Assembly: GCA_019828595.1 (NCBI GenBank)
Contig: JAHQRK010000011.1
Location: 620,001-684,000, forward strand
Direction: 5' to 3'
From: Aphanomyces cochlioides
Lineage: Eukaryota; Oomycota; Saprolegniomycetes; Saprolegniales; Verrucalvaceae
DNA: 64,000 bases
The position numbers and the translations under genes are program-made. Positions 1-64,000 of the stretch are shown here, one piece after another (position 1 is the stretch's first letter; each line of letters starts with the position of its first letter). Below the pieces are notes generated by a model. It saw nothing but the letters and a program-made list of their open reading frames with translations, had not been told where the DNA came from and ran no database searches.

Positions 1-266
1 AAGTAGATAAGGAACTCCGCTGCACGCTTCTGCATGTTTTCAGGTTTTGTTGGGTTTCGGAGCAAATGCTTTGACGGGAATTTTGGAAGTCCGTCAGGAA
101 AGTATTGTTTCAAATCTCCATGCGTGGCTTCCATCTCTTGATAGCTTCGTCCGAACGAGTGGGTCCAATGCGCCAAATTGAATGCAAAGTTGTAAATCGC
201 TACTGATTTCCCCTGACGAACTTCGACAACCGCCGAAATGTACACGACGGACAGAACTGCTGGCAT
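1..266 (-). CDS. PX-domain protein, N-terminal part (runs off window)
   Basis: Reading the minus strand from the ATG at 266 gives an open frame to the window edge. It looks like a phox-homology (PX) domain: a beta-rich start, a basic stretch, then a proline-containing loop and the RNPTKPEN segment followed by an aromatic-rich helix, matching the usual PX order in which the PPK/PxxP loop precedes the Arg that contacts the phosphoinositide 3-phosphate. PX proteins bind PI3P-rich endosomal membranes, as in sorting nexins. Only about 88 residues are visible, so the rest of the protein and its class are unknown. The next gene on the same strand ends at 345, about 80 bp upstream. Confidence 0.75.
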   Translation of the reverse strand, partial: MPAVLSVVYISAVVEVRQGKSVAIYNFAFNLAHWTHSFGRSYQEMEATHGDLKQYFPDGLPKFPSKHLLRNPTKPENMQKRAAEFLIY

Positions 267-344
267 CGTTGACACACTGGCTGGTGCATTCGTGTTTACA
301 CTCGAAACACGACCTAGTGCACCACTTAGCAATCGTCAGATGAG

Positions 345-1611
345 TCAGTTTATACCTCGAGACTGCTCGTCGTGGTCATCTTCCTCTTCTTCACCGCTAC
401 TGCTATCAAAAAGTCCACGGCGAGAGCCACGGATGTCTTCTGAGACATTCAGCGCCTGTGCCAGCATTGTTTTGCCCTCTGCGCTCAATTGGGACTCTCG
501 GGTTCGTACAGATCGACGTGACTCGAACATGACGCTATCTTCACTCATCCTTCGGTTCAATTTGATGGCTTCCAAGGCAGATGCCATAGGGTTTATGGAA
601 GAAGGTGCCGATGGTGGTGGTGGCGGCGGCGGAGGTGGTGGTGGGGGACCTGGAGATTTGGTCTTTGACTTTGGCGGGACGTAAGCATTGTCATCAGTCG
701 AAGCATCCTCGTCATAAAACACTGAGCTGCCTTGGGAACTCACACTTTGTCGCGCACCACTTCGTTCAATGTCGCGCTCGCGCTCGCCTCCTGCTGTAAA
801 ATCTAAAAGCAACAATTAAATGCAAGAGCATCAACCTTAACCTACATTGACCAGGCGGTGGCAATTCGATCTTGGCTTTTGCCTTACGCTGGACAATTGG
901 TGCGCCGTTTTCAATGTATCCAAGGGCAGCCGTCACGTCTTCATGGACTACTTTACCACCCGCCAAGAGCTCGATGCGTCGTCGCTGGATTTGCTTCCCA
1001 ACGCGTCCCACATTTTGTCCAGCTTTTTTGTTCAAACGCTTCTTTCTCTCGCGCAAGATAGCTTCAGTTTCATCGTCCAGTGTACCAAGACCGTCTTTGC
1101 GTTGCAGCGGCGTCATGTTTTGGATTTCACGCTCTCGATCAAGCATTTCTTGCTTTTTCTGTGCAATCCACTTTCTCTTGAATTCTTCTTCTTGCGCTTT
1201 CAGTTCAGCTTCCTTCTCAGCCTGTTTACGAATTTCTCTCTTCACCTTGCGTCGCTCACGTTTGATTTCTTCAGCGGCATCCGACGACGGGTCAAGCACT
1301 GCAATCAACGCTCGGCACCATCGTTCCAAATCGAGTCGATTTTCCGCGGCAAGAAAGATCGACTTTTTATCCTTTAGCTGGAGCTCAAGGCCGTATGAAT
1401 CCAGTGGTAACACGCCGCGACCTTCCCACTTGCAGAATCCCCGGATCGAAAAAGACACGCTGCTTCCACCGCCTTGAGCTGCCGATTCGTTGGGGAACAT
1501 ACGCAAGACACACGACCATGACAATTGACAGTACTGAACCTGCAGAGCACCTGCATTTGCCGGTAGCCATTGAAGGTACCCTTCATGGACAGGCTGGCGC
1601 TTTTTCTCCAT
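345..1611 (-). CDS. PH domain / coiled-coil / poly-proline / WH2-like protein
   Basis: Two exons (1611-846 and 802-345; 43-bp GT-AG intron 803-845) give about 407 residues. Residues ~7-110 form a pleckstrin-homology domain, starting HEGYLQWLP and ending in a Trp-containing C-terminal helix (LDLERWCRALIAVL). A strongly charged coiled coil follows (~115-200). Exon 2 has a run of twelve prolines (~307-318), then ALEAIKLNRRM, which resembles the actin-binding WH2 helix, and an acidic tail (EEEEDDHDEQ). This order (lipid-binding module, poly-Pro, WH2-like, acidic end) is that of WASP/WAVE-type regulators of Arp2/3, but the WH2 match is weak and no CRIB or WH1 domain is seen. A cytoskeletal role at membranes is inference. 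The start ATG lies 47 bp from two TTATCCGGA-type motifs. Confidence 0.72.
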
Positions 1612-1657
1612 CTCTGGGGTCCGAGATGGACTGTGTTTGTAGCGGCATGAAGTTGGG

Positions 1658-1677
1658 TATCCGGATCATTATCCGGA
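1658..1677. promoter_or_regulatory. TATCCGGAT / TTATCCGGA motif pair
   Basis: Two copies of the recurring nonamer (TATCCGGAT at 1658-1666 and TTATCCGGA at 1669-1677) lie 47-66 bp upstream of the start codon of the PH protein. The same motif sits upstream of eL39, eS24, the MICOS-like gene, EXO1/HhH and a GST gene in this window. A promoter function is inferred from position only. Confidence 0.5.
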
Positions 1678-1699
1678 CAATCAAGTCTGCAATCCGATT

Positions 1700-2140
1700 G
1701 GCTAGACCTAGAGCCTGATCGACATTCTTGATTTTGGGTCTCCACTTGGGTCAATCGGACTTTGTCCCTGAAAAATTATGTGCGGAAGTTCGCGAAATTG
1801 TCGGTGGACGACGATCCAGCGCCTCTTCTTGCAAGAGGAGGTGTATGGAGCTTTGAGGGGACTGCAGCCCATGCGATATGTGAAGATTCAGGTGAAAAAC
1901 CACCCATTTCGAACAAACTTCATACAAAGTACGGATCTGCGATCATCCAAGCTTGTCAGTTCGACTATTTCTTTACTTGGATTCTGCTCGACAATGCAAT
2001 TGTGAGCGTTTGAAATCTCTACGCCTCTGTGGCAATGTGAAATACCAAGCGCAGCCAGCGAATTTTTGATCTGACAAGAACGACAAAAAAGTTCCAGAAT
2101 GTGACAAGCTCTCAGCTGCAGGCAATACAATATTTTATTT
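1700..2140. other. intergenic, no gene assigned
   Basis: Short open frames on both strands (for example plus 1762-2013) have no recognisable motif and overlap each other. Nothing here could be assigned. Confidence 0.4.
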
Positions 2141-2143
2141 TCA

Positions 2144-2390
2144 ATATATTGTGAGATTCATTCTAAATAGTGAGATGGGCTGTAAATGTATCGATTTTTT
2201 AATCGATTTTCCAATCTCGCAGCCAATCAGAATCGAGTATTTGACTAATTCACACAAAACACACCCTAACACACGTGCAATTAATTTGGCCAATATTCGG
2301 TTTAACTTGGCTTCAGTATGGTCAAATAAATTTGTAAATGCATTTGAGTTTTGGTCAAAAATACAAATTTGACTGAAATTGACAATATTG
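2144..2390 (+). repeat. dispersed repeat family, copy A (empty-site copy)
   Basis: AT-rich repeat of about 250 bp. A second copy, in inverted orientation, lies at 13440-13651 plus 14577-14640. Matching blocks include the segments around TCGCAGCCAATCAGAATCGA and GGCTTCAGTATGGTCAAAT. Copy A lacks the 0.9 kb insertion found in copy B and so shows the unoccupied target sequence. No coding capacity; probably a MITE. Confidence 0.7.
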
Positions 2391-2437
2391 TTTCTCGTCA
2401 ATAAATATATTTTTGTCAAAGCTGATGCAATATATTT

Positions 2438-3166
2438 TCAGGACAAACTGTTGCTGCTGGCGGATGGAACACGGGGTGAGATGAGGTACATGTTGAGTTG
2501 AATTGGTAATGCCGTCTCGCTGATGGAGGCGACGGGGACGACGCCAGCTTGGGACACGCTCAACTCCTCTCGAGGTGCCAAGATCCATGAATTCTCGATC
2601 GAATCGTCACACACTAGAGTCTCGTGCATGTCGCTGTCTTCCAACGTGTGCAGGAAAAGCCGAAATGTCCGCTCGTCGTCCATGGATCTTCCATCGCGAC
2701 TCAACGCTGCAGCTGAAAGCTGGACGAGGGATCGGCGAAACGCTTCTTCCACTTGGAGCTTGGGCATCTCTTTCCCAGAAAACGTGGTCAAGCGCAATTC
2801 AAACACGCAAGTGTCGAGGAGAGCCCCCGTCGTTGTGGACCGAACTGCGATCGACAACTTGTCGACGCGACCTTGAACTATCCAAGGGCGGCAACTCTGG
2901 AGCATCGATCGAATGTACTCGACGAGCTTGGGATGGCGACAGATATGTACCGGAACATCGTATTTTTTCCACTTGTCGAAGAGTCCTACGGAAGCGTAAT
3001 GGGCCATGAAGAGGAGCAAAGTACATGTACCTTGCGGGTAGATGCGCCAGTGATACCTACATTGACGTCATGGATGACATGCGCACGCATGATCTACGTA
3101 CAGGAACTCGTGTGTGGCGACTTCAAGAAAGTCCAAGAGCGCGGTTGCGAGAATGTCCTCAGCCAT
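2438..3166 (-). CDS. REV7: REV7/MAD2L2-like HORMA-domain protein
   Basis: HORMA-domain adaptor of translesion polymerase zeta (with REV3 and REV1) and of DNA-end protection. The first exon starts at ATG 3166 and encodes the helix LDFLEVATHEFLYV. The second runs from about 3019 to the stop at 2438. After the junction the protein shows VGLFDKWKKYDVPVHICRHP, closely following the family pattern (VGIF-x-KRKKY-NVPV-x-xxHP), then the PWI and FEL strands and a C-terminal seat-belt region with a WILAP segment. Total about 215 residues, normal for REV7. The intron (roughly 3020-3095) could not be placed exactly: two donors and two acceptors are possible. An N-terminal extension is not excluded. Confidence 0.82.
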
Positions 3167-3598
3167 GACACTCTTCCTGGGAAACGTGTCACGAAAAATT
3201 CGAAAAAGTTAAAAATATTCACTAAAATGGATGAAATATCCAATTCAAAGAATACAAAAACCAAGTGAAAAGTCAAAGTAGGTGAAATATCTTGAAGTTT
3301 GTATACCACAACATCATAGTTTTGGCGAATTCACCTGACCGGAGTGACCAGGGTGATCAAAGATTCCAGTGAGACCAATCACATGCGAGTTGAAGTGACG
3401 CGGCAGAGAAAGCTCCACATGGGCGGCGACTTGGATTGGATTGAAACGTCTCATGAGGAGATCGAGGGCTCTTGCTCTCTCTCCCTCGGGTGTGTATTGT
3501 CATATTGCTGCTGTTACCTTAGTCTTACATGTGTCGCGCTACTTCGCTTGCCTAATCTACACTGTACTATGTTTCCTATCTTGTTTCACCTTCGCGTC

Positions 3599-4264
3599 TC
3601 ATGGCTCGGCCCGCAATCGCTTGAGAATTCGTGCTGCCTCTATCTTGGTCGCGGAGCGCTTCCTGGATGATCGTGTCGAAGATGGTTGAGGCACTTCGGA
3701 CGGCGGTGCTTGCTGCAGTTCGACAAACAGATCGCATCCATAATTCGCTTGATCGTGGACTTGAAAGAGCGTCATATTCACGACTGCCTGCATGGTCCGT
3801 CCACCGACGAGAACGTCTTTGACTCGTTCGTTGTGAATGTCTTCTTCGACGAGGAGTGATGTCTTGATCGTCGAGACGACAAAGCGTCCAGACAATTCTT
3901 TTTGAAATTCGTGTCGGCAATTCGGGCACGTGTTGCAGCGTGTGAGCCATTGTCGAACGCAGTCGTTGTGAAACGCATGTCCGCACGGCAATCGCACGGC
4001 TTGGTTGTCCATCGAGCTCATGCAGATCGCGCATGCATCTTGGTCGTCTATCGTCGTCGTCGTCCACTCGGCGAGTTTCTCCATGATCGTGTGGCTCGTT
4101 GGCTTGTACGACTTGAGATATGGCACGATGTACTGGATCATAAAGTTGGCCCAATATGGGCTCTCAAACACATGCATGACACTCTTGACTGTCGCGGTCG
4201 GGAGCGGCTTGTACTGGACATTCACGCTCACATGCACGCCTTTGCTCGTCTGTTGGGCGACCAT
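3599..4264 (-). CDS. RING-H2 finger protein (putative E3 ubiquitin ligase)
   Basis: Single-exon frame of 221 residues. Residues ~75-117 form a RING-H2 (C3H2C3) domain: CAIC, then CGHAFH with a following Cys, then CNTCPNCR. Such domains recruit E2 ubiquitin-conjugating enzymes. No transmembrane segment or signal peptide is evident. The N-terminal region is not recognised, and the C-terminus is basic with an SRKRSATK stretch that could be a nuclear signal. Substrate unknown. It lies head-to-tail with REV7 on the same strand. Confidence 0.8.
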   Translation of the reverse strand: MVAQQTSKGVHVSVNVQYKPLPTATVKSVMHVFESPYWANFMIQYIVPYLKSYKPTSHTIMEKLAEWTTTTIDDQDACAICMSSMDNQAVRLPCGHAFHNDCVRQWLTRCNTCPNCRHEFQKELSGRFVVSTIKTSLLVEEDIHNERVKDVLVGGRTMQAVVNMTLFQVHDQANYGCDLFVELQQAPPSEVPQPSSTRSSRKRSATKIEAARILKRLRAEP

Positions 4265-5650
4265 CGCGTGCTTCGTGTGGAATTAGGAACTGAGCAGCTG
4301 GTGCTGCCTCACACACACACACACGGTGGAAGCAAGCTCATGAATTTGTATGTGTAATATGGTCGCCCAAATCTTGTGCGGTTACTGGATCGAGTGCACA
4401 GCAGGAGCATCTCGCAACATTCGAAAAAATACCGTATCGCACCCACGTGCGATACAATTTCCAAGATATTAAATTCGATTTTCGCCTGCGAGAGAGAGAG
4501 CGCGCGTTACACCTCATTAGAGCTAGGTCGACCCAGAGCTAGCTCGTGCCACTGCCTCTCTCTCTCGCACCCGTCCATGCTGCGCTCTGTGTCCTTCGGA
4601 AGACTCTCGGATGAGATGTGCGAGGGTGCTGACATGTCCAAGGCGTCAAGAAGGGTGACATCGTACCTGGTACTTACATGGCCTAATGGCCGTTCCACAG
4701 GCCGGCTCCCCTCGAATCGATTGTCCAACGCGAACCTGCTTTTCCACGAGCACAAATGCGTGACAGACTGATGCACGATCTATCTCCGAGGACAAGAGGA
4801 ACATGCACGGATCTGCGCCTGACGACGTTTCAAAGAGAGAGAAGGTTTGTTCGAAAGGCAGCGACGACGTCCATCACGAGCCTAGTCGCAAAATCGAACG
4901 GCCACGGGGGACTTTGCCCCAGCTTTGGGCCAAAGAACCCGAAAGGCTTGTAATATCACCCGTTCATGCTCTGGTGACCATGATCCATCATACTGTACGA
5001 TGCGAAGGATCGAGAGAGTGGAGCGCCATGGAGACCAGTCGCGACGAAGAACGTGATGTGGAAGGGTTGATATATATCTGTCATGCTACTTTCGTCCAGT
5101 CGTCGTCGACTCGAGTGACTTTGTCTTCGTTTTTCCCCCGATCAAGTCAATGTGGACAGAGTTTGCTGGAGTCACTACCTCCTTGTCTCTACAAAAGCCA
5201 ACTCCCAAAGTTCAATTTGTCCTGTCGACGACGACGCAGACACCATCTCCATCTTTCCCGCGCGATCCAAGCGATGGGGACTGACGACTTGCTGGCCACT
5301 CCAAGCACATCCACACGACCCCTCGACCGCCAGGCTCTCCGTGCATAAATTGGCAAGACAAGCACATTGTCGTCACGCATGGTTGACAGTTTTTGCCCAT
5401 CGCTCGCTCGATTCCATTCCTCGCATGGTGCCCATCCACACACACGCGTTGCCCATGACGCTTTTCTTCGACAAACTTGGCGTTCTCCGAAACGCCACGG
5501 CATCAACGTCCAATGGCCATGGGCAGGCTAAATGTGGACAATTCGAACATTCTCTCAGCCCCCAACGGCCAATCTTGAGGGAGGATCCGAACTGCTTCCT
5601 TCCATGGTTTCGCGTCGTCATTCCTTGATCTTCCACCGACAGCTCAAGCA
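4265..5650. other. intergenic region upstream of the EGF-module gene
   Basis: No convincing gene. It holds a short (AC)n microsatellite at about 4312-4324 and several overlapping frames (the longest, plus 4803-5348, has low-complexity Arg/His/Ser composition and no motif). The 3' part presumably contains the promoter of the gene at 5654. Confidence 0.45.
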
Positions 5651-5653
5651 ACC

Positions 5654-6628
5654 ATGGTCAAGTTTGTCCCTCTCTGCACTGCCTTGGCCGCGACCGCTCA
5701 TTTCGTCGCTGCTGCAACCCAACCTGGACAGTGCAAAACCAACAAGGACTGCGAGACATACGGCTCGGGGTACTCGTGCATTGCCGTGCAGACGAACATC
5801 GCGGGCATTACACTCGCGTCGCAATGCGTCTTGGGCTCCGCGTGTGGTGGTAACATCGCTGGGAAATGCCCCACCTTCAGCTCGTGGTCGAGCAGCTTCC
5901 AAAAGATTCAACCCGTGTGCGCCTTCACGACCGCGGACAACTGCAACAACGTCATTGTAAACACGACAGAGCCACCAGCGACGACGTCGTCCACGACGCA
6001 GAGTCCGTCGACTGTCAACTGCTACGGCGCGACGTTTTCCGCCAACAACGAATCTGTCATCGTGAATGGCATCTACAAGTGCATCGACTCGGTCTTGTAC
6101 AGTTCCAACAATCTCGGCGGGCTGCGCAACCTCACGGACTCACAACTGAAAGCGTGCCAAGGGAATGCCACCTCTGGCGGCGGTCTCTGCAACAGCCACG
6201 GAACTTGTGCCCCTGTCGGGTCTCTCTCGTCGACGTACCAATGCGTGTGCAACCAGGGGTACTCCGTCTCGGACAACTGCCTCGTAGCTGTTTCCAACGT
6301 GTGTGACAACTTTGGCTCGTGTGGCTCAGGCAACTCTTGCGACCCGAAGACGGGGCAGTGTGTTTGCACTGGCGGCACGAAAGGCCCACAGTGCTCGCAG
6401 TGTGATGCGTCGTCGTCGTCTGCATGCAATGGAAATGGCCTGTGCAACGCAAACGATGGCACGTGCAAGTGCAACACCGGCTACACAGGACCTCTGTGCG
6501 GTACGAAGAATGCCACGGCGGGTGGCGGCACCGCCGGTGGCTCGACTGGTGGCAACATGAACGGCGCGAACTTGCATGCCGTCGAACTAGTCGCCCTCGC
6601 GGTTGGCATCGTCGCCTGGATGCTCTAA
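5654..6628 (+). CDS. secreted, probably GPI-anchored EGF-module protein, copy 1
   Basis: 324 residues, single exon. An N-terminal signal peptide (MVKFVPLCTALAATAHFVAA) is followed by a cysteine-rich domain (residues ~25-100), a Thr/Ser-rich linker (~103-122), a second Cys-rich segment and, from ~172, three EGF-like modules (for example CVCNQGYSVSDNC and CKCNTGYTGPLC). The Gly-rich segment and hydrophobic end (VELVALAVGIVAWML) with no charged tail fit a GPI-attachment signal. This suggests a cell-surface or wall-associated protein with adhesion-like modules; the actual role is unknown. A close paralogue at 15694-16683 has the same layout, so this is a local duplication separated by transposon-rich DNA. 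The start is chosen for the signal peptide. Confidence 0.85.
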   Translation: MVKFVPLCTALAATAHFVAAATQPGQCKTNKDCETYGSGYSCIAVQTNIAGITLASQCVLGSACGGNIAGKCPTFSSWSSSFQKIQPVCAFTTADNCNNVIVNTTEPPATTSSTTQSPSTVNCYGATFSANNESVIVNGIYKCIDSVLYSSNNLGGLRNLTDSQLKACQGNATSGGGLCNSHGTCAPVGSLSSTYQCVCNQGYSVSDNCLVAVSNVCDNFGSCGSGNSCDPKTGQCVCTGGTKGPQCSQCDASSSSACNGNGLCNANDGTCKCNTGYTGPLCGTKNATAGGGTAGGSTGGNMNGANLHAVELVALAVGIVAWML

Positions 6629-6639
6629 TTTTTCATCAT

Positions 6640-7150
6640 AATCCATGCTATCTCCATTTTTCCAACCGCTATGAGCCACGAGACGACTGGGGACACACTC
6701 CTTGGGTGGCAACGAACTCCATCATGTCCGTAAGGACTGTTACTCACAAGAGTTACGACATGCCATGAGTCGTAGTGCATGGTAGAGATCGTTTCTCCGT
6801 CTTCCCAACAGGGAATGCAATATGTGTGTGCCATGGGTCTCGTTGTTTCGCCAACAACAGAACGTACGAGCATGTGGTTGATTCGTCAAGCAGCGTCGAC
6901 CATACTGGAGGGAGATGGAACATTCCAAGCGGAGCTTTAAGTGAAAGAACGATGTGTGTGTCCTATTCAGGAGAATGTAGCTGTCTGCAACGTGTCGCCG
7001 CAACGACCAAGGCCATGACAATTCGGTGTCGACGACGCGTGCTTCAATTTCTACCTGTGATTCATTGTTGCACCCTCGACAACCAACTAGAGTGTCCTCG
7101 CAGCAACCTCTGCATTCTCTACATCGTACTGCCTCACTGACGTGGCCGAC
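6640..7150. other. intergenic, nothing recognised
   Basis: Region downstream of the EGF gene with only short frames and no motif or repeat that I could identify. Confidence 0.35.
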
Positions 7151-7159
7151 AATGCAGTG

Positions 7160-7467
7160 TCAATCGTGTAAAGAAACCCACAAGGAGAGCTGCGCCGTCG
7201 ATCGGCTGAATTGGTTCATTTCAGAAAGGGATGAGAGGATCCAACCCTTGCACGGTAGACATTGTGACGCCATGGCTGGAGCTCTCCAGCGTTGATGCAG
7301 CTCGTCATGAGTTTCACAAATGATGCAGAGGACTCCCTGAGACGTCGATTTCCTCGATGCAGTCTCGTGGCTATGCAAGTCTTACCCGCATCCTGACGAC
7401 ATTTTGCTTGATGCACATATCTCAGGAGACACCTTGAGCAAGATGACACGTCGCCGTGTCGACATGG
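7160..7467 (-). CDS. doubtful small cysteine-rich protein
   Basis: Joining minus-strand frames through a possible ~34-bp GT-AG intron gives roughly 90 residues with the pairs CIIC and CLPC spaced about 20 residues apart, which could bind zinc. The start (ATG 7467), the intron and expression are all uncertain. No family is recognised, and it may be a chance frame. Confidence 0.22.
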
Positions 7468-7759
7468 CAAACTCGTCATGGAAGGGGTCGAGTCGTTCAT
7501 CTTTAGCCACGACTTGGATTGCCAAGTTTGCTTTCTCCCGTCGAATGCTTCATGTATGCTTGAGATGATGGATTTCACGAAAAGCAAAATGCCACGCATG
7601 TGCGTTGTTACTCCCGTCGCTTGGACGCAGTAAACTTGCATATCCTACGCATTTTGGACCGCCATCACCTGCGCAGAGAGCAATCATGGCAGTACAATTT
7701 ATGTAGGTATACCCATCTATTACTAGTACTTAAAGCTGCAACGCAACACGCAAGTACGA

Positions 7760-7879
7760 GAGTAATTTTTACATACAAACGTCAAGTCAAAAAATGAGTA
7801 TTTTTTATTTACAAATTCCAAGTACAAAAATGAGTAATTTTTACATACAAACGCCAAGTAACAAAAAGAGTAATTTGAG
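7760..7879. repeat. 36-bp tandem repeat, three copies plus a partial
   Basis: Units start at 7760, 7796 and 7832, with a 12-base partial at 7868; each begins GAGTA(A/T)TTTTT. 36 is a multiple of three, so the minus strand reads as a 12-residue repeat (units such as YSFLYLEFVNKK) within a 62-codon open frame (7911-7723). Coding is not supported by anything else. Confidence 0.75.
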
Positions 7880-8000
7880 ACAAGTTCGTTCATAATAGTC
7901 AGCTCTTCCAACCAACATCAACTAATTTGACCACTCAAGGTTATATTGCCTGATATCCATGGCAAATATCCATTTGGTGTGATGTTGTCAATTATTTGGT

Positions 8001-8930
8001 GTGTTGCTCAATACTTGGTGTCATGTTTTGTCACGATGTAACCCATGTTGCTGGACGTGCCAGTTGTCGATAATATTAATAATCAAACAATTCCACATAC
8101 AAAATGAAAATATTGTCCTACTATTTAAAATAATACCTGCCAAAGATGAAAAGATGAGATGGATGGCAGTTGAGTTTTTCTGGGACGATGCAAGGTGAGA
8201 TGCATGTCTTACGTCGCCATGTCAAGAGCCCAAGCAAAAGGCAACATTAAGTTTTTGGTCGCCAATGGACAGTACGATGGACTGCCTGGAATCTACACGA
8301 AAAACATTGTGTGTCAAGAAGCATTAGAATAGTCAGGACTCCATAAAACTTCATCCATAACTAACAAACGTTATAATGTTCTTACAAATATATACACTGT
8401 GTTGTTGTGGAATTGCCGTGACTTCCTGGATCAAGTCCAATTGCATCGTACCGATGAATTGGACGATAAATCCTCGAGATTAGCTAACCCCAAACTACGC
8501 ACCTTATACTTAGATTCAACGTTACAGTATTACAAGATGAAGAAGTAGGTGGTTGTCAACCAACGATGACCTCGATCTACTAATCGATCGCACAGATTGT
8601 GCAATCTGAACTTGGGTATATTCTGCTTAGATTCAACCTCAGCATTAAAATGGGAGAAGCATATCAAACAGCGGCAAGCTATAAAATTATCAAAGAGTCT
8701 GCTTCTTGGAAACAGTCTTTTTGCCGTTCACATCGTGCGCAAAGTTGCCGCAACGGGAAAGATCTCTATACCAGCAGTACGACCAGCTGCTGAAACTTCG
8801 GCATCTAAATTGACCTTCTTGACCGTGCTCCTAGAACCTCCACCCACCACATGCCACGCTCACATTGGACACAACCGTAGATTACCATCTAAGGTTCGCC
8901 TTTCTCCATCTAGATATACTATGTCTCCGA
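8001..8930. other. AT-rich intergenic DNA
   Basis: No gene supported. Frames around 8597-8941 end quickly and show no domain. Probably decayed repeat DNA. Confidence 0.35.
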
Positions 8931-8939
8931 CATGTTGGT

Positions 8940-8995
8940 AGTCGCCTTGACCATCATCTACGCGCATAGTCGCCTTGAGCATCATCTAAGCGCAT
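8940..8995. repeat. 28-bp direct tandem duplication
   Basis: Two adjacent copies of AGTCGCCTTGA(C/G)CATCATCT followed by A(C/A)GCGCAT, at 8940-8967 and 8968-8995, with two substitutions between them. Confidence 0.75.
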
Positions 8996-9130
8996 GGTCA
9001 TCATTGTCTTGCCGTCAAATGTGCCGTGAATAGGACTGGGTACCTCGAGCGTCTGTATTATCACTGATAAGTCGTTCGTGTTATCTGTGCAAGTACTGGC
9101 ATTTTTGCACAACAAAACAGGGAAACTATT

Positions 9131-9369
9131 GAGGCCAAATTCGAAGTAAAATAAGAAAGAAGTGAATAAGGAGTGCGAAGTAAATGCCGTCTCCTTAGTT
9201 TCAAAATAATATGATCTCTGATTGGATAATTTATTTTTCTTTCGGTATGAGTCGACGGTTTTTTGGTCAGGACATGATTTATCTCCTGGTGAAAAAAAAA
9301 TTCGTCAGTCAACAGTAGCCAATCAGAATGCTCGGCGTTAACTTATTTTTTTACTTCGAACTGGGCCTG
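9131..9369. mobile_element. MITE-like inverted-repeat element
   Basis: Arms at 9131-9155 (GAGGCCAAATTCGAAGTAAA...) and 9342-9369 are inverted copies sharing TTCGAAGTAAA and a GGCC-containing end. About 240 bp with no coding capacity. The target duplication is not clear. Confidence 0.5.
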
Positions 9370-9917
9370 AATCAAATTCAAAATTCATAGTATGGCTTCA
9401 AACGTTTCATGTGTGTGAGCAAATCTTTGTTATTTCCAAAGCAAAACGCTCCACTCAGGGGCGTAGCCCTGGCCTCACCCTAGTGCTCTCTCAAGTACAG
9501 AGAACGGGGAAATTCAAGACACAGGATCAATCGAAGTAAAATCAGATCAAACTGCTTTGATTGGACAGAGTACTTCGAACTACGAAATAATTTGGGGCCA
9601 ATCACATTCCATGGTGCTATAATAAATACTTCACAAATATTGCGCGAGTTTCAGGAGGGTGTACATGTCTCGTCATAATATTATGAAGATAATTTCAAAA
9701 TTGGATTTCTCACTCCCCAGAAGTAAATATTGAATTTTCATTGGATGGCTGGATAGAGCGGGAAAAGGTGATGAATTTGATGTCTTTCTTGCATCAAACT
9801 CAAAAACACCAGCCATCAGTTCTTGACAATGATTTACATACAAATTATTATATAAAACATACGCTCATAATATTTACATACACTCCATTAGTGCAAATCC
9901 GTCGTCGTCATTCCAAA

Positions 9918-11327
9918 ATGGCGGCAGGCAAGAGAGATTTAACAAATGAAGAGCGCGAGTGCATCCTGAGGGAGGTGCTCTTGCACAGCAAACAAGCCTT
10001 CATGATGCGGCTACCAAAAGGGCTGGGAGCCCATCTTGCAGCCAAATACAACTGCCACGTCTCGTCCATCCGTCGCGTCTTATCTCGGGCGAAAAGTCAA
10101 GGGATTCAAGACGGCAACATGAGAGTCTGTGTCAAGAACAGGAAAAAAGGACGGGTCGGACGCAAGATGGCTCACAGTCCAGCTCAAGTCAAACAAAAAC
10201 TGTTGGACTTGCCACTCGAGCTCAGGGGAAATCTACGAACGATTGCAACGAATACAGGTAGGCTACACTTTACTCTATATTGACTGTGCTAGGCATAAGC
10301 TATGGCTCTCTACATAGATATCTTAAGCTTGGAATGTTCCGCTCACACACTAACTCCATTCGTCCTCAGCTGACCTCAGCAAACAAGTACAGTCGCTTGA
10401 AGTTTGCCCTCGGCTTTGTCCGTCCAAGCATGGAGATGAGCGAAATGCTTGAATACGTCCACCTGGACGAAAAGTGGTTCTACCTCACACAGGAGAACAG
10501 AAAATTCTATCTTGTCCCTGGCGAGAAAGAGCCCGAGAGGAGCTGCCAAAGCAAACGCTTCATTACAAAAGTAATGTTCTTGACAGCGGTCGCCCGTCCA
10601 CGCTTTGTCGAAGACACGGGCTTGTGGTTCAACGGGAAGATCGGCACTTGGCCCTTTGTAGAGCTCGCTGAGGCAAAACGGTCAAGTGTCAACAGACCAG
10701 CTGGAACTCTGGAGACAAAAGTTGTGAATGTGACGAAGGAGTGTATCGCTCTTACCTCATCAATCAAGTACTACCGTCAATCGTGAAGGTGTGGCTGAGT
10801 CATCGAAGCGAATTGTTTTGCAACATGACAACGCCAGACCACACGTCACCTCCGCTGACACCGAATTGCAACGTTGCTTCGACAAGTACAAGGCTGACGG
10901 TTGGCATTTTGAGTTAGCACCGCAACCGCCCAATTCTCCCGATATGAACATCCTTGACTTGGGCTTTTTCGCTGCCATTCAGTCATTGCAGCAGCGACAA
11001 TCTTCCCGTTCAATTGACGAACATAGGCAATGTACTGAAAGCCTTTGAAGATTATCCGTGCCAACGATTCAACCACACATTCCTCACATTGCAATCTTGC
11101 TTTGTCGAAACCATGAAGAATTCGGGAGGCAACACGTACAAAATCCCACACATGGCCAAACAGAAAAAGAGCGTCATGGACAATTGCCTCGAAATGTCCT
11201 CTGCCCACCCGATGTCTATGCAGAGGCATTGGCCTCGTTGGATTTGCATGATGGTGACGAAATGGACCGGAAGTGCGACAAAGAGAGCGAGGCACAGCGA
11301 GAAATCTTTTGGAGACTATCGCATTGA
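9918..11327 (+). pseudogene. mariner/IS630-type transposase, broken
   Basis: Starts MAAGKRDLTNEERECIL, with an N-terminal helix-turn-helix region, a probable 35-bp GT-AG intron (about 10258-10292), then the DDE core: first Asp in HLDEKWFYLT, second in LQHDNARPH, third in PDMNILDLGFF. At least three frameshifts (about 10740, 10785 and 10985) separate these motifs, so it cannot encode a full protein. The C-terminal GGNTYKIPHMAK segment matches GGNGYKIPHM of the intact-looking relative at 50061-51547, placing both in one family. DDE transposases cut and paste at TA. Confidence 0.8.
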
Positions 11328-11329
11328 GT

Positions 11330-11870
11330 GATTCGAGCCAAGACGACATTTCTTTGGCACTAAGCGAGGTGGGTATAGTGCCAATAGACATCACGAGAAC
11401 GTAGTAATAGTATGAAATAGATATAGCTCTGTTAGTACTTAGTTGATTTGTTGAGCGCGGCAGGAGGGTTCTCGAGGTAAACCCCCCTCCTGAATCGATT
11501 GCCGCTATCGGTTTCCATGAATTCGTGAATTCAACAAAAAATGAGACATTTATTGAAACGTTACACCTGTAAAATTTTATATATGATGTTTTGGAGGTAT
11601 ACTTTTGTATGGACAGATCGGAAATGTCATTCGCGCAACAATTGTGGATCGGAGAATAGTACTTTAATTCCACTGGAAAATTATTTTGAACCCCTCATTC
11701 CAAGTCAGAAGTATACAAAACGTATTTTAGCCCTAACTCAGTCAAAATTGCTCCAATTTTGCTCAAATCAGTGCCAAAATCAAGCTTTTGTTACGCTCTA
11801 TCGATTGGTACCAATTTGGCAGCGAAAAAGTTTATATGGAAGAAGTTATCGACGAAAAACGATCTACAGT
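11330..11870. other. transposon interior, non-coding
   Basis: Lies between the two transposase genes inside the 9498-13298 element. It contains an imperfect hairpin near 11469-11502 (CAGGAGGG pairing with CCCTCCTG). No gene. Confidence 0.4.
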
Positions 11871-11872
11871 GT

Positions 11873-11901
11873 CTTTTCCACCGGCTCGGCCGGTGGAAAA
11901 G
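11873..11901. other. perfect 13-bp stem hairpin beside the transposase 3' end
   Basis: CTTTTCCACCGGC, a 3-base loop (TCG), and the exact inverse complement. It lies 12 bp beyond the stop codon of the minus-strand pogo transposase. Could be a transcript 3' hairpin or a transposon secondary structure; function unknown. Confidence 0.6.
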
Positions 11902-11913
11902 AAAACATGTACA

Positions 11914-13121
11914 TTATGGCTTGGGAATTGCCTTAAGGAAGCTATTTTGGACTTGATCTGGAGTGATTTTGTCCCATGCTGCTATAGCACGTTTAATCAT
12001 AGTGATTCTTTTGAAACTAGCCGTAGGAGACAACCAGTCTTGGTCGTCATCTTCGTCATCAATCACGACATCCTCAGCGATCCAAAGATCTCTCAAATGT
12101 CGTTTGAACGGAGCCATAATTGACACGTCAAGAGGCTGGCAATGTGAAATTGCATTCGGCGGCAGTGGGCAGACGTCGCACCCTATTTCCTCTGCTGTCT
12201 TGACTCCATCTTTGCTCACGTGGGACTCAAAGTTGTCCAAGACAAGCACGGACTTTCCTTGCACACGCTCTCCAAGTACACACCACAAATACTGCTGCCA
12301 CACTTCGGCGTCCATCCATGCCTTCTTCTGCATAGCGTAGAAATGGTCGGTCGGAAACTTGGGTATCTCCTTTGTGTCGATCACACCACCAACTGCACCT
12401 CGGATGACAAACAAGATGGGGAGCTTGAGCCCGTCCGCTCGGATAGTAAAGACGGCAGTCATTCGATATGAGTGCTTTTCGCCAGAGGCCAGCTTTGCAT
12501 TGCCCCCACGCGGCGACAAAATGTATCTTGGGCCATGTTGAACTGAATTGCCGTCTCATCAACATTGAACACACAGTCTGGGGTGTACATGCCATATTTC
12601 TTGTGGAACAGCTCGGCAAAGTGAGCGCGGGTACTTTCAAGGTCGGAGATCGTGTGCTTGGCTGGGCACGCTTGTTGGTAAGAGTACCCGTTGCGTGTGC
12701 AGAAATCTTGCAAGACCGAAAGTAGGTTGTCGTATCCGCAACCTGCCTTCTGTCTTGCAAGATACTGCTCAAGCCACTGATGTTGCGTCCGTTTGAGAAA
12801 CTGAATCATGTGGGTACAGGTGAGCGCTCGTTCTTGGTGTCGGCGGCAATTCATGAAAGCGAGCAGTGCTTCTGGATCCGGTAGAATTTGCTTTCGTCCA
12901 GCGCTAGGAAGATTCTTGGCCTTGTTCTTGTTTCCCTTGAAGGCAAGCAACTTGGTCTGCTCGCGTTTCTAGTTGCTGATACAGCTGTAAGGTACGTCTA
13001 TCGCTTCTGCAGCTGCTCTGATGGACATTGTTTTGATGAGTTCCAGACCGGTGAGCTTCAACGATTTGCGATACGTGTTACGGCGCTTCGACCGAGGGTG
13101 CTCCTCGACGTCGAAGTCCAT
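11914..13121 (-). pseudogene. pogo/Tigger-type transposase (DDE_1), broken
   Basis: From ATG 13121: a basic N-terminus and a helix-turn-helix (SIRAAAEAIDVPYSCISN), then a CENP-B-like second DNA-binding region, and the DDE_1 catalytic core with FNVDETAIQFNM (first Asp), VLVLDNFESH (second Asp) and HCQPLDVSIMAPFKRHLRDL near the third. An in-frame TAG at 12969-12971 and a frameshift near 12505 break it. It belongs to the 9498-13298 element, whose ends carry the TA duplication expected of this superfamily. Confidence 0.82.
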
Positions 13122-13439
13122 GAAAGTGAAAATGACGTCGAGAAAGAGATGCACGTGTACGACAACTCGTTTAAATTGACTGTTTGGCGAGCAAATATAT
13201 TTTTGACCAATCACAGCATTTCAAAATTGAATTTCATTGGTTGATCAAAGAGTGGTCCCTGCGAAACTTCGATGTGTCTTAAATTTCCCCGTTCTCTGTA
13301 ATGGTTAAGTGAGGCTAGGAGTAATTTATATTCATATAAATGGACAAAATTCATCATTTAAACCAACGATGATTGGCTACGTTAGCCAAAAAGATTAATC
13401 ATTGGGTGAAATTCTATATAATGGGAAAACTACTACGGT

Positions 13440-14640
13440 ATTGTCAATTTCAGTCTAATTTGTATTTATAACCAAAAATCAAATACATTTCCAAATCGAT
13501 TTGACCATACTGAAGCCAAGTTCAACCGAATATTGGCCAAATTAATTGCATGTGAGTTAGGGTGTGTTTTGGTGTGTTTTGCGTGAATTAGTTAAATACT
13601 CGATTCTGATTGGCTGCGAGATTCGGAAATCGATTAAAAAAATCGATACATCTGCGGCATCTGTGTTAAGAATATCATATTTTTGTATGGGGTGTGTTAA
13701 AGATTCCAACACAATCCATGTTCAATGATAAATTTATACTTGATTTCATTATATGTATCCGGAAAGTGCAAGATTCCAGGCAACTGTGTTAGAGAATCCA
13801 TCACATTTATTTACATTCGGCTGATTGGCCAATATTATAAAGCTAGAAGTACTGAGCAGCATCAAGCAAAGTTGAAAAACTTTTAGATGCAATCGCTCTT
13901 AACTCCAATACTTTGCATTGCTCGAGCAATCAAAATTTCATAAGGCATTCTATGTATTTGAGGATTATTCTAACGAAATTTATTTAACGTGCCAGTGGCT
14001 TGCTGCGATTTTTCTGAATTGTTTGCCTCTGCTGTTCCTCATTGCTGAACTAGATGAATTTGGTCGAATTCACCAGCACGGCATATTTTAAACTAATGAA
14101 CATAACTGTGTTGTGAGTAATAATAAAGTTCAGGTGCCCAAATGAATGGCACAAAGCTTCTCGTAGTTCTGTGATTTGTTTAAGCATCGGTATCGGTGGT
14201 AATAGTCATAGTAGATCGCACGATCAATTTGAGAAACACTTCAGCAGAAGTGTTGAGAATTGCAAAGCTTTGTTGAAGGGAAAATTTACGAAAATGCAGT
14301 TTGATGTCATTGTTTATTCAGACTTGTGAAAGAGATATCTTCATCAGAGATCTTAAGGGAGGGCGACAAAGGAAGATATACGACTATATTTATTATTGTG
14401 GGCGATAAACAGAGAGAAAGCATTCACCCTCTCGTGTTTCAAAGAATGGAATTAAATCTTTGCAAGAAGCTGCTATGTTCTCTGAACATTTCATGTCTGT
14501 CAAAATAGATTTATGACCAATCATATTGAGTATTTTGGTGTGATGAAACTCCTAACACAGATGCCGTCATTATTATATACATTTCCAGCCCATCTCACTG
14601 GTACTAGTATTTAGAATGAATCTCACAATATATTTGTCAC
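13440..14640 (-). repeat. dispersed repeat family, copy B, with internal insertion
   Basis: Inverted copy of the repeat at 2144-2390. The homologous parts are 13440-13651 and 14577-14640. Between them lies about 925 bp absent from copy A and flanked by ATACAT on both sides (13646-13651 and 14577-14582), which is single in copy A. Confidence 0.75.
13652..14576. mobile_element. non-autonomous element inserted in repeat copy B
   Basis: Sequence present only in copy B, with near-terminal inverted segments CGGCATCTGTGTTA (from 13654) and TAACACAGATGCCG (to about 14567) and a 6-bp direct flank ATACAT. Non-coding. The superfamily is not identifiable from the ends. Confidence 0.6.
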
Positions 14641-15690
14641 GAGTATTGCCAATTATTGTCACGATAAATTTATTTATCTGAATTCAATACATACACTCCT
14701 CGCATTTGACACTAATGCAAGATCCTAAATCGGAAGTTGTCAAAGAATCGCTGAGTCAAGGTCGACAAGGAGTCTAACGTTATCGACTTCCTTCATCGGC
14801 AAAAGCTGGTCCAGCTACATCATCCAGCATGTAAAGCATCTAATCATCTCCTGGCGCTACAGTTTGTGGTAAAATGTATTTCTTAACTTTGGGTTTCACC
14901 CAGTCATCGGGAATGCCTGCAAGAGCGATGGCGCTGCAGCTAAGTCCTCAGGACGTTAAGTCTTCCGCAGCAACGTGCACCTCGTAAACAAAATTGTTTG
15001 GCAGTTTCACTGAGCGTCGTTTCGACAGCGGAGTGCGCTGGACACTGCTTTTTGAACAGAGAAGTGTTTCGCTACAGCTTAGCCACTCTAGGAAAACGCT
15101 CACCTCAAGAAAGATGCGCTGAATTTGGTCATGAACAGCATCCTGACCCAATGTCGAAGAGATAAATCAAGTCTGAAGGGGCAATGGTGGCGGTCACGTG
15201 GTGCGCAGGAGCGCAGGCGCAATGTAAATTCCATTACTCATCCAAGATCTTGCATTTGCTAATGATATGCGAAAGCGAAACATCCAGAGGGGGCGTAAAA
15301 CCTTCATGGACAGGATTGCTTGGCGAATGGGCCGAAAAACTCCACAATGACCTTCCTCGGCGCTCCAGCTTCAGAAATGCGTCGCGATGAAGTGCTCGAA
15401 AGCGCGAGGCATTAAAGAGCTCTAAAGCATCGCAAGCGATGGACTTGATACATTTTGCCCCCTGGTTGAGACAACGTTAAGGTGGACACGATACGAGCCC
15501 GAGTAGGTGCGGTGGACTGACCTTTCACACGTTTGAAATGTCAATCAGTTGAAAATCCAGTGTCCATGAATGACTACAATAATTCACACGATGGCCGATC
15601 CTCTTTCGTTCGTGTGACCAGTGTAGGACACGTCGTCGCAGTTGCAAGTCGAGTATTGATAAATCAACTTGACATTGAGTACAACAAGCA
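14641..15690. other. intergenic, no gene supported
   Basis: Only short frames without motifs. The last 150 bp should include the promoter of the gene at 15694. Confidence 0.35.
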
Positions 15691-15693
15691 AGA

Positions 15694-16683
15694 ATGGCCA
15701 AGTCCACCGCCGCTGTCTGCATGGCCATCGCCCTTAGCTCATTGCACTTATCGTCTGCCGCGTCACAACCTGGTCGATGCAAAGCCGACACCGACTGTAC
15801 CACCTACGGCACGGGCTACTCATGCATCTCTGTTCAGACTGATATTGCGGGCATTACCCTCGCCTCGCAATGCGTTCTCGGCTCGGCTTGTGGCGGCAAT
15901 GTTGCTGGCAAGTGCCCAACATTTAGCTCGTGGTCGACCTCGTACCAAAAGATCCGCCCTGTATACGCCTTAGTCGCTGCTGAGAACTGTCAGAACGTCA
16001 CCGCCACCACCACCGTCGCCCCGAATTCCTCCACCACTGCCAAGCCAACGACCGTCGAATGTTTTTCAACTACGTACTCCGATAGCAACTCGTCAGTGCT
16101 TGTGACTGGCATCTACAAATGCGTGGACGCTGACATGTACGAGTCCAACAACCTCGGCGCGATTACAAACCTCACTGCAAAACAGCTCAAGCAATGCCAA
16201 GGCAATACTACGGCTGCTGGCCTTTGCAACGGCCATGGTACTTGTGCGCCAACGAGCTCTCTGTCGTCGTCGTATCAGTGCATCTGCAACCAGGGGTACT
16301 CCTCCTCGGACAATTGTCTTGTGGCTATTTCCAATGTCTGCGATAACTTTGGCTCGTGTGGCTCAGGCAACACTTGCGATTCAAAAACTGGTCAATGTAT
16401 CTGCACTGGTGGCACCCAAGGTTCGCAGTGCTCGCTCTGTAATGCGTTGTTCTCTCTGGCATGCAATGGCAATGGTAAATGCGACGCCCTCGAAGGCACG
16501 TGCACGTGCAACTCTGGCTACACTGGAAGTCTCTGCGATACCAAGAACTCGACTTCTTCGGGCGGCTCCAGTGGTGGCACCAGCGGTGGCTCCTCCACAG
16601 GCGGCACTACTAGTGCCGCGTACAAGACTCAAGGTATACAACTCCTTGCACTTGCAGTGGGTTTCCTCGCTTTGGTTGCCTAA
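15694..16683 (+). CDS. secreted, probably GPI-anchored EGF-module protein, copy 2
   Basis: 329 residues with the same layout as the protein at 5654-6628: signal peptide (MAKSTAAVCMAIALSSLHLS), Cys-rich N-terminal domain, Ser/Thr linker, second Cys-rich region, three EGF-like modules and a Ser/Gly-rich stretch ending in a hydrophobic GPI-type tail (IQLLALAVGFLALVA). The two are clearly paralogous along their whole length. One conserved cysteine of copy 1 (KIQPVCAF) is Tyr here (KIRPVYAL), so one disulfide may differ. Linker and tail diverge most, as expected for surface proteins. Function unknown. Confidence 0.85.
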   Translation: MAKSTAAVCMAIALSSLHLSSAASQPGRCKADTDCTTYGTGYSCISVQTDIAGITLASQCVLGSACGGNVAGKCPTFSSWSTSYQKIRPVYALVAAENCQNVTATTTVAPNSSTTAKPTTVECFSTTYSDSNSSVLVTGIYKCVDADMYESNNLGAITNLTAKQLKQCQGNTTAAGLCNGHGTCAPTSSLSSSYQCICNQGYSSSDNCLVAISNVCDNFGSCGSGNTCDSKTGQCICTGGTQGSQCSLCNALFSLACNGNGKCDALEGTCTCNSGYTGSLCDTKNSTSSGGSSGGTSGGSSTGGTTSAAYKTQGIQLLALAVGFLALVA

Positions 16684-16739
16684 CTCGTACCAACTTGAAA
16701 CTTTGCGTGTTTTGCATGGACTAGAATGATTCATAATCT

Positions 16740-17520
16740 CAATCTAATAAGCAATTGATTCTGTTGAAAGACGTTTGTTAGCCAGGCGTGTTGGCGACGA
16801 CGTGCTCAATATAAACACGATTAAAAAGAGTTTAGCCAGCTCTTTGTCTCAACTCGATCATTATGGGGCATCAGGGAGGAACTTAACAGCTAGCAAGGAA
16901 GAGCCCTAAAGCGGTTGTCAAAGTAATGCATTTGTTTTGTGCTATGCTTTGCTTTTCCAGTGACCAGAATTGTGTCCGCCAATTGAGCCTGTAGAGTACA
17001 GCATGCCAACTTAAATTTCATGTCAGTTGCACACCTCTCGTGGCACAGCGGAAGGTAATAGACAAAGCTGACGTCGGTATATCCAAGGCATCAACATGAG
17101 GTCATCAATCGTTAGGAGGGCGCAGGGCATAATTCACATGAAGATCGGCTCAACGTCTTCCTTCTGATAGACCACTGTAGAAGTGTTTTTTGCAGCGATC
17201 ACAGCCCAGACCGTTCTTGTCGTTTCCATGTACTCAACAATGAGCCCGCAGTGCCCTATCTTATGCTTGGCTGGCACTCTTCATCAATCTGATGAGGAGA
17301 GGATATTATCCTCTCCTTTCAAAAAGTGCAAATCTCTCACGAGTACACAACCATTCTCAACTTAGTGCGCCCATTGCGCGAGACAATCAGCTTCATGTTT
17401 CTAGCAAATAACGATCGATTGAATGGCGAATAGATCCACAATACACACATACCCATCGGCTAACTATCTGCACACAACAGCCACGCTGCCATCTTTTATC
17501 TCCCTTGTCTGTGGCTAGTG
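16740..17520. other. intergenic, nothing recognised
   Basis: About 780 bp upstream of the eL39 promoter region with only short meaningless frames. Confidence 0.4.
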
Positions 17521-17526
17521 TTGAGA

Positions 17527-17593
17527 GTATCCGGATTTTGGTCGTTTATCCGGAATTTGGCGTGTTATCCGGATGTGATGGATTTATCCGGAC
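17527..17593 (+). promoter_or_regulatory. four TATCCGGA motifs at exact 19-bp intervals upstream of eL39
   Basis: TATCCGGA begins at 17528, 17547, 17566 and 17585, exactly 19 bp apart, 124-189 bp before the eL39 start codon. The regular phasing in a ribosomal-protein upstream region suggests a factor-binding array (inference). Confidence 0.6.
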
Positions 17594-17715
17594 AATTTTA
17601 TCTTGCATCTGATTGGACAATATATTTGAGCCGTAAGTGGTTGGTGTGGGTTGATTTGACTGGCTGGAAGTATCGGCGGATTTGCATTCCTGGTTTTTTC
17701 CTCACAAGCACGAAT

Positions 17716-17994
17716 ATGGTACGTTTGGATGCAAGTAGATGAGTCTTGCGTGAATGTTTCAAGTAATGGAAGGCTTATATATTGTATCTTTGTAGCCTTC
17801 CCACAAGACTTTCCGTACCAAGACCATCTTGGCCAAGAAGTTGAAGCAAAACCGCCCAATTCCTCAGTGGATTCGTCTCCGCACGGGCAACACGATTCGG
17901 TAAGCGCTTGGATTTCAACAGCATGGGATTCATCACGATGTGTAGCTACAACGCGAAGCGCCGCCACTGGCGCCGCACCAAGCTTGGTTTGTAA
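17716..17994 (+). CDS. RPL39: 60S ribosomal protein eL39
   Basis: Three exons: the ATG alone (17716-17718), 17796-17899 and 17946-17994, with GT-AG introns 17719-17795 and 17900-17945. They give 51 residues, the usual length. The product has the signature [19 protein letters not shown] and ends [11 protein letters not shown], practically the universal eL39 sequence. It lines the nascent-peptide exit tunnel of the large subunit. A first exon holding only the start codon is notable but common in ribosomal-protein genes. Four phased TATCCGGA motifs precede it. Confidence 0.95.
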
Positions 17995-18153
17995 GCGGAC
18001 AGGTCCGATTCGTGCAGGCTGGGACGGCGTATTTGGAAGTTGTTGGCCTATTGGTAACATAGAGACCGTTCTTGCTTGCGCATGGCTTTTGGGGAAAAAG
18101 GACTACTTAACAGCAGTGAAATACACATTTTGCTTTTGTTAGTGTCCAGGAAC

Positions 18154-19349
18154 CTATTCCTTGAAGCTCTGCTCCATGAGAGCAAACAGCCCGGTCGGGT
18201 TGTCGACATGCACCCAGTGATCCGCCTTCTCCAAAAGATGCAAGTGGACACGGTCGCGACCATCAAATCGGCGCACCACCTCGTTCGTCCAGAATTTGTT
18301 GTACTCGGCGCGGACAAAGTGGACATTGGCATTGCCAGGCAGGTAGGTCAAGATCGGCCAGCAGTCCGTCGTCAAAAACGCCCGGAAGAGAGTATGGATG
18401 ACCGGCAAGTCCATCTTCCACACGTATTCCTCGGGCGAGTTTGAGATAGCCTTGAGATTTGTCGTCATCCACTGAGCTTGGCCAGTCTCAAAGCCCTTGG
18501 CTTCAAGAAGCTGCACCAAACCTTTCTTGGATGTAATCGGCAATGGCACTTCCATGAGCGCAGGTAGCACAAAGTCCGTCGAGTTGAAGGTCTTATCCTG
18601 GGCTCGCGTTGCATAATCGGTTTGCTCTACACCAAAGATCGTCGCAATCACAAAAATCCCTGATAATGAGTCTACCACATCCTGGCAAGGCATCAAGAAC
18701 CCACGTATCCTTCGGCACAGGTAAGTTTTCACGACGGCATGCATCCAGGTACGTGAGAGCCACCTTGCCGCCGAACGAATGGCCACAAACGACGTCGGGT
18801 GTGATGTTCAACGATGCCAAGAGGTCGCTAGAAACAACAAAATGAGCTCTTGAAGGGTCAATAGTGTTGCCACGCACATGACGTCTTGCGCACACGCTTG
18901 TAGATGATGCGGTGGTTGCATCGAAGGACTATCGCCATGGCCTATTGCAACGATAACCAAGTGAGTCAAGAATTCGACAATTGTGAGGATGGTACCTCGG
19001 TGGTCGAGCCCAAGGATTTGCCAATCCGGGAAGGTATTCACAATGCTACATCAGATCATCATCGAGATAGAAAGAGTACTCGTACCGCCGCGAGAAGGTG
19101 CCCCAATTGCCCTTGTTGCCTACGTGGATTGAGCTCACAACCGGGATACAGCCTGCTACCCAAGATTCCGTGCATGATAACCACCGTTTTCTTGGGTCCG
19201 TCGCCCTGTCCTTTGACGAGGACGTGGGCTAGCTGGCTTGCTATACGCGCCTGGGTTGTAGCTTGTCTAGCTGAAGCATGAGCACACGAATCGACGACAA
19301 ACAGCGAGACGAACCGGGTGCGCAGGACAAGGTGTCGCGACCACATCAT
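18154..19349 (-). CDS. ABHD11-like alpha/beta hydrolase
   Basis: Six exons (19349-19160, 19119-19086, 19045-18996, 18941-18878, 18827-18676, 18626-18154) keep phase and give about 320 residues. Features: oxyanion-hole segment VVIMHGILG, strand-turn LGLDHRGHGDS, nucleophile elbow GHSFGGK (Ser), cap region, a D in the VRAE strand, and the catalytic His in KADHWVHVDNP. The order and spacing fit the ABHD11 family of mitochondrial serine hydrolases. The N-terminus is rich in Arg, Ser and hydrophobic residues without acids until ~20, compatible with a mitochondrial presequence. Substrate unknown. All introns are 40-54 bp, typical of this genome. Confidence 0.85.
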
Positions 19350-19409
19350 CAATCCACACTGAAAACGACATCTCACGCGACATGTATTTTCACAGGTTCG
19401 TCAAACCTC

Positions 19410-20060
19410 TCATAATTTATATGTGACCATTGTGCGAACATGCGACCGAGGGGATGTGAAGTTCATGACATGTCCAGGACGCCCAACGATGAGGTTTAGA
19501 CTTTTTCCTCTTCGGCTAATGATTGAAGATAGACAAATTGAGCTAATTGATAGCTCCAACCACGGTTTACCAAGCTCTTTGGATGGAAAAAGTATTGATG
19601 CAAGCTTGCGGTCGAGAAAATCACAGCCAAAATCCACCAAGCTACGCTGGAAATTGTTCATGAACTTACATGCATGATGTGACGCAGTTGGTGCGATTGA
19701 TGGTCTGCCTCGGACAAAGGATGCCAAGCTTTGTGGCGTCAGTGGATTTAACAGTAGAGGCTACAGCTGTGAGTGGGGACGGTTGTGCGATCGTAAATCT
19801 GAACGCCACTGTACTCGTGACTGAAGAAGGCCATGGATGGATTCAACATGGCTCAAGTCGTGTCGCGCAATAAGTAAGTCAATGGAATGATCATCGGAAT
19901 GATCATCGGAAGGTTGCATGACTGAAACCAGTTGGAGGGTGACGCGAACGTCCTGAGATTTGACAGACATGTGTGAGCGTGGACCCTGGCATGCTCACAT
20001 CTCGGTCGAAGTAAGTGCATCAAATGATATCGTGTTCTAGGAGGTTAAGTTAAGATGGTG
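19410..20060. other. intergenic
   Basis: No gene supported. A 12-bp tandem duplication (GGAATGATCATC) occurs at about 19884-19909. Confidence 0.4.
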
Positions 20061-20065
20061 TGGAG

Positions 20066-20590
20066 CTAATATGCGGACTGCTCGAGTGTGAATGTGAGAC
20101 TTGAGGTTTTGCCATTGACACTTCGGATCGCTTGCTTGAGCTTGCCACGGGGAGATTCCTGCAGCATGCGCGTGAGTGCTGATACTTGCGCCCTGAAAAA
20201 TTCGTCTTCTTCGTCTGGGGACATGTGCAGTTCAACGTGGACGGGGTCTCTCCAATACTGTCGTTGCCACGAGTGAATCACATTGCCCCATTCTTTGCGT
20301 TCTTGGTGGCTTGGCGCCGACAGCAAGTACGTTTCGTCTGCACCTTCTGGCACCTGTCGACCTTTGACCAATTGCGTTGAGCGCACGTTCACGATAAAGC
20401 TGAAATCGCACGAATATGCTTCTGCCGCTGTCACGCCGCGGATCTTGAGTTGCGTCCGAGAAAGGCCGAATTGATGTACGATCTTTCCCCCACGCTGGTC
20501 AAAAAACGTCACCCGGCCGTCTGCGACAACGCAGTAGAGGATATCGCTCGAGATGGCGCCGTGGCGGATCAAGTAACCTTCTTTCGACAT
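20066..20590 (-). CDS. small PH-domain protein
   Basis: 174 residues, one exon. It starts with the pleckstrin-homology pattern EGYLIRHGAISSDILYCVV, continues through seven beta strands with a loop (QLVKGRQVPEGADE), and ends the domain with the helix containing KEWGNVIHSW at ~105-118. The remaining 55 residues are polar and charged without a known motif. PH domains bind phosphoinositides or proteins. Partner unknown. Confidence 0.75.
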   Translation of the reverse strand: MSKEGYLIRHGAISSDILYCVVADGRVTFFDQRGGKIVHQFGLSRTQLKIRGVTAAEAYSCDFSFIVNVRSTQLVKGRQVPEGADETYLLSAPSHQERKEWGNVIHSWQRQYWRDPVHVELHMSPDEEDEFFRAQVSALTRMLQESPRGKLKQAIRSVNGKTSSLTFTLEQSAY

Positions 20591-20599
20591 GGCGAGTCG

Positions 20600-21210
20600 T
20601 CAAATTGTCCGTCGGGGTAGAGTGGACTTGTGACACATACGATCTGGAACTTGATGAAAGACGGGTCAAAAAAATTGAAAATTTGAAAAAAAGATTTTTT
20701 CAATATTTTCAATCGACATGATATGGCAGTGGAAATTCTTATTTTTACAATCTTTTTCTGGTGATTTTCTCCCTCATCAGCTGGCAGAGTCAGCGAGTTG
20801 GGACAAACCTACACTGGCAGTGCAAAACTTCCAAGCACCACAAGGGAAGCTTTCAATGCAGCTAGTCACTAAGTACATCGTTTCCACTCAATCTCTCGAT
20901 AGTATCGATGAAATTTGATGCTCTCTAGGTCGAGAGGTGCGCATCTTGCATTGGTTTCTTCTCTGTCGAATGTTCGTAATAAATCACCGCCACAATGGCT
21001 CCTCTGCTCGTTGAAACGCGGTAAAAAGCAGCCAGTATGATTCGCGAGGGGTTAAATCGCTCTTCAGTTCGTTGTCATCTTAAAGTTTAGGCGCATCCTA
21101 TGAGAAAGAAAGGAACGTCGAGCAACTCGGAATGCACAAGCAACTCACATGGTGGCAGTGGATGAATTTCAACCAGCACAGCTTCTACAAGGGGACATTG
21201 GGACATTCGT
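20600..21210. other. intergenic
   Basis: No gene seen between the PH gene and the eS24 upstream region. Short AT-rich tracts at 20660-20720. Confidence 0.4.
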
Positions 21211-21216
21211 AGTTGC

Positions 21217-21279
21217 TATCCGGATAAATGTATCTTTATCCGGAAACGGAGATAATCAATTCATAGAGGTTTATCCGGA
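21217..21279 (+). promoter_or_regulatory. three TATCCGGA motifs upstream of eS24
   Basis: TATCCGGAT at 21217-21225, TTATCCGGA at 21236-21244 and at 21271-21279, 136-198 bp before the start codon of ribosomal protein eS24. Same motif as at eL39. Confidence 0.6.
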
Positions 21280-21414
21280 ATATCAAGTCTAATAGTATCA
21301 CGATTTGTATGGATAGGGGTCGGGCAATGGTTGGCTGGTGGAGGGAATCCCAATTTGAATGGCATGTCCGTCGCCTAAGTACATTTTGGTAAACGCCCAT
21401 TTTCCCCAGAAAAA

Positions 21415-21886
21415 ATGTCTGACAAAGCCCCTGTGACTGTGCGTACGCGCAAGTTTTTGCGCAACACGTTGTTGGCCCGCCGCCAAATGCTCGTGGATGT
21501 CTTGCACCCAGGTCGTCCTAATGTGCCAAAGGCCGAACTCCAAGAAAAGGTGGCCAAGATGTACAAAGTCGCCGACACGAACACGGTGTTTTTGTATGGA
21601 TTCCGCACGGCGTTCGGTGGTGGCAAGAGCTCTGGTTTCTGCTTGATCTACGACTCGGTCAACGATGCCAAGAAGTTTGAACCCAAGTACCGCTTGGTCC
21701 GCGTACGTATTTTGCATGCCAACAGGAACAGGGAGATTGATTTGTGTGTTGTGTGCGTAGCAAGGCTTGAGCGAAAAGGTCGAAAAGTCCCGCAAGCAAA
21801 TCAAGGAAGCCAAGAACCGTGCCAAGAAGGTGCGTGGTGTTGGCCGCCGTATCGCACGCCACAAGGCTGCCAAGGCCAACAAGTAA
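21415..21886 (+). CDS. RPS24: 40S ribosomal protein eS24
   Basis: Two exons, 21415-21702 and 21761-21886 (58-bp GT-AG intron), give 137 residues. The core [19 protein letters not shown], the VLHPG turn, the FGFRT-like strand ([17 protein letters not shown]) and the basic C-terminal helix identify eS24. It is a structural protein of the small ribosomal subunit. The basic C-terminal tail is somewhat divergent from animal versions but of normal length. Confidence 0.95.
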
Positions 21887-21889
21887 GCG

Positions 21890-22270
21890 ATGTCGTTTTG
21901 CTGGGGAAGTGTGTTTCCTCTCGCGAGGCAAACACCGTTTGCTATGGAAGACATTTCGGTTGGTCGAGTTGGTGTTTGCAATATATCTTGAAACACGATC
22001 ATGCCACCGCGGTGACAACCTTTTGTATTTCTAGTCCTACGTTGACGGGCAGGAGAAGGCTAGCACGACTTGTTCACTTCATCTAGCGACTCCACTCTCT
22101 CTAAGGCAACCTGCATCCCTATGTGCATCCCTCTCTACAAAGTTGATGCAGCTACAGTTAGTGTTGATGGCTGCGGTTTCGGTTGAGCGTTTCGATCCTT
22201 TAAATAGGAGGGCAGTTCATATTTTGGGAGCGACGTCATCGTCGTTTTCGCAGTAGGTGACCTCGCCCCG
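21890..22270. other. intergenic between eS24 and the CaaX gene
   Basis: No gene. Overlapping frames on both strands have no motifs. Confidence 0.4.
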
Positions 22271-22278
22271 CTTCCTCT

Positions 22279-22692
22279 GTGGATGCTGTGTGTGACGGTG
22301 GTGGCTTGACACACAAACGAATGGCCAAAGTCGCATCAGAACAGTCGATCGCCGCACTGTCGATGGAGCCCAGGGATGAAGACGAAGAAGAAGAAGAAAA
22401 GATAGGCGCGATGGTAGAAACTGGCTCGGTTAGCTCGATATCTGTCGTGACCCAAGGGCCACCACTCGACGCAGCGCCTCCACGGATCGATGGCCTTCGA
22501 AAGCAAAGCTCATATATGAACGAAAACCCGTGGAATCGACCTCGTACTGGCAAGAAGATCTCGTTTGTCGACGAAGGTGGTTCGAATGTCCCTCTCCATG
22601 AAATCACATATTCCAAGTTTACGCATTACTCAAGGGTGGCGCAAACGCAAGCTGTGCCACCGCCACCTGGTGGCTGCTGTGTGCTGCAATAG
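22279..22692 (+). CDS. small acidic protein with C-terminal CaaX box
   Basis: 137 residues (or 123 from the second Met at 22321). An acidic run (EDEEEEEKIG) is followed by a polar middle, a conserved-looking block (GKKISFVDEGGSNVPLHEIT) and the end PPPGGCCVLQ. CVLQ fits the CaaX prenylation consensus, and the extra Cys before it could be acylated, so membrane attachment is likely. KISF inside the block fits the RVxF-type docking motif for protein phosphatase 1. Both functions are inferences from short motifs. No family name recognised. Confidence 0.65.
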   Translation: MDAVCDGGGLTHKRMAKVASEQSIAALSMEPRDEDEEEEEKIGAMVETGSVSSISVVTQGPPLDAAPPRIDGLRKQSSYMNENPWNRPRTGKKISFVDEGGSNVPLHEITYSKFTHYSRVAQTQAVPPPPGGCCVLQ

Positions 22693-22756
22693 TAGTCGTA
22701 GTCGCTCATAGCAATTTTGATAGGAACATTCAAATTAATACAACCCGTCTCTCTCT

Positions 22757-24331
22757 TCACACAGCGTCCTCGCTTTTCTTCTCCTCTTCGACAACGATCT
22801 CTTGGATGCCAGGACTGTCTTGCGACACCACGTCTTGCTTGGCACAGTCGTCTTCAGACGACGGCAATTGCATGGAATTCGCATAGAGAAAACTGGTCTG
22901 GGTTGGACGCCAAATAATGGACACGACGACTATCACAGCAAAGTTGAGCAGCCGGCTACCTGCCCACAACATCCACAAGTATTCCCATGGAAACGACTCG
23001 ATGCGCTTGGCATAAACTGCATTTTCAAACAGCGTGAAGGCAAAAGCGAGCACCATGAAGACGACGAGCACCTTGAACAAGATGTCGTACATTTGGTACT
23101 TGGCCGTCTAACCACCGCACCAGTCAAGAGTTCCCCATGCAACGTTGTTTGTACCTGTCCAGTTCGACGAAGTGTCTTGCGAGTCAGCACAAGCGACGCA
23201 AAAATCCATCCGGCAAAGCAACCATCAGTAGCAATAGCGAGAGCTTCCCACACCACCGGTGGCTCCATGTTTCCTTGGGCCTGGTTGGATAAGTGGAGGA
23301 TTTCCAACACGCCAGTCGAGACTATGTAGCAAAGCGCTAGACCGACGACAAGACCAGTCTCTGGGACAGTCAAATGGGGTCGTGCTATGCCGTAGCCAAG
23401 ACAGATAATCGTCGTCAGGACGCGAGCAACAAGCTTCGAGACGACTTTCATCGCGGTGGAAGCAAGGATGAGCGGAGGATACGGGCAGCAAATGGCTTCC
23501 CCAGTTGCATTGAGCTGCCAGTAAGTCACAAACCAAAGGACAGTCTCAACTAAGTAGTCGTTCGTCATGAAAACCAAGAAAAAAGCTCTCTACCTGTCAT
23601 GAGGATCAACACGACCAGAATGAAGTAGTGGAGACGAATCAGCGACGGACGGTTGCAAATGACCAGCACGACAAACAGCATTAAGGACAGGATGTAGGCA
23701 AGCGAAATACCACCACTAAAAGCGAATTAGAACGACAGGCTCAGAGTCAGTACCTGAATGGAAGAAGTCCCCACATGAGCCCAGGAAGATACCCGTACGA
23801 GTTCTTGAAAGCAATCGCGCCGGTGATGTTGAAGACAGTCTCAAGGCCGAAATCTTCATAGGGAATATCAAGCGTCGACTCGTTGAAGAAAGACTCAATA
23901 ATCAACTTGGGACGCATGCAAGTCGCCAGCACGACGACCTGTGAGCCTGAATGCTGCACGACGAACTCTTCCGATCCTCGGACAGCATTTTTGTTTGCAT
24001 CATCGCTGGAGAAGACTCGGCCCACAATATGATCGGTCATGTTTAGCGACGTGTAGTCCATGCTGCAATAGTCGTCAGGCACAACAGAGCCATTCGTCAA
24101 ATCGAAGATGGCAACCACAACGGCGTAGTCGACGTCGGACGACGGTGGATCAATGGGAGTGGCATTGAAGTCGACGCGGACAATCGAGCCATTCTTGCCT
24201 GGAGGATTGGCAAACATCCGTTCCGTCGCCCGCCACCCAATAGATGGTCCCTGGACTACATGGATCGAGGCTTGGACCACTGCAGCCACGATCCACAGAC
24301 TCAACGCAACGCTTCGCCTGATCGACGTCAT
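22757..24331 (-). CDS. GOST-family seven-transmembrane protein (Lung_7-TM_R type)
   Basis: Four exons (24331-23754, 23715-23594, 23549-23155, 23107-22757) give 481 residues in phase. Signal peptide MTSIRRSVALSLWIVAAVVQA; a lumenal beta-rich GOLD-like domain with several N-glycosylation sequons (residues ~25-195); then YGYLPGLMWGLLPF, the typical entry to the first helix; and seven hydrophobic segments to ~residue 440, the sixth and seventh around WEYLWMLWAGSRLLNFAVIV. The cytosolic tail is acidic with a KKSED end. This architecture is that of the GPR107/GPR108/TMEM87 Golgi family, which acts in membrane trafficking. Which subgroup is not resolved. Confidence 0.82.
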
Positions 24332-24616
24332 CGACGGCTTTCCTCTCTTGCACGAAGAAAATTGTAGACAGGACAACTCCATTTCCAAGTATCCTCCAAT
24401 CCTAATTTGTATAGGAATTAATTTCAACCAATCAAATAAATTCAGATTTCAATCAATGAATAATAAAAAGTATTAATTTCAGCCAATTAAAAGTTTATAA
24501 ATATATTTATTTTAACCAATAAATAAATATTCTGAAATCTATTAAAAGAGCATGGCAGTTTTCCATTTCTTCGGTGAAATCCAGTCGACGTGTCGCAGCC
24601 GCCGTTGCCGATCGAG
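24332..24616. promoter_or_regulatory. bidirectional upstream region with repeated CCAAT-type boxes
   Basis: 285 bp, very AT-rich, between the divergent GOST and SNARE genes. CCAAT or its near form occurs at about 24428, 24482 and 24518 (contexts AACCAATCAAAT, GCCAATTAAAA, AACCAATAAAT). Similar boxes lie upstream of ORC5 near 26810 and 26845. Candidate CCAAT-factor sites, by inspection only. Confidence 0.4.
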
Positions 24617-25207
24617 ATGCCAGGACGCTCCGATTACATAAAGGTGAGCACCGAGGTATGCACATTAGCCTGGATTTTCTTTATCTCCTTGAAATTCAGC
24701 AGTTTTGGCTTTAGAATTGCCCGCTAACGTGTTCACTTTTGTAGCCTGATGATGAAGAATCCCTCATGAACGATCGACAACTGCAACAAGTATGTGCATT
24801 TCAAATTGGAAAATGGATCGCTGAGGATCTCCTTGTAGCGAGAAATGAACAAACAAGATGAGGACTTGGATCTCCTCTCGCAATCGGTAAAAAAGCTCGG
24901 TGTTATGAGCAGCAATATCAGCACAGAATTGGATTATCAAAACAGGTAACGCCGAGCGACAAGGAATTGATCCGTGAACGTGTTTGGTGTAGGAAGCTAG
25001 ATGAAATCAATGTAGAAACAGACAGAGCACAGGAAAACCTCGATATTATCACAAAGAAGACGCGAGAGTTGATCAAAGAAGCAGGTACAACGATCCCTCG
25101 ACGCTCAGGTCTGAAAGGGAAGGATAGGCGGTATGAAGAACTTGTGCATCATTATTGGTTTGAGCTTGCTCTTGATCATCTTGACATATCTTGTCATAAT
25201 GACTTAA
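24617..25207 (+). CDS. Qc-SNARE (syntaxin 6/8 type)
   Basis: Five exons (24617-24643, 24745-24789, 24839-24945, 24993-25084, 25128-25207) keep phase and give 116 residues: a short polar N-terminus, one SNARE heptad motif (from MNKQDEDLDLL to about IITKKTRELI) with the zero-layer Gln in STELDYQNR, and a C-terminal membrane anchor (LCIIIGLSLLLIILTYLVI). Tail-anchored Q-SNAREs of this kind act in endosomal/Golgi fusion. There is no Habc domain, so it is shorter than syntaxin 6. The last six bases of the gene overlap the converging ORC5 stop codon. Confidence 0.85.
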
Positions 25208-26760
25208 CGATGGAGGAAGTTTTCAATCGGAAAATCGAGTTGTTTGGCGATCCGCTCAACAAAATCGAAGTCGGCGAGGCAGCGCAGTTTTATCTCGTCC
25301 AATTCATCCAGCGGTGAAATGCGCTGGAGCAACCGCATGCGGACCAACATGTTGATCTACAAGATGAACGTCAGTGGGTTTCTCTTTCTCGTCCTACTTG
25401 GGCAAAGGCATCACGTCTGGACAAAGTGTGATCTTCTCGACCGTGCTCGAACGTATTTGGTGGGTCATATTCGTCGTGAAGACTGTGGTAGATGGCCAAG
25501 AGCCGCTGAAGCGGGAAGGCTTTTGGCCCAAGCAATTGCTGCCGGACGGTTTCTTTCTATCAAGTTCAGGCCATGAGCAGCCTGCGCTAATTGGAGCGTG
25601 TTACCGGCTTCGCTGTGGTCTTGCGCTGCGTCTTCTTCCGCTGCGCATTTGTGAAATAAGTCAAGTCGCTCTGTTGGGGATTGAACGATGCAAGATAGCT
25701 CGCCAGCACAAGCAACAAGCACCGCGTTGGGAGATTCACCGATCCAGATTCCTCAGTTGTGGCCAGACCTCGCTGCTGTTTCACGTGGCTCTGTGTGTCT
25801 TGCATCAGCCGCTTGTAAGCTGTCTTCGATGCTTCTACGATGGACACATGAGATCAATCCTTGTTGATGTCGAGAGCAAACCTTCGGTGACATTGTCGTC
25901 GTCGTCGCTGATGTGTTGATCAAAGAGCGGCAGCATCTGAATGACCATGCTCCTGAATTCAACCCAGTCGTGGCTGTCATGCTCGACGAGACTCAGCAAA
26001 TACTTGATCCATGCACGAAATGGACGCTCTCGCCGCCACATTTTGAGTTGCTCCACCATTATGTCAGTGATCTGGGCGGATGTGTACAATGGGAAGGGAA
26101 CATGCGCAGGGAAGAGCGGGGCGAGAAGCTTGTCGAGACTTGGACCAATTCCTCGTGTAATCAGCACGAAACTGAGTCGAATATCAAGATGAAGCTAGGA
26201 ATTGTGAGAGAATTCGAAGGATGGGAGGCCACGTACTTCTTCCGAGAGTCGACAGAAGCTGCGAACTAAATCCGACATTCCGCGAGTCAGCAAGACATCG
26301 ACGTTGTCCAGTGCAATCACGACGTTCTTTTCTCTAGCTATCTTGGACATGCACTCGAGAAAGCCGAGAAGACTGAGGTTATGGTATCCATCGGCGACAG
26401 GTTTGATCTCAAACGTCTCAGTGAGTTCGTTAGCTTGCACACGCGTCATTGGATCGATCTGTAGCGCCAAATAAGTTCACGAGGAGGTTCTAATCCACAT
26501 ACTTGACGCAAGATGTCTGTAAACATTTGCCGTTGATGGTAGATCGTCATGCAGTCGACAAAGGCCGTGAACTGGACGGCATTTCTGTGCAGTTTCCGAA
26601 GGACGAGTCGCACCACACTGCTCTTTCCAGTGGAATTGTAGCCAGATACAACAATGAGAGGATACATCTTGGCATTCTCCGAGCAAAGAGGCTGAACCGG
26701 GTCCTCATTACCGCCAAGGAGTGTCACGAGCGCGCGGATCTCAACTTCACGCCCAAGCAT
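25204..26760 (-). CDS. ORC5: origin recognition complex subunit 5
   Basis: Six exons (26760-26503, 26458-26237, 26194-25882, 25834-25605, 25538-25398, 25356-25204) sum to 1317 bp, 438 residues. An AAA+ domain starts with Walker A GYNSTGKSSVVR and has a Walker B-like VVIALDNVDVLL. The C-terminal half holds the ORC5 block LVLASYLASFNPQQSD followed by a basic stretch and LLGPKAFPLQRLLAI, as in animal ORC5. It is an ORC component that helps load MCM helicase at origins. The first Met fits the family start (short N-terminus before the ATPase). The stop codon overlaps that of the SNARE gene by 4 bp, tail to tail. Confidence 0.9.
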
Positions 26761-27215
26761 CGCGCCACTTTAGTTAATCCAACATGATTGGTTATTAATA
26801 GAGACTTTATCCAATCAAAAGTCAGAATTAGAAATATTTTAGCCAATAAGAATCAATTATTGAGTTGCCATGCACCAACAAAGTGTACAACAAGTGTGCT
26901 CCGTGGTGGGATCTCATGGTGCTCGATGAATTCGACGGGAGCCTTCTCGCATAGAGCAGAGCCCAAAGTCGATCCAATTTATTTGTTTCTACGGCAAGGT
27001 CCAGGGCGAAACCTCAATGACGCTCGTATTCAAGTCCCAGTCGCCACGCTCATCGACTGCGGGGTGGATGCTTCGACACTCTCTGCGACTAAGATGTTGC
27101 GCAAGTCCTTCCTCGCGGCAAGTTCTTGGGCAGAAAGTATAGAGAATGGCAGAGTAGAGCTTTTCTTATGACTCTTAAAGGTCCTATCGCCATGACGACG
27201 GCTGCTACCCGGTTG
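26761..27215. other. intergenic, unassigned frames
   Basis: Contains CCAAT-type boxes near the ORC5 start. A 127-codon plus frame (26788-27171) has no recognisable motif and an overlapping minus frame is equally long, so I assign neither. Confidence 0.35.
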
Positions 27216-27220
27216 ATATC

Positions 27221-27819
27221 TCATGGCCATTCGGCATTGCCTTCGACTTGGTTCACTTGTTTCCAGCTCGGCAATGACGTGACGCGATCGATGAGACCTG
27301 CAATACGTGGCCACTTTGTCGCTGGCTTGGGCATGACTTGCGTCCAATGCATGAGCATCGTCGTGTAGATATCAACCGCGGAGACGCAGTCGCCAAGGAT
27401 GAACGAGCTCTTGGTTGATTCAAGGTGTTTCTCCAGCAAGCTTGACTTGCTCGTGGTCCACACCGGGTGTGTCGCTTGGGTAGTACCACAGACGCAACGC
27501 TGGCTGCACCGTGTTGGCCAAGTGGAAGAACCATTGCAAGTACGTCGCACGGCTTGGATCACCGACAGACGGAGCAAGGTTGGCTTCGGGAAAGCGCTCC
27601 GCTAGGAGCATTGAGATCGCCGCTGCTTCATACATGGGTTTCCCATCTACGACAAGCGTCGAGACATGTCCATGAGGGTTCGTATTCTGGGTCGCGTTCA
27701 TCTCCATTCTTGATGTCAACAAGGCGAAGTTCGTGGGGAATGCTCAACTGCACGAGCAAAACGTGGACAACCATGCTCGCCATCGCTGGGGAGTAGTAAA
27801 GTATGTAAGGACTTGACAT
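27221..27819 (-). pseudogene. glutathione S-transferase copy 1, frameshifted
   Basis: Homologous to the intact GSTs at 29950, 31308 and 32265. It begins MSSPYILYYSPAMASM. A short deletion after DPEY (about 27680) shifts frame, and a second deletion removes part of the helix after HEQVKLA (about 27440), again with a shift. The C-terminal MLMHWTQVMPKPATKWPRIA block is intact. It ends EWP rather than DWL. No functional enzyme can be made. Confidence 0.85.
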
Positions 27820-27855
27820 GAAGCGCGTCAATTTAAAAATGACCACGGCTGGGAA

Positions 27856-28158
27856 TCAATTCCAAACTGCGCCGTCCACAACTGTCATATGAATGCAAAG
27901 CGACGCGGTCTTGGAAGTCGGAAGATCGATTGGGTCCTGATTCATCTCGCAAACACACCACATACCCTTGATAGAAACCCACAGCGGAGCAGTCGCGAGC
28001 TTCGAGGAAGGAATCAGCGCTTTCACGGAGCAGAGTTGGTCGAAACAACTTGGAACTTGCCCACCGTCGTTCATGCCTTCCACGGCCATGTTGATCTCCT
28101 CATCAACTCCTAGAAGTACCGAATGACGTTGAGACTCTCGTTCCATGAGCTGTTCCAA
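27856..28158 (-). CDS. hypothetical protein, 100 residues
   Basis: Open frame starting MEQLMERESQRHSVLLGVDE, with ordinary composition and no known domain. It lies in the short gap between the broken GST and the membrane-protein gene, divergent to the latter. Could be a real small gene, an exon of one, or chance. Confidence 0.3.
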   Translation of the reverse strand: MEQLMERESQRHSVLLGVDEEINMAVEGMNDGGQVPSCFDQLCSVKALIPSSKLATAPLWVSIKGMWCVCEMNQDPIDLPTSKTASLCIHMTVVDGAVWN

Positions 28159-28262
28159 GCGAGCCCAGAGGATTTAGGCGCGGTCTTTCATGCCATCATC
28201 ATGTATTGAAGGTCAATTTCTCTATTGAATATGACAGGAAGTGCTGAACTCCCAAAATTGAC

Positions 28263-29316
28263 ATGCGCAGGTCGTCCGTGCCGATCGATCCCGTGTACGT
28301 GCCAACGCCATCACGTTCGGACGAAGGGGCAATCATCTCGAGATACTCCAAGAAAGCCATTGCGTCTCCGCGAGTCCGCACTCTGACGCTGTTATGGATC
28401 CTTGGGCTCTTTTGCATGCTTTGGGCGCCGGCGCCAGTTGCAGTCACAGACGAGATGAAGCGAACGTATGAAGCCAAAGTCATCGATGCAGCCCATCCTC
28501 CTCACTACGACGAAGTGTACACAGAAGTTCAGATCGCTGAAGTACAGCTTGCTGACGCCCAAGTGTGGTTTTGGCGATTTCGGCCGGAGCATCGTGCGGT
28601 TGTGCATGTTCGTCAAGCCATTCTCGACAAAGCTCGCGTCAAGTTGGATCAACTGGAAGCTACACGCGATGCCAAGATGCGTGAAGCGAAGGCTTACGTA
28701 GGCTTGTGGTCAGATTACGGGCTGGATGAAGCGCGTAGGCGATTCTGGGTCGCTCTTAACCTTGGTACGTCCCACGTCGACCTCTCCAATGCTCATCATT
28801 TCCCATGTAGGCAAAGAAGTCGCGTTACAGCAAACGTCTTGGGATATGATGCTTTCCGTGCTCCAACCCAAGGACGACCAGGCATTGACAGCGATCGTCA
28901 ACTTTACGATTGCGTTGATCTTCAGTCTGTTCTACTTCACCATCTCGCTGCTGTGGATGGTCTTCAAGTACAACCCCGATCCACTGAGTGCGGTGGCTTT
29001 TATCGCATTGGCTCTGCTTGGCGGCGTCTCTGTTGTGGTGACTTATCTCTTGGCCATGTATGCCTTGGTGGCAAGCAGCTTCTACATCATTGTGAAGATT
29101 GCGACCGAGAGTCCTCGACTACTCGACGAAGAGCGGCAGCCCATGCGTCTTCGATGGGAAACGTTCACAACTCCGGCATACCGCTTCACCGTCGGCTGGG
29201 CCCTTCACTGGATTTGTCTGGTGTTGTTGCTGTCCACGTTGGTGCTCATGCTCGCCCCATCTCCTGACTGCAAGGATGACATGCGTCACTTGCTACGTCG
29301 GGAGGGAACACCATGA
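28263..29316 (+). CDS. multi-pass membrane protein of unknown function
   Basis: Two exons (28263-28764, 28811-29316; 46-bp intron) give 335 residues. A first hydrophobic helix at ~45-63 (LTLLWILGLFCMLWA) is followed by a ~100-residue soluble loop with amphipathic helices, then four more membrane helices in exon 2 (around IVNFTIALIFSLFYFTISLL, AVAFIALALLGGVSVVV, LLAMYALVASSFYIIV and LHWICLVLLLSTLVLML). No family motif recognised. It stands inside the GST cluster without an obvious functional link. Confidence 0.7.
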
Positions 29317-29469
29317 CCAAGTCATCCAAGATATGTATGTTTATGATTGTAACGTCCACTCACACCTCCATCGGATGATGCCGAGCAAAGGACAGCGTCA
29401 GTGAACGTCGTGTCGTGAATCCCATGATGATACATGCAGCTTCAGCTGTCAGTATGACTATCGCAACCT

Positions 29470-29820
29470 CAAAGCGCTCTCGACGGGGATTCGGCGTTGC
29501 CGTCGACTTGATTCATCTTCTCCCAGCTGGGCAATGACGCCACGCGATGGATAAGACCAACCATGCGCTGCCATTCCGTTGCTGGTTTGGTCGTACCATG
29601 AACATCGCCATCGCCGCTGCAACGTGCATTGATTCTCCATCGACTGCGTCTGTCGGGACGATTCCATCAGGGTCAATCGGAGGCACTCCAGGTCGTCCTG
29701 ATCTCCTTTCTTGACGCCCACCGGGCAAAGTTCATGGGGAAGAGCGAACCGAATGAGCTGGACATGAGCAACCATGCTCGCTGTCTCTGGGCAGTAGGAA
29801 AGCAATTCACGAGTCCACAT
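29470..29820 (-). pseudogene. glutathione S-transferase copy 2, remnant
   Basis: Only the N-terminal thioredoxin-like part is recognisable (CPETASMVAHVQLIRFALPH, compare YYSPATASMVVHVLLLQLNV). The middle is scrambled and largely deleted and the C-terminal domain is nearly gone, with a QWNG/WPRI echo only. A degraded copy in the tandem GST cluster. Confidence 0.7.
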
Positions 29821-29949
29821 GAAGCTCGTCAATTCAACACTAACTTTACCCAAAGTCGCAGGGATGCTTCAACGCACCAACATGCATTACCATGAATAGG
29901 TTATGAATATTCCATCGTCGTCGAGAGCTGCATCTTGAGGAAGTTTGGG

Positions 29950-30591
29950 CTACAACCAGTCCTTGTTGCCTTCAATCTCGTTGACTTTTTGCCAGCTCGG
30001 TAGAGAAGTAACGTGATTCGCAAGGGTCGCAACGCGCGGCCATTCCGTTGCAGGCTTGGGCATATTGCGAGACCATCGCATGAGCATCGTGACATAGATA
30101 TCCAACGCCGTGACGTCTTCGCCAAGCATGAAAGGGCCATCGGTCGCTTGGAGATGCTGGTCCACTTGTTCCCACGTCTTTTCAATACGCGCGCGCACTG
30201 CAACCTTGACTTGTTCGTGGTCGACGCCAGGCAGATCTGACGGGTAAAACCACAGGCGGTATGCAGGTTGCAACGTGTTGGCAAAGTGGAAAAACCATTG
30301 CAAGTACAATTGGCGCTTTGGATCGCCCGCCGATGGAGCGAGTTTTGCCTCACGGTAGCGGTCTGCGAGGAACATCGTGATCGCTGCTGCTTCACACATG
30401 GGTTTCTCGTCGATTACAAGCGTTGGTACGTGGCCATTTGGGTTGAGTCGCAGGTATTCAGGCGTATGTTGATCTCGCTTGGGCACGTCGACGAAATGAA
30501 GCGTGTGCGGGAGGTTGAGGTGCTGCAGCATGACATGGACAACCATGCTAGCTCGTCCTGGCGAGTAGTAGAGTGCCAATTGCTTCGCCAT
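29950..30591 (-). CDS. glutathione S-transferase copy 3 (intact)
   Basis: 213 residues from MAKQLALYYSPGRASM; an upstream in-frame Met at 30693 would add 34. N-terminal thioredoxin-fold domain with LNPNGHVPTLVID and the following EAAAI turn that contacts glutathione; C-terminal all-helical domain with YLQWFFHFANTLQPAYRLWF. Cytosolic conjugation of glutathione to electrophiles is the family role. The segment after the first strand (YYSP) resembles bacterial beta-class enzymes, which have a Cys nearby, but no Cys is present here. Flanked upstream by an inverted TTATCCGGA motif at 30756. Confidence 0.85.
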   Translation of the reverse strand: MAKQLALYYSPGRASMVVHVMLQHLNLPHTLHFVDVPKRDQHTPEYLRLNPNGHVPTLVIDEKPMCEAAAITMFLADRYREAKLAPSAGDPKRQLYLQWFFHFANTLQPAYRLWFYPSDLPGVDHEQVKVAVRARIEKTWEQVDQHLQATDGPFMLGEDVTALDIYVTMLMRWSRNMPKPATEWPRVATLANHVTSLPSWQKVNEIEGNKDWL

Positions 30592-30755
30592 CGCTGAGTA
30601 AATCTCTGAATGAGCTGCAGGAAGATTCAATAGTCGTCGTGGCGTTGTCCAGAGCGTATTCATCCATGGAGCATCAACATTGCCACTGTGCACATCATCA
30701 TGCGACCATTTGATTGGCTAGAACACGCTGGAATTCCAAAGAACATGTTACGTCA

Positions 30756-30764
30756 TCCGGATAA
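30756..30764 (-). promoter_or_regulatory. TTATCCGGA motif (inverted) upstream of GST copy 3
   Basis: TCCGGATAA on the plus strand, 165 bp before the intact GST start on the minus strand. Same nonamer as at other genes in the window. Confidence 0.4.
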
Positions 30765-30769
30765 GTTGA

Positions 30770-31300
30770 CGTGATCACAAAGTTCTGTCCATGGAACAGA
30801 AAGAAGATGCAACTTCATGTTTGGTTTGATCTTGGGAATACTTGGCTGCCTGGAGAGCTTTCTCAATAGCTCGTCAAGCTGCCAAAGAAACGGCAAGAGC
30901 ACATGAATGCCATGACTGAAGCTTTGGGTGTGAAGACAAGGATTTTTCGTCGTTCCTGCCATTGGAACTGCTGGTGGATGTTTCCTTCCCTTCGCAACGA
31001 TGACAAAGATACACGTAGCATGACAGTGAGCGCCAAGTTGGCGTCATGAAGTGCATGATAGTGCTCTGTTCTTGACCTGTGTGCAGATTTGCCACGAAAT
31101 TTCGAGGGGACAAAACGTTAACACGATACCAGAGACAGCGTTGAAATACCAACTTGAACAGTGTCAATATCGAGGATGAAGGAAGCTTCAATGGTTTACA
31201 TTGCCCGCGATGCTAAGTCAGAAGTATTCTACCACAACAAGAGCATACTTACAGCCTGCAGCATGAGTCCTGTTTCAAAGAGAACCAAGTTGTATGATAG
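30770..31300. other. intergenic, nothing recognised
   Basis: About 530 bp between GST copies 3 and 4 without a supportable gene. Confidence 0.4.
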
Positions 31301-31307
31301 AGTTATT

Positions 31308-31949
31308 CTACAACCAGTCCGTGTTGCCTTCGATTTCGTTCATCTTCTTCCAGCTTGGCAATGACGTCACGCGCTCCACGAGCGCTGCAATGCGTGGCCA
31401 TTGCGTCGCTGGTTTGGGAAAATTACGCGACCAGCGAACGAGCATCGTCGCAAAAATGTCGACGGCGGTGAGTTTGTCACCAGCGACGAAGGGCGTATTG
31501 GCTGCTTCGAGGTATTTCTCCAACAACTCCCACGATTTCTCGACACGAGCGCTGCCAGCCGCTTTGACATGCTCAATGTCAGTGTTTGGAATCTCAGTGG
31601 GGTAGAACCAAAGACGGTAAGCAGGTTGCAACGTGTTGGCAAAGTGGAAAAACCATTGCAAGTACGCGGCACGATTGGGATCGCCAACCGCTGGCGCAAG
31701 GTTTCCTTCGGGATGGCGTTCCGCGAGGTACATGGAGGTCGCCGAGGTTTCAAACATGGGCTTTCCATCGACAAGAAGCGTCGGGACAAAGCCATTTGGG
31801 TTTAAGCGGAGGTATTCCGGCGTGCGATGTTCCCCCTTGGCGATGTCGACAAGGCGTAGTTCATGTGGAACGTTCAATTGCAACAAGATGACATGGACAA
31901 GCATACTTGCCGACGCGGGCGAGTAGTACAACACGTAGCGACTTGCCAT
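31308..31949 (-). CDS. glutathione S-transferase copy 4 (intact)
   Basis: 213 residues from MASRYVLYYSPASASM to ...EGNTDWL. Same two-domain layout as copies 3 and 5, and most similar to copy 5. The motif set LRLNPNGFVPTL, MYLAERHPEGNLAPA and FFHFANTLQPAYRLWFYP recalls proteobacterial GSTs more than the classical eukaryotic classes, so ancient transfer from bacteria is possible (inference from pattern memory, not a search). Start chosen by alignment with the paralogues; an upstream Met at 32006 is possible. Confidence 0.87.
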   Translation of the reverse strand: MASRYVLYYSPASASMLVHVILLQLNVPHELRLVDIAKGEHRTPEYLRLNPNGFVPTLLVDGKPMFETSATSMYLAERHPEGNLAPAVGDPNRAAYLQWFFHFANTLQPAYRLWFYPTEIPNTDIEHVKAAGSARVEKSWELLEKYLEAANTPFVAGDKLTAVDIFATMLVRWSRNFPKPATQWPRIAALVERVTSLPSWKKMNEIEGNTDWL

Positions 31950-31959
31950 GTTCAGAGGA

Positions 31960-32255
31960 AATTTGAGACTGACAAACTGCAACGTTGATGCCAGTCTTAT
32001 CCACATGGATCACACCTCGAACACGATGGAACAACATGGAACAACAGCGACAAGAAGAACAATTTCATGGCTGCTGTGGGTCGGCATCCATGCTCTACAG
32101 CCTTTCATTCCTAGATGATGTCCTCGCAAACTTTGACAAGGCTGTGCGGAGTATTATGCGGCCGATCCACACGATTCATTCGGTTCCACACGTTTAGGTA
32201 CCGCAAAAAGAGTATTGAGTACTTTTCATAAAAGTAGAGCTTTATGTGAAGCCCA
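31960..32255. other. intergenic between GST copies 4 and 5
   Basis: No gene. It includes a GGAACAACA-type direct repeat near 32030-32045. Confidence 0.35.
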
Positions 32256-32264
32256 TGGTTTTAT

Positions 32265-32906
32265 CTACAACCAGTCCGTGTTGCCTTCGACTTCGTTCAT
32301 CTTCTTCCAGCTTGGCAACGACGTCACGCGTTCCACAAGCGCAGCAATGCGTGGCAATTGTGTCGCTGGCTTCGGCATGTTGCGGGACCAACGAACGAGC
32401 ATCGTCGCGTAGATATCCACCGCAGTGAGCTTGTCACCAGCAATGAAAGGCATATTGGCCGATTCGAGATGTTGCTCTAGGAGCTCCCACGTCTTCTCAA
32501 CACGTGCACGGCCAACCGATTTCACATCCTCCTCGTTGGCATTCGGGATATCCGTGGGAAAGAACCAAAGGCGATACGCAGGCTGCAACGTGTTGGCAAA
32601 GTGGAAAAACCATTGCAAGTACGCGGCGCGATTGGGATCGCCAATGGCTGGCGCAAGGTTTCCTTCGGGATGGCGTTCCGCGAGGTACATAGAGATCGCG
32701 GACGTTTCATACATGATCTTTCCATCGATCTCAATGGCCGGGATGAAGCCATTCGGGTTCAGACGGAGGTATTCCGGTTTGCGATGTTCGCCTTTCGTGA
32801 TGTCAACCAAACGGAGCTCATGTGGGACGTTCAATTGCAGCAGGAGGACATGGACAACCATGCTGGCCGTTGCTGGCGAGTAGTACAAGACGTAAGGACT
32901 TGACAT
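32265..32906 (-). CDS. glutathione S-transferase copy 5 (intact)
   Basis: 213 residues from MSSPYVLYYSPATASM. Thioredoxin-like domain (residues 1-80) with NPNGFIPAIEIDG and the ETSAI turn; helical domain (90-213) with the conserved AVDIYATMLVRW and PRIAALVERVTSLPSW. Same strand and same length as copies 3 and 4, which points to tandem duplication. Probably functional. Confidence 0.87.
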   Translation of the reverse strand: MSSPYVLYYSPATASMVVHVLLLQLNVPHELRLVDITKGEHRKPEYLRLNPNGFIPAIEIDGKIMYETSAISMYLAERHPEGNLAPAIGDPNRAAYLQWFFHFANTLQPAYRLWFFPTDIPNANEEDVKSVGRARVEKTWELLEQHLESANMPFIAGDKLTAVDIYATMLVRWSRNMPKPATQLPRIAALVERVTSLPSWKKMNEVEGNTDWL

Positions 32907-32909
32907 GCT

Positions 32910-33860
32910 CCGAGATGATTGCACAATGATGGCCTCGATCTTGACAAAACACAATCGAACCACGTGGATATCAAGGATGGGAGAGGGACGGCAGCTAACT
33001 AATCACCCGACGCATCTCCTTCTGGGTTCGTCATCCATTCCAGAATACACTCTTGGCTTAGGAGGTGCCGCGTGTCCACAGCATCTTGTGTCAACCAGAG
33101 TGGCCATCTGCATTCATTCTGGTAAGAATGTCGGCGCGACGAATGTTGTTGTCTTATGACGGGCCGAGAAGCAGTCAACCGTGCTCCAGTGCATGGGAAT
33201 TGCTTCCACCAAGTCGCTAGAGTGTGTAAACAAGGGGGCGTTGGAACTACATGTACTCGAGGCCATGAAAAGACGCGCAGGTACGTGTGACAGATTCGTG
33301 TAAAATGATCAAGTACTCAATCCAATTCCGAGTTGAGGCGGTACAACATAGTCGGTACTCCTTTAAAATTGACGACGTGTTTGCGTTTCCACTGACAATT
33401 GTGCCATAAAACTGCGTGATCCGACTCAAATAAAGCCTCTCATAAGCTCTCGAATTGTGCGGACATGATTGTATTGAATGGTATACGTATGGACATAGTT
33501 CCGAGCCACTTACTGGCACATCAATATCTTGGCGAAGAGTCCGGCAACAGGCAACTATTTATACATTTTCAAAAACGTCATCAAAAATGTAGATCCGCTA
33601 GCCAATGGTCTTGCTTGAATTCGATATATTTTTTGAGGAAACAGAAAGAATTCATCATTTCAAATGATTTGCTGAAAACAAATTCGAGCCACCTTATCCG
33701 TATACGGATAAAGACATTCACAACTCAACGATTTCGGATAATTCCTCTTTACTTTGTTTTTATTGGCGTAAACATTTTAATTTAGCCAATCAAGTTGTGG
33801 CTCGAAACTGTGCCTGGCTCGAAACCATGCCCATACGTATATTGAATGCAGACGCACTCA
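32910..33860. other. intergenic with degenerate CGGATAA motifs
   Basis: No supportable gene. Variants of the CGGATAA motif occur at about 33707-33713 and 33734-33740. AT-rich toward 33800. Confidence 0.35.
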
Positions 33861-33869
33861 ATCACTTCA

Positions 33870-33991
33870 CAATATTCTTTCAGTACGTCAACGAGATGCA
33901 AGTCGTGCGGCACGTCGAGTTCCAACAGCAAAACTTGCACGATCATGCTTGCCGTCGCGGGCGAGTAGTGGAGGACGTACGAGCTTGTCAT
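33870..33991 (-). pseudogene. glutathione S-transferase copy 6, N-terminal fragment
   Basis: Starts MTSSYVLHYSPATASM and continues about 40 residues through LDVPHDLHLVDVLKEY, matching the first strand-helix-strand of the intact copies. The homology then stops and unrelated sequence follows. A truncated member at the end of the array. Confidence 0.8.
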
Positions 33992-34153
33992 GGCGAGACC
34001 AAATTTTAAAGTGAAGACACCATAAGACGCCTTGGCATTTGAAGAGCATATGGAAAAAGGTAGAGAGTTCAAGGGTTTACTCTCTTATGGTCTTAACTTG
34101 AAGACTTTAAAAGTTATCCTTGTGAAGTTACGCATACATTCTTTCCTGATACA

Positions 34154-36021
34154 GTAAAACCTTGGATGTGAAACACCTCTCATAGCGAAACACCTGCCAT
34201 GTTGAACACGATTTCCATCCACGGATCATATTTCAATGGCACAGGAACTGTGATATAAAACACTCAACCTGCCGCAAGAAACAGTGAAATTTTAATACCA
34301 ATGTTTAAATAGATCAAGTTAATGGTTAGAAAGCGCAATTATATTGAATTTAAGATGGCTGGAAGAACTTTGCCAAATCATTTTGTGCAATGGTGGAGCT
34401 GTCACTAGCAGCGCGAAGCGAAATCCTCAAGCGCATCGATGAAGATGTTCCCTACGCCAAGATCGCTGCCGAGTTCAACTGTTCGAAGAGTCTTGTCACG
34501 CGTGTGAAAAAGGCACGTGACGAGATCGAGCGGAAGCTCAGCGAGAATGCCGACCGCGAATCGAAACGGCCTTGTCGTCTCGCTGCGCTTGCGCTTGAAC
34601 TTGACAACCGCGTGTATCAATGGTTTTGCAAAGCACGCGCGACGAAGATGATTCCTGTGTCTGGACCAATGCTGCAAACAGTGGCAAAAAAAGCCGCCAA
34701 TGCCTTGGGCATCAATGATTTCAAAGCATCCAACGGCTGGCTTGAGGGTTTTCGAAAGCGCCATGACATAGACTTTAGGGCCCTCAGCGGCGAAAGTGCA
34801 TCCGTTGACATGACTGTTGTAGAAGATTGGGCTGAATCTATTGATTCAATTATCGATGGCTATCCCCTTTGTGATGTCTTCAATTGTGATGAGACTGGTT
34901 TATTTTGGCGTGGACTGCCCAACAAGACGTTAGCTTTGCGTTCCGAGGAATGCAAAGGTGGAAAGAATGCAAAGGAGCGTGTGTCTGTTCTGTTGACTGC
35001 GTCTGCGACTGGTGAGAAGATGCCTTTACTTGTTATACACAAGTTCTTTATGCCGCGTCAATTCAAGAAGAGTTTACCAATGGGAATACAATGGTATGCC
35101 AATGCTAAGGCTTGGATGAACGGCTCGATCTTCACGCGATATATGCTTTGGTTTAACGATCGAATGAAGTCCCAAGACCGCAAAATACTCCTGTTGATGG
35201 ATAATGCGGCTTGCCATGTCTTCCCCTTTGACAAAATGTCTAACATCAAGGTTGTATTTCTCCCTGCTAACACGACCTGCCAAACGCAACCGTTGGGTGC
35301 GGGGATCATCAAGAATTTCAAAGTAAAGTATCGAAGCCACCTCCTCAATTACCTCATTGAATGCGTCGAAGTAAGCAATGATGCTCCTTCGAATTATGTC
35401 AAAAGCATTGATATCAAAATGGCTCTTGACTGGATGAAGTTGGCATGGAAAGATGTGACGGTCACTACGATTTCGAATTGTTTTCGTCACTGAGGAATCA
35501 AGGACAGACAAAGCGTCGTTGATTCCTTTATTGTAAGTGCTCCTTGCGATGATTCATGTCAATCAATGATCGAACCCCTCTCGTCAAGCGACGAAGCCCA
35601 TGCGGATGCTCTGGCGTCGGTTGTGGGTGTTGAAAGTGCTTGTTGGGATGAAGACGTTGCGGCTTTTGAAACGGATCCAATCAATTGGGAAGATCAAATC
35701 ATCAACCCCGTGCCAACTGTTGTGAGTGACGATGAAAGCGACGATTATACGGCTCAAGAACATGAACCACCGCCAAGTTTAAAGGACGCTGCGACGGCAC
35801 TCCACGTTCTGAGGGAGTGGAACAAGCAATTCAATTGTGGAGTTGACAGTTCACTTCACGAGTTGGCAGGTGCGATTGGAGTCGCACGTGCTAATGCTCC
35901 AAATGGAACGCTTGATGATTGGCTAAATCAATAATTCATTTGCACCTCGTATATCGAAACACCTATCATCTTGAACAATTTCGATTCCACCGACAGGTGT
36001 TTCACATCCAAGGTTTTACTG
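34154..36021 (+). mobile_element. pogo/Tigger-type transposon, complete, perfect 27-bp TIRs
   Basis: 1868 bp flanked by TA (34152-34153 and 36022-36023). The terminal inverted repeats 34154-34180 and 35995-36021 are identical over 27 bp, starting CAGTAAAACCTTGGATGTGA. A subterminal segment containing CGAAACACCT...TTGAACA occurs near both ends in direct orientation. It carries one transposase gene. Perfect ends suggest recent movement, although the transposase has a nonsense codon, so it may have been mobilised in trans. Confidence 0.93.
34390..35934 (+). pseudogene. pogo/Tigger transposase with a single nonsense codon
   Basis: Residues 1-60 contain a psq-type helix-turn-helix (DVPYAKIAAEFNCSKSLVTRV); 60-140 the CENP-B-like second DNA-binding domain (GWLEGFRKRHDI); 150-360 the DDE_1 nuclease with FNCDETGLFWRGLP (first Asp), ILLLMDNAACH (second Asp) and the CQTQPLGAGIIKNFK block. 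TGA at 35491-35493 interrupts SNCFRH; the same frame continues to 35934 with an acidic C-terminal region (HVLREWNKQFN). At that site the family usually reads NCFRH followed by Cys or Ala, so one base change explains the stop. The protein up to the stop still contains the nuclease and could be active. Confidence 0.88.
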
Positions 36022-36023
36022 TA

Positions 36024-36660
36024 CATAGGTGTCTACAGGAGGAATGTTTGTTTTATATGAATTTAAGTATACTATTGCATTATTAACATGTCTCAACGTG
36101 TTCTTCGACACACGAAGTACAATAAACATCGACTGGAGACTTTAGTCATGAGATAATAAAGCTTGGAGCATTTGGCAGAGATAAAGCCCTGGGAGAGAGT
36201 AGATTGGAGGTCCTACTCGGTTTGAGATAGGGAAAATTCATATCTTTACGTGGGATCCGTCGCTATTCTCGTGTTGTTTCCATACGCTCATCACCCTCAT
36301 CGCTCGCACATACCATTGCTGGCAAGACCCAAGCAAACCTCGGCACTTTAAAGGCACTCGAACGTACTACGACAGATATCTTCCTCACACGAAAATTTTG
36401 AAGCGACTGCCCCCCCTCCCATTCCCCTCGTTTGACCTCCATGAAAAATCGTTAATATCAAGCTTATCCCATAACGTTAGCATTTTCTGCACTTGATTAG
36501 CTTGGCTTTTAGTCTATGAGGCTCTTTGAGTAAATTTACCATGCAATTATCCCGACATCGAGTTAAGGGATAAAAGGTCCACGAGGTCCACGATGTAAAG
36601 TTACTCTCTTACTGTCACTCCCTATATCCTGTATAAATTAATACTATACATTATTACAGG
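36024..36660. other. intergenic, nothing recognised
   Basis: About 640 bp between the pogo element and the MICOS-like gene. No gene or repeat seen. Confidence 0.4.
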
Positions 36661-36678
36661 TTTGGGGTCAGTCAACTT

Positions 36679-36705
36679 TCCGGATAACTAGTGGCATTAT
36701 CCGGA
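36679..36705 (+). promoter_or_regulatory. TTATCCGGA motif pair in opposite orientations
   Basis: TCCGGATAA at 36679-36687 and TTATCCGGA at 36697-36705, 28-54 bp upstream of the start codon at 36733. Confidence 0.55.
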
Positions 36706-36732
36706 TGCTTCGTCAACTTCACCTCTTGAGCG

Positions 36733-37044
36733 ATGGTGCTGCGTGCGTTTGGAACAGGATTGCTCGCGGCGGCGGGCGGCTATTGGACTCTGCGCTCCGT
36801 CGTCCAGGAGCGAACGGGCGACAGTATGATCCGCTTGGGTGAAATGCGCAATCGATTGAACCCTCCTCTGCGACAGAAGACAAAGAAGATCGTCCCCGCG
36901 TACGAGGTTGAGCATGAATACTACACGACGGTCCGCGAAGGCTGGAACTCGGGCGTCTTGGCCTTCCGCAAGAACGTGATTGAGTTCTTCAACGAGATGG
37001 ACGAGGCCACTCAACCCCACGATGCGCCTCCAGCCGACGCGTAG
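36733..37044 (+). CDS. small mitochondrial-type membrane protein, MICOS MIC13/MIC12-like
   Basis: 103 residues. One N-terminal hydrophobic helix (AFGTGLLAAAGGYWTLRSVV), a basic region, then the segment REGWNSGVLAFRKNVIEFF, which resembles the WN-G-V signature of the MIC13 (QIL1)/MIC12 subunit of the cristae-organising MICOS complex. Length and topology (single N-terminal inner-membrane anchor) fit. The match is to a short motif only, so the name is tentative. Confidence 0.5.
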   Translation: MVLRAFGTGLLAAAGGYWTLRSVVQERTGDSMIRLGEMRNRLNPPLRQKTKKIVPAYEVEHEYYTTVREGWNSGVLAFRKNVIEFFNEMDEATQPHDAPPADA

Positions 37045-37083
37045 AATGACAAGTAGAAGAGGCACTTTTTTGTAACGACATTA

Positions 37084-40032
37084 ATGGATCCGTTTGAGAT
37101 TCATGTCGACGATGAAGCCGTGGAGCTACGAAGCCGCCTCGCCAGTGCAAATACCGAGATCCTAACGCTCCGAGATCAAGTCGATCGACGCACACAGCTC
37201 CTGGACGACCTTCGTTCTGCCTACATGCGCGATGTCGTCGTGATGAAAGATCGGCTGTGGAAGCATGGCATAACATCGGACGCCGATCTCGCAGCTCTCC
37301 CGACGGCAGATCTCAAGCCATTCCTACCGCTCTTCAGTCCTGCGTCGCATTTCCTCGACGTCCGGCCCTGCAGTGTACAATACCTCTCGCAATACATTCA
37401 ATTCAAACCAGTGTAGGCTTGCGGCGGTGGTGTTCACCTCGTTCGACGCGACGTACGTTTCCCATCCAAGGCAGTTTGTCGCTCAGCCTCCACCGTGGAA
37501 ATAGGACGACGTCTTAGCGCAGGCTCTCGTTGATGCTCAAATGGCCAAGCAACGCTTGATGGCGTCTCAAGGTGTCCAAGCCTCGCTTGAAGCTTCGCTC
37601 TCGACAGCTCTAGCCGACGCGGCGACCATGCAGCGACTGGTCTTCAAGGAGAAGAAGCTGAATGCAAGTCTCGTGAACGAGAAGGAGAAGCTCCAGAGTC
37701 AACTCGCCGCGATCCAATCCCGTTCATGGCACAATGGTGTCTTGGAAGCATCCGTGCAAGATCTTCAGGCCACGGTATACAAAATCCAAATCAATGACGT
37801 GGCACGCTCATATGAATCGTCTAGATATCACGCGTTGAAGAGGAGAAAGCGGCCGTGACTCGCTGGCTCGATCAAACTCGCCTCGATCTTGTCGATGCTG
37901 ACCAACGACACGCTGTGGCCATGGCGGCGGCAGCGCAATCGACGGAAGAACTCCGCCGAGAAAGCCAACTTCACCTACAAAGTGTCAAGGACGAGCTGGA
38001 CCAGGCGCACACGACGATGCAAGCACTTGGAGCTGAGATCCAAGCGCTCCATGAGGCTAAATACGCCTTGGAGACTCGTCTGCGCGCGGAACACCTTGAC
38101 GAACTCAATGCCTTGACGACGAGCTGGCGGCGCGAAATGGAGGGGACTGCACTCGAGCGCAATATCGCTGGAATGGTTCTAGCTGACGTCGAAGGAAGAT
38201 GGAGCCAAACCTCGGCGCGATTGCTTGCAGCGCATGATCGCATCAATGACATGACAAGTGAGAAGAGAGCTCTTCTTCGAGCTCGAGATGCCGCGGACGC
38301 TCGCAAGACCGAGCTAGCGCAAGAAGTGCACGCATCTTCCCAACGCGTGGAGATGATCCAGCGTGAAATGGCGACGCAACTGGAATCGACGGCGGTGAGG
38401 ACAAGTCGCAGTGCAGTTCAACGCGTCAATCTCTTGTAGAGAACATTGCGGTTGCAGCTTCTGTGGCTTTGGATGAAGGCCCAAGCGCGTGAGACGAAAT
38501 GGAGCGCATGGTGTCAATTTCTAAGGGCGACATGGTGCCTCGTCAAGGTTGAAAAGACTGAGCGAGTCGGCCAGCTCGTTGGCGGTACGTCCAGCTAGCA
38601 CGGACGGAGCGATAACTCGTCTCTGGCGCATTTAGAAAAGCACGAAGCGATCCAACACCTCGAGCGATCTCTCGTAGAAGCCGACGAGCGACGGCGCGAT
38701 CTACATGACCATGTGCGAGGACTCCAAGCCAAACTTCAGCGCGTCAACGAAGCCTTGACGCAACGGACTCGGGAGTACACGATCGCGTCGAGAGCTCATG
38801 CAGCGGCCGAATGCACCAAGATTCAACTACAAAGCGCAGTGAACACCATGAAACAAGCGGCAGACGATGAAAAGGAAGCGCGATGTCGAGCTGAAATGGC
38901 GCAGCACGATGCTTGGACGCGCTTTCTGTCCATCTTCCAAGCGTTGGAACAGCGCTTGAGTGACAACATGGCCGTCATGGATGGAAAATTGCAAGCTCTC
39001 CAGGCCAAGGCCGCGCTCTTGGAGGAGGAAAAAGCCGACGCCAAAACACTTCTCGTGCAATGCCAAGAGCGGTAGAGCTCCTCACGGCTCGTGGTCTCTG
39101 AAACTTGCGGTGTAGGCTCGAGACGACCGTGGAGTTGCTGGAAGACAAGAAATTTGAATGCATGGCGTTCCAGAACGACTTGGCAGACGTCGGCGACGAA
39201 GTAATTGCGACAGCACTGCGATGGATGCCTCAGTGACTCTGTAGATGGTCTCCCTCGAGCGCAAACTAGCTGGAGAGCATCGTCGTGGTACTCTTTCGTC
39301 AGCATGAAGCTTGGCCTGGACGGAATTGTAGCTGCCATGTACGACGAGATGGTCGCCAACATGACCAAAGTGATCCATGACCAGCAGACGACGATCGAAT
39401 CGCTCGAGATCCGACTTGACCGACGAGATGAACGCCAGGCGTCCATTGATCTCTACTGGATGCTGCGCAACACGGCCGCGACGACCATTCAAATGGCCTG
39501 GCGCCATGCTCGAGCCTGTCGACTGCACAGATACAAACGCGGTATCCAGCAGCGCCAAGTCGAGCATGTGATCACATCCACAGCGACTGCCCGACGAAAC
39601 AGCGCGCAGGGACTGCAATTCGTCCGCGCCACGACTGAACTCGCGCGATTCCTGAGTCAACTCGGTGTCGACACGAGCTTTCTCTGTCCGTCCTCGACTG
39701 CCTTCGACAAGAAACTCGCCGACGTGAAAGCAAACACAGCTGCGGCTTGCCTCCAAAATGCCTGGCGCATGTATGCCAAGCGCAAGGTAGTTGCAAGTCG
39801 GCTAGCTCTGTCGGGATTGCAAGCACGCCACCGTCGTCTCGTCAAGAGTTTGCACGCCTTGGACCTCACTCGTCGACATTATCAACAGCTTCGGGCACTT
39901 GGCGTCAAATTTGAGCGTGGCAAAGAGCTTCCACCCAAGAGAACGCCAGCAGTTCGACCAAAATCAGCAATTCCAGGGTTGCTCAAGTACCGTCTTCAGC
40001 ATCCCATCAAGCCGACCAACAACCAAGATTGA
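37084..40032 (+). CDS. long coiled-coil protein with IQ motifs
   Basis: Multi-exon gene of about 800 residues; exon cores 37084-37411, ~37506-37783, ~37838-38385, ~38640-39074, ~39115-39200 and 39240-40032, separated by short GT-AG introns (several boundaries approximate). The first 600 residues are almost continuous coiled coil rich in Leu, Glu, Ala, Arg and Gln. The C-terminal exon has two IQ-type calmodulin-binding segments (TIQMAWRHARACRLHRYKR and CLQNAWRMYAKRKVV). A cytoskeletal, basal-body or centrosomal role is plausible but not shown. It converges on EXO1, 60 bp away. Confidence 0.6.
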
Positions 40033-40092
40033 CATGGAGCACAGGCCGCACGTTTTGTCTTATCGCTTTGAGAAAAAGGCGAGTAGAGTGCC

Positions 40093-41007
40093 TTATGTTG
40101 TTGCTGTCGACTTGGGTGCCCCTGGACTTGTTCGCTTTTTGCTCGGGAGCACAGCTGACTTGCTTGAGCTGGCGTTTGAATGGTGAGTCGGCGTCGCTTC
40201 TGTCGTTCGAAAGAGCAACGATGTCTTTGACTCCTTGGCTTCCACGTTGGTTTGAACCGGTGAATCGGTTCGCGGCCGCTTCTGACTGCCGGAAGATGCC
40301 GACGAGTTGCGATATTGATCAACGATGCCCAAGATCGCGGACTTTGGATTGACGGGAGTGCTAATTGAGCGTTTGACGGGGGTAACCATCTTCGCCATGA
40401 CTTGAGGGGAAGAAGGCGTTGTCGTACAAAGATCCACGACGTGAATCTCGTTGATTTCTTCTTCCTTGTGTGAAAGAGCCCTGACGGGAGCTGCTGCATC
40501 CTTAGCAACACTGCCGTCACGACGCTGGTATTGATACACTGCAAGCATCTCGTCGGGCGGCAACACTCGGCCAAGGAAAGCAGTCGCATCGCTGGAGCAT
40601 GCCAGAGCATGGATATCTGAAATCATTGCGAAGTCTGAGTCATTGACAAGGAATACTGTCCGTTGTGTCTGTGGATTGAAGACGTAATGGTGGTAGAAGA
40701 GAGCTTCGGCACGACAAAATTGGTCGAAGTAATCGGCAGGGACGGAAACTTTATCGAGGCGTAATTTGGCCAAGATGCGCTTGACACGCAGATGTCCTGG
40801 CGCGCCGCGGAAGGCAAAAATGTGTTTCTGAGCTGTCTACAAGCATTTGATACCGTGAAGAGCCACAGAGGAGCTTTACCACAGGGCCAATATTTGGAAG
40901 CGAGTCGAGAAAGTCACAGCCTGACAAGACGCACATTTGGACAAACATGCGTATGGAATTGACAGTCGAGTCGAGGAAATGTGGCAATTTCTTCAAGAAA
41001 GCACTCT
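40093..41007 (-). CDS. EXO1: exonuclease 1 (EXO1), C-terminal exons
   Basis: Two exons (41007-40880, 40836-40093; 43-bp intron). They encode the end of the XPG-I region and the helix-2-turn-helix (FVQMCVLSGCDFLDSLPNIG), then AQKHIF...RVKRILAKLRL, the conserved VPADYFDQFCRAEALFYHHYVFNP segment and a polar, Ser/Lys-rich C-terminal tail. EXO1 is the 5'-to-3' nuclease of mismatch repair and end resection. The first ~250 residues are not here but at 62118-61221, with the 20-kb Polinton between. An acceptor (CTCTAG at 41008) precedes the first visible codon, so the separating DNA lies in an intron. Confidence 0.87.
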
Positions 41008-41032
41008 CTAGAGGCGAAAACAAACAAGATAT

Positions 41033-41250
41033 CAGCATCACTAGTAATAGCTACTAAAGGTATTTCGTAACCCAACCCCACAAAAACTACAACGACAAGC
41101 AGCAACAATTATCCATCATGGTAATCAGATCATTTCACACCATCAAAAAGCATCTCCATAAGACATATGGACGCAATGCGGATCAGCAAGTACTTCTCAA
41201 GGGACAGTGCAACAAAAACCCAAAATACACACACCAAACGATCCAAAGTC
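41033..41250 (+). repeat. left terminal inverted repeat of the Polinton
   Basis: Blocks matching the inverted right end in the same order: AAAGGTATTTCGTAACCC, CTACAACGACAAGCA, a CCATC-containing block, AGATCATTTCACACCA, AAGCATCT, TACTTCTCAAGGGACA and AAAATACACA. Identity is imperfect with small indels. Confidence 0.78.
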
Positions 41251-41354
41251 AAAATACTCACCCCTCAGAGTATTTTGCATATCTCAATTTAGTTATTAAT
41301 TTAGTCTTGAATTATAAATCTTATAGTATAACAAGATTGGAAAATCAATAGCAA

Positions 41355-41519
41355 ATGGCTCCACCAAAAAAATCACCAGAAGACAAAAAGCCAAGAGTTG
41401 AGGTAAATCATGACTACTATTACAATAATCAAAGGCATATCTTGAATAAAATCAATGCCCGGAATCGTTACAAAAAAGAAGTCAACCTATTCATGCATAT
41501 TTGTGTTTCAGATATTTAA
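41355..41519 (+). CDS. small basic Polinton protein, 54 residues
   Basis: MAPPKKSPEDKKPRVEVNHD... then YYYNNQRHILNKINARNRYK. Basic and Asn/Tyr-rich, first frame inside the left terminus. Its style (NNR.I...I..RNRYK) recalls small DNA-binding proteins of large DNA viruses, but no family is certain. A MITE inserted one base after the stop codon. Confidence 0.4.
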   Translation: MAPPKKSPEDKKPRVEVNHDYYYNNQRHILNKINARNRYKKEVNLFMHICVSDI

Positions 41520-41521
41520 TA

Positions 41522-42173
41522 CTACCTCTGTTTTCGAATGATTGCAAGTGAACATTCAGTCTTATAGATTATTCTAGTATAAAGAATCCGTATTTAAAAA
41601 TCCATGCAAAATCGATGGCAACACTACCAAGGAGGTTACAGACTTTACTTCTTCTCCTCGTGGAAAGTTTAATCGCTCTAGATCGACTGTTTTATCTTGA
41701 GACTTCTTCCTTTGTGAGGTTAGCATCGGTTATCGCCTTGGACTTTCATAACTGTGTCCATGACTCGCTGAAGAGTAACGGGGGTTTCGGGGTTTGGGGT
41801 TTAGTCATTTGGGGTTTGGGGGTTGACTTATCATGAATTGAATGCGTCAATCATCAGTATTGCGAGTTGAAACAACCTGCAAGCTCTTCTACATCATCGT
41901 GTGAGTATTTAACGTCTATTCTAACAAGAAACAGCTTTCGTTTGTTGTCCTAGGAAGGCATCGATTGAATCATCTCCTCGGTGAAGTTTATCTTGATTTT
42001 TGTATGTGGCATCGAAACTTCGCCATTGTCGGGGAAACGGAAAATATAATTCCGCAAAAAAATGGCATGGACTTAATGCACTAATTAGGACTCTGCCACC
42101 AATTTTCAAACCAATCACCAAAATCTAAGTTGACTAATTAGGTCCACTTGCAATCATTCGAAAACAGAGGTAG
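41522..42173. mobile_element. stowaway/mariner-type MITE with 29-bp TIRs
   Basis: 652 bp flanked by TA (41520-41521, 42174-42175). TIRs 41522-41550 and 42145-42173 are exact inverses, beginning CTACCTCTGTTTTCGAATGA. Inside is a G-rich tract (41780-41822). The minus/plus frames inside it have no transposase motifs. Confidence 0.9.
41780..41822 (+). other. G-quadruplex-forming tract
   Basis: Five runs of four to five G separated by TTTC, TTT, an 11-base loop and TTT (GGGGGTTTCGGGGTTTGGGG, then GGGGTTTGGGGG). It fits the canonical G4 pattern and looks telomere-like (TTTGGGG, TTTAG), within the MITE. Confidence 0.7.
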
Positions 42174-42647
42174 TAATTAACTACCTCAAGGTTAAAATAA
42201 TGTCAGATTTCTATAAGATATCATTTTTTTAAACCCACTAATATACATCTTCAAGAAAAACAATTTGATCTTGAAGTAATATATATATGAGACCCCGGCA
42301 GACAAAATGATGCTTATGACGTTTTGTTGAAGTTCTAGATAACCACACCGTACGATAGAGTTATGTTTAAGCTATATTTCTACTGTCTTTGGACCTTGAA
42401 ATTCCAAGTGCTTGAAGAGATATGACTGTCAGCGCGGCGGCCATGTCGCAATTTGAAATTTTTTGAAATTTATTTTACTCTCATTGGATAATACTTAAGG
42501 AGAGCAATCGATAAATGGTTTCGGATTGGCTGAAAACGGCCTGGAAGTTGCTCAAATAGCCCAATTAGAAAAATTAACCGGATATTTCCTGTATGCTGAT
42601 ATTTTTTTAATTTCGTTGCCACATTCATTTAGCCGTCATATTTCTTT

Positions 42648-42678
42648 TTATTACGTGTAATAATATTACACGTAATAA
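42648..42678. other. 14-bp stem hairpin at the inner element boundary
   Basis: TTATTACGTGTAAT, a 3-base loop, and its exact inverse complement, immediately before or overlapping the inner left end. May mark the target of the inner insertion. Confidence 0.5.
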
Positions 42679-43180
42679 ACCCCAGCAGACCAAATGATGC
42701 TTAAGTGGTTTTGTTGAAGTTGGAGTTAGCTATACAGGGCGATAGAGCGTTATCTTAGCTACATTTTGACGGTTTAATATCCCCAGAACTCGTCATGGTT
42801 ATTGAGATATGGTTGTCGGCGCGACGGCCTTACCGCGGCTTTCAATTTTTTCAATTTTTTTAATTTCACCATTGGATAATACTCGACACGAGCTACCGAT
42901 TTCTGGCGTCCAATTGGCTTAAAACGTACTGGAAGATGCTCAAACAGAAATAAAAAAAATTAACCGGATTTTTCCGGTAAATTTTTTGATGATTTTTTTT
43001 TAATTTCTTAGCCATCATTTTGAATGACGTGTGAGCAAATAAACATCATTTTGTTTGTTGGCTGAGTAACATTTATTGAATCAAGTATACATCGTGTTCA
43101 AGTGCTCAGTTAATCATCAAGCCGCTTTCGCTTTTGTTGTTGTGCTCTGGCTCGCTTGACTCGTTTAGCAGCTTCGGTCA

Positions 43181-43780
43181 CTACCTCATTTGGCTTGTCA
43201 TAGTAGCCGCAGTTGCGAAATTGCAGTGGCACGTATGGACCTTCTGGACATTGATCACATAGGCATTTTTGTTTTTCTGGTTGCCGTGTTCCTTTGCTGC
43301 CACAAGACCCTTCGCAATGCGCTGGCGACAGCGGTCAATTGTTGGGCTTGACACTCCAAAACACTCAGCAAGCGTCGCTCGGCACACATCTCCAACAAGG
43401 GGGATTCGATAAGTAAAGCGAACTCTTGTTTTCTTGCCTGGGGTGGCTTCGTTGGGTTCTGTCTTTGATTTCCACAGCAGTGAGAGGCATGTCGCCATAC
43501 ATGTTTGCTTTTCGCGCTTAGACATTAATGCCGTTGAAGCGAGAAAGTTAGAGATCTCCTTCTCTTTGCCAACTTTGCAATTTTTGTCGCAACACTCCGT
43601 CGCGTAAGGAGCACAAGAGTTCGAGGGGTTCTCTGCAATGGCATGGTCTGAACCATCACTGTCGTCGATCATGCTATCGTTGGCTTCAGAGTCATTCCAG
43701 TATTCGCTCTCGTCGGAGCCTTCAGCGCACCACGCAGACTCGGACCCAGCGCCATCGGAACTTTCAGCATGGTCACTCAT
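43181..43780 (-). CDS. transposon-encoded protein, probably transposase N-terminal part
   Basis: 199 residues. An acidic N-terminus (many Ser/Asp/Glu), then cysteines in CCDKNC, a helical region starting SKREKQTCMATCLSLLWK, and RVRFTYRIPLVGDVCRATLA followed by a helix-turn-helix-like ECFGVSSPTIDRCRQRI. This Cys-rich plus VCR-x-F/A-F/L arrangement is seen upstream of nuclease domains in several transposon-derived proteins. No DDE residues are present, so it may be truncated or a non-catalytic partner. Confidence 0.5.
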   Translation of the reverse strand: MSDHAESSDGAGSESAWCAEGSDESEYWNDSEANDSMIDDSDGSDHAIAENPSNSCAPYATECCDKNCKVGKEKEISNFLASTALMSKREKQTCMATCLSLLWKSKTEPNEATPGKKTRVRFTYRIPLVGDVCRATLAECFGVSSPTIDRCRQRIAKGLVAAKEHGNQKNKNAYVINVQKVHTCHCNFATAATMTSQMR

Positions 43781-44125
43781 TTTATTTTATTGTCCGTAAT
43801 ATAATGAATGCTTTATTTTATTACAATTTCTTCCCATGACCATATCTCAAATGAAGTGGAGGTGGCTGAAAGAGTGGTACTTCAGATTCAAAGCTGATTA
43901 TCTCAAAAGTCGAAAAATGGCTTAAGCATCACTTTGTCTGCCGGGGTCTCATATAATAACTTTTGTATTTTATTACGAAATTTTCGAGAGGTCATTTCTT
44001 GGGTGATGCCATGAATCGACAGATAGTGGTACGGTTCACAAGAAACCCATTTTCTCGAAAGTCAAAATTCGAGTTTTAATCATTTTGTTTGCCGGGGTCT
44101 CATATACATATAGATCTGAAAAATA

Positions 44126-46735
44126 ATGTCTACCAAAACCAATAATGCTATCGAAGCAACTAGAGCCAAATCAGTCATCTACCAACAAGCTAAAGCGCTA
44201 GGTCTTCCAGTATCGTGGAATATGAAAGCATCGCAAATTAAAGAAATTCTTAACCGCCCAAAATGTCAAGATGCTGCTCAAGTCAAAATTGCCTCGATTT
44301 ATAAAATGTCTAAAGCTAAATCGCAACTAAATGACTTGAAAGCTCTAAAGAAAATTAACAAATATCAAACAATAACCATCTTGCTTGATCAATTCAAACG
44401 TATTCGTCACAACATACACGCTCCAGCAGACAAGAACCTTTTGGTTCATTTTCTTGATGATGATGGCTCCACTCTTAGAACATATCATTTAAATTTCCAT
44501 CAAGTAAGCATTGACGAGCTTTATGTCACAGCTCAAAATGAATATACATCGGGTGCAGACGTTGATCTTCACATTTTACCTACGACAATGGTAACTTTAG
44601 AGTGGATTGAAGATCCCAAGCAATCAAGATCTTCGCGAAAAAACTTTTTTCGTTAGATGACGAAAGCTGACTACATGCTTGATCAATTTCAAGTGTATCC
44701 TCAATCACCAAATGGACTTCCTAAAACATCTGAGATTCCATGCTTTTTGTATGCTCTTGACCAAGCCGGGGTCTCTAAAGTTGTTGTAAACAAGATTAAG
44801 CAATCATGTTCCATTCAGGTATTACAACTAATTTGTTCAAAAAGATTGCGGAGAAGTTCAAATTGCGTTTAACTGTCAAGACATATAAGAATAATGACGG
44901 AGTTAAAAGTTACAATATCAATAACTACGGTCCATATAGCAAGAACGTAATTAATTTAGGTGTGACTCCAAAACATGTTTTTGCTATTAAGCAAACTAAC
45001 ATTACCTTGACTTCTCTTAACAATCCAGAACTTGTAAAACAAGAAGGATCAACTGAGTTAGTTCTTCATAATGGAAGAGTATCTTACAATTCCAAGCGAA
45101 TCAAGTTTCTCGATAGTTTTGAAGTAATATCTCATCTATATCACAATAGAGATAAGTTACTTATTCCTATTACACAAAGCAATGTTCCTAAACTACTCAA
45201 CCATGAGTATCAAAAAGTTGATTCACTTTGCGAAGAAGACTTTGGTCATGATACTTTCAGAGAAATTGGCCGTATCGACGGTAAAATGAAATTTGGTCAA
45301 TCTCCGTTCAATCAAGTTATGAACAAATATAAAAAGCAATATGAAGAAATCATCAACTTCAACGTCATATATATTTCGACTTTGAAACCCTTGTAAAAAA
45401 AGAAGGCGAACACGTTGCCTACTGTATCTCTTATAAAATCCTAAAATACAAATTCAGAAAGTTGCATTCAACTGGAGACACACAATATTTCTATGGATTT
45501 GATTGTGCAGAACGTTTCCTCGAAGCAATTCCAGAGAAGAGTCATAATTTGCTTTGGGCACATAATACTGGCTTTGATTTACGTTTTCTAATGAAACATG
45601 TAACTAGCTTTTCTCAAAAGTACAACATTATTGAATGTGGAACTCGTCTAAAACAAGCTCATTGTTTTTATAAGAGTTCTGAGATTGTTATCAAATGCAC
45701 AATGAGTTTTATCAATGACAAACTAGCTAAATTACCGTCAATGTTTAAAGACGCGAGCGAAGGCCTTCACCTTGAAAAAGAATCATTTCCTCATGACTTG
45801 ATCAATGAAAATAATTATAAATCTATGTGGAAACTTAGTGATATTGACTCTTTTGAAGACAAAGATGCCATGTTTGCTAATGCTACAAAGATTCCTGCTA
45901 TCAAAGATGACTTTATTGATATTCAGAAGTACGCTATTCATTACTGCAATCGTGACGTTGATGTATTACATTAATGTTTTGAAGCTTTCCGAATGATGTT
46001 TATCAATCGCTTTAATATTGATGTATGCCATCTATTGCTTATGCTATCCAACATAATCAAGGTTGCTTTGATGGATGTTTTGAACAAAATGGTACCGTAC
46101 TTGGTTTCATCCGCCAAGCTATTGTTGGAGGACGTGTTATGACTAAAAATAACAAAAAACATCACGTGAAACATCAATTGGGAGATTTTGATGCAGTATC
46201 GCTATATGCATCTGGCCAGTCGATATTACCTGGCTATGTAAAACGTAAAGCAAAATTCTTTAAAGGAACTCTTCCAGAGAACGCTGATTATTACATTGCA
46301 CGTGTTCGATTTGATTCAATTGGCAAACATCGCAACTTTCCTCTTTTGAGCATTCAACAAGATGGAACGCGTAATTTTACAAATAATATTGTTGGTGAAA
46401 CGATGGTCATAGGAAAGCAAGCACTGGAAGATATTGTAGAATTTCAAGATGTTAAATACACAATAATTGTAGGATGTTATTGGGACGAAGGTTTTAGCTC
46501 TCGAATCGTAGATATAGTTAAAGAATTGTTTGAAGAGCGCCTCAAATTGAAGAAGGAAGGCAATCCTCTGCAAGCAGGCATCAAGTTACTACTCAATAGC
46601 GCTTATGGAAAATTGATTCAAAAGCCAATCGTAAAAGAAAAGTTGCTCGTGAAAGGAGCTGACAAAATCAAAGAGCATACACAAAAGAAGATTCACAAGA
46701 TGATCTCGAGAACTCCAATCACTGATGATTTATAG
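44126..46735 (+). pseudogene. type-B (protein-primed-like) DNA polymerase of the Polinton, broken and truncated
   Basis: The frame starts MSTKTNNAIEATRAK with a SAP-like segment (residues 20-45). TAG at 44654-44656, a frameshift near 44805, another near 45366 (in an AT repeat), TAA at 45972-45974 and a shift near 46020 interrupt it. Motifs in order: Exo I FDFET, Exo II AHNTGFD, Exo III YCNRDVDVL, Pol A DFDAVSLYASG and Pol B LLNSAYGK. Pol C (the DTDS motif) and the thumb are missing; the sequence runs directly into integrase at 46740. The polymerase would replicate the element from protein-primed ends; this copy cannot. Confidence 0.9.
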
Positions 46736-46739
46736 CTAT

Positions 46740-47514
46740 ATATAAAACGCATTCACTAACATCAGACAATGGATCAGAGTTCATGAATAAACAGGTTCAA
46801 GAATTGATAACAAAAGAGCGTATAAGTCACTACGCAGGTGAATCTGGTGATCATACTATCTTAGGAAAGATAGATCGTTTTATTAGAACGTTGAAAGGAA
46901 GATTAACTAAAATGCATGACAATGGTATATTCAATGTTCTAACTCAAAGGCATCTCAACGATGCAATTGTCAACTATAATGACACAGAACACTCATCTCT
47001 TCATAAGACACCAAACGAAATGAATGGAAAAGTTGTGTTTTCTGAAAATGAACATAACCAAAATGTAGCTAAGCAAGTTTTGAATAACATACCCATTGGT
47101 TCAACAGTGCGTTACAAATTGAAACCAAAGACTCCATTTGAAAAAGAAGGTGCAAAATATTCCAAATCAGTATACGAATTTGTAGGGTTAGATGGTCTAA
47201 AGATGCATTTACGTTCAAAGAACAATCATGTTGTTTATAAACCAGTTAATGATGTTAAAATAGTACAAGCACAAACTACAGATGTCAATGGGAAAGCAAA
47301 TGATAGAAGCAATCGTAGATTGCCAGTTGCCGAAGGCAACATATATGAAGCAGAAAAGATTTTGGATCACAAAAAGCTCAAGAATGGAAAATATAAGTAT
47401 CTTGTAAGGTGGGCCGATGGTGATGAAACATGGGAAACACAAAACAATTTAAGAATATTTAATAAGAGTCAAATGAGTCAATTAGAGAATAATTATTTTA
47501 AGGATTTACAATAA
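46740..47514 (+). pseudogene. Polinton integrase (rve) with C-terminal chromodomain, N-terminally deleted
   Basis: Open from about 46756: SDNGSEF carries the second catalytic Asp, then LGKIDRFIRTLKGRL, where the position of the third acidic residue reads Asp, and the conserved NYNDTEHSSLHKTPNEM. The zinc-binding HHCC domain and first catalytic Asp are absent because of the deletion that joins it to the polymerase. A chromodomain follows (~residues 185-240: YEAEKILDHK, KYLVRWADGDETWE), which in such integrases targets chromatin. ATG at 46783 is internal to the family sequence. Confidence 0.88.
47306..47344 (+). repeat. 39-bp inverted repeat, arm 1
   Basis: GAAGCAATCGTAGATTGCCA followed by a GTTGCC-GAA-GGCAAC hairpin and ATAT. 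Its inverse complement, with one mismatch, is at 53441-53479. This arm lies within the integrase frame just before the chromodomain. Confidence 0.85.
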
Positions 47515-47554
47515 ACTATGAAATATATATATACACTAATTAATTCGTAGTAAA

Positions 47555-48884
47555 ATGTATCCAAGCTATAAGGATCTCGCTGATAAGAAACAAAAGTTAC
47601 AAAAATACTATGATCAAATCCAGTTTGATCAAAAGATTGATGCCATTAAACAAAAGGCATATGAAAATGCTATTTGGAGTAGCGATATTGCATCAAATAT
47701 GATTTTACCGAAACCTCAGATGACTTCAAATGAAGGCAGAAATATTGAAACTCAAACTGAGTCACTGGAAGGCAGAACTATTGAAACTCAAACAAAAAGA
47801 ATTCCTCGCCCAAAGGTGGAAGCCAGATCTGCTCAAACTGAACCAATGGGGATTGATGCAGGAACTCAATATGAAAGCAAACCAAGGTACGAACCTGGTA
47901 TTAAAACAAAGGATCAAATTAAACTTGAAAATATGGCGCCTGTTAAAACAAGAAATCGTTTCGGAATTTTGTCTGATGAAGATGAAGAAGAATCAAAACC
48001 ACTCTATCTCCAAGATAACAAGAAATCTCCCAGACAAGAAATTATTGATCTTTATAGGGAAAATTGGAACTTCTTCAAAACAAGAAAAAAAATTCCGATA
48101 TTACTATCTGGCGCTGAAGATCCGAGTGTATATTTGGGACGATCAGCTAGACTATTTACTATACGGCGTGGTCATGAAAATAAGAATAAGCGTGTAACTG
48201 ATTACGATTGGATTGCTACTAAAGAAAAAATTGACAAAATTATTGATGAAAATAGACGATTGAATGCTCTCCGACGAGATATGACTCAAATGTCAGTTAA
48301 AGACGAATCAGACCATTCTGGCCGTGAGGGGTCAGATGTTAAAATGGAAGGACAAGGATTTAAGTTAATTACACGCAAAAAGCTAATTGGAAGAGGCTTA
48401 GTTGGAGCTGGAATTTCGCATATACATAATTTTGAAAGAGAATATTTATATCGGCCTCTTGGTTCTAAATATGTTAATCTTAAAGCTCTTGGTCAAGGAT
48501 ATCTAAGTTTAAGACACCCATCTGGAAATCCTTGTTTCAAAAGATTGAAAATGTCTCAAAAATTAATTCAAATCATCAAAATCCTGATTTTGATGGAGTT
48601 ATTGACCATAGACTTTACAATCAGCTAGATAATGCTGATAAAATAATCTTCTACGATAGCTGAAAGTTTGTAAATTACTTAATTCATTCAAGGAAACAAT
48701 TACAGATCCTCGTGCGAATAGTGATAAATATGCTGCTGAGTTTAATAAGCTAATTGGAGAACTTAAGGTAGGAAATGATAGTCTAACAGTAAAATCAGAA
48801 TTAAAGAAGATGTCAATTCACTTATTTCAAAATGGAGTTTTAAATGAAAAACAATTTAATGATATTTTGAAGCTCACTACATAG
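47555..48884 (+). pseudogene. Polinton virion-type protein of unknown function, frameshifted
   Basis: First frame 47555-48580: an N-terminal coiled coil, a Thr/Glu-rich repeat region (IETQTESLEGRTIETQTK, two near copies), a D/E run, a globular segment (LSGAEDPSVYLGRSARLF) and a Gly-rich KKLIGRGLVGAGISHIHNFER block. Two shifts near 48540 and 48680 lead to a C-terminal helix (FNKLIGELKVGNDS...NGVLNEKQFNDILKL) whose GE...GN.S...ELK pattern I have seen in virion proteins of Polinton-like viruses. Role unknown, possibly minor virion or membrane-associated. Confidence 0.5.
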
Positions 48885-48913
48885 GAACAAAAGTTTATCT
48901 GTAATCAAATAAA

Positions 48914-49121
48914 ATGAAAATATTCAATGTTAGAAGTCCGTTTATGAAAAAATACAATAAAAAAGCTAAGGAAAATGAGGCGAAATTGATTGAAACAGTG
49001 GAAATCAAACTTACTCATTGATAAAACAGAGCCAACAACCAGTTTTCAGCGATATGGGCCAAGTATTGATGAATATAAGCGAAAAAAGAGATTAGAGAAA
49101 GTAAAGACATATGCTCTTTAA
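48914..49121 (+). pseudogene. small Polinton protein, frameshifted
   Basis: About 68 codons. MKIFNVRSPFMKKYNKKAKE in the first frame, then after a shift near 49015 a Lys-rich end (IDEYKRKKRLEKVKTYAL). Family unknown. Placed between two other virion-type genes on the same strand. Confidence 0.4.
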
Positions 49122-49174
49122 AACAATTAATGATATTTTTCTTCAATTTATGTAGTACATAGAATATAGAAAAT

Positions 49175-49644
49175 ATGAAACATACAGGAGGTTATAAAGT
49201 AGTTCACGTATCATCGTCGATTTCGAAGAAAAAGCTTTCTAAAGCTCTTAAAGGGGGCACAATCACTTTGAGTAAAAATGACTTAGAAGGTACTCATCCA
49301 ATTCTTTTACATCCTGAGAACGCAAAAAGGTTATTGCTGCTCAGAAGAGTGGTAAAGGTGCTCGTTTAGATTTTACCGAAGGGGAAATTCATCACGATAT
49401 AGGCCATCATCAAGGGACATCGCTGTGGGATTCAATCAAGAGCGGGTTAAGCACGTTATGGAGCTACGCAAAGCCTGTAGTTAGTACTTTAGCGGATGGA
49501 ATAGCTTTTAGTAACCCTGAGTTAGCTGGCTTGAGGCAAGGTGTGAAAGACCTAACGGGAGTTGGTTTCAAAGGCTCACGAGCAGCTAAAGACCGCATGG
49601 CTGCTGTTCGTGCGAAGAAACGTGGAGGTAGCTTTAAGTTGTAG
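49175..49644 (+). pseudogene. Polinton virion-type basic protein with a one-base frameshift
   Basis: Residues 1-50 (GGYKVVHVSSSISKKKLSKA...GTHPILLHPENAKK) then, after a lost A in an A-run at 49323-49327, GKGARLDFTEGEIHHD, a hydrophobic amphipathic segment (LWDSIKSGLSTLWSYAKPVV) and a basic end KKRGGSFKL. Basic N-part, amphipathic helix and GG-containing end recall adenovirus-type core or lytic proteins processed by the viral protease, but this is only an analogy. About 157 residues if read across the shift. Confidence 0.5.
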
Positions 49645-49928
49645 GGCATAAAAATACCCTTTTACGTTTGATCATAAGCTTTAAGATTCATATATATAGC
49701 CTGTAGCATATACACTATGAATGATTACAAAACTGGCATTATCTATAAAATTGTACATACTCAATATGAAATATGCTATGTAGGTATGACGATGGATAGA
49801 TTGGCAAAGAGGTGGCAGAAACATAAAAGTGATTGTAATAAGCCTGAGAGCAAAAGTAAAGCTACCATATATCCTTATATGCATCAATACGGAGTTGAAC
49901 AATTTAAAATTTTCGCAATTAAAGAATA

Positions 49929-51768
49929 CTACTCTGGTCCATAATTATTGTCCTATTCTTTACACTTGATTTTTGTATGCATTAGCGTCCAACTATATCT
50001 TGAAATTTGTATTGAACCGCAAGACTGAATAATCAACGAGAAAAATTATATTCAATTTTTTTAAGTCGTCGTGCCTACTGATTCTTGGGATTTCAATATT
50101 TCGGATGCCTTGGCAAATACCGCCGGATCGCATTGGACATTGAAGGACGATAGGTCGCTGATACGACTATCCTTGTTCATGTGAGGAATTTTATACCCAT
50201 TCCCTCCAGATTCATCAAGTGATTTCTCCATTACTTTCTGCAGTGTAATGAATGTCTTGGAGAGGGTGTCGATGGCCAACTCACAGAACGATGTTTCCAC
50301 AGCACCAATCAATTCCTCGATCGTTCGAGTCATCTTTTGGGACTGTAGACTTTGAATAGAGTTAAAATATCCTAGATCTAGGACATTAAAGTCCGGGCTA
50401 TTGGGGGTCTGATTTGCAACTTCAATTCCTTGGATGCCGCGCTCTTTCAAAAATTTTGTTGTGACTTGATTGTGAGGGCTCGCGTTGTCTTGTTGGAGAA
50501 ATATTGTATCCTTGAGATCTCGCCGAGGAAACTTGGACAAAATAGCTGGCACAACTTTTTTGACGATCATTTCTTGATAGACTTCAGAGTCAACGGTTTG
50601 AGGTGCGGTCAAATTAGTTCCCTTGGGTCGATTTTTGCTGGTTCTTTTTGCGCGGACTAATTTGACGAAAGGCCAAACTCCGATTTTTCCGTCGAACATT
50701 TGTTTCTTGCTGTGATCACAGCGCGGCCTTGCCACTGCGGCGAGGAACATGACCTTTGTGAGGAAGCGCTTGGATGGGGCTACGCGATGAGGCAAAATTT
50801 CGTCGTCAAAAGCATAGAATTTTCTCTTAACCTTCGTTAAATAAAACCACTTTTCATCAATATGCACAAGGTTGTGCATATTTGCGAAAATGTGGTTTCT
50901 CTCCAACGAAGGTTTCAAGAAGGACAAAGCAAACCGCACACGTGCCAGGGCATTGGATGGTTTCATGACTGGTTTGATGTAGTTGGTTCGGCCGCGAAGC
51001 TTCTTGCTCTCCTTCTTAAATCGAAAGAGCGTTGTCTTCGGAATCTTCGAGCTGGACGCCAAGGAACGCGTTGTTTGGCGTGCATAGATTGGTGCTTCCT
51101 TGACTTGAGTTTCGATTTCGTCGTGGCTGCGTTTTTTGGGACGACTGCAATTGCCTAGCATAAGTACCCTTTAGGAATTTATAGTCGTATAAATTCATAT
51201 TTTTGGTATAAATATTGAATTTCGGAGTACATACCTTTCATTTTTGCCGCAACATCGGTGGGCTGAGATCTTGAGGCGACGGAGGCACGTCCTCGCGTCC
51301 AGATGCGCGACACAGTCTTCCAGTGGCAGTTAAATCGCAGAGCAAGATCGTTCATTGCTCCATACGAAAGCACGCCGCCAGTTGAGCGCTCTAGCAGCTC
51401 CTGGTAGATCGTTTGTCGCTCGACTTCCGTCAAGTTGGTCTTGCGCCTTGCGTTGTCTGTAGGGTCGCTAGAGGCTCGCGCTTGTACACGAGCCATCCGG
51501 GTGTCGAAGGCAATGGTTTGGACTGTGTTAGTGGCGACGAAAATCAAAAGTGAATGCTCTCCGGAGAGATTTAGTTCTTAAAATTTGATACACTGACTTT
51601 CGCGCCTTGTATCTCATCGACGAGCGCGAATTTTTTCATGATTCAAAAAGCCAATCAAACGTCTGCGTTTGTGCTTTTGTTTGAGCCTATCAGCGTTAGA
51701 ATTGGTGCAATATTAGAAAAATCCCGCCAATAACAAAACAATGGTACAATAATTATGGACCAGAGTAG
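49929..51768 (-). mobile_element. mariner/IS630-type transposon inserted in the GIY-YIG gene
   Basis: 1840 bp, TIRs CTACTCTGGTCCATAATTAT (49929 on) and the exact inverse ending 51768, at least 23 bp. TA on both sides (49927-49928, 51769-51770). Its transposase gene is on the minus strand and looks intact. Confidence 0.93.
50061..51547 (-). CDS. mariner/IS630-type transposase with one intron
   Basis: Two exons, 51547-~51233 and ~51155-50061, joined by a GT-AG intron (donor GTATGT after AAKMKG; acceptor CTAG at about 51157). N-terminal helix-turn-helix (AMNDLALRFNCHWKTVSRIW); catalytic core with VHIDEKWFYLTK (first Asp), IFLQQDNASPHN (second) and NSPDFNVLDLGYF (third, about 36 residues later), then the C-terminal ESGGNGYKIPHMNKDS. 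About 475 residues, no stops. Related to the broken copy at 9918-11327, which has an intron at the same place. Probably the most recent arrival in the Polinton. Confidence 0.88.
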
Positions 51769-52332
51769 TATCAAGTTATTGATAAAAATCATTTGAAGGT
51801 TTATGAAACACTTTGGATGAATAAATTGAAATGTGTTAATAAAGTATCATCATTTAATCCAATTCCAAAAATGGAATATTTCAAAGCGTATAATGAAATC
51901 AACAAAGACAAAATAGTTGAAGTAGGTAAGAAATACTACGGAAAAAACAAAGATAAAATTGCCAAAGCAGGTAAGGAATACTATGAAAAGAATAAACGAA
52001 AAATTAATGAAGCAGGTAAGGAATACTATGAAAAAATAAAGGAAAAATTGCTGAAAGAAAACAAATATATTATGAAAGCAACAAAGAAAAGTTTGCTGAA
52101 AAGAATAAAAATATCGTGAAAATAACAAACACAAAATGGCTGAAGTAAAGAAAATCTATAATGAAAAGAATAAAGAAATGATTAAAGCCAGAAGATCAGA
52201 AAAGTTCATCTGCGAATGCGGTGGTCACTGTAGAATTGGTGATAAAGCTCGACATCTTAGAACTAAAAAACATCAAGCTTTTCTAAATAGCCAGTAGTAA
52301 AAATAATATACATCTATATAGCATACCTAACA

Positions 52333-52530
52333 ATGTATGTTGATCTATCTCTCATAAAAAAAACTGATCAAATGAAAGAAGCTCAAATAAAACGACATCT
52401 AAACCCGTATAAAAGAAACAGGTATATTTGTGAATGTGGTGAATCTGTGAATGTGAGGTATCAATATAGTCATCAAAGATCATTTGGACATAAAAAAACA
52501 ATGATTAAAATTGAAAGAGATGAAATTTAG
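52333..52530 (+). CDS. small zinc-finger-like Polinton protein
   Basis: 65 residues, Lys/Arg-rich, ending with CECGESVNVRYQYSHQRSFG and HKK: a CxC-x(~14)-H-x(~6)-H arrangement like the C-terminal finger of the GIY-YIG protein just upstream, of which it may be a detached duplicate. Intact frame. Confidence 0.5.
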   Translation: MYVDLSLIKKTDQMKEAQIKRHLNPYKRNRYICECGESVNVRYQYSHQRSFGHKKTMIKIERDEI

Positions 52531-52532
52531 AT

Positions 52533-53393
52533 TTAATCTATTTTTTTCTCTCTAATAATCAACTGAATCAAGATTTGAGTATCTTCAAATTTGACAATAT
52601 TATAATTCTGATCGCAAATTACGATTTCTATGTAAGGTCTTGAGCCATCTGAGATCGAAACCCAAAAGTACTCAGAATATCGAACATCAATTAAATCTCC
52701 GATACTTGTATTTTGAGATGTGAAAGATGTTAAAACATCGGGAATTGATGTGTATGGATTATTGACCAAATTGCAACGAACTAAATAGCTTGAAACAGGA
52801 TTTACTTGTGGTGTAAAACTGCTTAAGAATGTTTGAGCAGTAGTTTGCTGACTTGATGGGAATGTTCCAGTTTGATAACCAACGATTAAATTGAATCCAC
52901 TTGGAATCACAATCTGAGGTGTATATCCTCCTGTTGGAAGACTACTTGAATATAATCCTGAAGAAGGTAGCGACCAACCTGTCTGTAGAGTTACTGGAAC
53001 TGGTATTAAGTCAATTTGACAACCGTAATATGTTGCATTCTCAGAAATATTTACATATACTACGTTATTACCATTGGAGTCAATCAGATATGCTCCAGCA
53101 GAAATTAATTCAGAAGCTACATAATTTTGAATATCAGCATAACTGTAATAACCATTAGGTAAAGTGATAGAAATAGTTGATGTGGAGGAGCCATATGGAA
53201 CAATAATTTGGAAGATATTATTTCCATACAAGGTTGAATTAATATTGAATTGAGAATTATACAATTGAATAGAAGAAACAGCAATTTGCATATTACTAAA
53301 ATTAACTGAGCTATTTCCAAATTAATATCTTAGCGTATTGTTAAAACCATTTTTCACAATATTAGTTGCGTTGAAAACAATTACTGAGCTCAT
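52533..53393 (-). pseudogene. Polinton minor capsid (penton-type) protein with one stop codon
   Basis: From ATG 53393: MSSVIVFNATNIVKNGFNNT, TAA at about 53322-53324, then NMQIAVSSIQLYNSQFNI and NNIFQIIVPYGSSTSTISIT, LPNGYYSYADIQNYVASELI. The S..LYNS-FNI start with an LPnGyYs-dI turn is the signature of the single-jelly-roll penton protein of Polintons and virophages. The C-terminal 100 residues are beta-rich and end in REKKID. Length about 286 codons, normal. Minus strand, followed upstream by the ATPase on the same strand. Confidence 0.75.
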
Positions 53394-53440
53394 TTTCTTA
53401 TGTTATGTTATACCACTTATTTATTATTTGATTGAAATTA

Positions 53441-53479
53441 ATATGTTGCCTTCGGCAACTGGCAATCTCCGATTGCTTC
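53441..53479 (-). repeat. 39-bp inverted repeat, arm 2
   Basis: Inverse complement of 47306-47344 with one mismatch, lying 3 bp beyond the ATPase stop codon, before the minor-capsid start. Its core GTTGCC-GAA-GGCAAC can form a hairpin. Confidence 0.85.
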
Positions 53480-53481
53480 TT

Positions 53482-54160
53482 TCAAAGTGTATTCAAATCA
53501 ATTTTCTTGCCAAAGTTATATCTGAGTTCTTGATTTACAGAATCAACAAAGAGACATTGTCCCTTGCTCTCAGTCCTTTATTGTATGCTTTGATCATCTT
53601 ATCTTCATCCACCCCAGGAATATTGAAGTCCTTACATACCATTTGAAGATCCCTTTTGCTATTCGCTTTCAAAATAAATACATATTCACTATTTAACCGA
53701 ATCATCTTGTCTGTAGCAAAATAACTATGAGCAAGGAAGCAAGTTGATAGCAAATGATGTCTTCCGCGAGTGAAAAAGTGGCTAAATAAGTCTTTTTGTA
53801 ATTTTTTGTCATTTGAGTAGTCATCTATGATAACTAATTGTAATGAGCCATTATTTGGAATATCATTAACGGAAGGCGGATTATCTGGATCATAAATAGT
53901 GATAAAGTCTTTTAATTTATCTCGCAAGTAATTAAATAGTTCCTGATCAGGATTTCTTGCTATAATGTGTAAATGACTATAAATATGAGGTGAGTGTTTA
54001 AGAATATGAAAAATTAGATTCGCTTTTCCTGAGTAGCTTGGCCAAAGAATAATCGCTTTGAATAGATTTTGAATTTTTAGACCTTTATTGATACGTGAGA
54101 CTTACTTTTATAAGCCTTCGGTAATTTTCCACCCCAGTTCTCTATTTCGTTTGAGCTCAT
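53482..54160 (-). pseudogene. Polinton packaging ATPase (FtsK/HerA, A32-like), frameshifted
   Basis: From ATG 54160 (MSSNEIENWGGKLPKAY...), with a shift near 54095. Walker A-like WPSYSGKANLIFHILK (the usual first Gly and final Thr are replaced by Trp and Ala), then Walker B LQLVIIDDYSND, the sensor-like STCFLAHSYF and RLNSEYVFILKAN. A second shift near 53545 leads to the C-terminal FRYNF-type strand (LRYNFGKKI) before the stop at 53482. It would pump DNA into capsids. The altered P-loop argues that it was already inactive. Confidence 0.8.
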
Positions 54161-54240
54161 TTATTAGATATTCGTGTCGTTGAACTATATATTTTAGAAT
54201 TTATACTTATTGTTTTCAACTCTATTGAAACCCCAAGAAT

Positions 54241-56344
54241 ATGAGTGGGATTATAGCTAATAAACCTATTCAAAACAGTTCAACATACAATCCAGCTAAT
54301 TACACCAGCAATGAGGTTATCTTAAATCAAGTGATCCAAGAGTTTCATATATCAGTAATGTAACACCTGGTCAAGCAAGTGCTAAAACAGCATTAATCTT
54401 AGTTTCGGGGCTTTCAATCGTTGGAGTCAATTCAATGGCAGTTGGAAAATCAATTGCAAATCACAAAATAGATTGCTCGGGGACAATAAATGCGGCAACT
54501 TATCGTATCAATGATACTCTCGCAGATTTAACTCTTTTAACAAATATTTCACCTGGTGTTGGAACAGCTAATTGATCACTTGTATTAGATTCCAATGGTT
54601 CTATAAATTCTATTAATGCTTTGAGCGTTAATTATATATCGATTAATGGAACGCTTCTGTCTTCGACTGAAGCTGGATATATTAGCAGTATCACGACAGG
54701 AACCGCTTCGGCAAGCAAAGCTCTTGTACTTGATTCATCCAGAAACATTTCATATATTAATTCATTAACTTCATCTAAGCTTGCGTGTAATGGATTTTTG
54801 AATTTGAACAATCAATACATTGGATCAAATCATACATTATCAACAAATTGTGTTTCGCTGTATGACAATGCTATTTATTTCCGAAATAAAGACGGAGGAG
54901 ATGCCAATCACGGCTTAATGTATGCTGGATACGGAAATAATTCATGGAATAGCGGTAAGGGTTTTGGAAACCCTTCGAATGGAGTAGATAGACCAGTATT
55001 ATTCGGAAATCAAGGAGTAATGATCGGTAATTTGAACGGAGCAAATACAGAAATGGTATGCGCAACATTTATGGTAACTACTTCTAATTTGTTTGGAAAA
55101 GCCAATGTAAATAGTCCATCTATTACTTCAAGTCAAGTAAATATTCAATCGCTTGGTCAGCATATCGGATTTATAAATGATTCCAATAATTATGCAACAT
55201 TTGCTTGTTTAGGTGATGCCAGAGTTTCGCTTACTTGTAATAGTTTAACATCAACCCCAACTGCTTTCCAATATTGGTTTGATAGTCCGTCTAATTCGAG
55301 CGTACCAAGATTTTCACTTAGTGGAGGAAGCCCGCCGGCATCTACTGGATCTAATTTTAGATTAAATTTAGGAAATACATCAGGAGATATTCAAATTGTA
55401 TTGTATAATCAGAACAATTTATCGCCTTCATACGGATTTGGTGTAAATAATAATTCAATCCAATATGTTTGTGCTGGAGCATCCGGTCATAGATTCTATA
55501 ATTCTTCAGGTTTATCAGGAGTTGGATCAAACATAAATATTGGTACGTTAAATGCTGTTATAGATGTGAATGGTAATGTTGTAGCTTCTTCGGGATTTAG
55601 AGCATTAGGAACTAACGCTGCTTATACTGGCTCTGGCGCAGAAGTGGAATATAATGGAGGAGTAGCTGCCTTTTTTGGATATAATCGTTCGACTTTGATG
55701 AATGTAACTACTAGATTGGGGCAAAGTCTTTACGTAACCGGTTCAACTGGCTATGTCGGTGTTGAGACTTCAACTGCTGCGTGTCCATTTCATGTTGTAG
55801 GAACAAATACGCAAACAACAGCTTCTAATTTTGGATTCTTGGCAGCAGGGGGAGCAGGCTCGGCCACGGCATTTACAAATAGAGCATTCTCAATTCGATC
55901 TGATGGAGGAATTTATGTTACAAGCGGTGAAATCGACGTGACTTCTGATGAATATTTCAAAGAAAACATAAATATAATTACAGATGAATTAGCTGATAAA
56001 TTCATAAATAAAATAAACCCAATCGAATTTAACTACAAAGAATCAACCTATAAACATTACGGCTACTCAGCTCAAGAATTGGTGAAAAATAAATTTGATA
56101 TTGTTGTGGGATCTTTTCAAACTGATGAACCATTAGATGAACGGAAATTAATCAATGATGAAGGAGAAGAAATCATTATACCAAAAAATACAAGATTAGT
56201 AGTTAATTTACTGTCAACTATTCCATTGCTTCATAAAGCACTTCTAATAGTAGAAGTGATGCTTTAGAACAACAAATTGCTGAATTAAAAAAAATTGAAG
56301 CAATTCTAAGCTCGCTTAGTATATCTTTCTTTTTGTGTGTTTAG
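54241..56344 (+). pseudogene. fibre-like protein with C-terminal S74 intramolecular chaperone
   Basis: Starts MSGIIANKPIQNSSTYNPAN; a shift near 54335 and TGA at 54573-54575 precede the long frame 54621-56267. The body has Ser/Asn-rich beta repeats (SKALVLDSSRNISYINSLTS, partly repeated upstream). From about residue 430 of the long frame comes the peptidase S74 domain: SDEYFKENINIITDELADKF, INPIEFNYKE and GYSAQEL. A last shift near 56235 gives a short coiled coil (EQQIAELKKIEAIL). S74 domains trimerise phage and algal-virus fibres and cut themselves off. Likely a host-attachment protein of the virus. Confidence 0.8.
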
Positions 56345-58105
56345 GTCCAATGATGAATTTCACCAGTTAAGCGATCAATAGAAAGCTCTCGTTCATATAC
56401 AACAAATACTAAAGCATTCATACCTTGACAGCAAGCATTGACACCGCTTACGATAGCAGATTGAGGAACGTCTTCATTTGTAATACGAGAGCAATCGGCA
56501 ACCATAATACGTTGAACCGTTTGCCACTTTTGAAAATCAATGAAACCATTTGAAATTTCTGGGTAAGGCCACCATTGATCGCTCCAAGTTTCTTAAATTC
56601 GTCATTCCAAGCTTCAAAATCGTAATCCAATGTTTTGCTAAATACGTTATCATTTCCAACTTGAACTTGAAAGCTACGAATTGAGCTACCTGCTTGATAG
56701 GTCCATGGCGCGCTATCAAATGGGCTTTGGAATTGTTCAACGCCATTAGCCGACGCATTCGCGAAGTGTCCACTTGATGTTTCACTGAATGGAAGTAAGC
56801 AAACGTATTTGATATTTTTCCAAGATCCAGATAATTGAAGATTGAATGTATTATTTTGTTGGGCAGAAGGCAAAGCGCCAGCGCCAGCTTTTCCTCGGAA
56901 ATATTGAGCATAACAATCAAGATATTTCACACTCTTTACAGCATGGCTGACAATCGGTAATGGATTAGCAATATCATAATATGGAATATTTAATCGGGCC
57001 GTCGAGAATGGAAGGAACTGACCAGCTTGAGCTAACGTGGTGATATTTTTCTGAAGTGGACCAAATGCTAAACGAACCGTAGTTGCTCCAGTATTACAAT
57101 TTTCAAGAGCATTTCTTGCAGCAGCAGAGGCCAACATAATTGGTACGGTATTACCACTTGTCATAGTTGTAGAGGTTAAAGTTAGACTACCAGTACCAGC
57201 AGCACCAGCAACAACTGCAATATCACAGTAACCAGCATTGACCTTAAGACGTAGCTTTAGTTGAGGATTTCCAATTAGGTCGAATTCTTTGAAAATTGGA
57301 TGAAGATCAACGAGACGAATTTTCAACATATGATGTCATACACCAAGAACAGAGCCAGCCACTGGGGTAGTATTTAGGACAACAGCTCCTTTACCATATT
57401 GAGCCGCAATGGTTGATGCTACCGTAGATCGTTGGGTAACCCAATTATACGCATTGACTCCTCCAGTAACATTTCCTAATGCGTCAATGTTGCTGTAAGT
57501 TGCGGATTGCTATAAATACGAGATATGAATCCATTATTTTCTTTCAACGATGCCTCAGTTGGAACTGTTCCCAAGTTTGCAGTGCAATTTGTGAAATTGT
57601 TCGTGAATCCATCGCCTGATAAAGAAGCCCCAGAAAACGACATAGAAGTCCAATCATCTGCGCTCATAAAAGCATCAGCACCGTGTTTATTGAGGTCAGA
57701 AGTACTCCATTCAGTCATTGCACAAAGATTATTCCAATAAAGTTTGAAATCCGATTCAGTAATGATAGTTTGACCATTGAGCTGTACGGTCATAGAGTCA
57801 AGGATATTCCATACTCCGGCTTTTAAAGCTGTGCAATAACGGTTAATAGCACCAAATGTACCAGCACCAGTATTTTTCATTGAGACGATATACGGTAGCG
57901 TAATATAAGCATCTTTTAAAGAAGCAAATCCTTTAGCCCCTTGAAGACTCGTTGCGGCATCAATGGAAATAATACCAGACTGATAACTGCCTTGGTTTAC
58001 ATCTGGAACTTGTACCATTCGTTTTCCTTTAGAAACGGAAGTAGATGGTTCGCTCTTTAAAGAGCTTTCATTTAAAAATTGATCGGCTAATTGATACTCA
58101 CTCAT
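56341..58105 (-). pseudogene. Polinton major capsid protein (double jelly roll), frameshifted
   Basis: First part 58105-~57490 (MSEYQLADQFLNESSLKSEP; VTVQLNG-type strand in SMTVQLNGQTII; YWNNLCAMTEWS), a shift near 57490, TGA at 57336-57338, then 57329-~56555 with VDLHPIFKEFDLIGNPQLKL, the hallmark strand of Polinton major capsid proteins, and ARLNIPYYD. A last shift near 56555 leads to QRIMVADCSR and the end EIHHWT. About 588 codons in all, the usual size. Its stop overlaps the end of the converging fibre gene by 4 bp. Confidence 0.9.
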
Positions 58106-58159
58106 TATATATTATTAATTATATACAGCCACAGATAAGATTATTTTTAAATTATTTAA
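58106..58159. promoter_or_regulatory. divergent capsid/protease intergenic region
   Basis: 54 bp, almost only A and T (TTATATATTATTAATTATAT), separating the divergent capsid and protease start codons. Probably TATA boxes for both, as usual in such compact viral genomes. Confidence 0.45.
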
Positions 58160-58537
58160 TGGAGCTGATAAAAGGAATTACGAGTGCTCATCAGCTAATT
58201 GAATTAGCTGATTTATTGGATATTAAATTAGATGGAATATTTGATTTGGATGAAATAGAAAAGCCATTACCAAAAAATACAAATTACTTAATTTTATTAA
58301 GATAGATGCTAGTAATGTCGGCCATTGGGTGTGTGTTTATCACGACGAATTTTTCGATAGTATGGGTGAACCAGCTCCATTAATATTGGGAATAAAAAAT
58401 ATAACCAAAAACAATTTCAATCAACGTATAGAGAATATTGCGGAATTTATTGTATATTATTTTTATACGCAAAACAGAATAATAGAATGGATATATTTGA
58501 CCATTTTCACGATTTAAATAATCGCGATTTCGAATAA
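58160..58537 (+). pseudogene. adenain-like (C5/ULP1) capsid-maturation cysteine protease, frameshifted
   Basis: MELIKGITSAHQLIELADLL, shift near 58295, then DASNVGHWVCVYHDEFFDSM with the catalytic His (GHW) and Asp (FDS) and GEPAP, a shift near 58410, then REYCGIYCILFLYAK with the catalytic Cys (YCGIYC) preceded by a Gln. Order and spacing are those of Polinton/adenovirus proteases that cleave GG-type sites in virion proteins. Ends 2 bp from the converging ExoX-like gene. Confidence 0.83.
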
Positions 58538-58538
58538 T

Positions 58539-58826
58539 TTATTTTAACGCTTCAAGCTCAGATAATAATTTTGGGCATTTGTCTTTCACATATTCATTAC
58601 TTCTTAGCCATTTAATATAATTTGGATCGATTTCTTTGATTTTATTCAAATTTAACCCATTATGCTTACCCAATCGCATTTTATACGATAAATCTGCATC
58701 CTTTAATTTTTCAGTTTTATTTGATAATAACATTTCATGATTTAATAACCATTTACAGTAATTTTGGTCAATTTCAAGAACTTCTTGAATAGACTTAGTT
58801 TTGTATTTTCTAAAATTTAATTCCAT
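58539..58826 (-). CDS. protein with two ExoX-C-like repeats
   Basis: 95 residues, intact. Two copies of the pattern F/L-x-KYKxKSIxEVLExDxNYCKWLL (residues 5-32) and LGKHNGLNLNKIKEIDPNYI (52-75). This repeat accompanies exonuclease domains in bacterial and viral proteins. Stand-alone forms are of unknown function, perhaps DNA-binding. It is one of the few viral genes here without a frameshift. Confidence 0.65.
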   Translation of the reverse strand: MELNFRKYKTKSIQEVLEIDQNYCKWLLNHEMLLSNKTEKLKDADLSYKMRLGKHNGLNLNKIKEIDPNYIKWLRSNEYVKDKCPKLLSELEALK

Positions 58827-59092
58827 TTTTTAATATATTCTATAGGCGATAGGTATTTTTAAAATTAATATAATATATAAACTGTATAATTTGATATTCT
58901 CTTGAGTTTGGGTTTTGTTTGCCAAAATGCTGCATTTTCCTATAATAATTTAAGTGAATTGAGTTTATCAAGTTCTCTATAAATTAATTCATGACGATTG
59001 GTGTAAAATTAGATTACCGCCATTTTGATATGTTCTATTTTAAATTCAAGACTGATATCAATATTCTTGTTCATTTTCCCAAATGTTCGCTA

Positions 59093-59227
59093 CATCAAAG
59101 ACAGCCTCCATAAAAAACGACGTTAAGACTACTTGCGTCAAATGCGGTGATCCGACGCGGCAATCACAGCAGCATTCATTCTTTTTGAATAGATTGAACA
59201 TCCGTATACTAGTATTTATTATCCGGT
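59093..59227 (+). CDS. small frame with a CVKCG pair
   Basis: 44 codons, MFATSKTASIKNDVKTTCVK then CGDPTRQSQQHSFF; one CxxC pair. Probably a relic or chance frame. The stop overlaps a TTATCCGGT motif (59219-59227). Confidence 0.25.
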
Positions 59228-60227
59228 GAAAGTGTGCCAGATTGACGGGGGCGGCTTCACTTTCGCTTTAGCACTTCCGACGCAGTCCGTGGCGACGACA
59301 GCGTTTCCTCTGCGCAAGGTCTCAAACGTAGCAGTGCAACAGCCGAAGAAGGCAACCCCAAGAGAAGTCGAACCAACAACAGCGCGACACCAACTGATTC
59401 GAAGCAACCTCGAATTGAAGAAAAACCATATTGGAACACAATGATCGTTCCAGCACCCACTGCGGCCATTCCAGAACCAAATCAAGGTGAGTTGATGGCA
59501 ATCCATTCGATCAATCAGAAGATCAAATCTCTCGACTGGAAGCTCGTGGAGAAAGAGCTCGAAAAGGGAATGGTGTACTTGGGAGATGCTTCCCTCAGTG
59601 ATTGGGAAGCCTTTGTTACGAGCGAAGACCAGCAACTCAAGTCGAAAAACATGGAATGGATCGATAGGAAGATTTTCATTGTTGAATTGCCGTCTCAAGA
59701 ACATGCAACATATGTGGGGAGATTGGTGGTTGCTATCTATGATGCTACCCACACTCAATATGACTTTGTAAAGATTTCCTGAGATGCGTATCAAACCAAT
59801 ATCCGCCGCCTCGAGCCAGATTTGTGTCTTATACCCCGTCGAGTCCTTGCACAGCCTCCATACAACGTTCAGTTGCCTCCTGGTCTCGACGATTGGGGCA
59901 ACTTCCACTCTGTGAAATGGGACGTGGCGTGGTCCCAGAGTTGTTCTTGGTTGGAAGGCCAACCAGTGGGCAATGGTAGACACTATGGTTTACTTCATCT
60001 GTATTAAATTGGACCCTCACAATCCGTCCTACAAAGTGCATCACGTTGTTCATCATGGTGTCCAATTGCCGGAAATGATCCCTCTTCCGATTGCCCCGCC
60101 AAACACTGTCATACAATTGGATTCGCGTCTAGTCCTGCAGCTACCTGCAACCAGTCCTTTGCCACCCAACTTTCCACCTCAATTGGATATTGATCTTTAT
60201 GCTCCACTTACTGTTGCACTTGAATAA
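59228..60227 (+). pseudogene. Uma2-like PD-(D/E)XK nuclease relic inside the Polinton
   Basis: GC-richer than the viral genes. A frame from about 59270 gives a nuclear-signal-like NPKRSRTNN, then MIVPAPTAAIPEPNQGELMA and the core: VGRLVVAIYDATHTQYDF, TGA at 59780-59782, then, same frame, RRLEPDLCLIPRR (the PD of the nuclease) and FHSVKWDVAWSQS (the E-x-K-like strand, here altered), a shift near 59965, and YFICIKLDPHNP with a C-terminal Pro-rich region. Uma2-type domains are expanded in oomycetes and arbuscular fungi. The gene lies between the last viral gene and the right terminus, so it was carried or captured by the element. Broken. Confidence 0.6.
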
Positions 60228-60397
60228 CCACCCGCTGCCGCCGCAATGTGTATTTTGTGTTTTGTCCCTTGAGAAGTAATTTTTGCTTTCAGATGCTTCT
60301 GGTATGAAATAATCTTATCATCACATTAGCTAATGGATGGTGCTTATAGTTGCTTCTCATTGGTAGATTTCGAAAAAGGGTACGATATACCTTTAAC

Positions 60398-61177
60398 TAG
60401 GGTGGAGAAAATCGACCTTCTAGGTCAATACTACCGACAGAGTACTCCGTCGTAATAAGTGCTGTCATTGAATTTGAAGCATCGTATTGGTTATCATACA
60501 GTTATGAGCTACGAAGCTTCAAATCATCGATATCACTGTTTGCTGGATACTGTCAAATGTCAATCGATTTTGAATATCTTTTTCTCTTTAAATGTATCTT
60601 TTACTAATGTCATCTAAAGACTTGCTCCTGGAACCATCGGCTATACTGGGAATGTGCAGCTTTTGCGCAAGGAACCGTTGTTGTTGCGATTATCTGTCGA
60701 AGTTTTGGCACAAGTGAGGAAGTATTGTCAAAAAATTGGAGATTGGCAATCGATTTTAGAATCAACTAGCCAATCAAATTGCTTGTTTTCTAATTTTTAG
60801 CCAATTATATGCCTTTAATTTTGCCCTCAGGTGGCGAAAAATCAAACGCACTGAGGTGGTCTGGTTGTCCAATGCTCTTCTCGTCGTCGTTGTCAGGAGC
60901 ATTCAGCAGGCTATTGATGCTTAGCATCTCTGCCACATCGCTCGATTGCTCATCATGCCACTCAGAGTTGGTGTCAATATTCGACTGGTAAGAATTTGCT
61001 TCATCTGATTTGCCACTGTGAAAGGGACTTCTCCATTTTTGAACTCGTTGGTGTCCCTACGAACTGAAAACCTTACCACTCATGCTAACACGACATGTCG
61101 TGTTAGTGTTATCACTACTTTTACTCCGACACACTACCTCCGGAGGGAGTACGACCTCCAGAGTACTTCTCCACCTA
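60398..61177. mobile_element. hAT-type MITE with 8-bp target duplication
   Basis: Ends TAGGGTGGAGAA (60398) and inverse TAGGTGGAGAA (to 61177), with the 8-bp direct repeat CCTTTAAC on both sides (60390-60397, 61178-61185), as hAT elements make. 780 bp, non-autonomous. It includes a 22-bp perfect palindrome at 61085-61106. It lies inside the right terminal repeat of the Polinton. Confidence 0.88.
61085..61106. other. 22-bp perfect palindrome
   Basis: Centre ACATGT, arms CTAACACGACA and its inverse. Located in the hAT-type MITE. Possible cruciform or factor site. Confidence 0.6.
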
Positions 61178-61220
61178 CCTTTAACAGCTTTTACTGCAGA
61201 TAAAACGGTGTAAATGCTTA

Positions 61221-62118
61221 CTGCTTGTCGGGCCATACGCTCGGAGGATTTCTCTCGACACCATCTGCATAAATCAAGTCATTTCTCGCGAAGGGAATCA
61301 TGGACAAGACCTTGCAAGCATCAGTGGTATCCATGCGAAGCAAAATGGGCGATGAAATGTTGGCTGTCATGCTATATACAAAAATGTCCGAGCCTTCCGT
61401 GATGATGGCGGACGCAGCGTTGATTTTGCAGAGATAAACCATCTGCGCATCCGCTTCAAACGGCCTAGACGCTATTTTCAATAAAATCAACATCAAAGAA
61501 GAGCTTACGCTATGACAAACTCGACGCCTTCAGCGCGCAATGCTGCTTGAAGCGCAGCAATGATGTTGATGTAATATTGACCGACTAGACCCGTCATCAA
61601 TGCTTAAAGTCAATCTTGGGGAATCGAGTACTCGTTGGAAATACGTGTTGGTCTTAGCCATTTGCTCTTTTCGATCGTCGCCTTGGAGATGCCGGGTGTC
61701 TCGCAAAGTCTTCATGGCAAGATCGTGGTTGGCCTCTTTGTAGCTCTTTCGCTTCTCGTGTGTATTCGCCTGCAGTGAGATCTCTGTCATTTCGTGCTAT
61801 TTCAACAGCAAGCTTGCCTTGAGAGGGAGCTTCTTCCCATCAAACACGAGGATCGGACGAACACTGACGCTCTTGAGGAGATCAATTCGACGCATGACGA
61901 AATTGATGTAAGTCTGCGTCTCTTTTCCAAGTGCCAAATCGAACGCACATCCATAGCATCTATCGTCAAAGAATCAGCTATTCTTCAGGAATTCTTCTCA
62001 CGGACGCTTTATGGAGCCATGATAGTGCGTCTATAACGACGCTCTGGCCTTTGAATTCACTCACGTGGGCATCTTTGTACGCTTCCTTGAGCTGTGTCGG
62101 CAGACCTTCGATGCCCAT
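61221..62118 (-). CDS. EXO1: exonuclease 1 (EXO1), N-terminal exons
   Basis: Exons 62118-62006, 61959-61818, 61769-61632, 61584-61509 and 61464 to ~61258 or 61222. The start MGIEGLPTQLKEAYKDAHVS and VVIDALSWLHKACYGCAFDL form the XPG-N nuclease half. VRPILVFDGKKLPLK carries a catalytic Asp, and PFEADAQMVYL plus AIITEGSDIFVY hold the next acidic cluster (the second usually DSD, here GSD). The intron 61770-61817 uses GCAAGC...AG. Exon 4 (SVNIT... to GVEFVIA) appears one base short, giving a frameshift. The remaining exons are at 41007-40093, beyond the Polinton. Confidence 0.85.
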
Positions 62119-62276
62119 GTCTTTGGCGGTTTTTTTAGACTCCCGGATATTTACCGGATGATTCTGATTGATTCCCGGATAATATGACAACTTTATCCGG
62201 AAATGTATGTTATGCGGATGAAATGCTCATTATCCGTATGCTAGCAGGCGGGAAAAATCCAAAGTGACATCGGAGC
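62119..62276. promoter_or_regulatory. bidirectional promoter of EXO1 and the HhH gene with TTATCCGGA motifs
   Basis: 158 bp between divergent start codons. CCCGGATAA at 62174-62182, TTATCCGGA at 62193-62201 and the variant TTATCCGTA at 62230-62238. Both genes could use them. Confidence 0.6.
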
Positions 62277-63136
62277 ATGAGCAACCTGTGGAAGTCTGAA
62301 AGTGCCGATGACTGGAAAAGAGTCTTTGCGAAGTACGACGAGGTTTGTGCCTCGTTGGAGGTATATATTGTCCAAGAAGCAGATGTCTTAAAGTTCTGTC
62401 CAGGGAAACCTCCAAGAGCTCGAGAAATGGTACCAGAATGAATTGCCCGCTTTGGTTCAACAGCAAGGACATATCACGCAACCTCAGCTTTCGAAATTGA
62501 TGCAGTGGAAACTGTCTAAAGGCAAATGGTATAGCCGTATTACTAGCCAGCTTGTATGTAATGAACTCCGTGCAGGCGCCCTCGGCTTCAAAGTTTTGTC
62601 GACGGGCTACCGAAGAAAGATGTTGAGGATCTTTCCCGCAAGGCATTCGCAGCGTGCAAGAAGAAGGCATACAAAGAAGCCATTACCGAGATCTCAAGTC
62701 TCAAAGGTGTATGTGTCTACCCATGTCAACCATGGAATATCTCAATACAATATAGGTCGGTCCAGCAACAGCATCTGCTGTAATTGCTGCTTTCGACCCT
62801 GCAGTTCCATTTATGGGAGACGAAGCTCTCAATGCCTTGTCTGGTACTGATTGCACTTTCTACGTTACACCTAACGTTTGACTCCTAGGTGAGATTGGCG
62901 CAAGACAATACACTTTACCTCACTTTATGCGATTTCTCGATGCCCTGCAAGCTAAAGCAAAGGTCTTGTCCTCATCGAATGAGGCTTGGACCGCTCAGCG
63001 AGTCCAACTCTGTCTCTGGCTTGAGGTTGCTCTTAGCAGCCCCTCTCCTGCTTCCAAGAAGAAAAGACCTGCCAGCAAATCTGCATCAACGGCCACAGCG
63101 ACATCCACAAAGAGAACCCGGAAATCCAATGTCTAA
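62277..63136 (+). CDS. conserved helix-hairpin-helix protein of unknown function
   Basis: Five exons (62277-62360, 62404-62528, 62576-62708, 62756-62843, 62889-63136) give 225 residues. MSNLWKSESADDWKRVFAKY, then LEKWYQNELPALVQQQ, QLSKLMQWKLSKGKWRPRLQ, ITEISSLKGVGPATASAVIA with the hairpin LKGVGPATA, and PFMGDEAL. A basic Ser/Lys-rich tail (SKKKRPASKSAS) could be a nuclear signal. The HhH-GPD-like fold binds DNA without sequence preference, but the catalytic residues of glycosylases are not evident. Known as an uncharacterised family in fungi, plants and protists. Divergent from EXO1. Confidence 0.75.
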
Positions 63137-63141
63137 ATATA

Positions 63142-64000
63142 TTAAAAGCCAGCTTCATTGAAGGATTGCGGCGCGACAAATGAAAAGCCCGAGAAGCGGT
63201 ACTGACTGTCTGTACTTGCTTGGCTCAAAGATGCATTGGAGTTTTGATGATGTTCATGGCCACTTGATGAGCCATCCGTCGTGGAGCAGTCGCTCGAATT
63301 GGCACCGGAAAACTTTTCGCTCGTGAACTGAATGCCGAAGTTGCTCACGTCGTAGTCGTTGGCAATGTGTGGAATAAACTCCATGGGGTAGCCCTTGGCC
63401 GCCACCTATCGCCAGTGGATTCAGCTGCAGGTGCAAGAGAGGAGCTTACTTTATCCCAGTCCAAGCCTGCAAAGAAGGGATGCGCTTTAATGTCTTCAAA
63501 TTTGCGGCCCACTGAGCCCAGACGGAGTTTGGGCTGCTTGCACAAAAATCCTTGAATGAGCGACGCCGCTTCCGGTGACAGCGACGGCGGGAGAAACGGA
63601 TCGCTGTTGACGACATTTGACAGCAGTCGCATTTGCGATTCGCCGCGGAATGGATGCACTCCAGTGAGAATTTCACAAGCCACTATGCCAAGGCACCACC
63701 AGTCAATTGGCTTACCATGGCCAACATGGAGCAGCATCTCGGGCTTCACATGCATCTCGTGAGTACTAATTACCACGGGGTCGACATACCGCCATGTAAG
63801 CTTCCGTGCCACAGAACGAATGCGTGACTTGACAGAGCGAATTAGCCCTCGAGCCGCTGCCAGAGCAAGTCGACGCCCGCTGGACATCAGAATCTTCATC
63901 GTACTCTGGTGGATCAAAGAAATGCGACAGACCAAAGTCTGTGATTTTGATGTGTCCATCAGCATCAATGAGGATCTAAAACCAACTTCAGAACGAAGAG
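63142..64000 (-). CDS. AGC-family serine/threonine kinase, C-terminal part (runs off window)
   Basis: Exon from 63975: ILIDADGHIKITDFGLSHFF includes the DFG metal-binding motif. A Ser-rich activation-segment insert leads to FCGTEAYMA, an intron, PEMLLHVGHGKPIDWWCLG, GVHPFRGES, and the helical lobe with LRLGS, where AGC kinases have their RLG. After another intron comes the AGC C-tail with F-SGFSF, the hydrophobic motif whose Ser is phosphorylated by TORC2-type kinases. The N-lobe lies outside the window. The tail is Ser/His-rich. Resembles S6K/AKT/SGK types. It converges on the HhH gene, 5 bp apart. Confidence 0.85.

Follow-up and report, generated by a model that had tools for sequence, protein, structure and literature searches.

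In the window, the 64,000-nucleotide stretch of Aphanomyces cochlioides DNA analysed here, a Polinton-type element very probably occupies intron 6 of an EXO1 paralogue which is now dead, in a genome that also carries a canonical EXO1. The locus looks like ordinary gene loss, rather than a giant intron still in use or the absence of a repair enzyme. The EXO1-like gene lies on the minus strand (62118-40093) and consists of eight exons, as defined by translation, the spliced frame and alignment with P0001, a 511 aa protein of A. euteiches:

62006..62118, minus strand: exon 1, starting MGIEGL (translation, spliced frame, P0001 match)
61818..61959, minus strand: exon 2, followed by a GC-AG intron (spliced frame, P0001 match)
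61632..61769, minus strand: exon 3 (spliced frame, P0001 match)
61509..61584, minus strand: exon 4, frameshifted relative to P0001 (frame comparison with P0001)
61311..61464, minus strand: exon 5, IITEGSD replacing IITEDSD (alignment with P0001 and oomycete relatives)
61222..61264, minus strand: exon 6, the final exon ahead of the element (spliced frame, P0001 match)
41008..61221, minus strand: exon 6-exon 7 interval, GTAAGC...CTAG, 20,214 nt with GT-AG ends
40880..41007, minus strand: exon 7, SAFLKKLPHFLDS...SGCDFLDSLPNIG (spliced frame, P0001 match)
40093..40836, minus strand: exon 8, open until TAA (spliced frame, P0001 comparison)

Both halves of the gene, exons 1-6 (62118-61222) and exons 7-8 (41007-40093), match P0001, with 465 of 499 aligned residues identical. 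The sequence-only reading of this DNA had placed N- and C-terminal EXO1-like exons on the same strand and in the right order, and their collinearity with a single A. euteiches protein bears this out, as does the length of the remaining six introns (43-48 nt) its estimate of ~45 bp for the usual introns. Queried with the last exon and with P0001, the 76.2-Mb genome yielded no second copy of the window gene, the only matches elsewhere being the distant family members C56, C6 and C34.

The window gene resembles Exonuclease 1 (Rad2/XPG) in its XPG_N and XPG_I domains, in having human EXO1 as its best PDB sequence match (E 3.7e-42) and in the C-terminal PIP-like box present in its A. euteiches relative. 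It differs in its placement within a separate oomycete clade (99/100) on a long stem and in the loss, from the active-site region, of an invariant Asp. The C56 gene is positioned within the canonical oomycete EXO1 clade (100/99), next to A. euteiches, shares 44-48% identity with the listed plant EXO1 proteins and retains the SEDSD and SGCD motifs; the backbone of the tree linking the oomycete clades to plant, fungal and insect EXO1 was not resolved. These relationships indicate that the window gene is a divergent oomycete EXO1 paralogue, other than the canonical EXO1 of the organism. Thus, the earlier assignment to EXO1 holds at the level of the family but not for the canonical gene. It had further been suggested that the organism may lack EXO1 and that a consequent rise in mutation rate could account for indels in neighbouring sequence, and a search for another copy was proposed; this search recovered the canonical gene on another contig, C56, and an EXO1-like gene at C6. 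Loss of EXO1 is therefore not supported and was rejected, and with this premise gone nothing at the locus argues for an elevated mutation rate.

The paralogue is predicted to be non-functional from three lesions, as read in one assembly rather than in reads. In exon 4, the incoming frame reads SVNIT, as in P0001, after which a shift is needed; unshifted, a TAG stop is encountered close to the 3' end of the exon, before the donor. Exon 5 encodes Gly at the position of human EXO1 D171, a metal ligand, leaving the metal-binding site incomplete; P0001 has Asp, as do all 13 of the 13 other oomycete relatives with a residue at this position. In exon 8, the Gln of the P0001 PIP-like box, QGTLLAFFSKR, has given way to a stop, with GTLLAFFSKR still readable past the stop to about 40063. 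None of the three lesions is observed in the nearest relative, that of A. euteiches. The exon 4 frameshift and stop are located upstream of the element and, combined with the lost Asp and the stop ahead of the PIP-like box, would leave the product inactive even with perfect splicing. The paralogue thus appears to have been disabled independently of the insertion.

Once frameshift artefacts were dropped, six of seven polarised differences at well-conserved sites were assigned to the lineage of the window gene. With artefacts dropped, the counts of amino-acid changes are 16 versus 6 for the window gene and 6 versus 3 for the control, canonical EXO1; in total, amino-acid change on the window lineage does not clearly outpace that in this control. 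Rate asymmetry was considered as proof of relaxed constraint and rejected, as the ratio in the canonical EXO1 control is similar.

The earlier reading of a 20-kb gap within one intron, with splice sites and frame preserved, is confirmed at 20,214 nt: joining the donor GTAAGC at 61221 to the acceptor CTAG at 41008 keeps the frame, the residues across the exon 6/7 join are those of P0001 with one substitution nearby, and, among the splice choices proposed, the pair 61222/41007 is the one fitting P0001. Intact splice sites and frame, and the presence of only one frameshift in ~1.5 kb of coding sequence, are what would be expected of a working gene in which splicing removes the whole transcribed element as a 20-kb intron, the exon 4 frameshift being an assembly error. 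We consider such a gene very unlikely, however, since the two independent base substitutions, Gly for the invariant Asp and a stop for the PIP-like Gln, would still stand if the frameshift were an assembly error, and since splicing of a 20-kb intron would probably be inefficient in a gene whose other introns are so short. Little credence is likewise given to continued transcription and removal of the interval as a provirus-sized spliceosomal intron, with the disabling changes being recent or partly assembly errors, although, if true, a gene with ~45-nt introns would tolerate one ~450 times longer. The gene with a virus-sized intron envisaged previously, should the interval be spliced, is thus not supported as a working gene, given the lesions described above. 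Exons 5-8 are nevertheless open apart from these lesions and, together with the intact splice sites and cross-element frame, appear as if the gene had been retained for some time, an observation which runs against our preferred explanation of a dead paralogue.

The interval contains the following features of the element, the four apparent nested insertions being listed last:

41043..61195, unstranded: Polinton-type element, 20,153 bp, termini AGTAA...TTACT (matching inverted termini, flanks, sister copies)
45071..46741, plus strand: family B DNA polymerase, pieces in several frames with stops (PF03175)
46729..47514, plus strand: putative integrase fragment with chromodomain (rve match under the curated cut-off)
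53485..54160, minus strand: A32-type packaging ATPase, split across three frames (Pox_A32)
54576..56267, plus strand: Peptidase_S74 (fibre-like) protein, 38% amino-acid identity to its C20 counterpart over 404 aligned positions
56344..58018, minus strand: capsid-type protein, split across three frames with one internal stop (relatives of the C20 protein)
41524..42171, unstranded: apparent nested element with inverted ends, missing from the C20 copy (C20 comparison)
42288..44102, unstranded: apparent nested element with inverted ends, missing from the C20 copy (C20 comparison)
49928..51769, minus strand: apparent nested element with inverted ends and a DUF7769 protein, missing from the C20 copy (C20 comparison)
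60398..61177, unstranded: apparent nested short element within the right terminal repeat, 8-bp flanking duplication CCTTTAAC, missing from the C78 end shown in full

PF03175 scores above the cut-off for the C20 copy and for two pieces in the window, and Pox_A32 likewise for both copies. The rve-like fragment is read as an integrase from matches which, in both the window (E 0.0071, 17 bits) and the C20 copy (E 4.4e-6, 27.3 bits), are below the curated cut-off of 32.6; the chromodomain is over its cut-off of 25.1 in the window (30.2 bits) and under it in the C20 copy (14.5). The capsid-type protein of C20 (559 aa), a candidate double jelly-roll major capsid protein, has 189 relatives at E <= 0.001; among the 120 listed, at least four bear names such as capsid, major capsid or virion structural protein, whereas the names of at least two are unrelated. 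This 559-aa protein has no Pfam match, and its PDB sequence hits are only at E 0.86 and 0.88; searches of viral contigs with the capsid fragment and of phage records with the capsid-type protein returned nothing useful. One open reading frame of the C20 copy gives a sub-threshold Rhv_5 match (14.8 bits versus 27). The element is decayed: the frames for the polymerase, the ATPase and the capsid-type protein are disrupted, a deletion directly upstream of the integrase fragment has removed ~0.9 kb that the C20 copy retains, and four apparent nested insertions have accumulated. The full Polinton described previously is therefore Polinton-type, with inverted termini, but is not full.

The terminal inverted repeats are ~160-190 nt in length and the two ends of the window copy are strongly diverged, both terminal types recurring in other copies. 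The left terminus belongs to a family with 61 termini in the genome (0 in the reversed pattern), and the left repeat matches 15 other places, nine at 95-99% identity and six less closely or only in part. The right repeat belongs to another type, with full-length matches at only two other places, both on C78, which carries a copy having the same pair of terminal types as the window element. The difference between the ends therefore need not post-date insertion, and divergence of the terminal repeats was rejected as a clock. Of 14 sister end pairs examined, out of 24 apparent pairs, 13 have a perfect 6-bp target-site duplication. Such a duplication is absent from the window copy, in which the left flank is ATCACT and the right flank GCAGAT; a simple single insertion is thus not proven, and the window copy, by homology of its termini and genes, appears to be a decayed relic of a Polinton-type family, not a clean insertion. 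A near-match, TATCTG/TATCTT, near both ends, which would leave a 43-nt intron, was entertained as a hidden duplication and set aside, being a by-eye reading with extra bases between the match and the ends.

Combined, these results suggest that one element of a polinton-like virus family, which has dozens of termini in this Aphanomyces genome, came to occupy the short intron 6 of the paralogue, presumably inserted by its own putative integrase with chromodomain, as is family practice, and that paralogue and element, in whichever order, have both decayed to a dead provirus in a dead spare nuclease gene. Within this explanation, it is possible, if somewhat doubtful, that the gene died first by frameshift and point lesions and that the element arrived later in a neutral locus. 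The lesions lie on either side of the element and are independent of it, and identity to sister copies is 93-99% over much of the element, so that insertion need not be old. In other stretches, however, identity to these copies drops to 75-91%, the nested insertions and several frame breaks imply some age since insertion, and one genome cannot give the order of events. That unrelated halves were merged in assembly through a repeated element is extremely unlikely: the element does belong to a repeat family, its right terminal repeat is unlike the left and the target-site duplication is absent, but the two flanks make up a single gene, its halves correctly ordered and in phase, with no second copy of either found, which a chance misjoin would not produce, and the C78 copy has the same pair of terminal types. 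A dead paralogue interrupted by a decayed element therefore remains the preferred reading. The locus adds an oomycete case to the known landings of polinton-like viruses in host genes and offers a clear test of whether a short-intron gene can be spliced across a 20-kb provirus; beyond these and the correction regarding EXO1, it represents ordinary gene decay.

The literature search, in the text available, found no report of this locus. In the infection data described in PMC11653986, pathogen reads make up less than 1%. In the portions available of papers on Gossevirus-group polinton-like viruses and on Polintons of oomycetes (PMC7805220, PMC10120064), the elements described resemble the window element in having an oomycete host and being present in many copies per genome. 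Family B polymerase, packaging ATPase, a capsid-type protein and terminal inverted repeats are common to both, as would be, in some copies, an rve-type integrase, which is putative in the window. Target duplications are 5-7 bp in the published elements and 6 bp in the sister copies here. The window copy differs from these elements in being broken, with unlike terminal repeats and no duplication. The EMALEs of Cafeteria, according to the available part of PMC8547959, are likewise viral elements within host genes and carry an rve integrase, putative in the window copy, and a chromodomain, with 13 exonic and 2 intronic insertions, 4 in 3' UTRs and 3 intergenic; they differ in host and, as a section title has it, are predicted functional and mobile, whereas the window copy is decayed. 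At 3 of 13 sister sites in the present genome, joining the host flanks gives open frames of 364, 596 and 364 codons, a length of 364 codons being reached at 1.9% of 2,000 random positions in a control drawn from 1-40 kb of the window, which suggests that insertion into genes is not rare here.

We find the element in intron 6 of the window gene, the divergent EXO1 paralogue, which has eight exons running from 62118 to 40093 on the minus strand of the window (bases 620001-684000 of contig C3; genome 76.2 Mb, 94 contigs). The six other introns are 43–48 nt long (intron 3, 61631-61585) and intron 6, with donor GTAAGC at 61221 and acceptor CTAG at 41008, measures 20,214 nt, a single reading frame being maintained across it from the middle of exon 4 through exon 8. 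The product is identical to P0001, its nearest relative from Aphanomyces euteiches, at 465 of 499 aligned residues, and the similarity runs on over the exon 6/exon 7 join, in agreement with the sequence-only reading, which had placed both EXO1 halves on the same strand, in the right order, with a donor, an acceptor and the frame kept. Intron 2 (61817-61770) has a GC donor, and P0001 lacks exactly VFDGKKLPLK, the stretch adjoining this intron, probably a gene-model error in A. euteiches.

Profile matches to XPG_I and XPG_N occur at six and five places in the genome, respectively, the identities of those outside the window being assigned by reading translations and sequence.

XPG-type loci outside the window
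C16: FEN1
C34: XPG/RAD2 gene
C11: Asteroid/XRN-like gene
C6:1724941-1728063 (L003): EXO1-like gene, SEDAD and AGCDY motifs, long branch in the tree
C56: canonical EXO1, motifs SEDSD and SGCD

The C56 protein was pieced together by eye, and the parts used show no frame break; its closest protein relatives, like those of the window gene, are from A. euteiches. A 25-row tree places the C56 gene beside A. euteiches within one oomycete clade (support 100/99), and the window gene falls in a separate, long-stemmed clade (99/100) with counterparts from A. euteiches, Achlya, Saprolegnia, Pythium and Phytophthora. The tree does not resolve the backbone linking both clades to EXO1 of plants, fungi and insects, and it places FEN1 and the C6 gene, both on long branches, only unsurely. 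The C56 clade is called canonical because its stem is short and its members resemble plant EXO1 more closely, the C56 query being 44–48% identical to the plant rows listed for it and the window-gene query 30–31% to those in its own listing. Since the C56 gene belongs to this clade, the organism has, judged by sequence, an EXO1 of the canonical kind, and the earlier suggestion that it may lack EXO1 is not supported. No second copy of the window gene was found in the genome with either its last exon or P0001, weak P0001 matches occurring elsewhere at C56, C6 and C34.

In the assembly, the window gene carries three disabling lesions. In exon 4, the incoming frame starts SVNIT like P0001 but must then shift, the unshifted frame reaching TAG before the donor. 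Exon 5 reads IITEGSD, its Gly occupying a position that is Asp in P0001 and in 13/13 further relatives with a residue there, and which aligns with D171 of human EXO1, a metal ligand. In exon 8, TAA replaces the Gln of QGTLLAFFSKR in P0001, a PIP-like box, the remainder of which is readable past the stop. The 34 differences from P0001, polarised by relatives, comprise 21 in this lineage, six in A. euteiches and seven open. Five of the 21 (residues 133–137) are artefacts of the frameshift; the comparison is 16 vs 6 without them (binomial p 0.052) and 21 vs 6 with them (p 0.006). Well-conserved sites hold nine differences, leaving 6 vs 1 after removal of two artefacts. The canonical EXO1 control gave 9 vs 3, or 6 vs 3 after removal of three splice-model artefacts; overall rate therefore does not distinguish the two genes, which speaks against the dead-gene reading, and rate asymmetry was rejected as proof of relaxed constraint. 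It is the three lesions that make the gene look dead, and each was read in a single assembly.

The element has inverted termini AGTAA...TTACT at 41043 and 61195. A genome scan for this terminal pattern, tolerating at most two mismatches, gave 61 sites (reversed control, 0); the window's right end is not one of them, being broken up by a nested element. The genome has 33 polymerase matches, in some cases two pieces from a single copy; 16 of them fall within an open frame of 1,059 residues and score almost alike, so this subfamily looks recent. Many paired termini are ∼17.2 kb apart and, combined with the shared frame, this spacing suggests a recent burst of copies. Pieces of the window element match PolB, a chromodomain with sub-threshold rve, an A32 ATPase and an S74 fibre-like protein. 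In the sister copy on contig C20, rve scores 27.3 bits, below the curated cut-off of 32.6, and a 559-residue protein has 189 relatives; those with a name among the 120 listed come from oomycetes, four under capsid or virion names and two under names unrelated to these.

The element had been described as a full Polinton, a description that is not confirmed, as ∼0.9 kb between polymerase and integrase is missing relative to the C20 copy and breaks interrupt the frames of the polymerase, the ATPase and the capsid-type protein. The two copies are 75.6–98.3% identical by stretch, with the minimum over 47.9–52.5 kb.

Additional DNA in the window copy
41524-42171: absent from C20 copy, inverted ends
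42288-44102: absent from C20 copy, inverted ends
49928-51769: absent from C20 copy, inverted ends
Inside right terminal repeat: short element, 8-bp duplication CCTTTAAC

The locus is probably a spare gene that no longer works, with an equally dead element inside it. The integrase would have inserted the element, the resulting 20-kb intron 6 may have been poorly spliced, and selection on the gene could then have relaxed. The locus offers a test of whether a 20-kb element-filled interval ever gets spliced.

Target duplications were surveyed at 14 of 24 apparent end pairs. A perfect 6-bp duplication is present in 13 of the 14; in the remaining pair, C13:223543, one flank is the reverse complement of the other. 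The window copy has no target duplication, its flanks reading ATCACT vs GCAGAT. Nor is the window copy alone in having unlike ends, since a C78 copy has matching left and right terminal types. The missing duplication could be accounted for by recombination between two nearby insertions, or by loss at one end.

Oomycetes are already known to carry Polinton-type elements, and viral elements have been described within host genes (PMC7805220, PMC10120064, PMC8547959). When the element is removed from 13 sister sites, a host frame of at least 364 codons results at three (364, 596 and 364), vs 1.9% of 2,000 random positions, all from one 40-kb region (window 1-40 kb). At a threshold of at least 231 codons the values are 4/13 vs 25%, so only the longest host frames stand out. 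Given these long frames, insertion into genes is not rare in this family, a property shared with the EMALEs of Cafeteria, for which PMC8547959 gives 13 insertions in exons and two in introns.

The S74 fibre-like gene (window 54576-56267) has only 38% protein identity to its counterpart in the C20 copy (L030:4310-6184), flanking DNA being 87–96% identical, as if the gene had been swapped between copies. Over the left 480 bases (41043-41521), the element agrees with another copy on its own contig, C3:893154, without a mismatch and with a single gap (99.6%); other parts differ from that copy by 2–24%, hinting at gene conversion. The hexamer ATGCGA flanks element ends at both C78:672485 and C78:640930, and TTGATG at both C56:505993 and C78:656782. 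This pairing looks like the outcome of recombination between copies that produced an inversion and a translocation, or like a misassembly. The element ends at C17:50572 and C17:70045 enclose a stretch of 19.5 kb, the outermost 12 bases on its two sides being identical in inverted orientation.
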